Below are positions 1 through 64,000 of a DNA stretch of 64,000 nt, in pieces. Position 1 is the first letter of the stretch; the number at the start of each line of letters is the position of its first letter. Under the pieces are notes generated by a model. The model did not search any database. It was not told the origin of the DNA and saw only the letters and a list, made by a program, of their open reading frames with translations. Position numbers and translations under genes: made by a program. This stretch comes from Deuterostichococcus epilithicus (Eukaryota > Chlorophyta > Trebouxiophyceae > Prasiolales > Stichococcaceae): positions 186,001-250,000 of the forward strand of contig JAVTLE010000017.1 in the NCBI GenBank assembly GCA_033439295.1, written 5' to 3'.

Positions 1-3000
1 CAAGCGGTTTCCGAGGGAGACGTGCCCACCGCTCGGAGCAGCCACAGCGTCGTCGCCGTGAAGGTGCTAGCGGCTTTCATTTCAGCCGTGCAGTGATCTT
101 GCGCCTTGAAGTTCACATCGCCTGGAATACGTCAGCCATCCAGCAAGGTCGTTGCGGCTCGCCCTGGCCAGAACGCTGATGCAGTCACGAGATCACAAGG
201 GCATGCATGAGAATCGGTTTGGCTGCAAGCGCCTGCCGATAGCGTCTCCAAATTGTGCAGTTTGCGCCGCGGCAGGTTTCTTCTGGGAGCATGCGGTCAG
301 CTATGGACAAGCGTGTAGCTCGTGGCGTACGCAACGCACTCTGTACAGCGCGTAGAGAACCTCGGCTAGGGGCCAATGCGCTGCTAGCTGGAAGGGCATT
401 GGGCATGGATGTGCCCAGCAGCACGCGCACATACGTCCACCGCATGCGCACAGCTCCCGGGACGGCACTCTGCGTTACACGGCCACTCGAACAAGGCAAA
501 GCTCATCCTTTCAAGGCGTCCTTGCGCCCGTGCAGGATACGATCCTCGTCTTCGGCGGCGAGCACGTGCCGCGCACGCCGCTGCCGAAGGACGTCTTCCG
601 CTACGATTGCACCGCGCGCCGATGGGAAACGCTCGCGACGTCAGGGCCGGCGCCGTGCGGGCGCGTGGGCCACGCCGCCGCCGCGTCGGATCCGACATGT
701 ACGTTGTTGGCGGACGTACGGGGAAGGACTTCGGCGACTCCAGCCTGAACGACCTGCACGTCCTGACACCTGCACAGGTCATCACTCCACGTTGACCTTT
801 CAGAATTTCAGACTTTCGGAAGTTCAAAAGTGATCGATGACACGGAATGTTAGACAGAATGCTCTGCGGACTCCAGCCTCGACGACATGCTACATCCTGG
901 ACGCGGCGCCAGGTGGGACGCATGGGTTTGCATACATTGGGCCTTCAGTCGTTGATGGGCAGTCTGGCACCCCCCTATCCAATTCCGGAGGGTCTCGGGC
1001 GTTAGGCAAACAGCCTGCGACATGCGGTGCCGGCAGGCTGCTGGTGCAGTGACTGCATTGATGCATGCACGGAAGGTGCCTGGGACGATGCGGAGCGGCC
1101 AGAAAAGCACGGCTTCTGTCCTGCAACTCGCATCGGCCACCCGGACAGCAGGCCACAACCCCTTATTGTGGACGGCTGGAAAGTCCACGACGATCCTCTG
1201 CTTTAGGCGCATGGAGGAAGCTGGAGGCAGCCGGCGACGTGCCGCAGGCGCGCAGCTACCATGCGGCCGCGGCCCTGGGCAGCAGCCTATACGTCTTTGG
1301 CGGCTGCGGCGCCGGCGGCCGCCTGAACGAGCTGCACCGCTACGATCCTGGCGCCAACACCTGGATACGACTGCCTTCCAGTGACAACGTGCCGGTGAAC
1401 GAGAAATGCTTTTGGGCAGATGGCAGGTTGCAGGGGCATGATGCACTTCGCCGGGGTGCGGGTCACACGCAACTGCAACATTCTGGCTGCGACCCAGGCC
1501 GAATGGCGCCAGGCAGGGTCATGCCCTCTCAGAGGCAGTAGGTTCATGACACTGTCCATTTTTTTTGCCAAAAAGGCTGCAATTGTCAGTCAGCATCCTG
1601 CTGGGTGGGTTCAGCACACTCCGCCCCAGGCAAGTCTCCCTGATGCGCCGGGGCACTCCAGCGGCCGAGTGGCGGTGATCGTCGAACGAGCAGGACTGGC
1701 TGGTCGCCGGTAGCCGGTGCCATATCAGTGGCTGCGACGTTGCCCTGCACAGTTCCTGCGTGCGCTCTCTCGAATAAGCACTGTCGCCCCAAGGGGTGCC
1801 ATTGTGAACAAACCTTTGTTTTGGCGATGCCGGGGGCAGCGGGCGCAATGCCGTACCGCGGCGCGATGACATCGCGTGCATTCATGAGCCTTGCGCCGGT
1901 GTCACCATCACTGATCACGCCCTGCACGCAGATGACATGAGGCCCCAGCTCCGCTGTCATGACAGGCGCCTGTCGAGCGGGCTCCGCGGCAGCAGGAAGC
2001 ACGTTGTACGTAGGTGAGGGCGCCAGGGGCCAGCACCGGACAGCCATGCTGGACGACCTGTTAGAAGCGACCACCCTGTGAATTGACGGGTCCTTGCCTC
2101 TGCCACCCGCAGGCGTGCGGCGGCGCAGGCTTCGTGGCTGCAGGAGGCATGCTGTACGTCGTTGGTGGTTTCAATGGCAGGGAGCTCGGCGACATGCACG
2201 CATTCGACACGGACACCAAAACCTGGCGGCAGCTGGACCTGGAAGCTGCGGAGCAGCAGCTGCCGGCTCGCAGCGTCGCCGGCGTGGCGGCGGTCTCACC
2301 AGACGGTATGGAATACATCTGCACTGCTGCTCCATCTTACTGTTTTTGGGGAGGTGGAGGGGTGCCGAGCGAGCGTCAGCCAAGGCAGCGACCATGGGCC
2401 GGTGGCAGGCCGGCGGCGTGACTGCCAGTTGCAGCAGCACCGGCTGGCGAAGCCGGCGGCGTGAAGGCGCACCATGCCTGTGAAGCGCTGCCGGGAGGCT
2501 GGAATAGTGTCTGGCTGAGGCCCCTGCTGCTTGGGTGATGGCACACTGCAATGTCTGTCATGCTTCCTTTTCCCACACATTTGCTTCTCAAGCCATCTCC
2601 AGTGGCCTGCTTGTTAGTTTCGGAGCTTGAGAGGCGCATGCACCCAGACTGATATCATTGCGCCATGTGTGGGGAGCAGGGCTGCTCGCAGAGTCGAGGA
2701 TTTCCTTGACATGCCATTGTTCTCGATGCCCAGACGCCAGCGGAGAGGCGACCACATTGCTCATCTTCGGCGGCGAGGTCGAGCCAACGGACCTGGGCCA
2801 CGAGGCAGCAGGTGTGCACTCAAGCTTCGTTTGTTGCCGGATTTGCTGCCGCAAACACTGCATGAGCAGCCTCGAGGTCAGCTTCCGCTTCGGACCAGCA
2901 ACCAGCCGGGTTTGTAGTGGTGAATGCTCGCCGCTGTGCATGTTTGCGCCCAGCAGCTCCAATGACATCGCCTGCTCGTGGGCTCATCAATCGTTTTCTG

Positions 3001-3275
3001 CTTGTTGAAAAGCTTGGCTCAAAACTGTCGCCCAGCGAACCTGAGCGCTGCTGCTGCCTCTTGCAGGCTCCTACTCAAATGACACATTCGGGTTTGACAC
3101 GATGCGGCCGGAGGGCGGCTGGCGAGAGCTGGAAGGCATTGGCGGCGAGCCCCCGGCGCCGCGCGGCTGGTTCCATGCTGCGGCGCTTGGCGGTCACGGG
3201 ATGGCAGTGCACGGCGGCAACGCAATGGATAACTCCAGGCTGGGCGACCTGTTCTTTCTACGCCCATCGGCGTGA
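1..3275 (+). CDS. Kelch-repeat protein of the nitrile-specifier/thiocyanate-forming family (5' partial)
   Basis: Exons 1-63, 536-790, 1207-1394, 2113-2305, 2734-2811 and 3067-3275 join in phase, giving about 328 visible residues; the start lies before the window. Five kelch blades are seen, with motifs such as ILVFGGE, DMYVVGGRTG, LYVFGGCGAGGRLNEL, LYVVGGFNG, LLIFGGEVEPTDLGH and GGNAMDNSRLGDLFF, in the order known from plant specifier proteins (ESP/TFP/NSP), which steer glucosinolate breakdown. Algae lack glucosinolates, so a general kelch beta-propeller role is more likely. The recalled Fe(II) triad E-x3-D-x3-H is incomplete here: Thr sits where Asp is expected. One C appears to be missing near position 685 (HAAAA|VGSD), which breaks the frame inside exon 2; this is probably a sequence error. 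Donor at 791 is inferred from phase. Confidence 0.86.
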
Positions 3276-4500
3276 GAACTTGAGCAGGAGCGGCGGCGTC
3301 ATTTTTTAGCCATCAAAATTTGGCGACCTACACTCCGGCAATCGTCAACATGAGCTGCACAGGACCCTGGGGCAGTTTCTGAAACAGCGGTCTGAGGCAG
3401 CAGCTGTTGATGTTTGCGGCAGCGGCTGTGGCACAGTTGCGGTGGCACCTGGCGGACCCGGACGTTGCGACCCCCTTCCGGCTCCCATAATTCAGTATCG
3501 AGGCGCCGAAGCCCCTTTGAGCTCCGCACGCCCTCTCCCGTTGCTGGGGCTGCCCTGTGCTGATGAATGCAGGGCTCTGCCTGATGCAGTGCCCTGGCCT
3601 TCTGCAGCTAATATCATTATGTGCGTGCATGCGGGTGACATGCGCCGCAAATCTGGCGTTGAGATGTGCTGCACTTGCACAGCATGCGCAGCAGGACATC
3701 CGCAATGTGCCACTGAAGCTCCTGCGCGAGAACCGGCTGCAGCGGTGACATGTGTTACTTGACCAACAGCTTATGGAAGTGGAATGGTTCGAGTGGCAGA
3801 CGGATGCGAATAGCGAGCGAAGCCAGCAGTTGTCCGACTGCCGGACCGCCAGCTGGCAAGCGATGAGTAATCGAACAGGCAGCCCAATAGGTGAAAGTCT
3901 TGCGCTGTGCCAGGTCCCGAAGTGCACGGATCCAGCACGTAGGCGCAAAGGCCTGTGACCCTCCTGAACAGTGCACCGAGAGCTGTCATCCCTGCCTCGA
4001 ATTTTGGGGTTTGCGCCATCCACCTCGAGACGTGCCTTCACGCGAGCGCGTCGGTGTTCACGCAGCAGGGTCCATCAGGTCGAAGAGAAAGCTGCACTGT
4101 TGCAGGGCGGGCCCGTGCAAAGCCATTGCATATCGGGCGACATGCAGTGGTGGTCGCGCAGTGGGGCCATCACCTTTGCCGCTGTCCTGACAGCCCTGTT
4201 GCTGCTCGCCCGTGGATCGCACCGCCGCAGCATCGGTGCGCCATCTTCGTTCCGCCAGTGACCACTCTCACTCCCAGGCGGAACGCCAGGTACAGGCGCC
4301 ATGCCATTCCGAACCGCAGCACCGCCAGTCACGGCGCCATGCCACTGTTGGAGACCAGTTGAGATCACGCACATGTTCGCCATGCGGTTGAACATTGCGG
4401 AGTCCTGTTGTAGCGTGTTTGTGAGCACCACGTCTTGTGGCCTTGACTGCCCGTGAGTGTATGCGCCAATTGTCAGCCCCGTGTCACACATGACGCACAG
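3276..4500. other. Region without a confident gene
   Basis: This follows the kelch stop codon. Positions 4149-4258 (+) encode one hydrophobic stretch (AITFAAVLTALLLLA) behind a plausible acceptor, which could be an upstream exon of the next gene, but its splice phase does not fit the exon at 4501. Nothing else is convincing. Confidence 0.3.
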
Positions 4501-4769
4501 GCGGGACCCCGAACTGCCCGCCGCCACTCAGCGCGGCGCAGCTGGCGGCCTGGGAGGCGGCAGCAGGCACCAACCTGGCGCTCCTGGAGGCTTCGGACAA
4601 GCTGCAGATGTGGCCCATTGCGTGGCCGCAGCCTGCGAGCGAGGAGGTGACAGCCGCCTGGGAGCGGCGGCAGCGGCCGGAGCGCATCCAACCGGAAGGT
4701 GTTGTTTTTTGTTGTTTCTTATCTCACCTCAATACCCTTGGAGCTGCTATGTCCTGTTGATATGTGACG

Positions 4770-4813
<44 letters not shown>

Positions 4814-5204
4814 AAACTGCATATGGGGCGCAGCTGCCAGGGAAGCGTGTACCTGGCGCCGCCAGCAGGAGGCACAGGGATGCTGCACAGGCAGTGCTCC
4901 TCGCTGAGATATGCCTTCGGTCGGACGGTGTGCCAGCGCAATGGAATGCACACAAGCATGCTTTGGCATGTGATTTACGCGCATTGCGTAGGAAAGTCTG
5001 AAATTGCACCTGGGCTTCTCCTGTCTTTCTGTCTTTTCAGAATGATCCTACCAATGCAGTCGCAATGGGCAACCTGCTACATCGCCTATTGCATGTGCTA
5101 TGGCTGCAGCGGATGCACCCTATTCAGTCAGCCGGCCGCTGTTGCCGCCGGAGTTTGACAGCGTGGCGGCAGCCCTGGAGAGGCCGGCGAGACGGCTGCT
5201 GTGA
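4501..5204 (+). CDS. Unrecognised protein, last two exons
   Basis: Exon 4501-4698 (acceptor CACAG, donor GTGTTG) and terminal exon 5110-5204 (acceptor GCTGCAG, stop TGA) join in phase 1. The first encodes an Ala/Trp-rich helix-like stretch with SAAQLAAWEAAAGTNLALLE and MWPIAWPQP. The second ends with YSVSRPLLPPEFDSVAAAL. Composition is protein-like and the splice sites are good, but I do not recognise the family. The intron holds a (CTG)14 tract. The 5' end is unresolved. Confidence 0.45.
4771..4812 (+). repeat. (CTG)14 microsatellite
   Basis: Fourteen uninterrupted CTG triplets lie inside the intron 4699-5109. Apparent poly-Gln, poly-Ser and poly-Cys reading frames here are by-products of the repeat. 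Confidence 0.97.
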
Positions 5205-5524
5205 GGCGCTCTTGGTGCAAGCGGCAGCAGAAACACATTCATCGACAGAATGTTGTGATTTCAAACAGCTGAGCATCAGCAGGGTTGGAAGGCCATTCTG
5301 AGGAGACATCCTGAACAAACATTCTGCCTGTACCTACAAGCTTCTATTTGTCGTCATCCATGCAGAATTGTTCCGTACCTGTACATACGGTGCAAGCAGC
5401 ATGCAACTTGACAAGGTGGACGCGTTGTAATTGTGAAGGTCGAATCAGCGTCGTGTTGGTGGCCGCAAATGCTGAGGAGCAGAGCATCCATGCCTGCACT
5501 AGGTATGCATGCTGCCCAGCTGGG
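5205..5524. other. Short convergent intergenic stretch
   Basis: This lies between two 3' ends facing each other (5204 + and 5525 -). I see no gene or clear polyadenylation motif in it. Confidence 0.4.
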
Positions 5525-6295
5525 CTACTCGTACTCTGATGGCCACTCAAAACCTGCTGAGACACCGTCGTTTTCGCTACCTGGTCTGCTGGTGGGTCTC
5601 GAGCTCTCGACCCCGCCGCCGCCTTGCCTCCAGGTAGCTTCAGTCCCGTCCTCCACTTTCACCGCTGCAGTGTGGCCGCCTGCCGCTGTGGTAACTCCAG
5701 CTGCCGGCGTGATAGCTGCAGCCGCCGCTATTGCTGCACCTGTCGCCGTGGCCTCTGCAGCGCGGCCGCAATTGCGCCCGGCAGCCGCGGCCACGTCTTC
5801 TGCGGCGCTAACGTGGTGCAGCGCAGCGGCTGCCATGTCGTCTGCGGCGCGCATCAACAGAAGCGATTGCCGCTGCGCCTCAGCGACGGCGGCATCGCGT
5901 GCGGCGAGTGCCTTTGCTGCATCCGCCTGAGCCGAGGCAAGCTGCAGTAGCACATTCGCATGCCAATAGACGTTAGGCAAGCCCGGCAAACGAGGTCGTT
6001 TGTCTTGCAGTGATCAGCCGCCAGGTAGTGCGCCAACATTGCATTGCAAGGCTGTACTAGCGTTTCAAGAAGCACTGGCCATTGCTGCATCCGCCTCTGT
6101 GCACATTAGATGCACTGGGAAGTTCGCAGCGTTGGTAAACGTGCGATTTGACAATCCCACCTGAGACCTGAGGCTGTCAATGTCGGCACGTGCCCGCTTC
6201 AGCGCTGCTGCAGCATCACCAGGCTGAGCTTGGGGTGCCGCTGCCGCACCGCCCGGCAGGCGTTCCGCATCACATAGCGGCGGCGGCTGCTGCAC
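5525..6295 (-). CDS. Ala-rich coiled-coil protein, last two exons
   Basis: Exon 6161 to about 6295 ends with donor CAG|GTGGGA and joins in phase 0 to terminal exon 5525-5941 (acceptor CTACTGCAG). The joined protein reads through heptad-like sequence (ALKRARADIDSLRSQ, then LASAQADAAKALAARDAAVA) typical of a long coiled coil, followed by an Ala/Thr-rich low-complexity tail and a charged Ser/Gly-rich C terminus ending EWPSEYE. A cytoskeletal or scaffold role is possible but not demonstrated. The N-terminal exons were not resolved; minus-strand open frames at 6524-7072 and 7090-7413 could belong to it. Confidence 0.55.
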
Positions 6296-8401
6296 CTGTG
6301 CTGTCAGCGCGGCCGTGGCTGCTGCCGCGAGGTCTTAGATGCCTTCTCGGCGGCCCACCACTGAAAGCCTGCAGTGCAGGCATGAGGTTCGGCGGCGTCG
6401 GCGCAGAAGCGGGAAGCACTCCCCACAGCAACCAGTCATTCCACAGGCCGCGCAGCAGCACCTGGCGGCAGCCACGGGGACCAGGCCGGCGTAGTGCTCC
6501 AAGCCCTTGGTCACCGCGCCAGCTCAGGCCGCTTTCGGCTTGTGCGGACACACGTCGGCGACCACTGCGGGGACAAATGCGCAACTGTCAGGTTGCATGT
6601 CCGGCGCTGGTTGTTGCGCAGAAGACGCCACCGAACTGTGCATGCCCCGCCGCCCACGGTTCACGGCAGCCTCCAAGTGCATGCACCTGACGGTGTGCCA
6701 GACGCTTTGCCGCTCTCGAATGCCCATGTGCGGAGGTTGTGCACCTTCCTGCGCGCAAATACGGCACAAATACGGCACAGGACCCAGGTCCCACACGGCT
6801 GCGGTGACAGCTAGCTTCAGCGCGGAACGAGTTGTGTTGAATACAGAGTCGGGACGGGTTGTGAGCGCACTCCCTCGTGAGGTCGGCTGCCAGACGCCAG
6901 GCAGCGGCATGCCTCCCGCGCCGTGGGCGCGCCACAGCGCTGAGTGCACGGCCCTGACGGCTGCCTGTCTCTTCTCCGCAAGGCGAGCCCACGTTGGCAT
7001 CGGTGCTGTAGCGGCGCTGGCGCCAAACCCTCCGCTTGCTGCGCGGCACAGGCACACGTTGCTACCACACAAATCCTACTGCAGAGCGTCTATTCTGTGC
7101 GGGGCTGTGAGGCGCCGCTGCCAGCGCTCAATTCGCTGCCCTCATGGGGCAGCCATGCCTGTGGGCTGCTGCCGCGCGCATGCGACGCTGTCGTCCGCTC
7201 CAAGCATGCTCCAAGCATGCCATCCCTCGCCCATGCAGCAGGTTGGGGCGTGCTCTGATCGTGCTCACCTTCAATTCTGATGGGGGGTCGCTTCCGTGCG
7301 CCATTGCTGAGCATGGCTGCTGCGCTGTCGCCAACGGCCGAGTTTCGGGTCCTGCCTGCTGCCGCAAGCCCCGGGACTGCCTCGCTGGCCTGCCAGACAA
7401 GCAGCGCTGACACTACTAGAGGTCAAAAGCTAGCGAAGTTCCTCCTGCATGAGCATCACAGCCTTCTGTTGGTGGAGAAGGCCGAAGGACTGGGTGTACC
7501 AGATACCCAGTAATGCTAACGGATCCCGTTGCGAAGCACCAGCATTGCCTACTAGAAACAGCGGCTATAGTAATAAGGGCGCCGCTGCGGCGATTGAGCT
7601 TGCAGATAGCAGCGTGAAGCATGACATGCAGCAATCAGCAGCAAATGATACGGGAGCGATGGATGAACCAGTCCTGGAAGTCAGCCACATTGGTTCTGCG
7701 GCGAGCTGGTGGCAGGCGGGCGCTGAGCTGAAATCTCTCAAATTGTATTTTGGTCTGAACCCTCTGATGCATGTTAACATAGCGTCTCCCGACCACAACG
7801 AAACTTGAACGAGACATGCCAGACAGCGAAACCATCTGAACCAGTGCTGCATGCTGTACTCGACTACGCTTTAGAGCGATGATGCAACTGAATCCTGAAC
7901 CTCCCCCTTGCAAACGATGCATAAACAGCCGGCGCACGGCATTGTCACGGCACCCCTAGTGTGAAATCGCTGCTAGTGCATTTCCTGGTTGTCATATGTT
8001 GCTGTCACCTCTGACAGTCTCCAGGGGTCGGCAGCAGGCAGCAGACAGACAGCAAAGAATGCCGGCGTGGCAGCCCATGCATCGCCCAGCCGTCAGCCAG
8101 GGCAGGCGCGCCAACACGCCCAAGAGAGCTCTCCCTGCCTCCCGCCCAGCAGGCTGCATGGGCGACGGGCGCTGCATGCCACCACGGCATCGGCCCGAGC
8201 AGCCGCCCGCTGGCTGTGGCTGCCGAGCACCGTCGTTTCTGGCTGCGCCCTTCGCCGTGTCTTTGGCAGGACGCGCATTTGGCAACCAGTCCCAAGCACT
8301 GGTGTCCTGCCGCAGCGGGCCTTCTGGCTGCGCTGGGCTGGAATCTTTGCCATCGCTGGCCCTGGCGGCGTGTCTCACCGGCAGCCCCTGCCGGCAGGTG
8401 G

Positions 8402-8483
8402 CTTCAGCGGCAGGTGGTCCGCCGCTGAAGACACCTGCTGGCAGGGCTGCCGATTGGTTTCAGCGGCGGAAACCTGCCGCTGA
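8402..8483. repeat. Two GC-rich perfect inverted repeats
   Basis: CTTCAGCGGC at 8402-8411 pairs perfectly with 8421-8430 across a 9-nt loop. TCAGCGGC at 8460-8467 pairs with 8476-8483 across an 8-nt loop. A related CCGGCA/TGCCGG pair sits just upstream. This lies about 400 bp 3' of the hydrolase stop codon. Confidence 0.85.
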
Positions 8484-8567
8484 TTCGTCACAGCTTGCCG
8501 TCCGTGGCCACCAGCAGCCGCTGCACCTCCGCCACCACATGCTCCTGCGGCAAAGAATATAGGGTTT

Positions 8568-8591
8568 AAACAAACAAACAAACAAACAAAT
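8568..8591. repeat. (CAAA)n microsatellite
   Basis: Six consecutive CAAA-type units sit in an AT-rich island of otherwise GC-rich DNA. Confidence 0.9.
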
Positions 8592-8891
8592 TTGTTCCGA
8601 AAAGTCTTGCTTCTTTGCCAACAACTTATAGGCAACTCCTGGCCTTTTTCGAGGAGATGCAGCTTCTTATGTCGCTGTCACGTACGGACGGGCTCGTTCA
8701 CTACTTGCAAGTTGAAGTGAGGGCGGCTTGGCTGAAGGGAAGCTAGCCCCCAACAGGAAGCACGCCGGCCGCAGCTGGCGACTGCAGCTGTGCCACCGCA
8801 GCCCGCCAGGGCTTTCGCGGCACGACCAGCACTGCAGCAACTCTCACGAAGCACTGCTCAAGGGTCTACCTCGCATCAGCACCGCGAGTCG

Positions 8892-11800
8892 TCAGAAATC
8901 TCGTGAAAATCTCAAACCCTGCACCTGGAAGGGCACATCCACCAGGAAGCCGCCGTGGCCAGCGGTCGGGTGCAGCAGCACCCGGGCGCCGCTTCCCGCT
9001 GCCGCCAGCTGCTTCCGCACGAGGCCGACCGGCACCAGGTCGTCGTGCGTGGACAGCATGATGAAGGTGGCGCCAGTCGGCATGTCCTCAGGCCACAGCA
9101 TCAGCTCGCTCCAGAAGAACCTGCAAGGAGCGTCAGGGTCTGCATGTTTCTTGCGAAGCCGGCTGTATCCGAGAGCATGTCCTCCGGCCACAGCATCAGC
9201 CCGCTCCAGCAGAACCTGCACGAAAGGGGAGCGTCAGCACGTTTCCAAACCTGCCCGACTTGCAGGTGAAGTCACTGATCCAACGGCGCAAAGCCGGGTT
9301 CAAGTCTGAGTGCAAGTCCTCCAGCCACGGCATCGGGCTCGTTCCGGAGAGACATGTGTATCGGATAGACCGACCCTCGGGCAACCAACCCCTTGCTCCA
9401 TTGAACATGCATACTCGGAAAAAGGTGTTGTTCAAACTGCTGAGACGCGCCCCCGGCAGAAGGCGGAGGCAATCATGAGGTCGCAAGGGGCACAGGAACA
9501 CGCCGCACTTGGCATTTTGTTTGAGCTGTTCAAATTGAAGGAAGGTGTTCCAGAAGCTGAAACACTCACCCGCGGCAGAAGGCGGAGGCGATCATGAGGT
9601 CGCGGGAGCACAGGAAGCGCGCCGCGTCCAGGACTCCCTCCAGGCCGCGCCCGATGTTTGCGGGGCGGTAGATAAAGTTGGCCAGCAGGTGGGGAGCGCA
9701 CGTCATGAGGCATACCGGGTCCAGCAGCGCCAACGAGTGCACCAGCTGTGGGAAGCACGAGACAAGGTAAGGCTCGTCAGCAAGGAACCAAAGATGTCAT
9801 TGGAAGGGGTGTGTATTGGAAGGGGTTGGATCCACCCCAGAGGGCAGGTCGCGAGGCATGCCGGGTTCAGCAGCGCCAGCGGGCGCGCCAGCTGTGCTAC
9901 ACCATCTGATGCTGACAGCAACAGGAAAAGAAAGGTGGGATCGCTCTGTGAAGGAGGTGAAGATGTGTATAATTTGAAAGCGATCGGCAGGTGAGTTAGC
10001 GCGCAGGTTATGAGGCACGCCAGGCCCTGCCTGTGTTGCCAGCAGGTTCACCAGCTGTGGGGCAAAGCACCAACAGGAGGTCCAACGCGGGGTTGTTAGG
10101 AGTCGAAAGGGTCAAAGGTTTTGAGGGAGGGCACAGGGCACCGCAGCCAGAGCCTGCCGGTCATGAGACATGCCGGCCCAGTAAATTTCAGTAAAGTGCC
10201 GAGGACAACGACTGGTGATGAAGATAGGCAGAACAGCGCGCCCGAGGTTGATTGTCCCTTCCCAGCAGCGTTGGGAGTGACAGAAGCAGCCTATGCGAAA
10301 GAACCTAGCAGCACCGCCAGCTGGGCGACGTGTGACACGCTGGGTGCAGTAACCTCGGCGGGCATGGTTGGATCTCTGCGCACTTACGTTCACACTCACG
10401 CTTCCCCTGCCAACGCTCGCACATACCCTGGGTGTGGCATCGCACAAACACACAGCTCCTCAAGCGGACTCGCCTAGTGTAGACCCGTGTTTTGCCAAGC
10501 AAGCATCAGCGTGTGCGCCAGCGTGGCTGCTGCAGAGCATCCAAGTCCCCTGTCATTCCGACCCCAATTGCCACCAAAGCTGCGCAGGCAAATTCCTCCG
10601 TGCACGGACGAGACTCCCAGCTGCCCTGGCGTTCAGCAAGTGTATGTAAAGTGCAGCGCATCTGGGTCACCGCTGCTGTTGACCCAGACGCATCAAGAGA
10701 GAATAGAGAGAGAGAGCGAGGATATTTTTTTAAAATACTCATTCTAAGAGGGTATCCTACTTTGAGAGGGAGAGAGAGAGGGAAACAAAGCAACTCAAGG
10801 GCACGAGCCAGTGCCATGCATCGCAAAAGAGGTGTCGCAGCCGCACGTTGCACGGGCATACAAGCCAGGCCGTGCTGTGTTGCATTCTGTTGATTCTGAG
10901 TTTCAAGCTCGTTGTGTAGACACCATCAGGCACCCACCTCTGGGTACAATGCAGCAGGCGCAGCACTACAACACTGTCGCAGCTGACCGCCTGGCCGCAT
11001 GCTTCAGCTCATTCTGACGGTCTCTGTCCGTGTCAGTTCGGAATGTTGCACGACAGAATGCTCGCATCCGGATGCAGCTGCGGCATTGCACCACAAGGGT
11101 GCCACAGCCATGCGCCACCAAGCCAGTGCGGCCCAGGCCTCTTGTGGCTGCCTGATCAAATGGCGTCCGTGTCTGTGTGTAGTGACAGCAGGCACGAGAT
11201 TGTGTTGCACGACAAAACGCACACCTCCGGGTGGAGCTGCCGCATGCGCGAGGCGACAAAGGTGCCGTAGCTGTGCGCCACGAAGCACGCGCCGTCCAGG
11301 CCGTTGACCTTCAGCACGCCCGCAAGGGCGTGCGCGAGCTCGTCCACGGACGCCGGCGCGCCGCACAGGCGCAGCGCCACGTGTCGGGCCTCCACCAGGA
11401 TAACGGGGTGGTGCGGCGCCGCGTCCGCCAGCATGCGCACAAAGCGCAAGTACGGCATCTGCGGGGGTTCAGAAAGAAAGGCGTGCTCAGGGAGGGTTGT
11501 GTGGGGAAGCTTGTCCAAGGCGTTCGAGGGGAACAATGCCCGCGCACAGCGGCGCCGCCACGTGTCGCGCCTTGGCTTAAACAACCAGGCGGTGCTGAGC
11601 CGCTTCGACCCACACGCACACACCACGCAGGTGCTCCATCCGCGAATCTGTGAAAGAGGGCCTCAACATTCTGAAGCATCACCCTCACTGACGTCCCTGA
11701 GCAGTATCGTTGAGATCATGAAATGTTGTGGAGCCACCACGCGTCACGGCGCAGCGCCAGCCAGCGCGCACAAAAAGGGCAAGTACACTTGTGCACTCGT

Positions 11801-14800
11801 GTATAGCTGGGCTATCAAGAACAAGTACCGTGTTCACAAGCAGCAATGCATGTGTGTCAGAAGCCGCCTTCCGACGTTTGAGGGGTTTGCTGCTGCTGCA
11901 AAGTGGCACACACCACACACATATACGCCATCTGCACTCTCTGAAGAAATGGACTCAAAAGCACAGGCATTTCCTTCCCAGGCATATCTGTATGGAGGCT
12001 GTTTGTCTGTGCGGCACCATTGCCGCCAGCATCTTGAGGAAAGTCGGGCAACGGGCGCACGGCCTCAATAAATCCGCAGCCACCGCAACCACAAGACGGC
12101 TTCAAGAGGGGCTTCCCTGGGCTCTTTTGAAGCAACAAGCGGCTTTGGGGGGCTGGCGGGAGACTCTCACACGGTTATGGCACCACAGGGCAGTACACCA
12201 GATGGCAGTTTTCACATATGTAGGTTTCTGGGGACGGCCTGGTGCTAACCACTCCCAAACTTCCGGCTTCACATCCTAGAACTGTGGGATATGACGGAAA
12301 ACACGCTCACCAGGCCGAGGCCGACGCCATGCAGGAAAACCAGCGGCCGCAGCGCCACGCTGCCGTCACCGCCGCCGCCGCCGCCGCTGCTTCCTGCATC
12401 CCCCCGGGCGCTGTCGCCATGTGCGCGCATGCTCGCCAGACCGCCGCCGCCGGCGGGCCGCTGCGTGCTGTCCGCTGCCGCCGCCGGCCGCACCCAGAAG
12501 GCGAAGCCACCAGACATCGATCGGTCGTAGCCCTGCGTGACGGGACGCAGCGCCTCCGGGCTGGCGCCTCGGCAGTGGCTAAACTGTCATATGCTTTGTT
12601 TTGCGGCTGGCGCCCAGTCCCTGCGACCTCGCGCCGGGTGAGCATGGGCTCAGTATGCTGCGTGAGGTGCATGACACTGACCGCAACTGCTTCAGCGCCT
12701 ATGTGGATGCCAAGTGCGTCCGACACAGCGGGCGGCGCAGCAGTTGCGGCCCTTGTGGCCTTAGGCCCACAGCCGCTGCGCAGTCACACGGGCCAGCCCA
12801 CCCCAGGGCAACCGCAGCAGCGCAGCCCAGCCTGGCAGCGGTCCATGTCCAATGGTAGATGTGTACCAGGCCGGCGACACCGCAACGTCCCAACAAGCAG
12901 CAGACAAGAGCCCACAGCCCCGAGAGCAGCATGTGGCTAACCAAAAGACCACTGTTGAGAGCACCACCACATGCATTCTACATCAAGTACATATATGTCA
13001 GCCCCCTCTTCAGGCAGGCGTGTTATGACCGTTCAGGTGCTGGCCAGTTGCCCTGGCATGCTGGCGCATATGCTACGCCGCCTGCTGCAGCAAATGCCAT
13101 GCCCCTTGCCGGAGAGGCGAGAAGAACACACAGCTCTCAACCCGAGCACCACCGGCATGAAGCAGCAGACTCACCTGGCGGTGCAGCAGGAAGCGCGTGA
13201 GCAGGCCGGCCGTCTCAGAAAACAGCGGCACGATGAGAGGCTTCGGCATCACCCGCAGCGGCTCCCACAGGTGCGCCATGGGCGTGATGTCTGGGTTGGT
13301 CCCCGGCGGAAACCTGCGGCGCAGCACAAAGCACGCTGAGACATTGCACTAGGGCAAGGGATACAGGCAGCCTCCCGGAAAGCAGCGGCACGAAGGGCAG
13401 CTTTGGCCACACCATACACAACGGCTCCAGGAGGCGCGCGACCGGCACAGTGTTCCGGGGTGGTCGCCAGCATGAACCTGCAGTTGGAACTGCACGACCC
13501 AGTTCTACCTGGGAAGACCTTGGCATTCAGCGCGTCAACCCAGCGGCGGCTCCCCTCAGGACTGCTGGTCTGGCAGGAACCGGCGGCGGAGAGACCAGCA
13601 CATCGACTAGCCCGCAAGGACCGCCTCTGCTGTCGGCGGCCCGTTGCAGGCACGATGATGACGTCATGAAGTTTTCCTGATTTGAATAGGACTGTATGCT
13701 TCCACTCCTCCCCTCGGCTGTTGGCAGCAGCAACAAGGCAGTGCACTGCCCAGGCGCACGCTTGGCGTTTGGCAACCCCTCCAGGGGGCATCAGGCGCCA
13801 AGAACCGTGGGCGCACAAGGGATGCTCAGCAAGGTTGTTGTTCCAGCCCTGATCCCCCCCCGGCAGCACCTCTGCGCGCTCCGCGCAACGCACGTGTGCC
13901 ACCGTGCGGTGTGCAGCTGCTTCGGATGTCAGCGAACACGCTGCTCGCGCAGGTACCGTCTCACTGCTGTGTACATGTCTCCCTTGCCAACTGGGTCTGC
14001 CCATCGACCCACAGCGCCACAAGCGCACTCCACGAACATTCAACATTCGACGTTACAGCTCCCATGCGCCTATTCAGTTTGCTGGGTTCCAATGTTGACA
14101 GTTGGACAGCCCTTGTGTCCCACTGGACCCCTCCAAAGCTTCCTCAAAGCATGCCACGAACGCTGCGTCTCGCGCTGCGGCTCGGTATTCCTCGATGCGG
14201 TTCACAGTCTGGTGGCCAGTCTCAGCAAACGAGACACTAGTGCATGCCTGACTATCCACAACGCCCCGGCTCGTCCGGCATGCGTGCGCTGCGCACTGCT
14301 GCTCGTCTGGCTCTGTGTGACTACCCGATGACAGCCCTCAAAGCAGCGAGGGCACACCTGACGCCCCGCGGCGTCTGAGCCCGGTCCAAGAAAACGCGCT
14401 GCGCGTGGCGCTGCTGCTGAGCTATTGGTTCGACGAGTCCCGACATGGCATGTCACCAGCCCACCTGACGTCCCAGAGCGCCTCGGCCCGTTCAACGAAC
14501 GCGTGCGTCGCGCGCTGCTGCTCCGGCTCCAGCGCGCCAAAGGTGCTGCAGTAGAAGCCGTATGCCACAAAGTCCTGCACGTTGCCCCGCCGGATGGTCT
14601 GCGGAAGCCGCGAAAAATTGACTGAGTTACACATCTCACGAATGTAATAGCAGATCAGCCTCCGCCCCTGACCCCGCCAGATGGTCTGCTCAGACGACAC
14701 ACGGCTGCACCTGCAGCCGCATGTCAACCTGCTGCAGTCCATCCATAGATGGCGCATGTCACGGCCCGCGCAGACTGTGTCCTCGAGACGCGGCTGCGAT

Positions 14801-16134
14801 CCAGCACAAGCTGTGAGATTCGAGGGTGCTGCAGTGCCAGGGTGCATGTGCCTGCCCTGTGTGGATGTGCTGGCTGCGGAAGGGCCGCCGCCAGCAACTA
14901 CAGCGGCATTGCTGCAGGCACGCCTTCAGGAAAGCACCTGAGGGCAGCCCACCCTTGAGTGATCGCAGTCGGCATGCATGTGACAGGGCGCACGGGAACG
15001 GGTCACACGGAGCAGTACAGGCACTTCTGGCAGCTCGTCCCACCCCGCGGCTCCGCCCTGTGTGCTCAGTTGCTGCACGAGGTGTTGCTGCAGGCAGCAG
15101 GACGCCGGGTTTGCCGGCAGGGGCAAGAGCCTGGGGGCCAGGTAGTCCGGTTGCCACAGACTTGTGCATGCGTAGCCTAGCGAGGCAAGGACTCCACAGA
15201 CGCGACGAATTCCCAGGAAACGCACCTCAAAGGGAGCGCCGTGGAACCAGCCTGACATGAAATCCTGCAAGTCGATGACGCCGTGCAGCCGCAGGAAGCG
15301 CTCCTTGATCGCAGGGATGTCCGACACGTCCGGCACTGCCGATGCCGCATTGCATGCAGCATACCTACGGTCGCAGGCAAAACATTGGGTCAGCAGGTCG
15401 CTAAGGGCCAGTGAGAGAAACCTGTTTAGCGTCTGGCACCGCCGATGCCGGGCTGCACGCCATGCCTCTGCAAGAAGACAGCGCGGTAAATGTGCTGACG
15501 CGCTGTCGAGGGGTTGACAGGAGATGGCACACGGCAGGGAGGCCGTGTAGCAGGGGCCGCGTCAGCAAGGCGGCTCTGATGCGCTTCAACGCAGCAGGCA
15601 GCCACACTTGCAAGTGGTTCTGGGAGGAGCCGATGTTTGCACTGAAGCGGAAATGTGCTCTGCAACCGCTCCGCCACAGTGGACAGCAAACTCTTGTAAA
15701 AGCAGCAAATGCTGTGAGCAGCAGGCGGTCAATGCAGCTCACCGCAAGCACTGGTAACTCTGGAAGGCAAGCTCCGCCGCCGCATAGCCGGCCGCGCAGC
15801 GCAGGAGCAGGCTGCCAGTGGTGACCGCCAGTCCGAGCGCCGCTGCCGCCGCCGCACTGAGGCTGGCAACCGGTATCAGCGGCGACGCCAACAGCCGGCG
15901 CAGCGCCCGCCGGCCCTCCTTACCCACCGGCGGGCCGCCCGGCTGCTGATGCTGCTGATGCTGTTGTTGCTGCTGCTTGGCCACGGCTTTGCCGCCGCCA
16001 TGAGTATTGGCGTCTGCCGGACTGCCACGCAGCTGCGCCGGCCACAGCCAGCTGCAGGCGCGCCACTGCGTCTGAAGGATCAAGCCTAGGTCGATTCCCA
16101 GGGACAAGCCCTGGCTGACCTGGGGGCCGTCCAT
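8892..16134 (-). CDS. Membrane-anchored alpha/beta hydrolase (554 aa, 8 exons)
   Basis: Exons 15743-16134, 15226-15364, 14465-14598, 13175-13313, 12311-12532, 11225-11458, 9570-9745 and 8892-9120 total 1665 nt, all phases agree and all donors are GT. A Gln/His tract lies at about 53-63 and a membrane segment at about 86-112 (PLIPVASLSAAAAAALGLAV). The hydrolase fold follows: oxyanion-hole strand PLVFLHGVGLG near 331-341, nucleophile elbow AHSYGT with Ser near 405, acid loop THDDLVP near 503-509, and catalytic His in PTAGHGGF near 534. This matches a plant/algal family of membrane alpha/beta hydrolases of unknown substrate; a lipid or ester substrate is inference only. Its introns hold many decayed copies of the exon ends. 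The ATG overlaps the ATG of the divergent gene at 16133. Confidence 0.9.
9081..9350. repeat. Decayed copies of the hydrolase exon 8 5' end
   Basis: The true exon end plus acceptor at 9081-9127 is repeated at 9176-9222 with 43 of 47 bases identical and the AG acceptor kept. A weaker third copy lies near 9318-9350. Copies of the exon 7 donor end lie in the same intron near 9450-9510. Confidence 0.9.
9708..10180. repeat. Ladder of decayed copies of the hydrolase exon 7 5' end
   Basis: The true exon start and acceptor (9708-9750) is repeated at 9854-9896 with 37 of 43 bases identical, all six differences being transitions. Weaker copies begin near 10007 and 10161, giving spacing of about 146-154 bp and falling similarity with distance. 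Confidence 0.8.
10703..10790. repeat. GA-rich microsatellite in an intron
   Basis: Two runs of GAGA repeats, separated by an A/T-rich stretch, lie inside hydrolase intron 6. Confidence 0.9.
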
Positions 16135-17822
16135 GAGGACGCGTTACGTGAACGCCTTCGGCCTGGACGTCCGCGGCAACAAGTGGTGGCAAGACGATGC
16201 TGATAGACTGGAAAGGCGTCCCAGCCGGTTCGAATGGGCCCCAGGCGGGCGCAATGGCCCGGTGGACGTGACGCAGCGAAGGACCAAGAACATGCAGCAG
16301 AGAGTCTTCTTCGCAATGACCGTCTCGAATGTTGCTACGACCTCAAAAGAAGAGATGCCAAGACAGACCAAGGCGGCGTGATGCGGTGGGCGAATCCCAA
16401 CGTATGTCTCTGAAGAGGCTGTCGGACAACCCAATACGCACAATGTGCAGTGCCCAGTGATGACAAGGCGAGACGGGCTGACAGTGCGACTGAAAGACAG
16501 CAGATCCTGGTCACACCGCAGCCAAGCCGCAAGCTGGCAAGCGGCAGGCATCAACAACTTCACCCGTTGCCGCGCAGCTGCTTATGCTGGGTTTCGCCCG
16601 ATGCGGCTAGAGTCTCATGATGATCACATGCCAGCTCATTCAATTCTGCAGCTGGCAGCACCGCTGGATGAGTCTGCAGGTGCTATTCGTCGTTGCTCTG
16701 CATAACGTCTCGAGGTACCGCCAGCTGGGGTCTTGCGGTCGTGCTGCTCGTGTTGGCTGGTTCCATTTTGTACGACCTGCGAGATACCATCCCAGGTGCA
16801 GCGCATGTCACTAGCATGGACTGTCCTAAGGAGACTATTTTTCGGATACTGCACGGCTTGTTGGCCCATGTTTGTGGGGCAGAGCCGTATGGATGGGGTT
16901 CAAACATGCAGCTGATGCCTGGCAGTGCGGGTTGCTCGAGTTGCCACACATGCGGCAATGCTGCACCCTTTGTGAGCTTGTCTTGCCTGCAAGCATTCCT
17001 GTACCTGCACAGGTCAATCTCGCGGCCGCCTGCAAACTTGCAGCATGTTTTGCATCGAGATTGGTGCGTCGGCTGCGCCTTCACCCTGCGTTTGTATGAC
17101 GCCTGGCACATGTCCTACTACCTTGTCAGTTATCCCTCAGCAGCGTGGTGCTTTATGCAGGCTCACATGACAACCCGTGCCGGTGCAAGGTGAGTCGCCC
17201 GATCGGGATGCGAGCTCGTAAATTTTGTTCTGGGAATGCAGCTGCCAGACTTCATTTGTTGATTTGTGCACTGCTGCTTCTGCGTCCTGCAGGTCATTGG
17301 CCCCACCTTTGGCTTCCTCTGCGCCATAGTGCTGGCCATCATCTGCTGGCCCTGCGGCGTGCTGGTGGGTGGAAGAAGCACGCATTCGCATACACGCTGC
17401 AGCTGCAAGCATTGAAGGACATTCTCGACAGACTGGTGTGTTCAGATCCAATGTATCACTGCCTTAAGGTGTGGTGCTGCTCACGGAGCCTTGCCGACCG
17501 GCTATTTGCGACGCCAGTGACCACATGGCGATCAGTCTCCGCCGCCATTCCCTTCTAGGTGAGTGACGCAGAATACTGCACAGAGAGGCGGGCAGGATGT
17601 ACCAATGTGCATCTGCAGAGCCCCGAATGCACAGGGTATCCCTGGTTTCCCTCGGGAGGGTGACTGGCTTGGCACTGGCTGGCAACATCCTTTGGTGTCG
17701 GGGCGAGGTGGGCAGCATGCTTATCGCTTCGTAATCAATCACTGGTGGTGTCAAATCTCTCGCTTGCTGACACCATGCAGGTTGCAGGCGCTGTCGAGGA
17801 GGACGCCTGGTGGGCACCGTAG
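16133..17822 (+). CDS. Small two-TM membrane protein (98 aa, 5 exons)
   Basis: Exons 16133-16215, 16725-16795, 17161-17189, 17293-17364 and 17781-17822 total 297 nt with all phases matching. The protein has a polar N terminus (RYVNAFGLDVRGNKWWQ), a membrane helix WGLAVVLLVLAGSILYDL, a cysteine-bearing loop DNPCRCK, a second helix FGFLCAIVLAIICWPCGVL and a short acidic tail ending in WWAP. The second helix recalls BRI3-like proteins, but no family is firmly recognised. The first intron needs a GC donor (AAAG|GCGTCC). The start codon overlaps that of the minus-strand hydrolase by two bases, so at least one of the two starts, or the usual promoter arrangement, is unusual. Confidence 0.6.
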
Positions 17823-18629
17823 GAGATGGGCTGCCTGTGAACCACGCCAGTTAGGCCGCCTGTTATTCGAGAATGGGGCTGCAGTCGGGTCTCCGGATCA
17901 GCCTCATCAGACGCTACACCTCTGTGGCCGGCAGCTGGCGGACGGGCGGTGCCATGTGTGGCCACAGCATCTGAGTGAAGCCTGCCAGGTCGGCGGAGTA
18001 GCGAGTGTCGCAAAACATGTGCCTTGATGAACTTCTGTCCCACAAGCCATGTGTACAAGCGATGAAGTGCCAGTTTGAGGGCGACTGAGAGAGGTATACT
18101 TCCAGACAGACTCCACCATGACCCATATGTGCGCTTGCCCATCTCCTCTGGCATACAGCATGCGAGGCAGCAATCTTATAATGACAAAGTACGATCATCG
18201 GACCGCCATTCTCCCTGTGCTCAGGCAAACAGGCCTTGCGCAGTCGCAGCGGTGACTGCCGTGCCCAGCAGCCGGTGCACACGAGCCGTCCGATGAAACT
18301 GCATGCGCATCAGCCTGCCATTGTCAGTGAGGCATAATGAGTATGGATGAGTCACACGGTAGCAACTCACGGATGCGCGGATCACACTGATACTGCGTCT
18401 ATGAAGCCCATGCGCCTGGCAGATGCAATCCGGTTGTCATCGGCTTGATGACATCAACCGTATGCCGCCGCTGCCTAGTAATATAACTAGAGACAGCGGC
18501 GGCGCTGCCCGTTTGCCGGTCATCAGCATCACGTCGTGCGTCTTTGCACCCAGCACAATCAAGCAGTTGGGCTGGAACCTCAAGCAAAGACCTAATATCC
18601 CTCCGCTCATCCCAGCACTCTCAAGCCAC

Positions 18630-18799
18630 CTCAACCTCATGCCACAGCAGGTGTGCGTCGGGGTCAGGGCAGACTGTGAAGTTCCGATCAGCGGACATCA
18701 CGTACCAGGGCGTGCGAAGCTCCGTCAGCCCCAGGGCGGTCGCGTTGGCCAGGATGTCGCCGGCCAGGCGCTCAAGCTCTAGGAACTGCACAATGACGG
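18630..18799 (-). CDS. Isolated well-supported exon of an unrecognised protein
   Basis: The acceptor CACCCACAG precedes the exon and donor GAG|GTGGCT follows; 56 codons are open. The sequence (FLELERLAGDILANATALGL, then TPWYVMSADRNFTVCPDPD) is clearly protein-like, with a probable helix and a conserved-looking aromatic/Cys motif. Neighbouring exons were not resolved: candidate pieces are around 18437-18640 (PNCLIVLGAKTHDVMLMTGK) and a possible C terminus at 17735-18154. I do not recognise the family. Confidence 0.5.
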
Positions 18800-20769
18800 C
18801 TGTGGGTGGCCCACGCCGTGGGCCCCACGGGCATGGATGCGGACGTGGTATCATCGGGTGGGTCGTTGCGGTGTCAGAGACGTTGCTGGGCAACCTGCCA
18901 GCCTGCAACTTGTTGGGCAGCCGCCCACGTGCGCAGCAGTGTAGCAATGCCCGCGGCAGGCAAGCGCTACATCCTGGCGACCAGCCCCGCTACCCCATGC
19001 ACCACGCACGACGTCATGCTGATGCCACGATACATGCTGGCAGGGTGGTCATCGCAAGGTGTGCAGCGGGCGACAGGCTCAATGCACGGCTTTTTGAGTT
19101 TTCCAGAGTTGAAATCACAGAGATTTCGCATCTGGATGAGCGGCCAGGAAGGCGGTGGTTGCCGCCTGCAGCAGCGATTTGTGGCGCGCTACGCGCTGGC
19201 TGAAGGCGACCGTTCGCCTCCGGCCCTAATCGTGACGCAGGTGCCGTCTTAGTGTCAGATGTCAGCTTGCCAGCCTACTGGTAAGCTCCTCAGCATGCAC
19301 AGGTGACGGGACATGCTCAACCGAGGCTGAAACCGCCGACAGGCGGCTGAGACCCGCTACGCCTGTCAACAGCACAGACCCAGCAGCCGCTGTTGAGCAT
19401 GCTTCAACTTGCAAGTGGCATGCTGTCAGGCATCTGACGCTCACTGGGCAGCCGCTAGAGTCGCAATATAGGTCCTGCATGCGATGCGCTTGAAAAGACG
19501 ACCATTTGCAGTGGGGCTGGCGGCGCGCAAGCTCACCGCAGTCTGCTGGCTGCTGGCCCCGCCCTCTTGCTGCACTGCAAGGGGCGCCAGCACTGTGGGA
19601 TTCGGCACGCCCAAGCAGAAACCTGCATGCAGATCACCCGCAGCATATCGTGATCAGCAGTCAGCTGTTGCCAGAGCTCGACTTGCTTCAGCATGATTAT
19701 CCAATATCGTTGTCACATGTATAGTAAGAGCATCGTTCCTGTCGTGGCCAAACACCCGAGCGTTTATTATGTGGATTCTTGTATAATGCAACATGCCAGC
19801 ACGCTGGTATCTGGAACTGGAGCGCCACTGTAATTGATGACAGGCACACTTGCGGGCGCCGGTGGAGAAGAGACGTCCGACTCCGCGCATCACTCTGCCA
19901 ACAATAATGGCCGCCGGGTCCAGAATAGTGCTCGCTCCTGCAAGGCTGAGGTAACTGCACACCAAACACATGGGCCACTCAGTAGCTTCAAACCACTATC
20001 TTTGGTTTGCTTCCAAATCGGGCGACGATCACGATATGATAACGGGCAGCCGGCTCCCGCCCAACAATCGAGGCAAGATTGTGGTGAGAGTGGTGTATAC
20101 TGACAGGAGTGTGCACTACCTGTTTCTGATGTCCATCAGAGCACCTTTGTTTCAAGTGCCACGACAAGGCGCCAGCAGCACTGCGAGCACACTTGCAACC
20201 CCATGCCGCAGCAGAGGCCGGACAGGCGGCGCATATAATGTGTCATGTGTGCCGCAATGTGGTGGCGTGTTCGCATTCAGATGCAGGGCTGCATGCCCTG
20301 GCTGTATCAAGCACGACATCCATATATACCTGAGTGCAGGACCTGCTGCAGACTATGCATGGAATCTGACGACGCCTACGTAGCTAGAGCGGCAGGCTCC
20401 AGATGCTGCTCGCCCACCCACCTCCTGAAAAAGATTGGGGGACGAAATGAAGACGGGCGAAGTCAGGTTGGCAAACGGTGGGTTGATCAAAGACTCCTGG
20501 ATGCCCAGAAGACATACAGTCGTGGCAACGCTCACCAGTAAAATGTACATAATGTCAATGTTACCAGCAAATGAATGGCATCCGCTCTGGGAGCAAGCGG
20601 CATCTGCCTTGAATGACTCAGTTTTTTGCTGAGCATGCGCAACAGGACTCCTGAATGCATGCAAGCCATGTCTCGGGAACCAACTTCCAGCAGCAATCAT
20701 GGAAAATGCTGTCCTTTCCTCTAGCAGGCATCTGCTGCAGTCTATATGCAATTTGAGTTTCTGATGCAT
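18800..20769. other. Unassigned region, AT-richer than its surroundings
   Basis: A minus-strand stretch at 20353-20530 (ESLINPPFANLTSPVF) has acceptor-like and donor-like ends and may be a downstream exon of the GDSL gene. Otherwise no coherent exon chain was found. Confidence 0.3.
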
Positions 20770-21441
20770 ATGTTGAAGTGTGCCGCAGTCGTGGCGCCGC
20801 CTGTGGCATAGTCCAGCAGCGGCAACCCATATGCCGCTGCAACGTGCTCGATGGAGACTGGACCATTCGTTGCTGAAGCGTCCTCGAAAGTACGGCGGCG
20901 GAGGAAACGTCTATCTGCAATGCGGCACTACACATAGTCAGTAGTGTCATGCCCTGCGTGCACCTCTATGGGCTTTGGGATGGCATTATCCGGGGTGGTG
21001 CAGTGAAGGTCCCTGTTTCGTGCGAACCTGGTGTTGTGCCATCATGACTGACAGTGTGTGTATGTCCGAGGAAGTCGCGGGCTGCGGGCAGCCCGCCGCT
21101 GTGTTGGTGTGCAGCAGAAGCGAATCGAGTTGGTACACGTAGCACCAGTGCTGTGTGCGGATTGCAGGAAAATTTCTCGAAAAGATGCCATGCCTTAGGG
21201 GTCTGCAGAGTCGCCCTGATGAGCCTTGCGTAGCCATCACCTACCATCTCGCGAAGCACACACGCCCTGATGAGGGCTATACAGGATTGGTCAGAAATGC
21301 CGTAGGTGCCAGCAGCCAAGCAGAAACAGTTGCATCACCGTTGTCCGACAGGGAATCGCCAAACACCACAATTCGTCGTGAACTGTCCGCTGACACGATA
21401 CCGACGATGCTGCATGCTAAAGCCAGGGACGCATATATCAT
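20770..21441 (-). CDS. GDSL-type secreted esterase/lipase, N-terminal exons
   Basis: Exon 21283-21441 starts at ATG with a signal peptide (MIYASLALACSIVGIVSA) and carries the block I motif VVFGDSLSDNG, whose Ser is the nucleophile. The next exon begins near 20910 after an AG acceptor and encodes PPPPYFRGRFSN then GPVSIEHVAAAYGLPLLDYA and TGGATT, the block II region with its conserved Gly. One extra base near 20876 separates the two parts of this exon, probably a sequence error. The downstream part with the Asp/His of the catalytic site was not located. Probable role: hydrolysis of extracellular esters or lipids. It lies tail-side of the mannanase gene on the same strand. Confidence 0.72.
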
Positions 21442-21912
21442 GCGAAGAACTCCTGCAGCGATCATATTGTGTGATTCGGCGGGAGTAAAGAACTGGTGAC
21501 AAGCAAGTATGACCTCCCCAACCAAATATGACCTCTCCTAGATTCGTCAGGTTCCCGTGATGTGGTAGGAAAATTGCACGTGCAGTGGATGCCGCCGCAA
21601 ATTCCGCTGCCATGGTGTTGGCGTGTTTGGCATTGTTTGGCAATGTAGAGCTCAATGAGACTCCTTTCCTTCAACTCACTAAATTCGATGCTGACTGCCG
21701 CTTATCATGTCTCGCAATAAAAGCACTCGCTTAATGAACAAAGTTTCAAGCCACTATTCTGTTATTATGGTATGAGGAGGGCACGCATGGCAGTGATGAA
21801 AGTGATATTAGCATCCAGTACGTACCGATGTCGTCATCAGCAGCACGCGCAATGCGCTGCCAAACAATAGCTACAATCTGCCCTTGCGTGACCATGTTTC
21901 TGGTGCAATGCC

Positions 21913-24900
21913 TCATCTCTGCTGGAGGTGTCTCCGACAGCAGTCGCGGCAGGCTCGCCAAACTGTCCTCATCAGGGGGTGTTGGAGTCTGCCACATTTG
22001 ACGCCGCCACCGTAGGCGCCACCTCTGCCGGCGTCGTGGCCAGCGGCGCGGCCTTCGCGGGAGCTGCGACCGTCGGCGCGGCCTCTGCCGGCCGCCGCGG
22101 GCGTGGCAGAGAGCGCCGACTTGACCGCAGCGGCGGGCGCGGCAGTCGGCGCCGCCGTTGGGTGAGCCACCGGTAGCGCGGCAGCAGCGGACGCTCGGGG
22201 AACGCAGCCGGCCACAATGCGGCGCGGCTGATCATTGATGAAGCTGGCATGGCCCTTCACCAGCCTGCACGCAGCGATACGATGCCGAAATTAGGATTTT
22301 CAATCAGGTTCTCGTTCTCCCATTCCTTTTCCATTGACTGGCGACGCCGCAGCCGCCCTGCAGCAGATGGGCGGTGCAGGCTGCAGTGGGGTGTCGTGGT
22401 GGACGCATGCAAAGCGGACATCCGCTCGTGATTTTGGCCCCGGTCTGATGCTGCATGCTGCCCTGCTTGCCGGGCCTTCCCCCCCGATCCGGTCCTCAGT
22501 GCAATGGCCTTCATACAATGGTGGTTGAGTGCTGCAGTCTGCAGGCATGAAGCGCCAACCCCAACCACATGATCAACCTACAACAAGTGTCATTGCCCTC
22601 AACGTCGCAGACGGCGCGCATGTGCCCAGGGATGGCTGCTTTCTGCTGGGTGCAGTAAAAGGGTTCGACTCACCCGAAGGTGGTGTCGTTGCTCTCGACG
22701 CCGCGGTCGCCGCGCGTACGATCCGGGAAGGTCCACTCCCAGAACAGCGCCGCCCGCAGCGGCCGCCCCGCCGCCAGGCTGACCTTTACCTGCTGGTATG
22801 TTGCCCTGCAGGATGTATCATACGGAAGGCTACAACCAGAGACGAGCTTTCGCCGGTGTCCGGGTCCCACTGCCACTTGTACAGCTACGCATCTGCAGAT
22901 CAAGGTTCGCGTCATTCCAGTACAGCAACCGCACAGTGTCCCGAGCTGCCTCAATCTTTGCAACACTTGAAAGGAGAAGGATGACCGATGAAGGTATTAG
23001 AGGCTGTGCCTGAAGTAGGGATCCCGTGTTGCGGCAATGTCGTGGTTGGTATTGGGGCCAATGACCACCTGCACGGCAGGAACATTAGAAATAAGAGATG
23101 TTGCGTCAATCATATGGATGAGCTCGGATCATTCATTGCAGCAGCAAATGTTGCGGCTCATGCAGCAGATGATGTAAGGAAGAGCCCCTGGCAGCAGTCG
23201 GCACGATTTGCTCCCTCCAGCGGGCATACACCATGCTACATATGCATGGCATGTGCATAATCATTAAGGCGGAGTCAAGGAAATGCCACGATTGGCCCAC
23301 ACCCCCCTACTTCGCACCTTCGCTTCCTGTGGTGCCTCCTGGCCGTCAGTGCAGAATAGTTGTGGGAGCTGACCGACGTTTTAGCCAGTTTATGCGAGAG
23401 TGTGTGTCCAGCGCACCATGTCGTTGGCATTGGTGGACGCGATCTTACCAAACTCCTCCAGCACCAGCGGTTTCCCTGGCAGCAGCGCCTCCGTCGCCAG
23501 CTGGTGTCCCTCAGTGAACAGCGGCACCAGCCGCACCTCTGCATGCATGCAAAAGCAGGAAGTGAGCTGAACGTACTCGGAACACAAAGTAGGCTCTGTC
23601 GAAGGTTCCTTCGCACGAGTGGGTTCAGCCCCTGGCAGCAGGCATCAGTTGTCAGCTGGGGCCTACATAGGAAAACAACAGCATCAGGCGCATAGCTAAG
23701 TGACAAGATCCAATTATCTGAGTGCGATCGCGAACAAGGACAAGGTTACAAAAATCTGCGGGGACATCCACCGCCAGCTGGTGGCCCTTTGTCCTGAACA
23801 CCGGCACCAGGCGCTCGTCTGCCGTCCTCGGTTCGGCCTGGACTGAAGTCGAAAACGGGTCAGACTGGCGCTAACTGCTTTTTCTATTGCCGTTCATCTG
23901 GGCTGGTGATCGTTCGAGTTGCAGTGACAACAGCTGCGTGGCCGTCGATACCAGCATCATCAACGGGAACATGCATGTTCCCAAAACGGGAACTCGTCGA
24001 AGGAGCAGGCCTCTCGCTGCTGCCTGTTTACTGCTGGCAGCCATGGACTTAGCGGCTCAGACAGACCAGGCTCACCGGTGGTGTTCCAGTTGTCGGGCCA
24101 CAAGTGGAAGGCGGCGTAGTCGATGTTCGGGCTCGAGTGCTGCCCCACAAAGTCCTGTGGTGCACATTTATATCAAAATCAGTGGATGTCTGTCCTTGTT
24201 TGCTGTCTGCTGGAAGACATATGGGCCCACACACGCTCGCGTGCTGCCCCACAAAGTCCTGCAGGCCACAGACCTGAAAACTTTTCAAGAGTCGACTTGA
24301 CTAGCTGCAGAGGTGCATGCAACAGTAGTGTCAATTGAGATGGTTCGGTCTTTCCTCTGAGCTCGTGTGAGAAGGACGCATTATCCCCACCATTATCAGA
24401 TGGAAGCAGATCCTTCATGACAGGCAGGATTCTTTGGGGCGGGTTGCCAGCTAGATGAGGGCGCGCCTGGCCAATGCGGCCGGACCAGCCGGGCGCAACA
24501 TTGCCGGGGGTGCCGAAGGGGTTGTACTGCGCATAGGGGGTGCCCTCCAAGAAGAAGCCCTCCTCCCCCAGCGTCACCTGCAGCAAAGATAGAGCTGTCC
24601 TCTTCGATTTTGTTAGCCATGCATCGACTCTTAGGCGCCGAAAAGAGGTTGTACCTTCAATGTACTACCTCCTCCGCAGGTGGCACCTGCCATCAGATGA
24701 CCCGAGAGGCTTCACAGTGCACCAGGCTGCAACGGCTTCCAGCCTTGGTTCACCATATCGATCACGGATGGGCGGCTCACCATGTGATTGGGGTCCACAG
24801 TCTTCATGAAGGCAGCCATCTGGTTGACCCACGTCGTCACCGGCCCTGGGTTGCCTGCCGAGCGACACAGCACCCACTCAGCGCCTTCCAAGCTGTGCAG

Positions 24901-27900
24901 GTGAGTTGGGCCTCATCAGACGCCCTCGCCATAGACTGCTCCAGATGGCAGTCCAAACGGGTTGCCTGCAGGATATGTGCCGTTACCATGGCAGCGCTGC
25001 AAAGCTGCAGATATGGGTTGGCCCTCTCCAGATGCCTACCCTGTCTGCCTTCAAAAACAGAAAAGGTCGCCCAGCGGATCGAGGGCCATCAAGGCCTTGG
25101 AGAAAGCCAGTGGTGACGCTCGAGCTGCACTCCTGCCGGCACCGTACATGCCGCTGCCGGCTCCGTGAGTTGCGCAGCAATTTGGCAGCGGAAGGGCTTC
25201 GTTTCACACAGCCAGCTATCCCACCAAGAGCCATTGCAATGCATGCCAATAACAAACCTGGCGGTTGCTGCGACTGCGGGTTGCGCGGCTCGTTGTAGAG
25301 GTTCCACGAAAAGATCGCCGGATCATTCTTGTACAGGCCCCCAGTGTAGACGTTGCGCCGGTTGGCCAGCGTCCGCACATGGTTCATGTAGGTCTGCTTC
25401 ACCCGAGGGCTCGTCCAGAACTGGTCCTCGCTGACGCCCGCCCAACGCACATACTGCGCGCAGATGGATAATGCAAAACTGGACGGAGAATGAGCAAGGG
25501 CTGTGCGTGGTCGTTACAGCAGCAGCGCGGGTGGACAGCACCAGCAGGGCATGCGCTGCGGGGCGTGTGCCAGAACGTGCGTGATGCCCTCAGGCCCAGC
25601 CAGAGACATCCGGCGATGAGCCGCCGCCAACACCCGCCGCTAGACTAACCTGGCACCATGCTGCCACACATCCCTTGGCAAGAGAGGATGTCATGTGAAA
25701 TGCAGGAGCGCCGCCGCACCGCGCCCTTGTTGTCCGGGATCTGCCAATTGTCGATTATCGTGAGAACCGCCTGCAGCAGCAAAGTACACCACGGCGCTTG
25801 GGTGAGGTTGGTCAATGGCGCATGCGCCCTTGAAAAGGTGCGTGCAGTGCTGAGCCTGTTGCGCCCTACGGCGACTGCTTGTGGGGCTGTGAACCCTGTT
25901 CAGACTCATTGCATCGCCCAACCTCAAACCAACACAGCCATCCGCTCGGGCACTCAGCTCAGGGGCATTGTTCAGGAACTGCTCAATCCACATGTGACGG
26001 CGGCGCGCCTTGAGGTTGAAGCGCGCCGACTGAGCGAGCATGTAGTCCAGTGCCCGGAACACGGTCTCGTTGTAGCGCCCTGTGCCAGCAGGCGCAAAAA
26101 GACGAATAACATGATTTGGTCAAGATGCCGTCCCGTTGGATCGCCCTTCGAGAGGCGCAGTCAGCAAACACGACCCTCGCTGGCTGTCAGGCTGCAGCTC
26201 TGGCACGTGTACAACAGTGGCGGATCAGACTCGCATCTGGACGCTGCCTGCGTGTTGACATGGCGGCCCGACATTCCCTCTTTGCCGCGCTTGTTGTGCA
26301 CACGCAAACGAGACTGGTCGGTCCAGCAGATTGGCACGCGTGCAAGTCCTTCAGCAAAAGCGCCAGGGTTCTGACTCGTAGGGCAGACACGAATCAAAAT
26401 TTCAACAGATGCAGCAAACCTCCGTGTGCTTGCGTGGCCCTGGTTGCAGCACGAATTCCGAGCATTCGCCGCCAGCGACGAATGTTATTTTATCCCACAT
26501 GATGTTCGTCCCAGATGGAGTGACAACTGACAACAGGCACTTCGAAGGAATCTGACAGCACACCGGGCCCAGGCTGCAGCACGAAGCCAGAGTAGTCGCC
26601 TCCGGCAGCAAACACGCGGTAGACGCCGAGCCCAGCACCGTTGGCCTCTGTGAAGCGGCGCGTGACGGTGTCGTTTTGTGCTGCGAGGTAGGCGGGGGCG
26701 CCCGCGAGCGGCGGCGGCAACGGCAGGAAGGTGCCCGCCAGGATGAGCTCGTTGTACCTGCAGAGAGCACCACGAGGAGGGCATTCAGTCCCTTGACTGC
26801 ATGAATGGAGGCGGCAGTGGCGGCGGCGGCGGCATGAAGGTGCCTGCCTGGATATTCACTCTGTCCCTGCGACGTGGACAAGATTCAGCAATTACTGTCA
26901 TCCGACAGTACTGACGCATGTCTCCTGCTGGTTCAGTGCCGGAATCAAGTCGTTTGAGTCGCCGCTGCCTGCTTGCCTGCGTGCCGCATCATAGCAAGCC
27001 GGTATCAGGAGTGCAGCTGCAGCATGAGGGATGACACCACCCCTCGTCTATCTTTGAAGGAGTGAACTGGGCCTGCTGAGTCAAGCAGCTGCACCACCCC
27101 ATGCATATCAGCCTTGAGCGTTCAGAAATGGCGGCAGCACTGATCAGAGAGACCAGCGGCTTGAGAGCTTAACAAGCTGATGGGGTTCCATCACTCAAAA
27201 TACAGGCAACTATTCCCAGTGCACAGGAACTCGCAACATTGTCTCGTTGAGAGATTCATATGTGAAAGTTGTGTGATTAAAAACGCGCACGAGTTCCAGC
27301 CGGTGTACAGGAACTCGCGGCAGGCGTCATCCACGAAGCGGCAGCCGGATGCGCGGATGATGCTGGCACTGGCCGTCTGCAGCGCGACAGTCGAAGCGAT
27401 GCCTGCTGCAGGCGTCGAGGGCGCGACTCCGGCCAATGCGCCGCTCGGCGGCGCCTTGGGCAGATGAAACACGGTCGGCGCCGCAGTGGGTGCCGCTGTA
27501 GGGGCTTTCGTGGGAAGCTCAATCGGTGCTGCCGTGGGCGCCAGCGTCGGCGCCTTGGTATGCAATGCAGTGGGTGCCTGCGACCTGGTAGGATATGTAC
27601 CAATTCTCGGGAGAGGCGCCGCCGTCGGGAGCTTGATCGGCAGCGCCCTCAGCGGCGGCGCCTCTGCACCCGGCCGGAAACCGAACTCTGCATCAAGTAC
27701 AGCTGGAGTCTTACTGCCTTTACTCTGACATCTCAAGAAGCTGCCATGCAATAGCAACTCATTCGCAAATGCTGGAGCGGATTGGCGAAGCTTCCCACTT
27801 CAGAACAAGCATGGCATGGCCTCAGACCATACAGCCAGCTGGCCTGACCACCATCAGCTCTGCATGTGCAGGCTCACGGTGCCATGCCTCGAGAACTGAG

Positions 27901-28882
27901 CTTTGCAACTCGTCATTCCGTCTGGCGCCACATACAGAGCAGGACATTCGCTACCCACCTCCTGCTGCACCCCCGAAAGGCTCTAATGCCGGAGCTCCTG
28001 CCGCGGTCGGCGCCACAACTGGCGCAGCAGTCGGTGTGGTCGTGGGGCGGGCGGAGGGTGCCACCGTCTTGGCGGGCGGCAGCAGCGGCGCGTTTGGCAG
28101 CAAAGCCAGCACTGTGGCAGGGGGCGGCGCCCTCGGCCGCGGTGTCGGTGCCTTCGTTGGCTGCTGGATGGGCGCCGCCGTCAGGCCCCTTGACGGCTGC
28201 ATCAGCGGCTGTATCGGCGGAAAGCGCGGCACGAATGGGCTGTTGGGCGCTGCACCGGCGATTTCCAGCTCGGGAGCCGGGGCTTCTGCATCCGGCGCCG
28301 CAGGGTCACGGACCTGCTCTGGCAGGATGTTGCCCGGCGGCGGTGGCGGCGGGAAGGGCGGCGGCTGCAGTGGCGCCGGGACAGGCGGCGGAGGCGGGCT
28401 GGGGGGCAGGAGCCTCTTCACAGTTTGCAGCAGGCTGCGAGTACCGCCTGAGCTGCCGGTCAGAGTCTGAGCTGGAGGCCTGACCTCAAAGCGCTCGGCA
28501 GGCTTGTCCGGCTGCGGCGGCGGCGGTGCACCTGCACTCGGTGAGCAGACGCGTGGTGCTGCCGTTGGCACAATTCAAGCCAGGTTCCAGCCAATCACAA
28601 ACCGTCCTTTTCGCAGATCTGCTTCGAAGGCATGCATCGAACCTGCAAGATGCAGGGCAAGTACTCACCTGTGGGCTGGGCTGCCGCCAGCATCGAAGCC
28701 ACACCAATAGACCAGTTATCACGTCCCAGGCTGTCAGTGGCTCGCAGCTCGAGGCCGCTGTCATGCTTCTGCCTGCCGGCGCCTGACTGGCACGCAGGCG
28801 CTAGAAGCAAAGCAATTCGCAGCGATAGAGTGACGAGGCGTGACAAAAGTGTTGTCGTTTGGTGGCGGCAGCCTACCACCAT
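21913..28882 (-). CDS. Secreted endo-beta-1,4-mannanase, GH5 family, with Pro-rich linkers
   Basis: Exons 28669-28882, 27959-28531, 27291-27717, 26564-26757, 26009-26079, 25720-25770, 25258-25453, 24781-24854, 24467-24577, 24076-24154, 23417-23538, 23010-23068, 22674-22805 and 21913-22264 join in phase, about 880 aa. A signal-like segment (RIALLLAPACQS) is followed by PPPSPPPPPVPAP and PTAAPTAAP linkers typical of green-algal wall glycoproteins. The GH5 domain starts at FLYTGWNS; catalytic acid/base Glu lies in FSWNLYNEPR and nucleophile Glu in LVLEEFGK. HLWPDNW and FWEWTF fit the substrate cleft. A second PTAAP tail follows, with a likely one-base frameshift near 22095. Three introns need GC donors (26008, 24466, 23009). 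Exon start 27717 is the least certain. Expected reaction: internal cleavage of mannan in the cell wall. Confidence 0.88.
24137..24261. repeat. Copy of a mannanase exon start inside its upstream intron
   Basis: The exon start and acceptor at 24137-24157 recurs at 24241-24260, with about 20 bases identical. A similarly decayed copy of the next exon (true 23480-23538) lies near 23780-23840, encoding RLVPVF against RLVPLF. Confidence 0.85.
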
Positions 28883-30438
28883 GCTGACCAGGAGCCAGGT
28901 TTGCTATGCTCGCGCTGGCTGCGAACCTCGATGATCACACCGCTGCTTGGACCGACCACAGTGAAACGGCTGACACCTGGCTGGTCCAACACGCAAGGTC
29001 GGATGCTGGCAACTCGTCGCCAGAAGCATAGCATGGCGAGCGACCATACAGCGCGGACTGCGTCACGTTAACGAAAACCTGACGGCAGGCAGAGCAATAC
29101 GGAGGCGGAGCTGTCTGGCTCATATCTCTGCCAGCTCACAGGCCATTTCGTTGGCCAGGTGGATGGCCTCTGGCTGTTGGACCGGGGGCAAAAATTGGTG
29201 GCCTGTCTGGCGGCTGCCCATGCTTCACGGCATCTCGCAAACGCACCAACCTCTCCAAAGTAGTCTGGAGCCATTACTCAGAAAAGTATGCCGCCATCGC
29301 TGCAATTATCACCGGTCGGGGTCACTTCATTGCGTCATGTACTGCCACGGCCCCTTGTCGGTGGAGCCGATACTTCTCGGCTGTGTGGTATATAGTGCGT
29401 TCTTGAATAACGCTTCTGCACAGCAACGTCACGTGATGCGTCAGCACGAATTGTTGGCAGAATGGCCCTCCCACTCTCTGATCCGGCTAAATCATATCTC
29501 TCAGCAGCGTACCCGCCGCAGTTTCTAGGCTAGGCTGTGAGAAGATGGCCGCCAAAGGCAAGTCAAGATCCTAAGCCATCCACACCGCCAAAAATCGCTT
29601 ATGCAGTCATTCAGCCAGCTAGACAGTCATGCGAAATCCTGGCTGGCTTTTAGTTTGATCACCTTCGGTGGTTTTAACTTATGCACTCAAGTTTTCCGCT
29701 TGTTGTTATTAGAAAACATGCTGTATGGCAGGCTCGTGCGTGCTAATTCCCTATGTACGTACGTCTGCTGCAGCAGGCGCCAACTCAGCGCAATAAACCC
29801 GGGGCACGAGCCAATGGACAGTCCTGGATGCTATCAACGTGGGAAAGGTCATCACCTGTATCCTGCTCGCGGCGTGCATCTGGATGCATGGCGGCGTTCA
29901 CAACATGCGTCAGGTGACCGCCATCATCACACATCGTCCAATGTGCATCCTGCGCATAATGTGAATAATGTGCATCCTGCGCATAATGTGGTGACGGTGC
30001 ATCGATCACATGTGTTTGTCGCCTCTTGATTGGCCATGATGCACGGTTGCCCTCGTCTTTGTCTCCCTCTGATCACGCGGGTGGCGCCCTATGTACTACA
30101 GGTCCTCTACATCGGGCTTCAGGGCTCATATGTGAGTATCGACAGACATCCTCTATCACAGGCTGACCTGTACCGGTCTCCTGCGCTCCCAGCAGATGTT
30201 CTGACTCCCTGAATTTGAGGGGTGAACTGCCACCGATGCGACTTTTCCTGCGAGCTCGAGCTGCACTCGGTATGCAGCACGAGCAGGGCATGCCAAAGCT
30301 GGAAGCAAGCGGTCACACACGAACCCGCTCTCGAACAGCACCGATTGCCATGTGTAGATGCTGTGCTGATGACACCGATGCCCGCGCTCCACACGATTCC
30401 AGCACGAGCCTCACACGTGGTCAATGTCTCGTTCGCAG
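28883..30438. other. Divergent intergenic region between mannanase and the ICMT-like gene
   Basis: This should hold both promoters. It contains an AT-rich stretch (about 29400-29760) and a 27-bp-period direct repeat. A hydrophobic plus-strand open frame at 29601-29700 (WLAFSLITFGGFNLCTQVF) might be an upstream exon of the next gene, but no phase-compatible junction was established. Confidence 0.4.
29940..29990. repeat. Tandem direct repeat, two units
   Basis: A 24-bp unit beginning AATGTGCATCCTGCG occurs at 29940-29963 and again, identically, at 29967-29990. Confidence 0.9.
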
Positions 30439-31952
30439 ATGCTGTACTGGTTCTGGCACCAGCTGGCGGTAAGTTTGAACCAGGTAAAAGCACTTTGTTT
30501 TATAATGATTTGGTATGGTTGCGGTTTAAAAGATTTTTTTTTGGGTAAAGTTTAGGTGCCAGATTTCAAGCCTCTCATGGCGCCGGCGTCCGCTTTTACC
30601 GTCTGGGTGCTGGGCATTGGGATCGTGGGTGTCTGGTGAGCTGCTTGAGCTGCGACTGCTTCCATGCACCCAGAGAGCTCCGCACAGCCACAGAAAATAG
30701 TGCCAACGACCCCCCTTCGGCTTTGAAAGATTTTTTTCTTTCTGTTCTGTCCCGCAGGTACACATTCCCGGTCTTCTTGGCGTTTAGTAACCCGAACGAC
30801 ATTTCGCCTTGGTACGCAATCCTCTGCATCGCCGTCTACTCCACAGGTGCGGCAGCATCTGCTCTGTCTGTGCAGGCACTGAAACCCACCTTCGCAATGT
30901 TGCGGCACTGATGCGTGCACGCAAAACAAAAAAAACCACTGTAACGCCGCAATGCGCTATCTGCCTGCTGAAAACTCTGAAGCATTTGCGCAGCTTGCCT
31001 TGCACACCCGCACGTCTCCGAGCTCGGCGGCGATGCCTCGTCACGCACCGGCACGCAGCCGCCGGCAACCTCCTGAACTCTTGCACTCACTTCGAGACGG
31101 TTCTTCGCTGACACCGGCTCGTGCACCACCGACACAGGGAATTTCCTGAACATTGGCACCGATTGGTACAAGGCGGGGGCCAAAAAAGCGGGCGCAGGGC
31201 TGGTCACCACTGGGCCCTACATCTGGAGCATGCGCCCCAACTACCACGGCGACTGGTTGCGGTGTGTCGATGCATTCACTCACTGCTGCAATGACCGGAT
31301 ATTGTTGCTGTTCTATTGGCTGATCCCAAATTTGGAGTGTGCGCCCCAACTGCCCAGCAAAGGGCTGCGGTGTGCCAGCCTCTCTGCTGTCATCTCTCTT
31401 TGAGACCTGAGTAAAAGCATCGACACAGAGAAGCCTGCCGCCTGTGTGGCGCACATGCAGAGGTGCTCGCAGACCGCACTGTTAGCTGGTGCGGCCGCTA
31501 GCAGACCCGGGCAGAACATGAGTTGTTTGAAGCCGGTGCTGCCAGGCTCGCTCAGGCGAGCCCCGTCTGTCTGTGTGTTTAGACGGACATGCCAACGGGT
31601 CTGTCCGTCTAAACAGACGGACAGCAACTGTGATCCCATGCTCTGTCGAGCATCATGATGGCCCATCTGCGGTCTATCTCAACACATAATTTCATTGGCC
31701 CTTGACTTCAGGTACATCTCCTTCGCAATGGTGTCTGGGCGCGTCGTGGCCTTCTTGGTGCCGGCTATAGTAATTTTCTTCAACGTTGGCGCCATGCCAG
31801 AGCACATTCAGACCAGCGAGGCGCGCTACGGGAACGACTTCCTGGATTACGCCAAGAAGACGCCGACCATTGTGCCCGGCACCTGGCCGGCTGTGTCGCG
31901 CGCCACGGCGGACAAAGTTGGCGACGGCACGGCTGACAGGAAGTCGGACTGA
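30439..31952 (+). CDS. Small ICMT/phospholipid-methyltransferase-like membrane protein (187 aa)
   Basis: Exons 30439-30468, 30556-30635, 30758-30846, 31138-31261 and 31712-31952 total 564 nt, fully in phase, all GT donors. Predicted membrane segments include SAFTVWVLGIGIVGVWYTF, WYAILCIAVYSTGNF and VVAFLVPAIVIFFN. The C-terminal part has TTGPYIWSMRPNYHGDWL and SEARYGNDFLDYAKKTPTIV, the layout of isoprenylcysteine carboxyl methyltransferase, PEMT and DUF1295-type enzymes, where these segments bind S-adenosylmethionine or NADPH. Substrate cannot be inferred. The ATG at 30439 follows an AG, so it could instead be an internal exon with an unseen upstream start. A TGTAA motif lies 164 nt past the stop. 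Confidence 0.8.
31330..31378. repeat. Decayed copy of an exon 3' end plus its donor
   Basis: The true exon end at 31221-31269 reappears about 109 bp downstream in the intron. They share GCGCCCCAACT and, across the donor site, TGCGGTGTG. Confidence 0.85.
31576..31615. repeat. Perfect 14-bp inverted repeat (hairpin) in an intron
   Basis: TGTTTAGACGGACA at 31576-31589 pairs perfectly with 31602-31615 across a 12-nt loop. Flanking GTCTG/CAGAC runs extend the potential stem. Confidence 0.92.
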
Positions 31953-32115
31953 CGGCAGCGCAGCTCGCTGCAATTGTTTCTTGGCAGGATTGCACATTCT
32001 CTCATGAGGCAGCCCAAACGAAGCTGAGCATGGTGTGACCAGCAGACTTTGCCTATATGTGTGTGTGTGAGCAGGACTGCTGCAGGATTGTTGTGCCGAG
32101 TGTTGGTCGAGTAAA

Positions 32116-32120
32116 TGTAA
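32116..32120 (+). terminator. TGTAA polyadenylation motif for the ICMT-like gene
   Basis: TGTAA is the usual chlorophyte polyadenylation signal. This one lies 164 nt after the stop codon at 31952, on the same strand. Confidence 0.55.
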
Positions 32121-32951
32121 TCCTGAGTTTGATATATCTCCAGCCAATACTTCAGCCGCATCGGACCTGCTTTCATTTCAGCCGACCCATGACAGCTGCG
32201 TCGAAAGTATCGCCTCCCGCATCTGCTGGATTCATCGACCTGTGCCAAGCCTTGCCTTCAGCCAGTACAGTCACCACTCGAGGCCGCAGCAGTCTTGCCA
32301 GTCCTGGTTTGTCGTCCATTTCCCATACCCGAATTGCCACGATGAATACCGCCAAGAACCACTCTGGCGGATTCTGATGTCTGCGCGATGTAGGACACCT
32401 GATCTGCTTGCGTCTGCCGAGTCCCGCCCGCCAGCAGCCTGCCGCAGCAGCAAGGCAATGGCAAAACAGCAGGCAAGCGGCTGCTGTGCCGCCACAGCGA
32501 ACCTCTGCACTGGTGCCGAACCAAGCATGATCAGAGATGCAGACCTGCACGCAGCTGCCGCCGTGTCCACTCTGGCGCCTTGCTACGACGAGATCAGGGC
32601 CGCCAGAGCACCTGGCTTTCCATCCCGCGGCAGCCGTCCCTGCCTGCAACTATGGTACCTTCACAGCAGCAACGGAGGGTCGCCGGCACTGGATCTGAAC
32701 TGGCTCCTGGTGCGCGCATTTGGTGCTATCATTCAGGCACCCAGTGCCATAGGTCTGGATGTGCAGTCATGCTTCCTGGCTGCGACACGCCGAAGTCATC
32801 TCGTTTTGCGGGACAATCACCGTGCTTGAGGTGTCAGGTAGCCCGCAACATTTCCATTCATGTCATGTACGTCCGCATGTCCAGCCAGCCTCCCGATGCA
32901 GCAACTGAGTTAGCATTGACAGTCAGTGCGGCAGTTGTGTCATCGTTCCAG

Positions 32952-34857
32952 GCGACTGCCATGCCGGACAAGTGGGGCCGCCATGATGTGCACACAGCGG
33001 CCTGGCCGGCCCTGCAGCGAGCCTGCCCAGGCGCCAACCGCTGCCTAGACTGCAACGAGTCCTTTGCCGTCTTCAGACATGTGAGCGGTGCCTTTTAGAG
33101 TGCTCTATGCGTTTACACCAGTCATACTCTGCAGAACATGTTCGTGAATGAACGTTTGAGCGCACTGATATCGTAAGAAGTAATGACACCCTAACGTGTT
33201 ACGCCATGCTGCTGCAGACTGTGCCGACGACAGTGGCGACAGTGCCGCTGGCGGCGCTGCTCCTGCTGCGCATGGGCGTGCACTGCGACATCGTCCGGAG
33301 CGTGTTGCAGCACCGCTACGCCACGGAAGCTGGCGTGCTGTCTGTCGTGTTGCCGAGACGTTTTGGCTGTGCCGCCGCAGTGGCGTCAATGCCGCCCGGG
33401 CTGACTGCTTTTGGCAAGCAGCAGGCGGCCAGCGAGCAGGTGGCCAGCCTGCTGGCCACAGTCTGCATGTATGTAGTGCTAGTAAAGCAGCAGGCGGCCG
33501 CATCAGCAGCAGCCGATATTCAGGCTGCTAGCGGGCAGCAGGTGCCGCGGGACACAAAGAGGAAGCCCACCGAATGCAGCGCACCTGCAGCAGCCGGCGC
33601 TGCAGCGGGTGAGGCGCAAGTGGCTAAAGTCCCAACGGAGACGTCAACAGCGGCGACAGCAGCGCACCCCCAAGCTGCCGCGGCGCCAGTGCAGGCTGCA
33701 TCAGCGGCAGAGGCTGCGGCGGCGGCAGCCGCACAGGGAGTCCCGGCAGGGGCGGCGGCGGCGGCGGCAGCAGGCTGCCAGCGAGAGGTCCCGTACAGAT
33801 GGCGGTCGCATCAGTCTCCGGCGCCCCTGGTGGGCCAGGTCTCCAGGCTGCAGGTCCTGCGCACCCCTGCCCCCCTATGATCGTCTGTCTGTGATTATGT
33901 AGGCCGTTCCGCTGCCGCACGTCGTCCTGATCACAGTTCGGCCTCGCATTAGGAGCGTTCAAAGATCAGAGACTAGGTCGCGACATCACTCGTGCTGCTT
34001 GCAGCCTGTCAATAGATGGAGCCGCTGACAGGAGCAAAAGAGTGCCTTGCTGTAGCCTGAGTTGTTGTTGGTGACATATCTTGCTGCAGGCTGAAATGGT
34101 GGACGTGCAGCAACAGCTGTGGGGGCTGATGCACCAGCAGCAGCCGCTGCTGCTAGGCGGGGCGGCGACACCAGCAGCTGTGACAGGAGTCGATCTCGAC
34201 ATGTCAGCAGGCGCGCCAGCGGTGTTTGGCGAGCTCAACATCGGCGATCATGCAGCCGGCCGGCTGTCAGCGCCACCAGTACGGAGCCCCATTCTGCAGC
34301 TTCCGATTCCGCAGGAATACGTCTCGTGGCGTGCAAGACCACCCTGCACGACACAGCCTCCGGTGGCGGATATGATTGCACCTGCTGGCGGAAACGAGTG
34401 CGGCACTGTCCCATCGATTTCGCAACCGGCTGACAATGCCATGGCGGCAGAGCCTTGCCGGCAGCCGGAAGACGGGTCTGCGGCATCTTCTGCCCAGGGT
34501 AGCATCGTCCGCTGGGACTCAAAGGCTCTACTGCCAGCTTCGAGGAGGACTAACAGGCCAGCTGTGGGCACGGGGAACCATGGCGCGAAGGCGGCCAGTG
34601 CGGCGGCCGAGAATGCGGCGCTTAAACAGCAGGTAACTTCCTTACCTCCTTGCCTTGTTGTTTGCTGAGCTTGCACTGTTGCTTGTGAAATGCAGTGACA
34701 AGCTTAAGGGTAGTTGACTGATGCGCAAGAGTATTGAGTGTGGACAATGCTAACCACATGAAGCCTCTCTGCACAGCTGGCGGCAACCGAGGCGACGCTG
34801 CAGCTGGTGAAGCAGCAGCTGGCCGCCACTCGTGCCAAGGAGCCTGGAATGCGTTGA
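32952..34857 (+). CDS. Unknown protein with Ala/Gln-rich middle and C-terminal coiled coil
   Basis: Exons about 32952-33081, 33218-33838, 34090-34632 and 34777-34857 join in phase 0. The start is uncertain; an ATG is at 32961. The first exon has a Cys-pair motif (CPGANRCLDCNE). The second begins TTVATVPLAALLLLRMGVHC and passes into long Ala-rich low-complexity sequence. The third is Gln/Pro-rich (MVDVQQQLWGLMHQQQP). The last two join to form a short coiled coil (NAALKQQ, then LAATEATLQLVKQQLAATR) before the stop. The Gln-rich segment next to a coiled coil is common in regulatory proteins, but no family was recognised. Confidence 0.55.
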
Positions 34858-37800
34858 TGAAGCTGCCGAGTGTGCAGCAGAGCACATGAGGCCGAATGCG
34901 GTCGTCTGTTTGCAGTAAAGTGTTATGAGGTACGAGTGTGACTTCAGGACGTAGTCGTATGCATCAGGGATCAGGCCCCAGGTGCAGCAGAGGCTGTCAA
35001 TTGTTCTGCATGCCGAGCTAGAACTAACATGATGAGTGGCTCACAATGATTAGACAAACGATAGCTTGCTGCCACTCATCACCGGCCTCGCCTTGGTCTG
35101 AAGGACTGTCTGTCAGTTGACGCCTTTGTAGCATTGAATCTTCTCAATGCAGCCCGCCCTTCGTTGATATCTGCTTAGGCAATTGAGCTTAAGGTGCACG
35201 CCGCACCATCCAAGCACCTACGCCGCCGGGTGCGTGAAATAATGCAAGCCAACCAGGTACATGTGCATCATAGCGCTCAACAGCATCGGCAGGCATCTGT
35301 TGCACCGCATTCCACTGCGCAGCAGGTCTATTGGTGATGCACCACCCAGCAGCCATGACAACGTCAGCAGGTGGTGGCGGCTCCAGCACTACTACACAGA
35401 CGGCTGCGCCGAAGCAGCAGCAACAATTTGCGGCTTGAATATTTAATACCATCCTGAAGGCACGCGGCCCGCGCGGCGTGAACCAGCAATTGGCAGGGCA
35501 AGGACGCATGTCGAAATAGTCGCTGTGGTCAGCTTATTCTACCAGTACCACAGACATCATACGACAGCCGAGCAGCGCAGTGTAGCGGCGCCATTAGTAC
35601 TCCTCATCAGCAGCTTCGTGAATGGATGACGTTATCCGACAAGGCCTGAGATTGCAGCCAAGAAGGCGAAGCCTGCTGCCACCCCTGCGCATCCCGGCCA
35701 CACAAAATGTTCGGCTGCAATTCCGTTTTCATGCGCGATTGATATGCTTGGATCCCCCAGCAGCATACACAGCAACAAGTTCTCGATACAGCATAAGGAC
35801 CATCTGCAGACAGCAGGACAGTGTGCATACCCATCAAAGCTGTGCTGCTGCTACTGACGCCGCCACTGTGCAAGGCGCCGCTGGGAGCGGGGGCAGGGTC
35901 AGCAGGGGCAGCGGTAGGAGCGGGGGTGATGTTTGCGTTACACGTCCCGCCTGCCGGCACGGTGATCTGCAGGCCTGCAAATGCACAGGCAGCGGGGAAC
36001 AACCTGGTAGACCCTCAGCCGAAGCCTGATAACCTGGCATGGCAGCTGAGTGTTGCTGCCAGCACCTTGCTGGCAAAACCACTGCGTGTGCTGACAAGCT
36101 GCCTGTGTGGACAATTGTCATTCAAGAATGTCCGCTGAGCCTCCAAGCAAGGACATGGCTGCTGTGGCACACCAGGCTGGATGAGATTGACATCAGTAAT
36201 CTACAAGGCAATCAGTGGGAAAACTGATGTCAGCTCGTTACACTGTAAGACGCTTGCACAGTAGATGGACGGCTTCAACTTCAGTCAACTTGTCGTCGTG
36301 CAAACAGAAGACAGGCAGTACTACCTGAGGGTTTGCTGCTTCGAGAGCGGCTACGGACACGTTGCAGGCGGCAGCAAATGTGGCTAAGATCATCCTGCAA
36401 CGAGTGACAAGTGAGAAAGCCAGGTTTCTGATGGGATTTCACTGAACTGAAGTTCATGGCATGCGAAAAGTCATGCTGGGGCATTGCTGGCAGGCGCATT
36501 GCCAACTTGGAACACCTCGTGTTCGCCTCACACCCTTCGTTCATGCATCATGTACCATGTGTGTGCATCCGAGAATGACAGCTGCTGTTTCATGTTCAAC
36601 GTGTGAACCTTGGTCATGCACGTGCCCCAGTTCGCACAATTGAGATCGTCGTGTTCCCTGCTGCATTGCAGGGGGGCACACTCCTTCGTTCAGGAACGCA
36701 CATGTATTGCCGGTGAAAAGTGCAAATCATCATCATCACATGAGTGCACACAATGCCCACAGGATGCTGCAGCTCCAATGATGCACAGCAAACCAGACTG
36801 TGCTGCGACACACGAGTGCAATGCCCATGCATGGCCTGCACAGCCAGTGGAATGTGACTCGTGGAGTTGGCGGACACGCAGCAACAGAATACTTTCTCTC
36901 CAGGTGGTGGTGCTGCTGCTCACCTGAGCCGGCATAATTTGTTGGGCACGCTCCACCAGCCGGGACATTGATCTGTTGGCCTGCAAAGCTTCACATGCAT
37001 CTCGACTTGCCACACACAAGGCAAGCGCCCGGTCAGCAATGATGCATGCTGTTTGACTTGTAAGTGCGTGGACGATCTGTGAATAGCAGCGAATGGCACA
37101 TGGCCACACATGGCATACTGGGTGTCTTTTGCAGTGAGTTGCACCATGCGCTTCTGGGCAGTGCATCTCGTCGTCAAGACACGAAGCTGGCGTTGGTGAT
37201 CTGCAGACACAGGTGCCTGGGCTTGTAAGGAGCTCGCTATTCAGGGTTTGACACGGTTGCAGTGGCGTGTTGAGTGCAAGCAATCAGACGATGATGACAT
37301 TGTCGTACCAAATCAGCAGCACATGCCGTCCTTGTGACGAGTGCGGTACCGGCCCCCTGGTGCTGCTGTATGCAGACTGGGCTCACACACTGCAAAAGGT
37401 GCGAGTCAGCAAGGCACTCGAGCACACCTGTGGGTTGGCAGCCTGCAGCTGCGGCAGCGTGACAATGCACCGCGTCGCAATGATGCTCAGAGTGTCCTGC
37501 GTCTCTCAACAAAATCGCGTTCAGATGAGCCTCACCAGCAGAATGTCCGCAGCCTCACGATCGATCGATGCTCACTGCACCGACTCCATGCTTGCCGAGC
37601 CGGTCATGCATGCAACGCTTGTATTGCGCCTGAGTGGAACCATGACAATGCTCTCAGTCGCACCCCTTGGGAGACGGTCTCAACGCCTGCAGCAGCACGC
37701 AGCGGAGGGGGGCTGTCAGCAGGAATCTGTGTCTCGACCGCCTGCTACGTGGAGACTTTACATTGCATGTGGACCCGCAGAAGCTGGAGCTGTGCCACAG

Positions 37801-38069
37801 TGCACAATGAAGTTGGCCAAGTTGTCCCACTTGAGGTGTACGGCCCAAATGTGTCGTCTGGCAAGACGCAGCAAATGAACTGCTGCGCTTGGGTGAGGCG
37901 TGCAGTTGCGTCGATGTGCTCGATCAGGAGGGAGGGCAAAGGTGGTGTGGTATTGGCCCCGCTGTGGCAGATTCCGCAACGAGGCTTCACTCGAATCAAA
38001 TGGCATTATTTTTACGAGATTTCATTTTGCCGGATCCGCCGGATCTTCCGCCGGATGTGTTCCCGCCTG
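34858..38069. other. Gene-poor stretch with weak minus-strand coding signals
   Basis: Minus-strand 35189-35509 is an open frame with reasonable composition (PANCWFTPRGPRAFRM). An exon-like piece near 35870-36000 (ITVPAGGTCNAN, then PAPTAAPADPAP) resembles the linker style of secreted algal proteins. A minus-strand piece near 37770-37880 (RRHIWAVHLKWDNLANF) is also possible. None gave a splice chain. The 392-codon plus-strand frame at 37341-38519 runs out of frame through the F-box/LRR exon and is not accepted. Confidence 0.3.
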
Positions 38070-41000
38070 GAGGGACCTGCTGTCGCCGCCGGGGCCACTG
38101 TGGGAGGCAATAAGTCTTCAAGAAACCTTTCTGTGGCGATTGTGCGGCCCCGTGCAGCTCTGCACGCCGCAGAAGCTCCCGCTGCTGCTGTGGGTCAAGC
38201 GCCGCGCATCAGCCCTGCGGCAGCTGCAGTGCAGCGCCAACTTCGGCTTCAAGGCCGGCAAGGTCATCCAGCTGTCTTCCAGACACTCGATGCTCTGAAA
38301 CGTCAGATAAACAGTTCTGAGTGCGACAGCTGTGTTGAAGCTCCTGAGCGGCAGACACGACTCATCGACTCTGCTATGAGCAACAGTCAGACTCTTCTCG
38401 GAGACTCGGACACTAGCAATTGGCGTGCATGCAAAGTACGCTCAGCGATCTCACAGCAGGAGCGTGATACGGCCCACCTTGCACGACAAGCTGCTTTCTC
38501 CGCCATGCCTGTAGGCTGAAACAAATGGCCCGAACTCTGTCCCGGAGCTCCTGACCCTGCTCAGCAGCACAGCTCCCCTGTCGGCGCTGCGCCTGGAGGC
38601 CATCGCCGGCTCCTTCCTGCAATGCCGCGACATGGCGACGATCGCCGGGTTTGGCGCGTCGCTGCGGCAGTTTGCGCTGCTCGATCTTTGGCAGCTGCAG
38701 CACGACAGCGTGCGGCGCCTCATCTGCAGTCTGCCGCTGCTGGACGTGCGTATGTTGTTGCAGCTCCTCGTCTGTGAGTCAAGCAACGGCCAACGAGCAA
38801 AAGCTTTCCTGGCGCAATCCACCTGGCTGTGTTGCAGCCCTCCATTGGTGATGAGGGGAAAGCGCCTGGTGCCCGGTGGTGGGCTACCGCTCTTGCAGTG
38901 TGGCTGGATTTTCTGGGCTCTCGATTATGCCCGGTCACTGAGCAGTGATCGAAAATGATGGCACCAGTCAAGCTCTGCAAGAGAGTTTGCGAAACACTGG
39001 CTCGGCATTGACAAAGAACACCGCCGCCGCTGCTGCCGCCAGCCCTGTTTTTGGCCCGGCTCGCTGCAACACTGGCACGCCGCTGTGAGAGTGCTCTGCA
39101 GCACAAGACGCTGGTGCCAACCCCAATAACCTGCCGCACAGGACGCTGTGCTGCGCTTCGACGGCGAGCACGACGACTCGTCCAGGTCCCTTGGACCCTT
39201 GCTTTTGGGCTGCTGCTCCGTCCTAACCCCTGCCATGCAGGGAACCTGGTCTTGACGGTTCTGCCTTTCCGGATGCTGCGCTGACGTCGACCCCTGCCGC
39301 ACAGGACGCCGTGCTGCACTTTGGCTACTGCTGGTCCTGGTCCGAAGCCCTCCCTTTCGGGACGCCACGCCGATCTCGCACTGTGCCGCGCAGGATGCTG
39401 CACTGCACTTCGACGGCGCGGATGCCTAAGAGTGCTGGCCCCCCCGGCCCGCTGCCCTGCGTCGTCGACCGGCTGGCCGCTGCCGCAGGCGCCTGCCCCT
39501 GGCTGCGGTGCCTAGCGCTGAAAGAGCAGCGCAGCTCCTCGCCCGCCACACGACCCTGCCCCGAACACGTGACAGCCCTGTCGCAGCTGTCAGCCCTGAC
39601 CGCCCTGGCGGTGCACGGCGCGAGCGTGGCCCTGCAGCCTCTGCTGGCGGCGTTGGCGGCCGTGACGGCGCTGAGGCGGCTGCGCTGGTGGAGGCGGGGC
39701 CTGGCAAGGCCGGCGGCGGGCGGTCGGCGCCGCTGCGGCACCAACTCTCGGCGCTGACCAAGCTGCACACGTTGTAGGTCGTGGCTTGTCAGATTGTTGC
39801 AGTGCCGCAGGCAAAAGGGGACAGAAGGCCAATTTGACATTGCAGCGGTGCAGTTGCAGCAACACGCACCTGGCAGATCAAGCGGCTCGTGTCTGCAGCG
39901 CTTCTGTCCGTTCATGTGCACCCTGCACCTGACTCGCAGCCGCCGTACGATGTAGCTGGCGATTCCACTGAGAGGTGCGCCAAGAATTCAGACCCGGCAG
40001 CCGAACTCATGTTGCACTGATCGAATCAGCATTGTTGTCGTGCAGGACAGCTGCTGAGCAGCCGCCTTGCAAGCTCTTCATGACATCTCACAGACGCACG
40101 CTCACTAACTGCACTTGAAACCTCTGCCGCAGGCCAACGTCCTGTGATGGGATGGCGCCCTGCCTTCTGGGGTGACAAGATCGGTGCGGGCACTGGAGGG
40201 GGCAGCCACCTGGCAACATCTCCTGATCCCGCTGCGCCTGCACTGCAGGCCAGCGCGCTGTCATGGGATGACGCCTTCCCTCCCGGGCTGACAAAACCGG
40301 TGCTGGCATTGGAAGGACAATCGCGCTGGCCGGCCCACAGCTGCCATGCCTCGCCGCCGAAACCATGCCGCGGCTCGACACGCTGCGCTACCTGGCCATA
40401 TTCGACGCCGCCAGCTGCCCGGAGCTGCAGGACTGCCTCATGCCGAAGCTCGCCGCAGCGGCTGCAAGAATGTTAAGCTTGAGAAGCCTGCACCTGGTGC
40501 GAGACTGCACTGGCCTTTGCACCGCATCAGATCATCAAGGGCTTTCACCCCTCGGAGCAGTCCAGGACTGCTGGCTGACCCGAAAAACAAGCAGCAACCT
40601 CGCATGCCACATGCCGCAGATGCGCCACGACTTTGCGGACCTGCCGGCAGAGCTGGCGGGGCTGCCCGCACGCAGCTGGACCTTGACGAATAGGCCAGAC
40701 AGAAAAAAATCCTGACCCTGTCGTCTGGTCGATCCTGTGGTGTTGCTCGACTGAGCGGCAACTCCTCTGCGCTGTGTGCCGTAGGTGCGCTGCGGTATTG
40801 TTACCCTGCCAGCGGATGTGTCGGGGCTGTCCCGCCTGCAGCTGCTGGCCCTGCGCGGCAATTGGGGCCTGCTGGCAAATGCCGGCGTCGCGCTGGCGTC
40901 CGGCGGTCTGGCCGGCCTAGCTACCTGCCGGACGCTGGATCTGCGAAGCGGCGGCCCTTCCCACCGGCGCAGGGTGCTGGGGTGAGCTCGAGTCCTCCTC

Positions 41001-41835
41001 CTCGGCAACTCGTCCTCTCGCTTTACTCACCACCTACGCCTGGCTGTGTCCTGCTTTCGATTTCCTTGCCATTGCAGCCTCTGCCCATAGGCTGCGTGCA
41101 TGTCTTCAGTGGGAAGAAGGCTCCCTTTTGGAGCCCTTGCTGGTGAAACCTACTGGACGCTGCTGCTGCTGCTGTCCTGCCACACCCTCGCGTTGCATCG
41201 AGAGGTAATGCCGTCTCGCATGTTTAAGGGAAAGTTCCCTGCTGTGCAGGGGTGCTGCCGGACATCCCCACGCTGGCGCCTGTGCGTCTCTGCTCTGAAT
41301 GCGTCACAGAGCTCTGAAATCGCATCCTCGACGGCTGGCTGCTGACATGCAGGCCAGAGGCGCTAGAGGCGCTGGTGAGCATGCCGGCGCTGCGTGGCGT
41401 TGATTGCACTGGACCCTGTCGCAACCGAACAGATGTACGGTCGCGCCGACGAGGCGCTCGCGATCGAAGAGCTGCGTGCAGCAGCAGCGAGAATGGGCCC
41501 TGAAACGACTCCGGCGGGTTTCGGCAGCTGCTGCGGTGGCGGCACTGCCATTAGTACGTTTTGTGAGGCACGGCCTGCTCCAGTCGGACGATTGGTCGTC
41601 GGTGGCTGTGGACGTCGCCTTCGAGGCGGCCAACTCGCTTCTGGGACAGGTGCTGGAGCGCTTTGTGGATCTGCAGCCGACGCTGTCGGCCGGCGCCGGC
41701 GGCGGCGGCCTTGTGGAAGCCGAGTGTCTTGGGGACGGCGTGGAGTTTGGACCGGAAGATGTCCGGTATACCGACATCCTCAGGGACTACAGCTCTGATG
41801 AGGCTCGAGACACATGCAGGGAGCTGTTGGGGTAG
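38070..41835 (+). pseudogene. F-box/LRR protein gene with several frame breaks
   Basis: Recognisable exons: about 38070-38262 (PAWRDLLSPPGPLWEA), 38515-38745, 39394-39773, 40341-40496, 40785-40981 and 41353-41835. Leucine-rich repeats are clear (LSALRLEAIAG, LRQFALLDLW, LSALTALAVHG, LSRLQLLALRGN). The architecture and C terminus (FEAANSLLGQVL) match the minus-strand paralogue at 42032-45382 exon for exon. Frame has to shift near 39415, 39690, 41395 and 41515 to stay in register with the paralogue, and the junction into 40341 does not fit in phase. Either the copy is decaying or the consensus is poor here. F-box proteins select substrates for SCF ubiquitin ligases; the F-box of this copy is only partly visible. 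Confidence 0.62.
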
Positions 41836-42026
41836 GTGCACTCCGCTGTCGCCTGGTCGTACAGGGAGAGAACTTGCGACTCTGCACGTCTGCAGGCTGA
41901 TTAGGGTTGAGACTTGAAATGGAGCTGAGCTGATGGGTGGTCTCGTCGAAATATTCTGACAATGGTTCCCGAAGCCTGAAAGCTGGCTTATTCATATTGA
42001 TGCTGCAGTCTGGCCACCTAAATCAC

Positions 42027-42031
42027 TGTAA
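42027..42031 (+). terminator. TGTAA motif for the plus-strand F-box/LRR gene
   Basis: This is 192 nt after the stop at 41835 and directly abuts the stop codon (42032-42034) of the convergent minus-strand paralogue. Confidence 0.5.
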
Positions 42032-45000
42032 TCAGTAGTTCGGATATGGGTTATCCTCCCAAAAGCCGTCAAACTCCTCCTCGTCGCCAGAACTGTTGGA
42101 ATCCCAGTCCAAGATATCGAGCATACTTTCGGGCAACATGAGCGCAGAAAAGGGGAGGCTCCGGCACTTCAGCTGCCGGCCCACCAGGGAATTTGCTGGC
42201 TGAAATTCTGTGGTGATATCCATCGACCAGGTCTGCTCAGGATTGTCACGTGCGGGCGCCAGGCGAACCGGCGGCTGCACGACCGGTCTCGACATTGCCC
42301 GCAGCTCGTGTAGGGCGCTCAAATCCGACGCCTGCTGCTGAGCGGTCGGCGGCAGGCCCAGCAGCTCCAGCGCCGGCATCTTTGCGAGCGCGGACAGCAG
42401 TTCGGGGCTGCAGACAGCAAGGTCAAAGTGTCAGTCGTGTGTACTTCAGTATTTCGGTGTTTCAGCGCGCCCGGCGGCAGGCACTGAGCACGAAAAGCAG
42501 CGCCACGCGCTGACGTGCTCGAAATGCAGCATCGCGGTTCGTGGCGACGGCGCTGCAACTACGATCTGCAAATTCGAGAAGCAGTCGGCGCAGAACAGCA
42601 GTGTGGCAGACAGCAGGCTTGCCGGCGTTTGCGGCGCTCGCTGCAGGGTGCTCGCCTGAGGGCGTAGCGGTCACAGGAGTCGCCGCCGAGTTCGAGGCGC
42701 CGGCAGGCCGCGAGGCCGGCAAAGCCCTGTAGCGATGAGGGGTGCTTCTGGTTGTAGGCCAGCAGCCGGTCGTTGTCGCGCAGGCTCAGGTGCTGCACCG
42801 CGCTCAGAGCGGCCAGGTCGTGCGGCAACGCCCGCAGCCAGCAGTCCACCTGTGGAGCGCGCACAGTGTGCCGCTCAGCCACTGAGCCGCTGCGCTCGGC
42901 AAGCCGGTGCAGGTGCAGCCAGCAGGTGCGGCAAAGCCACTGGTCGTCCGGTTGCAGCGGAGCTGGCGCCCTCAAGATTGACGATGGTGACATGTCCTCA
43001 GGACGGACGGCGCCACCATGCATCATTCGGCGACCCGAGCATGCCGCATCCGATGGGACATCAGGTGCTGGCCACGAAGCGCTTGCCAGCCCCGCACGAA
43101 CACCTGGGCACACCACCGTTGGGGCCCACTGCATCACACCAGGTGCAGGCTGTGCAGCTGCGGCAGGCGCCCCATCGTGGCCACCAGCGCCGGCGACATC
43201 TGCCGCGCTTCCCCCGCAAAGTCCGCGCCGCAGATGGCCAGGTGACGCAGCGCCGTCAGCGCCGGCAGCTGCGCCGTGAGTCGGGCATCACAGACGTCCT
43301 GCTGCCTGCGACCTCGTCCCTCCACCAGAACTACCAGCCTGGTGAGGCTGCCTGGGAGCGGGTTGCGCAGCAGCGGCGCGCTGCCCTGCGGCACGCACAC
43401 GATTAGGGTTTGATGTCTCTGCTGCAGCAGCAGACATCCATGTGTCACTCGTCACTTGGGCGTGTTGCTTGTGCTTCACCTCTCCGGTGCAACACACGCG
43501 CTTGAGTTCACGTGGCACAGCAGAACTGCCAGCCATCACCACGCAGCTAGCGTGCAAAGGGGACAGGGCCGGGTGGGCAGATGCATGCAGAAATGTGGCA
43601 GCACACCTGAAGGGTCTCAAGGTTTTGTCAGCGCCGACAGCGGGTGCTTCACAGGGTGATTGCGGCCAGTGGGGCGGATGCGCAGAGACAGCTGCCGCAG
43701 CGCCGTCAGCGTCGCCACGCCGGACGACATTCCGAGGATGGGGGCGCCGTGGATTGCGAGGCTGGTGAGGTGGGACAGCCGCGAGACGCCCCTGCCCACA
43801 ACCCTGCACAGGGTACCCGTGATGGAGAACAACAGGGCATGCAACAGCACTCACTGGTCCCGGAGCATTCCATGTGCCAATGCCGTCCAGTCAAGCTTGG
43901 TAGCTGGGGCGTTGCCATGCCGCCCACCGAGCCTGCGAGCCTGCTGGGCGCGCCTGCGGGTGCCGCATGGTTCGGATCCACTGCTACAACCTCAGATGAC
44001 CTGATGCTTCATCATCGAGTAGTGTGCACGAGCTCGAGGCAACTCCACAACCGTGGACACTCCATTTCTGAATCCTCGCTGCCGTTCCAATCATCTGAAG
44101 GGGGATGACGCACTGCATATGCGAGCTCGGGCCACACTCCAGCGGCAGCCCCAGAGCCAGCGACCGCAGCGCCGGGCAGGCTTTGCTGGCGGCGCGCAGC
44201 AACCTCAGCAGGTCGGGCAGCTCTGATTTGTCCGGCTGCCCATGAACATGATCCTCAGACGGCCGCTCGAAGGTCAGCGCCAGATCCTGCATAGTTGGCA
44301 GCGTCAATCACCCCATGCTTGAGCATATATCGCCAACAGTCCCAGCCAAGCACCCCAGATGCGAGGCCTCCTGACAGTGCTGCCAGGAATGCAAAGCGGG
44401 ACAGAAGCACCATGAACTGCGGAATGCTCCGACTGCAAACGGGCCGCCAGTGAACATGGTGCCAGTGCCGGCGCCGGGACAGGCCTGGCGGCAAGCGCGC
44501 CTGCAGCAGCGGCAAGCCGCGCATCAGGCTGATCATATCCGCATCCTGCACGTGCAGCAGCCTGAGCAGCGCCAGCTGCCGCAGGGTGCCGCCCAGGGTG
44601 CCGACAGCCCCCAGGCCACGGCGGAGATTGGGGCCGGCAAAAGGCTGGTCCAGCCGCAGTCCCTGTAGCGGCGCCGCAGCGCACAGCTGGGCCAGAGGCA
44701 GCGCCTCCCCGTCTCCGCCCTGTATTGAGTGCACGTTTCTGCTTAAACGTGCGTGCTCGAAGTCCTCGAGATCGATTGTACTCACTGGCCAATGCTCACA
44801 TGACGGCGCAGCACCGTCCCGAATGGCATCCTGCATTCTGTGCTGCACGCCGAGTACATGTGGCGACTTCCGCTCAGGCCGGCAGACGCATGGCCAGCGC
44901 ACTCGCGGAGCAGATTTCCACTGAGTTTTAGAAGCGATTGTGGTGCCGACACCATGCACAGCCATGTCTGCAGCTTACCTGCAGAAGGATTCCGTCGCTG

Positions 45001-45382
45001 CACTGGACTTGCAGTAGCTGTGGCCCATGACGATTCAGCCACCTCCGCAGCGACTGGATCTGCTGCGGACCAACCGAAATCTTCCTCCGATAGAAGACGG
45101 CCGCCTCCCATAATGGGCCCGGCCGCAGCGAAAGCTCGCGGAAACCCCGGCACACCGCCAGCCCCTTGACCCTGCTGGGACCTTAGCAGGGTGTTTGGTC
45201 ACAGGTTTTCATGCATACGCGGAACGTTGAACGGTGTGAATATACATTGTTAGCCTGTCGTCTTGCAGCTGCATAGCTTTTGCGCGCCTGTCCTGGTATG
45301 AGAGGTGCGCCAGGATCCGCTCAAGAATGTCGCCTGGAAGGTCATCCACTGTCCGTGAGCCTGGTCGGCGACCAGTTGACAT
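42032..45382 (-). CDS. F-box/LRR protein (about 559 aa, 8 exons)
   Basis: Exons 45288-45382, 44979-45171, 44501-44719, 44114-44286, 43607-43791, 43140-43385, 42656-42849 and 42032-42407 chain in phase if one extra C near 43627 is removed (LTK|LETLQ). The N terminus is a typical F-box: DDLPGDILERILAHLSYQD, then GLAVCRGFRELSL. Leucine-rich repeats follow (LRQLALLRLLHV, LTSLAIHG, LTALRHLAICG, VQHLSLRDND). The C-terminal tail is acidic and disordered (DSNSSGDEEEFDGFWED). The likely role is substrate recognition in an SCF ubiquitin ligase. Three introns require GC donors (45287, 44500, 42655), the first two reading AG|GCGCGC. Convergent with its paralogue. Confidence 0.82.
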
Positions 45383-45949
45383 GGTGCTTGGAGACTGGAA
45401 CAGCGAGGTGAGCCTACTCAGTCGATGTCAGAAGCCAGCATGCACGAAGGCTGTCCCTGCGATCTAGATCACAAGTGCACTGGCAGGCAGCAGCGAGCCT
45501 CTTCGTGCGAGTTCTCGAGGTTACTGATGGGAATGCTGCGTGCTGCAGACTGCCTTAAGCAGGATTGGCCGAGCGCAAGTGCGAGCCGTGGCGACTTTTG
45601 TTGCTGACATCAGCATGTGTTGTGCAACAGCCTCTCACCCAGACCTTCCCTGCTCATATTGACAAACCAGATTGGAAGCCCAATGATTGTTCCCAGTGCT
45701 CGAGGCGCATTGCTCAACGCGTACTGGCGAAACACGGTGGCACATTGAAGTGAAGACAGCCTTGTCACCATCTGTGCAGCTCCCCCACGCCTGGACTCGG
45801 CAAATTGCCAATCGTACTGCCAGCGCAGCCAGACATTGCACTGCTTCTGCCATCCAGCGGCATAATTAGCTCCGGCAACAAGCGTGCCAGCTGTCCACTT
45901 GCAGCGCACACACAGGGTGCTGCGGCGCGCGGCACACCCACGCGCGGTG
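45383..45949. other. Divergent intergenic region, likely bidirectional promoter
   Basis: It separates the ATG of the minus-strand F-box/LRR gene (45382) from the ATG of the rhomboid gene (45950). No TATA-like or other defined element was convincing. Confidence 0.4.
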
Positions 45950-48900
45950 ATGGCGCCGGCGTACGGCTTCCCGGCGGGCGCCCGCGGCCGGCGGCGGCGC
46001 CAGGAGTCGTCCGCGCTGCNGACGCTGCTGCTGCCGCTGGGGCACCATATCGCGCGCCTGCCCAACAAGCCGCCCGTCACCCTGGGCCTAGTGGGACGTG
46101 CGTCGCTTTTCAAGCCACATAGCCGCTGTCCACCTCTGGCCGCTGCTCACCTCCCCCCTTCTGCTTTTGGCGCTGCACCGACGGCAGCCTCCTGCTGCAT
46201 GCGCTGCGCCGGCTGGGCGACCGCTGCTGCGCATCAGTGTGAGACGGCACCATTTCAGGGCTAGCCCTCTGACTTGGCGCACTATCACAGTCGCCACCAG
46301 CCGAAACCCCGACATGTCCTCTGGCCCTTCCGTAACGGCGCATCGCGTCCTGCTGCTGTCTCTTCTACGATCTCCGACCCCTTCGAGCCTTTGCATTTCG
46401 TGAGCTTCAACATCCTTGGCATACGGTCATGGCGGTGCTGCGACTCGAGCCGCCCGGCCTCGAGCTTGTGCCGCTGGCCATCAGATCTTACTTCATCGGA
46501 CTTCCTTCGGGTGCCGTCATGGTGGCGCTGTCCGGCACTGAGAGTGCCGCCGCCGCGTCCCCTGCTGCTTGCTATCAACCTCGCTTGACCCTTCAATTCA
46601 CCGTCAGACCCTTCAATAACTATTGTTTTTGGGTGCAGTCATGGTGGCGTTGTACCTACAGCTGCCTGGCCTCGAGTTCGTCCCGCCGACCGAGGCTGCA
46701 TGCCTGCAACCGTACCGCATCCTCGAGGTCAGCTAGTGCTTGTCTTGACCCTCGTTCTATTCATGTGCCGTTGTTAACCGGCTTCCAGTGTGCATCTCCG
46801 AGAGCTGCCAGTGACACGAGCAACATGCTGTCGAGCTGCCCCTGTCTGTCACGCAGCGCCTTGCAGTCTCCTTGCTTGGGGGCACTGTGTGCGGGCGCGC
46901 GCTGCCAACACAGTGTCATTTTGCTGAGTTGTCGATGGCGTCTTTGCCAGGGAGGGGAGTGGGGCCGCATGCTGTGGAGTGGCCTGCTGCATGCAGGTGA
47001 GGCGCCTGACAGCGCTTGTTCATTGTATGTGGGCAGGTATCAAGTCTTACCATGTGCACGCTGTCTGTTTAACACCTCGAAAATAGGTTTGCTGACGAGT
47101 GTTGCCCTCAAATCTGCAGACGACATGCACATCTACTACAATATGGCGTCCTTCCTGTGGAAGGTGGGGTCCTGGTGCAAATCCAACTTGCATCCATTCT
47201 GATGAGTACCTGCCCAGTGCCCAGCAGCGTGCATTCAGACATGTGGGGCAGCACGGCGCCGGATTGAACGTCAACAGCTGGAAGCTGGTTGTGCTACAAG
47301 GTGGCATGCCGGTGCCGGCGCTCGGGTCCGCATGTTTTACGGCATTTCCGAGCTGCTGCTGGCGTACCCTCGCACATGCTGCTCTTTGAAAACAAAGGCT
47401 GCTGCAGGCGAAGAAAGGCCTCAGCATGCTACCCAAATCTTAAGAGTTTCGGTCTCACTCACACTCACACTCCCATACTCACACATGTCACATGCCACTT
47501 GCAACAACAGGGTGTCGTGCTGGAGCCGGCGCTCGGGTCGGCGCGCTTTGGCGTGCTCGTTGCCGAGCTGCTGCTGGCGTCCCAAGCGCTGTACGTGGTG
47601 CTTGCCCGCGGCCTAGCGGCCGCGGCACCGGCCCTGGCCGCCACCAGCTACTACGGCGGCTGCGCCGTGGGCTTCTCTGGCGTGCTGTTCGCGCTTAAAG
47701 TGGGTTGTTGTCATGCTCTGCCCCCTGCATCATACCCTCCTGCTTCCATAAAGACACTTGTCAATGCACGGTGGAAGTGTGTCCGTCCTCTACCGTGGAT
47801 GCGTGTGCAGCTCGCTGCCGCCGTGGTCGCGGTCAGCGTCAGGGTGGTGGCCGCTGCTTGGTGCGCTTGCTGAGCCGCAAGCCCTGGAACATGCAGGTTT
47901 CGCCCCATTCTGCTGCGTGCCATTGCCCCTGCAGCGTGTGCTCGCCCCGACTCAGGCACCCTCCGTCATCTGGCCGCCCTACGCAGGCGGCAATTCCACG
48001 AACACCATAGCGCCAACCTCGTAAGATCTGTGAGGAGAAACAGGCAAGACAGCTGACGTATGCTGCGCCGCCGTGCAGGTGGTGCTGAACGCGCGGTCTC
48101 CAGACATGGAGACAGTGTACGGCGTCCAACTACCCGCTAAGGTGCGTGCGGGTTTGCCACCTGAATGGCAGCTCTGCGAAGCTGCCTGCAACCGATCTCT
48201 TCATTGATGCATCTGGCGTCATTACATTGGTGGCTGCCAGTGCCGGGAGCGCTTGCCACGTGCCGCCCTGCTTGGCAACAGCGTGCGGCAAACCCCTGCC
48301 GCTGGCAGCTGCTACGCGGGCAGAGCAGGGCGGCTGCCTGAGATTTTCCATACTCTCGCCATGCAGGGTTGTCCTTCCAAATTGCTGCCAGTAAGATCGC
48401 CGTAGGAGGCCATCCATCCGCCACACCTGTTCCATAATTGCCTCTGCAGTATGTAGCGTGGGCGGAGCTGGTGATCATTTCCCTGGTCACACCCAACGCC
48501 TCCTTCCTGGGCCACCTGGCCGGCATCCTGGCCGGCCTGGCGCACCTGACAGTGTTTGACCGCGGGGCGGCGGCGCCGGGCGGCGGCTTTGCCGCGCGGC
48601 TGGCGCGGCGCCTGCGGCGCCTGCTCATCTTTCGTCGGCGCTACTCTGGGGTACGGCCTTTTAGCCCTTTCTCTCTTCGGCCCTTTCTCAAGTGCCCTCT
48701 CCCGATTCCGCGGCGAGTCTGGCTCGTGCGCGGGCTGCTGCTGCTGCGTTACAGGGTGTCAGGCTCGCTGCTGCTGCTCAGCCCCACCGTATGGACTGGT
48801 CGTGAGGAATCACACCCTGGTCTGCCGGGCACATCCGGCAGCTGGCCGATTTCCAGCCCTGCAGCATCTGGGCTTGTGCTTGTGTGCCGCAAAGTGCGAC

Positions 48901-49109
48901 TGCTGCTGCCGCAGGCGCCGCAATACGCACAGAGCGGCGCTGGCGGCGGCGGCGGCGCAGCGGGGACTCCTGCCGGCGGCACGGCCGGGACCAGCGCCGG
49001 CGATGCGACCGGTGGCGGCGGCCTGGGCGAGGCGCCGCCGGACGACACGGATCCTGCGGCAGTGGCGGCACAGGTCCGACGGCAGCGCGAGCGCTTCTTT
49101 GCACAGCAG
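45950..49109 (+). CDS. Rhomboid-family intramembrane serine protease (RBL14/RHBDD1-like)
   Basis: Exons 45950-46097, 46639-46727, 46951-46996, 47120-47163, 47511-47699, 48079-48141, 48450-48650 and 48915-49109 are all in phase with GT donors (325 codons). The order is typical for the family: RILE, then WGRMLWSGLLHADDMHIYYN, catalytic Ser in GFSGVLFALK near residue 165, and catalytic His in ASFLGHLAGILAGL near 215. A Gly/Ala/Thr-rich tail follows with VRRQRERFFAQQ at the end of the last exon. The protein should cleave membrane proteins within the bilayer. Exon 8 ends at a donor, so the gene continues; the next phase-compatible exon is 49578, which would fuse it to the multi-TM protein downstream. 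Position 46020 is N, inside a Leu-rich segment. Confidence 0.85.
47314..47365. repeat. Decayed copy of rhomboid exon 5 start in the preceding intron
   Basis: It shares GCCGGCGCTCGGGTC (47314-47328 against 47525-47539) and CCGAGCTGCTGCTGGCGT (47348-47365 against 47563-47580), offset 211-215 bp. Copies of the exon 2 start lie near 46425 and 46515. Confidence 0.9.
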
Positions 49110-49577
49110 GTGAATATCCGCGCCTTCCAGGCTGACCTGGTTGCACATCCCAGACACTTTGCAGCTTCATTGCAATACATGAGGCCCGGCGGCAGCGCTA
49201 GCACCCGTTGCGCAGCAGGTGCAGTTTGATTTGGATTGGCTATCTTGCGACTCACGACCGGCCTGCAGCTCAGGTTGCCTCGTGCAGCCAGCCAGGTGGG
49301 ACCAAGGATGGCATAGAAACAATTCTATGGAAATCCAGGCTAGCAACGGTCACCGCAGGAACCCAGGAACCCTGCTGCGTGAGAAACCACTCGCAGCCCA
49401 GCAGCGTATCCGCGACCCTGCTGAATGCAAGGCACTGCGGAGGGCAGCTGGTTCCAGGGCCCAGGGGAATCTGGACATTACAAGATACCAATGCAGCGGC
49501 GATGCGATCAGCACCTGGAGACTTCGTAGATGGCATCCCACCGACTGAGCTGATGCGTGTGCACAGCGCACTCGCAG

Positions 49578-52500
49578 GGCCTGAGCGGCCGCGCCAGCCG
49601 CCGCGGCTTCAGCCGCAGCGGCGGCACTGCCTCAGGGGGGCCGCCGGACCTTAGCCCGCTGCTTGACCCGCTGCTGCGGTCTGTGGGCCTCAATGGCGGC
49701 AGCGCCGCCGGCAGGAATGCAGCTGCGCCGGCGGCGGCGGCAGCCNGCGGGGCCGNCAGTGCGTCCCGGTCAGCCGCCAGGGTGGGCGGCGCAGGCATGC
49801 TGGCGGCCATCGTGGCATGTGTCACGGCGGCGTGGGCGTCCAGGCCCGGGCGGGACAGCTTTGCGGAGTATGCGTCTCAGGCAGCGCACAGGGGCTTTGG
49901 CCGCTGGCCAGGTGTGTGGCTCGACCGCGTTCCCCAAATGAGGCTGTTGATGGTGTCTGCCGTGTGCTTGTCGATCATGCTCTGCCTGCACCGCCGCAAG
50001 TGCTTATGCATGCTGTGCAGCTGTGCCGGTGCATCGTGAGGGCAGGCGCCACTTGGGAAGTGCCCAAGCGAGGGCACGCCATAGTGAAGCACGGCGCACT
50101 ATTGCAGTGCGTATGCAAGGCTCGACGCCTGCGACCTGCGCCCGCAGGCCTGGCGGTGGCGTCGCTGCTGCGGCTGCAGCAGGCGACGGGCGTGGGGCTC
50201 AAGTTTTACAACCTCGGCGTGGTGACGCTGGCGCGCTACCAGGGGCTCTGGTTCGCCGGTGCCTTTGGCCGCTGGGCGCCGCTGCCGTCGCCCTGGCTGG
50301 TGCGCAAATGACTCAACACATGCGAGATACCCACACTGCTTTGTCCAGGGTTCATGACCTCGGGGGTGGGACACCCCTGGAAAATGCAGTGCCAGGAGTC
50401 AGCTGGCGAAAGCCTGACCAATGCCCCCAGACATGGTGCTTGTGGGGTGGCAGGCGAGATCACGAAAAAACACACCGCAGCGCCGCGGCACCTGACGCCG
50501 CATGTTGGGCACATCGCAGACGCTGCGAGGAAGTGTGCCCGCCTGTCCCGCAGACCGTCCTCAATGGACAGACAGCGTGCAGCAGCAGTGGCTGCAGTCC
50601 CAGGACTGCAGATGTTCAAGAACAGCCTTGCTTCTCAGCGCCCCTCTGCCCAGTGTGGCCCCACGAACATCTGCCTCTGCAAAACCACATCGTCTCAACA
50701 AATCGTTTTGCTCCGCAGCTGCGCAAGCTGCTGCCGTCGGCATTTTCTCTCTTCTGTCAGAAATCATTGCCAATTGTCTTGCACCAGCTTTTCCCCCAGA
50801 CCCCGGTGACAAAACTCAACACGCTCAAAACCTAGTTTCTGACTCCGCAGGTGCGCATGCTGCTGCCATCGGCGTCCACCCTGCTGGCGGTGTTCTTCGT
50901 CCTGTTCTACCTGCTGCGGCGGGCGGCGTCGCCACCGGCGGTGATCCGGCACCTGGAGGTTGGGCCGGGTGCCTGGCCGACGGCATACCTGTTGGCAGGT
51001 GACATCTCTTGGCATGAGCTTGGCGTCTCCTGACACACACATGTACCTTTGGCGGCCAATGTGCAGCGGCTGCCCCCGCCGCCACGCTGCCGCAGGGGAC
51101 CCAGATACGCCAATGCAGCCCACTGCTGCAGGAAGCAGGGAAAGCATCAGCGCAGCCCTGCTGACGTCTGGCTGCACGCTGCGCTGCAGGCCACCGGGCT
51201 GTGCTAAGAAGCTTGCCAAGCACAGCACCTGCACTTGCAGACGGGCTACACCATTCCGCTGCCAGTTTGAGAAACGTTGCATCTACGTGCAGGCCTGTGC
51301 CACGACTCTGCGGTTCGGACAGCAGCGGCCGCGGCATTCGTGCTCACAGCCGGCCGGAAGCTGGAAACAGCCGTCGGCGGCGGCGCCCGCCTGTTTGCCG
51401 TCTTTGCCGCAGGCGCGCACATGCTGTTGGGGTGTTAGGGTCCAGCAGTGTGAACGCAAGGTTCGACATGAACAAGGTCTGCATCAGGCTGAGACCTTAT
51501 GCAGCCATGCGCAGTCCCTCAGCATCAAACTCTAGTCAGCCCACCTGTCATTGCGGTCCGCATGCTGACCAGCCAAAGTGTACAGTGCTTGCCTCTGCAG
51601 CCGCTGGGGGTGCAGTAGCATGCCGTCCAGCATGTGGCGCCGATTCTGCAGGGCGTCTATTGGAATCGCTGCACGGGCTAGCTAGCTATCGAAATGCTGC
51701 AAGATGCGCCTCAGGGCATGACAGCAGCGGCTGAGCCTGCTGCACCCACATTGACGAGCGGAGGAATGTGCGCGGTTCCATGTGTGCATGCAGACTCGTA
51801 TGCGTTCCGTGTACTGAACAGCAGGCTGCGCAGGTCCGCGGCGTCATGCGGGCGGCGCAGCAGCATCGCCGTGTGCGCCTTTCTGAGGCTGCTTCCACAT
51901 CAGTTGATATCGGGAAGTTCGTGTACATGCAGGCACTATGCTCACATATGGCGCTGTGTGGGTGGCCCAGCGGTCGCGCCGCACGCGCCTGTGGCGCGCC
52001 ACCGGCAGCGGACCGGGGCTCGCCGCGCTGCTGGCGTTTGCCGNCNTNGCCGCGCCGGGCACTGTCATCCTGACCCTGCCGGCGCTGGGGGAGCTCCCAG
52101 GAATGGTGGCATCGGGCGCGGCGGCCAGCGCGGTGATCGACGGAATTCGCGGCACAGCTCTGAATGGCCTGAGCGGCGCTGCTGGCGAAATACAGAGGCA
52201 GCTACGGGCGGCGATGGGGCTGCCTGCAGGCGGGCAGGCGGNAGCGGTCGGCGGCGGCGCCGGCCGCAGCGGCGCACGCGGCCGGTCCGCCGCCGCGCCA
52301 GCCAGGGCGGCAGTGGCCGGCTCGCGGCAGCCGCCCCGACCACCGCTGCGCCCGCCGCCGCGGCCCCGCCGGCACGCGGCCAAGCGGCCGAGCGCAGCTT
52401 CCGGCGTCGCCATCTTCCCGCTCCGCCTGTCGGCAGCGCAGCTACTGGCCGCCATGGCGGCGCCCTCCCTGCTGAGCCTGGTCCCCGCAGCGCTGGCGTG

Positions 52501-52882
52501 GGCGGTCGTAGCGCCGAGGCTGTTTAAGACGTATTCCGGCGCCGGCGGCGGCAGGCACGCCGGGCTCAGCAGCAGGCAAGCGAGCGAACTAAGCGTTGAG
52601 CCGTTGCCTGTTCCCTCTCGCCTTGTCTGGAACGTTGCAGACTGTCAGTGAGGCTGCTAATTCGCCAGTCGGCAACTGAACCCGTGCACACTTGAGGGTT
52701 CAATGTCTCGCGGTTTCACTGTTCCGCTTGTTGACATGCCGACTTTGATTCGCTGCAGGCCACGCGGCAGTGCCGCAGCGACCAGGCGGGCCAAAGCTGC
52801 GGCGGGGGCGCTGGCCGTGCACACCACCGGCGTCGCCGCAGGGCTGGCGCTGCACTGGGCGGTGGGGCGGTCTGGCCTGTAG
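49578..52882 (+). CDS. Multi-pass membrane protein of unknown family, possibly fused to the rhomboid
   Basis: Exons 49578-49911, 50148-50299, 50851-50998, 51350-51412, 51933-52530 and 52759-52882 are in phase (473 codons). Hydrophobic segments include GMLAAIVACVTAAWA, STLLAVFFVLFYLL, LLAFAxxAAPGTVILTLPAL and PSLLSLVPAALAWAVVA. Between them are conserved-looking amphipathic blocks (LRLQQATGVGLKFYNLGVV, RYQGLWFAGAFGRWAP) and a Pro/Arg-rich loop. There is no good start codon before residue 74 of the first exon (ATG 49799) and the phase matches the end of the rhomboid exon chain, so one long gene is possible. The intron at 51413 needs a GC donor (CAG|GCGCGC); without it a TAG follows at 51436. 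Six N bases fall in exons. No family recognised. Confidence 0.6.
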
Positions 52883-53790
52883 CAATGGCCCCGCAATTCT
52901 GAGACAATGTCTAGGCGATCGAGTTGGCACGCGGTGGAGCTGCCGATCTAAAACAAGAGCGCTGCAATCTGCAGGATTGATTCAGTCAGTCTAGGCGTGG
53001 TCAGGCGCCCGGGCTCAACCAACTGGGTGCTGATATGTGGGCATGAGCGTGACGGCTGCTGGTTTCGACCAGGCGATGAGCTTCAACCTCGGCATTCCAA
53101 TTGATGCAGAGCAACCACAGCATCCAGGTCCTCCTTCTTCGTCAGCAGAGGCCGTGGATGTATTTAACGACAAGATAGATACAGAGTTCAACCATCCCAT
53201 ACAGTACAGGGAACGTAAGCCCTCACTAGCGCTACCCTTAAAGGCTGCTGAAAAGATGTGCCCAACCCGGCAACTGAAGCGCGTTCCTGCTGCAATTCGA
53301 TTGTGCCAGGCCCAACCTGCCGCCAACCTGCCGCTCCGCGTGCTTTGAGGTCCTAACAAAATGCCGCCCCCACTGCCCCTGCAAATTGCTTGCGGCGGCA
53401 GTCTGGAAGTGGCAGCCTCTGCCACCGAAGCGGTGTGCTGGGCAATGCTGCTGTTCCGGAAATTGTTCACACACGTCGATCTAAAAGATCTTCATCTGCA
53501 AGTTTTCACACACAATGGCTGGATGTCGGGGTTTCGACGTGAATCCCATCATGCGACCGATCGCTCGCCAAGCTACGTTCGACACCCTGGAGGCCCCTTA
53601 CTTCGGAGACTCTTGTGCTCTCCCGCCAATGCTTATGCTGCGGCACCCAGAGCACGCCCGCTGGTGGTGGCAATTGGCGATTCAGCAGTGCCGCCACAAC
53701 GCCGCAGGGCCGTCAGGCCTGAATCAGTGCCGCGGACCCCGTGCATCCATAGCGGCCACCCGCCCCAACAGCATGCGGGGTGCCGCGCCC
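52883..53790. other. Intergenic, convergent, no gene found
   Basis: This lies between the stop at 52882 (+) and the stop at 53791 (-). Open frames such as 53361-53819 (+) lack splice or family support. Confidence 0.35.
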
Positions 53791-54489
53791 TCAAGGCTTG
53801 CCGTGGCCCGTGTCGGTGAGCTCCCCAGCACGGATGCGGTCCCAAATTTTCTGATACACGCGCCGCTTCTTGCTGAAGCTCCACGTCTGGAAAGTGTCCC
53901 ACCACTGCCGCCAGTAGACTGCCTTTCTCGCCGCGTCGGCGTCCTGGAAGTCAGAATCAGGGGTTTCGACATGATGTTCGGAGTAGGTTCATTGGCAAGC
54001 ACCGCGGCGCCAGTACAGCGCCTTCCTCGCCTCACTGGCGATCTGGACAGCGGTGGGCCTCAGGACACCGACTCCAAGATGTAAGTGAGACTGTGGATGC
54101 AGGTGCTGAAGCAATCAGACCGCCAGCTTCCACTGCTTCGTGAGCGAACTGCGCACAGAGCTCCTGAATCTAACGCTGTTCGCAGCAGTATGTCGCATGA
54201 GAGGTTTGCGCCCAGGAGAGCCAGCAACACAGCGACAAAGCTACCGCTGGGCTGCCAGCAAGCACCGCTGCATCCATCCTGCATGATTGACGTGATCAAT
54301 GCGCACCCGTTTGCTCTGCAGGCGCTGCGCCGTGAAGGCCTTGCGCGAGTACTGCTGCGCCACGGCATTGCAGTCCAGGCTGGCTGGCTTCAGGTTGGCG
54401 TGTGGGTCCGGCGCAGGGTTGAGAAACGGCGGCGCCTCCTGCTAGTAGGAAGTTGGCGCAGACTCAGCATCTTGCTGCTGCTGGCTCAT
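53791..54489 (-). CDS. Small basic/aromatic protein, with in-frame TAG or unseen first exon
   Basis: Terminal exon 53791-53943 encodes ARKAVYWRQWWDTFQTWSF then KKRRVYQKIWDRIRAGEL. The upstream exon, ending at 54307 with donor CGG|GTGCGC, encodes PPFLNPAPDPHANLKPASLD then AVAQQYSRKAFTAQRLQSKR. Both join in phase 0. Reading up, an ATG at 54489 opens MSQQQQDAESAPTSY, but a TAG at 54442-54444 interrupts before the exon body. Either the true exon starts after that TAG (it can serve as an acceptor), or there is a base error. I do not recognise the family; the Trp/Lys/Arg-rich end resembles small organellar proteins, which is only an impression. A decayed copy of the last exon start lies near 54010-54050. 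Confidence 0.55.
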
Positions 54490-54500
54490 TGCCGATCACC

Positions 54501-56564
54501 TCACTTTGGGTCTTGAATCGGGTAGCAGCAACTGTACAGATTTCGATCAGCAGCCGAAAGGGCAGCCCTTGATGCAGGACACAGGACGCGCATGAGCCGC
54601 GGGGCGCCAGGACAGGGCAGGCCGCACGACCGCGGCCACCGGGGGGGGGTTGCAAGCCCTGCTGCAGGTGACAAAGAAGAGGCGGAGCAGGAGAGCCGAG
54701 AGGCGGCCACCTCACTGTCCGGGATGGTGAGGCTGCAGTCTACCCGCCGCAGCGATATCGCAAAAACGCCCCAGCGGTCCGTGTCGGAGGCGATCTGCGC
54801 GACGAATCACACAGGGTTCGCGAAGGAACGCCACGGCGAGAAGAACTAGTTCAAGCGCCGCCAGGGAGCAGTTGTCATGCCCACGAGTACTTCATGCAGC
54901 CTTCTCTCACAAGGCACAACAGTCAACAGAGGCGCATTTCCGCACCTTTTCCATGGCCCACTGCGACATGTCCAGGTGCAGGTAGTCACCGCAGCACCAG
55001 CGCTTGTTGCTTTCCGCATTGGCCGGGTAGTTGCAAGGGCAGGTGTCCGTGATCTTGACCTGCAGCACAATGAACCCAACACATGACGGAGGCAGCGGCG
55101 CATCGCCTGGAGTCGAAGCGCAAGTGTGTGCGGCTCCTCCGCGGGCTTGCGAGCCGCCATCTGGCGGCTGCCACAGTAAAACACGGCCGATACGGCAGAT
55201 GAGCCATGCGCCGTTGACGTGCAGCGGCGGACGGCAGCAAGGACTGTGCGCTGTGCGCTGCATTCGGAAGGGAGCGGGATTTCAAAGGCTTTCGGATGTG
55301 GCACCTTGACGGACTTGTTGCCAGGCAGGCACAGTCCCCGGCGGTCGAGACTGCTGCCCTCCACCGGGATGAAGTCGCTGCGACAGCGCACCTCCAAGCA
55401 TTCTCTGCGGCACAACCGGGGTGATATGTCAGGCAGCAGCTCGGCGTCTGGCACAGGGATTCGGAACCACGATGCGGAGTGGGCGTCATCACGGTAAGCC
55501 GCACACGATCGCAGCGCCAAGCACCGTCGGCCAGCACAGCCGCATGTTTGGATCCCGGAGCCAGTGGTACTGCTGCAGGAGTCTCTGCGTGCGCCGCCCC
55601 CTTTGCTGCGGCGGCAGCCCGGTGGGTTCCCAGAAGCATTGCAATGTAGGGGGCTGACCACAAAAAACTGCCCTCCATGGGAGCAGGTCCCACGATGCCG
55701 TGTACACCCTCTCGCAAACGGGACAACCGTGGACTTGAAGACGCCAGGCGGCCAGGAAACCCAATGTCAGTGCAGCGGTGGGAGCAGGATACCGCATCGT
55801 TATGCCACACCAGGACGCACCCGCAGTGGCCATACAGGTCAGACTTGTCCGAGACGGCAGTGATGTCCATTCCCTGCGCCAGCTCGTCCCCCCACCTGCG
55901 AGGAGCACAACATTGCTGCCGGTCCTGTGTTCATGTCTGCTAGCCACTGCAGCGACTGCGCTGGAGATAAGACCGCGCCGCCGGCGCGCCCCCTTCACCG
56001 TACGCAGTGTCAGCTCAATGCGCATGCATCCGCAGAAGCTGACGGCAGTCTGAAGCCAGGCAGCTGCTGTTGATTGTATCCAAGAGCTGTGTTGCATTAA
56101 CAGCTCTGGATATCCGCTGCTGCTGATGCGGGGCGGCCTGGCAGTGGCAGGCTATTACCAGCTCTGGATATCCACTGCCGCTGCTGCAGGCGTCGCATGC
56201 GCAGCTTGTGACGACGCAGGCAATCCAGGCATGCAGGTCTGTCATACAAGCATTCAACTGAGATCTCACCTTTGAGGGCAAAGGAAGCCGTAGCCGCAGG
56301 AGCCTGCGCAACAGCCAAAACGTGTTCACAATCGAAAGACACCATATTAGCTTTGGTGGCCGGGGCGGCCGCAGGTCAGCCCAAATCGGTATTTTCTGCC
56401 TGCTTGTTGTTGTACCTACCTGTGTGAATCGACCACGCATCGCGTCCGTAGCAGGTTGCGCGGGCATCAGTCCACGAGCTTTCAGTGTCGAAGGATGCCG
56501 CCGGCGACGCCAGCACCAGAAGCACAGCTGCCGCAGTTGCCACGGCTGCTGTGCCGCGCAGCAT
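54501..56564 (-). CDS. Secreted expansin-like protein (double-psi beta-barrel domain)
   Basis: Exon 56420-56564 starts with a signal peptide (LRGTAAVATAAAVLLVLAS) and SWTDARATCYG. The chain 55821-55895 (ITAVSDKSDLYGHCG), 55305-55404 (ECLEVRCRSDF), 54946-55059 (VKITDTCPCNYPANAESNKR, WCCGDYLHLDMSQWAMEK) and 54794 downward (DTDRWGVFAISLRRVDC) is in phase and matches the expansin D1 domain, with its Cys pattern and the TDTCPCNYP and RWCCGD motifs. The exon linking the signal peptide to 55895 (expected GSCGYG) was not firmly placed. The last exon either ends at donor 54715 or reads on to a stop at 54501. Expansins loosen wall polysaccharide contacts without hydrolysis; some algal members lack the second domain. 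Confidence 0.75.
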
Positions 56565-57963
56565 GGTGGTGGCGAGCAGGCGGCGCGTCAACGTCGCCGA
56601 TGTACTGCTGGCCCGCCCGTTCGTCGCCGCCAGCAACTCCAGCTGGCTGTCAGACCAGAACGACCGCAGCGAAGTCGTCAGAGCTGTCAGAAGTCGGTGA
56701 TGCGTTGATGCTCGGCTCCGAATACGACTCGCGCACCTGCAGCGACGAGTGTGGCGGGGAGTTGTGCAAGTGCCGCGTGCCCGCAGATCGTCAATACTGT
56801 GACGCGCACTCGTCTCCCGCTGTACCTCCGATTACGCGCGGGTCAGCATCGTATTGCAGTCTGACCTCACTATGCCAACACTGGCGAGAACAAGCAGAAG
56901 CTTGCGTCGGTGTGCGACCCAGTCGACCAGCAGGTCCATCACAGCACAGCCTTCGCATGCATCTCCGATTCGTATAAAGTCGCCCGCTAGCGCTGTCAGG
57001 TTGAAGCTCTTGCGAAATAGGCCTCATGGCGCGCCAAAGACAGCAGGCAGCACCACCGCTACGACAGCTGCTTAGCTCTCAGTGCTGAGGGTGCGACACT
57101 ACCACTGAGCTGGGCCCGGATCTCAAATTCGCCGATGCCGCAGCGGGGCCAGCTAGCGCTGCTGGCATGAAGCCCGAAGCAGATGCGCAGCGGTGCTGGG
57201 CTGCAGCACTGGTACTCGCAAACGCATGTGGCGTCTGAGCCTGAGCAGGAGCGAAACCAGGGCCTGCGGCCTCCGACTGCGGCCAACCTCATTTTCAGAT
57301 AGGGGCCTAGATAGAGCGTGGCAGCGTCTGCAGGTGCGACCGAAATGATCGCAGCCGGCGCAGCATTCAGCTGCGTCTGGCATATTAGCTTGATCTTCTT
57401 GTGAACAGACAGGATGCAAGTGTCAGAAAGCAAAGGTCAAGTACCGGATGGACCCGGCGGGCGGCGGCCAGACAAGGCCTCCGTCCTGGCGTGTGGCAAG
57501 TGTACACCTTCGACTCCCCCGAGACCCTCCAATTGTATGGAAGACTGCCACTTCCACTGCCTGCAGGCAGTGTGGGTTTCCATCCGTTTCTCCTGATTCC
57601 AGGTGTCGATCAAGGGCGAGGGGCACCAGCTGGCAGTCTGTCTCCAAGGATGACGACCAGCCTGCCACCGTCAGCACAGGCACCACTTTCGGGTGCTCGC
57701 GCTGCAGATGGCCGCACTGCAAATTGCCCGCGCTCCATCGATTTCGAGACACTCTTGCCGCGAAGAGCTTCGGCGTCAAGCAATGGAAGTGAGCTGCGGC
57801 TGCGGCACACCCACAGCTGTTTGCAGCAGCGGCAGTTGACGGTGATGCAGCTGCCAAACGTTCATGTTGAGCAGGTACCAGTTTAAAATCATACCCTAGC
57901 GGTACAAACTACAAAGGAAGATCTGCTGACTTGACTTTCTAGACGAGCGCAAACCAGGGGTGG

Positions 57964-58192
57964 GCGGCCTCTAAGCGCACAAAGTCGCATTCCTCCTTGC
58001 AGAGGAGGCTGCTGCGGACCCAACAAACTACAAGTGACGGAGTCATTCCGGCGGCCTCTGAATGGGTGATGTCACATAATCCTCTTTTGGCAGAGGAGAC
58101 CGCCACGCCGCGATCGGATCAACAGCAATTCAATTGCAGCGGCCTCTGAAAAAGGGCTCGACGCCATCCTCTGTTTCGCAGAGGAGGCCGCT
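57964..58192. repeat. Three-unit tandem array of stem-loop elements, period about 88 bp
   Basis: Each unit begins GCGGCCTCT (57964, 58051, 58139) and about 36-40 nt later carries GCAGAGGAG (57999, 58090, 58178), a near-complement of the start, so each unit can fold. On the minus strand the units encode related short peptides (AASSAKQRMASSPFSEAA, AVSSAKRGLCDITHSEAA). Confidence 0.8.
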
Positions 58193-58547
58193 GGGGTGAG
58201 GCGCGCTTGCAAAACTCGGGCGGCGCCTTTCAGGTACAAGTCCCTTCCACCGGGTGTCAGACGGTGCTGTCCCACCCCACCGACACGGCAGGCACCCGCC
58301 GTGCTGTCGGATGTCCGACCCTGCCATCAGACGACTGGCCGTGTCATCCCACTGTCCTCCTCCCGCTGCCAGCCTTCTCCAGGCACCGCAGGCCAAGCGG
58401 CTGCTCCCTCCCCCCCGCCTCCGACAGCCACCGCCTTCCACCGGCCAGCTGAGGCTGTCTGCGCCTCCAGGCCGAGAATGCGGTGCGAACTTTCCCGCCG
58501 CAGCCCAGGCTGAGCCTGAGTCCACCCGAGCGCCCCCCGCCGCAGCG

Positions 58548-58552
58548 TTACA
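58548..58552 (-). terminator. TGTAA polyadenylation motif for MTHFR
   Basis: This is TTACA on the plus strand, 51 nt beyond the MTHFR stop codon at 58603. Confidence 0.6.
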
Positions 58553-58602
58553 GGGTTTAAGCTCAAGGACGCCGCCGACTTCGCCGCCGCCGCCTGCCGG
58601 CT

Positions 58603-61600
58603 TCAGGAGGACGCCGCAGCTGCGTTCTCCAGGCCGAAGATGCGGTACAGGTCGCCGGAGATGAAGTCGTTGTCCACCAAGCTGACGAGGTACCTGATTA
58701 TAAATTTTGCGGTTGACAAACGTACTGAAATTGTTCTGACAGTTCAGGAGTACCACATTTTTGAAATGCTGTTGACACACCAAATATGATAGGGAAGCAC
58801 ACCAGGAGTCGACGATGCCGCCGATGAGGCGCGCGGCCGTGGAGCCCTCGCCGTAGAGGGCTGCCCACTCTGTCTGCCACAGCTGGAAGGCCTCGTCCTG
58901 TCACAGGAGACAGATCGGTTTCAAGGAGAGGTGCAGCGAAGCTGAGCTGGTGACAGCCTGACAGAGGCCACCCTCTAAGTGTGCCACAGCTAGAACGCCT
59001 CGTTCTGCAGGAGGGCGAGGGCATCCTCAGGAGATGCATCTCGACTGCTGGGATGCACGGCCGGCCCGTGCAACCGGCAGCCGGCTGCAGTGCTTCGCGT
59101 CGTTAGCGGAGGGCACTGCCCACGATGTGGCCAGGTGATGCTGTAGCGGCAACATGAACGACTGCCAAGGCAGCGGCGGCAACCGTGCGAGAGTCTGCTG
59201 ACGGGCGACCTGGCGACTGCATGCTCGGAGCCCTGCATTTGCTGTGACAGAGGAGCGGTCTTTCTGGGATGGAGGAGGACCTCCGGCCAGACCCTGATCA
59301 GCAAAGCTGAAGCTTCTCAAGTTTAAAAGCTGTTCCGGCACCTCAACGCACGGACACACACCTTCCAGACGAGGAAGGACTGCTGGTTGACGACCGTCGG
59401 CCAGAAACAAGGTCAGTATGTTTGGATTTTGTAGATCAATGCACCGACACGTACCTTCCAGACGAGGAACGACTGCTGGTCGACGACCGTCGGCTGGATG
59501 ATCTCCTTGCCGGGAAACACGCCCCACGTGACCGCGTTGGCGTCAGCTGAGGCCTGCGCACGGTTTTGGTACGGTTGCGCGCTGGGCACGTTCAGTGGAT
59601 GCCCACCGAGCAGGCCTACTCTGGCCGAGGAACGCCACTCTTACACATTCGGGACGCCCAACCGAAAGAAAGCCGTCCAATATCCGCCCGCAAAGGCCCC
59701 GCCGGAGGCGTAGACCACAACCCGGAGGCGGTTGTTAGGGTTTTGGGAGCTGCGCATGCGCGGCGACGCTGAGAATTGCCGCGCAAGCGCGAGCTGGACA
59801 CTAAAAGACTTGCGATCCAGCGCCCAAGCCAGAGGCGCAGTTGGCGGGCGTCCAGGCCACCCGTGGCGTTGACCGCCATGCAGGCAGGAGTCCTCCGCCC
59901 CTACGCCCCAAACAAATTCCGATGACAACACCAGCTGGAAGAGCGCACCTGGTTGGAGTGGAAGTCGCCCTTGCTGTTCACGGCCATGTACGTGAGCGAC
60001 GAGAACTCCGCCGCGGCTGCCTTCAGCGCCTCGAACTTGTCGGGCGCCACGAAAAACTCGACGTATGCCTTCTGGTACACGTACCTGCTCAAGTATCAGT
60101 ATTATATTTAGTGGAGGATCTGGATGAGGTTTAGCACCAAGCTTGTGCCTCATCTAGCGGCGCTGGGTGTGCGGCATTGGCCGCTGCATAAATCCTGTGC
60201 CGCATGGCCTGACGCATTCAAGTCCTGCATGAGTGAGAAATACGGTGGATGTGAAGAAAACGAGGTGTACGATAATCAAGCCACCTGACATTCCTCCTGG
60301 ACACGCGCATGCAACCCCAAGCCTGCCGCTTGACTTTTCGAAGCACCGTTTCGACACCCAACAAGCGTTGCACGTAGACTGGGTTTCTCAGGGTGCAGCA
60401 CTGCATGCGTCCGGTCTGCCGGCACAAAGGGGAGTCGCTCTCTCTGCCCAGCAGAAGAAGCTGGGGAAGCAGAGGAAACTGCGCACCCGCCCGGGCCGCC
60501 CCAGCCAACGGCGGCGTCGTCCGACGGCGCCGCGTTGACGCGCGGCTGCGAGTTGATGGTCAGGTACCCGCCGCGGTTGAGCGCCACCAGCTGCTGCGAG
60601 ATGGCAGAGCTCTCCTTCTGCAGGCCGCCGATCTCGTTCCACGGCATGACGTCCAGCTTGCCTGCGAAACAGATAATTCAACAAAACATAGAAAGCAGCA
60701 TTTACACGGTCGGAGCCGTCTGCATGGCGTCGTTGTGCATCAGAAGGAACCGCGCAATGTCTTGCTCCGCAGGCAAAGATCTGTTACATCGTGTGCTCGA
60801 AGGCTCCCAGCAACAGAAACATTGCAGATGACGCCAAGTGCGCCGCTCTGAACGCAACCAGCACCACAGTCAGGCGCTGCCAGTCCAGATGCACGACCAG
60901 AGTCTTGCTTCCTCCAAGGGGGTGGTCAGTGCTCGCAAGCTCGCCATGGCATGGCAGGATTGCCCACGCGGCCGCGGTGCAATGGCATACAAAGGCAGCT
61001 TGGCACAGTGGCCCGGCCCGAGGAAACCTGGCGCAACACAGTGCCGTGCGACGGACCGTCACGAGTAGCACAAGTTCACCTGCGGTGAACCAGTCCTCGA
61101 GACCTGGACGGTGCCTGCCGTGCTGAGCGGCAGACAGCTGATCACAAGGCAAAGACCACAACACACCCCTGGAGCACTGGCAGGGCAGGGTTTTCACAGT
61201 GCAGGAAGATCTGGACGGACACTATTTTCCTAATCAACCACAAACCGGACCGTTTTCTCTGCTATTCAATCCTGAGCAGCTGCCGCACCCGTGGTGTAGT
61301 CCACGAACACGCGGATGATGTCGGCCAGGCTGGCCGGCGCCTCGCCCCACGCGGCCTTTGCCTTCTCGCGCCGCTTGTCGCTGCCGGTGTGCCGCCGCAT
61401 GAACTGGTAGTCGCTCAGGGTGCCGTACGCCGGGCTGCGCGAGTTGCCCCAGCGGCCCGCCGGGAAGCGGTCCCAGTCGGCGGTGCGCTTCAGGTACGCC
61501 TGCGGCCGGTTGGACCTGCGGTGCGGGGTCCCAGGCGATGGAACATGGAAGGAGAAACACGGAAGGAAATATACGAACTTCCTTGTGACAGGGCCGCTGG

Positions 61601-63481
61601 GAGTGCTGCAGGTACGCAGGCAAGCAGGAGTGCGGCCGGGTGTGTCACCCACAGTGGAACCTTCCTGAACATCTGGAGGCTGAGGGGCATCGATGGACAG
61701 AGCGATGGCGCGAGATGCCGTCAAATGCTGGGTGAGGCGGCAGGGCACGGCGGGCGCAGGCAGCAGCAGTCTTAACCTGCTGGTCTGGCACCCAGCATAC
61801 AGACTTCGGCATGGCCAAGGAGCTGACCAGCAGGTCGAGACGTGACGGGCGACGAGCACCATGCGTGCTCAGGGCGCCATGTCAACGTCAAGACGACTGA
61901 ATTTGAAGATGCCTGGGTTTGTATGTGTGGCAGGAGAATACGTAGGAAGCGCACCAGTGGATGGGCCGCACACTCTCCTCCTTCCGCGAATCGTTTGTGG
62001 GTGGCCGCCACGGCAGTGTGCGCGGGACCTGCGAGCGACGCACCAGGGTGATCAGCATGACAGCGAGTACGATGAGGGAGGATCGGGAGCCCCTCATCTG
62101 CTGCGCCTGTGCCCGCCAGCCCCCGATGACTGACGTAGCCCCCGCTACATTGCCGGCTCACCCGGGGAGGCAGCTACAGGGCTGCCCTGTAGCTAACCCT
62201 TCAGCGTTGCACCAGGCACTGTGGCTGGTTACCAGAGGCGGCGGCGGATGCGGCACTCGGGTCTCACCTGCTCGGGTCTCGTCTGGGTTTGGATGCCAAC
62301 GAGAAGCTGAGGACTGGGTGTGGTGCACACCTTGTCGTTGATGAGGCCCAGAGCCTCCAGGATGGCGACAGCAGAGCGCTCCATGTTCAGAGTGTACATG
62401 TGGAGCCCGGGGACGTCGCCTGACTCCAGGATGCGCTTGCACATGCCCACGCCCTGGTCGATGCCGAATTTCTGCGCAGCAGGGCTCAGTCCTGATGCCA
62501 GGTGCCGGCCGGCTTCTACAAGGTGTGTGCTGGCGGCGTCGGCAGTCAGTCGCACACACCAGATGCACATGCCAGGTCTGCTGGGCCGCCTCAGGCCGCG
62601 CCTCGCCACATGCGGCAGCCGGCAGGCCCTGGCGCAGGGTCCAGATATGCGCCGAAGCGGCGCGCGCCATGACAGGCGCGCTGACAGGACACTACAAGCT
62701 CCAAGCTCCAAGCTGCAGGTTGCTTGCTGTGCAGCCTTGGGTGGTGGCGTCGTCCGGGTGCTCGGCACGATTGCCGTGCAGAAATGGGGGGCGATGCCCT
62801 GTGAGCTGCAGCGATCTTCGTCAGGCTGCAGCTGATTGCTGAGAAATGGTCAGCAGCTGTCGAGTTGGAGTTCGCACCCGGACGGCCTCATCGTTATCCT
62901 TCACCGCCTCCAGCGCCTCCGCAATGTCTGCCGGGATGCGCGTCTTGCAGAAGCCGGTCATGCGCTTGAAGCCGCCGTAGGTCGTGATGGGCATGATGCC
63001 TGCGGTCCAGGACAGGGGTCAGGGGTCAGGCACCGCGGGCCAGCTCAGGGTCTGGGGACCTTGCAGGATGGCGTCACGGCCCCGGCGGCGCCCGACGTCG
63101 GTGTCGACCAAGAATGCCCTCCCGCACAGGGCGGCTCTGTCCACTCTGCCTGCAGCAGTGCACTGCCGCGAGCAAGCACCGCAGGCTCGGCTCGATTCCG
63201 GCCTTGCAGGGGGGGCTCTGCTGACGGGCTTAAGCGAGGCCCGATGCTCAACAGAGGCAGAGCAGTGCGAGCATGCACACGGGACGATAGGCGCTCTGAT
63301 GCCGCCAGAGCCCTGGCGGTTCTGAGGGCAATTCGGTGTAAGGAAGCAAGGGGTGTGAGAAGAGCGAGCCTGGGATGATGGGCACGCTGATGCCGATGGA
63401 GCGGCAGTCCTTCACGAATTGCAGGAAGACCTCCACGTCGTAGAACAGCTGCGTCACGACCACCTCACCGCCCGCGTCCAC
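58603..63481 (-). CDS. MTHFR: Methylenetetrahydrofolate reductase, plant-type (N-terminal part outside window)
   Basis: Exons 63370-63481, 62878-62999, 62331-62471, 61955-62028, 61289-61515, 60487-60661, 59949-60084, 59455-59553, 58803-58897 and 58603-58693 are fully in phase: 424 codons including the stop. The catalytic barrel end is clear ([50 protein letters not shown]). The C-terminal domain follows ([71 protein letters not shown]-like [15 protein letters not shown]). It reduces 5,10-methylene-THF to 5-methyl-THF for methionine synthesis, in the cytosol; plant enzymes prefer NADH. One intron needs a GC donor (63369, CAG|GCTCGC). The first roughly 150-170 residues lie beyond 64000 or in exons not seen. 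No frame breaks. Confidence 0.95.
59348..59404. repeat. Copy of an MTHFR exon 3' end with its donor
   Basis: The true exon end 59441-59497 is repeated 93 bp away with 50 of 57 bases identical. The minus-strand donor AAG|GT is kept. Confidence 0.93.
62172..62194. repeat. Perfect 11-bp palindromic hairpin in an MTHFR intron
   Basis: AGCTACAGGGC at 62172-62182 and its reverse complement at 62184-62194 are separated by a single T. Confidence 0.9.
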
Positions 63482-63530
63482 CTGCACATTCACAGAGGCG
63501 GCATCTGATAAGAGCACGGACACAGACCCA

Positions 63531-63815
63531 TGAAGAACGACTGCGTGATGGCCACCCCGGCGCCGGCGCATACGTGTGGGCAGATGCAAGATGTGAGTTG
63601 ACAACCCACACTATCTGACAGCCCGCAAAACCTGACTTTGCATGGTTGAGAGACCTCCAGGGCATGCTACACGACCGCCTCTCCAACTACGTTGCCAACC
63701 TGTTAAACCCTAAACCCTTTCCAAGGTCTGAAGGACAAAAGTGCCCAGTGACAACATTGACATCTTGCCCACAGCTGTGTGACGGCGACCTCGGCTCCGG
63801 CATCCACCTCTGCGC
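63531..63815. repeat. Two decayed copies of the first visible MTHFR exon start
   Basis: True sequence (63442-63486, minus) encodes [13 protein letters not shown]. Copies at 63771-63815 (VDAGAEVAVTQLW) and about 63531-63580 (VCAGAGVAITQSFF) keep the reading frame. They lie on the upstream (intron) side of the exon. Confidence 0.85.
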
Positions 63816-64000
63816 ATCTTGCGTACTGGCATTCAGGATGCTTGTCTGAGTGAAGGGGCGTGTGTCGGCTGTGCAGACGCCCCACAGACTGCCGACTGTT
63901 TCGGGTGCACCATGAGCGCTCTCACGCAAGACACACTGCTCGGGCAAGCGCTGAGAATGTGGCAGCGCCTGCCGCCGCCGCCGCCGTGGCGCTTGCCAGC

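Follow-up and report, generated by a model that had tools for sequence, protein, structure and literature searches.

The introns of the alga Deuterostichococcus epilithicus studied here hold decayed copies of the edge of the neighbouring exon. They were investigated in the window, i.e., the whole 64-kb stretch of DNA that was analysed (C15:186001-250000, from a genome of 46.8 Mb in 21 contigs), and in three further stretches of the same genome. The pattern is real and dense, and known kinds of events, viewed through a filter of selection, account for it best. We consider ordinary short tandem duplications crossing an exon-intron border, after which selection keeps the real exon alone recognisable, to be the best explanation, with a probability of about 0.75. 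What is new is the extent of the pattern, the ladders of copies and their uneven spread over the genome; as far as has been shown, no new mechanism is involved.

Exon-edge copies in the introns

The DNA sampled amounted to 334 kb in four stretches, namely the window, the 20 kb of C15 directly upstream of it (C15u; L028-L029), 200 kb of C1 (C1:100001-300000; L003-L022) and 50 kb of C5. The gene finder was trained on the window, the C1 and the C5 stretches, and C15u was decoded later with the same model. It settled on donors of approximately GTGCGC/GTGAGT and acceptors of GCAG, and predicted 13 genes with 92 exons in the window. A Pfam scan of six predicted proteins, or parts of them, out of 13 considered disclosed domains in four, comprising Kelch, Rhomboid and MTHFR (window) and LCM (C15u), and at E 0.001 recorded no domain in the product of gene 8488-16134 or in a fragment of the 21913-28693 product. 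From its motifs, we take gene 8488-16134 to be an alpha/beta hydrolase; it has a paralogue on C11, which supports the exon borders of the window gene.

Comparison of the window with itself, conducted without gene models (pairs of at least 31 bits), revealed 30 direct and 0 inverted repeats at offsets below 300 bp. At all offsets above 600 bp, the direct repeats numbered 25 and the inverted ones 15; on C1, 17 direct and 2 inverted repeats were noticed at offsets below 300 bp. In the exon-end test, each intron, trimmed by 30 bases at each end, was compared with the 50 terminal bases of the exon before it and with the 50 initial bases of the exon after it, and a score of at least 28 was considered a match; 348 of 474 introns (intron at least 120, both exons at least 40) were taken. 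The exon-edge copies of the preliminary description were borne out and exceed chance, as 7/53 upstream and 9/53 downstream exon ends of the window matched their own intron, where other introns as targets gave on average 0.2 and 0.1 matches and the inverted orientation none. The corresponding numbers were 6/27 and 4/27 in C15u and 4/59 and 5/59 in C5, both with 0 inverted, while C1 gave little signal (1/236 and 5/236; inverted 3 and 2).

A census of pairs over the 334 kb, C15u included (at least 28 bits, offset below 700 bp), recorded 116 direct and 23 inverted pairs. The direct pairs comprised 55 exon-to-intron, 13 intron-intron, 39 exon-exon and 9 other pairs, and the 55 were contributed by the window (26), C15u (11), C5 (9) and C1 (9). 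In 50 of these 55, the facing splice junction lies at most 30 bases from the source. Inverted exon-to-intron pairs numbered 2 in 334 kb, both on C1. The features recognized in the window are as follows, in window coordinates.

9080..9150, minus strand: acceptor-side exon edge (exon 8937-9120) with 30 intronic nt, source of copy 9175-9245 (self-BLAST E 9e-14)
9175..9245, minus strand: decayed copy of 9080-9150 at a distance of 95 bp, AG retained (self-BLAST)
9450..9506, minus strand: decayed copy of donor-side exon edge 9569-9625, GT changed to GC (self-BLAST)
9694..9750, minus strand: acceptor-side exon edge (exon 9570-9745), head of a ladder (self-BLAST E 7e-9)
9840..9896, minus strand: ladder copy 1 of 9694-9750, offset 146 (self-BLAST E 7e-9)
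9987..10070, minus strand: ladder copy 2 of 9694-9750, offset about 302
11044..11139, minus strand: decayed copy of donor-side exon edge 11203-11302, offset 159 (self-BLAST)
11543..11644, minus strand: copy of acceptor-side exon edge 11362-11463, offset 181
11747-11786, minus strand: second copy of acceptor-side exon edge 11362-11463, offset 333
13378..13481, minus strand: copy of acceptor-side exon edge 13218-13317, offset 160
14156..14418, minus strand: three-copy ladder of donor-side exon edge 14464-14523, offsets about 107, 217 and 339
24235..24261, minus strand: copy of exon edge 24131-24157 (self-search E 2e-4), predicted as exon and so counted exon-exon
26436..26476, minus strand: copy of donor-side exon edge 26566-26606
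26816-26853, minus strand: copy of the other edge (26707-26744) of the exon with edge 26566-26606
46426..46531, plus strand: two copies (46426-46474, 46506-46531) of acceptor-side exon edge 46628-46686
47296..47368, plus strand: copy of acceptor-side exon edge 47507-47583, offset 211, AG lost (self-search E 3e-7)
49182..49221, plus strand: copy of donor-side exon edge 49072-49112
50711..50741, plus strand: copy of acceptor-side exon edge 50843-50873
58971..59013, minus strand: copy of acceptor-side exon edge 58864-58909
59343..59401, minus strand: copy of donor-side exon edge 59436-59494 of the predicted MTHFR gene, GT kept (self-BLAST E 2e-15)
63771..63809, minus strand: weak copy of exon edge 63445-63483 (score 33, shuffle maximum 27)

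Between 9080-9150 and its copy, 38/41 bases of the exon part and 21/30 of the intron part are identical, and the corresponding values for 59343/59436 are 38/40 and 15/19. Among the eight pairs listed in the preliminary description, five are strong in the whole-window self-search, and the identities given there (43/47, 50/57 and 37/43) are exact. Two others are weak, as 63442/63771 scored 33 where 200 shuffles reached at most 27, and 31221/31330 has E 0.08 and lies outside all predicted genes; the remaining one, 63442/63531, scored 25 where the shuffles reached 27 and does not rise above chance. Many pairs were found beyond that list, e.g., 9450/9569, 11044/11203, 11362/11543, 13218/13378 and the three copies beside 14464. 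Exon-to-intron copies fall in six predicted window genes, fewer than the at least eight unrelated genes claimed, though one model probably fuses several genes, so the count would come near eight.

A reading of the pairs as chance likeness of GC-rich, coding-like sequence, or as gene-finder error, has in its favour that the listed pair at 63531 lies within the shuffle range and that some copies were themselves predicted as exons (24235-24258; L028 2077-2100). It has next to no credibility given the 7 and 9 own-intron matches against means of 0.1-0.2 elsewhere with none inverted and the excess of direct repeats obtained without gene models, and it is refuted for the strong pairs; chance similarity itself is ruled out by the inverted, other-intron and shuffle controls.

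In introners and in introns made by transposons, one element is common to many genes. The present copies are alike in being repeated sequence within introns, and differ in matching their own exon and not other introns: no introner-like shared element was seen, as exon edges matched their own introns and not the other introns sampled. Three genome searches for dispersed copies returned only the locus itself and the exons of the C11 paralogue of the hydrolase-like gene; these results are lower bounds, since a local copy of 74% went unreported and decayed copies could escape. With 59343-59401, only its own locus was among the matches listed, again a lower bound, and the exon edge of 9080-9150 recurs in the C11 paralogue, with no match to the copy reported beside it. 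A dispersed element is thus unsupported by the other-intron targets and by the three genome searches of limited sensitivity.

Change, spacing and density of the copies

The identity, splice-dinucleotide, codon-position, spacer and simulation measurements refer to the set obtained before C15u was added, comprising 44 copies, of which 39 have a facing junction (11 donor-side and 28 acceptor-side). Mismatches at codon positions 1, 2 and 3 were 85/549, 93/549 and 105/536 (15.5, 16.9 and 19.6%), so the concentration of differences at third positions that a coding exon under selection would give was not seen in these copies, and 38 gap openings were counted in 1865 aligned columns. The nearly even mismatches and the gaps indicate that the copies evolve as non-coding DNA does, next to an exon that hardly changes. 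The splice dinucleotide was kept in 20/39 copies. The preliminary description had offered arrays of decoy splice sites as one meaning of the pattern, and copies kept as decoys, alternative exon edges or poison exons could draw on these 20 and on the more frequent retention at acceptors (16/28) than at donors (4/11). Yet there is no excess retention among the 39, the number being at or below what 82% identity predicts (P(X<=20) = 0.028 at an expected 0.67), and the even codon positions and the gap openings likewise speak against such a role, making it very improbable.

The offset in the 39 measured pairs has a median of 122 bp, with the middle half at 106-167 bp and 90% within 81-334 bp, and several junctions bear two or three copies in a row. 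The steps of these ladders are nearly even in three of six, at 14464 (107/110/122), 9745 (146/156) and L028 (98/116/120), and uneven in the other three, at 11458 (181/152), 46638 (122/90) and 23538 (156/121). Each copy of the 14464 ladder resembles the exon (0.55-0.64) more than it does its fellow copies (0.46-0.49), and both copies at 11458 are nearer to the exon (0.55, 0.49) than to one another (0.44); at 9745, copy 2 has 0.60 in common with copy 1 and 0.54 with the exon. The impression that copies close to the exon are fresher proved weak, since the nearest copy scored best at 3/5 window junctions with at least two copies above the shuffle maximum (12 junctions examined).

On C15 (window plus the 20 kb upstream), introns with copies become more frequent with length, from 2/32 below 300 bp through 5/25 at 300-450 bp to 11/23 at 450 bp or more, and though longer introns give more room for a match, the inverted controls on C15 are empty. 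C1 displayed no such trend (2/135, 3/73 and 1/28, respectively). Introns of the C11 paralogue measure 291 and 195 bp against 449 and 1477 bp in the window gene; the comparison of 195 with 1477 bp skips a predicted 7-bp exon (10400-10406), taken as spurious, and the paralogue could instead have lost sequence. The copies were irregularly distributed, with 37 in 114 introns of C15 and 9 in 321 of C1. At a score of at least 30, introns with a copy were 18/80 on C15, 8/59 on C5 and 6/236 on C1 (C15 against C1, p 1.3e-7). Inverted local repeats were densest on C1, which harbors 19 in 200 kb; the window has 2 in 64 kb, C5 has 1 in 50 kb and C15u has 1 in 20 kb.

Predicted exons 23750-23842 and 24235-24258 wholly or partly resemble neighbouring exon edges, and the spliced translation contains repeated peptides and an internal stop, which makes them an annotation trap. 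Direct local repeats were also observed outside predicted exons at 40129-40316 (offset 116) and 39130-39418 (a three-member set), and these may represent duplicated edges of exons that the gene finder missed.

Proposed tandem duplication across the exon-intron border

We propose that short segments may have been duplicated in tandem at sites including exon-intron borders, sometimes repeatedly at one border. A unit reaching across the border would leave its outer exon-edge copy within the intron, from where splicing would remove it; with the extra edge spliced out the protein would be unchanged, and so the event would be tolerated. The real exon edge would be held by selection while the copy drifts, as would the intronic parts of both units, which would soon become unrecognisable and leave an apparent exon-edge copy ending at the splice site. 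Repeated events would give rise to ladders and longer introns. The duplications would presumably stem from break repair or replication slippage, and splicing would ignore the copies.

The best-preserved border-crossing array found, at L028:1864-2300 on C15 upstream of the window, consists of four units of about 98-120 bp. In unit 1, next to the exon, identity is 0.93 of 27 in the exon and 0.83 of 70 in the intron, and in the farther units 2 and 3 it is 0.78 in the exon and 0.44 and 0.41 in the intron. This array likely displays the process, as the youngest unit matches exon and intron and the older units the exon alone, and most of the other copies probably arose in the same manner. Here the combination of young full-length and older exon-only units is observed directly, as are elsewhere the copies, their direct orientation and their neutral-looking change. 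Since 2077-2100 was predicted as exon, the main pair of the array counts as exon-exon and stands outside the 55. The recurring local duplication lengthening introns that the preliminary description suggested is supported by the copies in rows, this full-length young unit, the excess of long introns with copies on C15 and the shorter introns of the C11 paralogue.

C1 contains one complete border-crossing tandem pair, at offset 82. By eye, alignments run on into the spacer with indels in 4/12 of those shown (9569, 9694, 50843 and C5 19799). Spacer similarity past the match had p 0.005 against shuffles and 0.036 against mismatched pairs for 50711/50843, and p 0.01 and 0.10, respectively, for 9450/9569, where it seems to run on with indels; for the copies of 46628-46686, p against shuffles was 0.005 for the farther and 0.18 for the nearer one. 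Overall, similarity past the match gave z 0.77-0.82 on the intron side and z -0.03 to 0.06 on the exon side.

In the simulation, tandem duplications were placed at random in window and C5 introns, and everything but the nearly constant exon was left to drift, though the real introns used may already hold old copies. Three of four settings, with ages of 0.25-0.7 substitutions per site, gave a ratio of match to offset of 0.34-0.37 and a median of 0-3 intronic bases, against 0.35 and 4 observed, and ratios of exon-intron to intron-intron pairs of 6.7-7.8 against 4.2 observed. Intron-intron pairs observed were 13 beside 55 exon-intron, and the four simulated settings gave 47 to 129, 6 to 47, 9 to 70 and 13 to 87. 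Simulated old tandem duplications reproduce both features, with matches that seem to end at the splice site and with exon sources in excess: at ages of 0.30-0.35, 32/81 border events were detected against 4/103 intron-internal ones, which makes exon edges conspicuous as the one place where a copy does not change. The earlier idea of the exon edge or splice site as the unit of copying is not supported, since old tandem duplications with one constrained copy look alike and intron-intron duplicates are not under-represented. Identity on the ungapped diagonal is about 0.65 over the 30 exon bases nearest the junction and drops within the intron, to 0.37 at positions 7-10 and 0.33 at 11-15, and a mechanism halting at the splice site, our first reading of this fall, is no longer favoured, as a simulation of older age with indels falls similarly. 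A two-fold contrast between exon and intron divergence, seen in four hand-picked pairs, was also dropped: all 10 qualifying matches, with at least 15 intronic bases, gave an intron-to-exon divergence ratio of 1.11 (simulated 0.98 and 1.35), the intron being more diverged than the exon in 5/10 and the overall difference not significant.

The agreement has its misfits. Duplication at a constant rate was rejected, giving match to offset ratios of 0.97 and 0.92 and exon-intron to intron-intron pairs of 222:156 and 188:124, because a steady rate would result in many complete young arrays; the 334 kb contain nine complete tandem pairs, defined by a match of at least 80% of the offset, of which five include intronic sequence and none exceeds 90% identity. 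Nine parameter settings were tried and their fit judged afterwards, and the age range without young events was chosen after the misfit of the constant rate. An age setting of 0.2-0.6 fits worse (match to offset 0.47; 129:47), and the fitted settings overshoot in match length (49-53.5 against 41 observed) and mismatches (0.20 against 0.17). Spacer similarity, at z 0.64 +/- 0.20 with 6/32 at p<=0.05, is about half of that in the fitted simulation (1.48, 44/108; 1.71, 33/72), and with equivalent mismatched pairs as the reference, z is 0.41 +/- 0.22 and 3/32 reach p<=0.05. Either there was a past regional episode of duplication, or some copies arose by another route, e.g., templated insertion.

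In templated insertion, repair of a broken intron would take a nearby stretch of exon edge as its template, the spacer never being duplicated. Microhomology or filler would then mark the breakpoints, which in these copies are probably too decayed to be legible. The low mean spacer similarity relative to the tandem simulation agrees with this, as do fairly fresh copies whose spacer similarity is absent (C5 47802, p 0.46; 59436 in the window past its 19 matching intronic bases, p 0.81) and the uneven steps in half of the ladders; repair-mediated proximal duplications including splice sites are described in vertebrates (PMC2671141). However, the young unit at L028 is full-length, the ladders at 14464, 9745 and L028 are nearly even, the spacer z is above zero, and insertion alone gives no account of sources reaching the facing junction in 50/55, so that we regard it as unlikely. 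We hold it quite doubtful that splice borders are where duplication starts (e.g., through co-transcriptional breaks), with edges and a few intronic bases copied without spacer during a former wave that affected particular parts of the chromosomes alone.

Relation to known duplications

Short tandem duplication at borders, the reading preferred here, has known relatives. In the potato RdRp gene, a tandem genomic duplication across the intron-exon boundary is described (PMC4974935); as here, the segment repeated in tandem runs from the 3' end of one intron into the 5' end of the exon that follows, but there a new intron resulted, whereas here the extra edge is seemingly unused inside an existing intron, in several genes and repeatedly. 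The AGGT model of intron gain is alike in that a tandem duplication leaves an extra copy hidden by splicing, and differs in that exonic AGGT segments are duplicated and new introns made, whereas existing introns seem to grow here. An intron gained in that way would open with a copy of the start of the downstream exon and close with one of the end of the upstream exon; 50 of the 55 copies recorded here face their own junction. The vertebrate proximal duplications are also local copies (median 147 bp), some with exon parts and splice sites, though their average distance was 1.2 kb, pairs at most 50 bp apart having been removed to exclude tandem duplications (PMC2671141); they differ from the present pairs in that 90% of our 39 offsets are 81-334 bp and ladders are present. 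Small tandem duplications at breaks with 3' overhangs, formed via Pol alpha-primase/CST, are reported from human and mouse cells (PMC8355091), and this route is a possible source of the events. No description of decayed exon-edge ladders was found in the titles and abstract openings searched, in which subscription journals were thinly covered, and the passages on intron, exon and repeat in the Coccomyxa genome paper do not mention them.

Such duplication would provide a route for intron growth with unchanged protein, whose record stays readable since selection holds one copy of the exon edge. Exon edges could thus serve as fixed references to find and date tandem duplications that are otherwise lost. 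The copies are also a warning for gene finders, as they can be mistaken for exons, which happened here. Elsewhere in the window, an imperfect hairpin-like self-inverted sequence of 74 bp with 83% identity (E 4e-12) was observed at 8379-8452, with weaker hairpin-like sequences at 31567-31624 (E 1e-6) and 59748-59795 (E 0.99), and positions 4771-4813 harbor a pure CTG repeat of about 14 copies.
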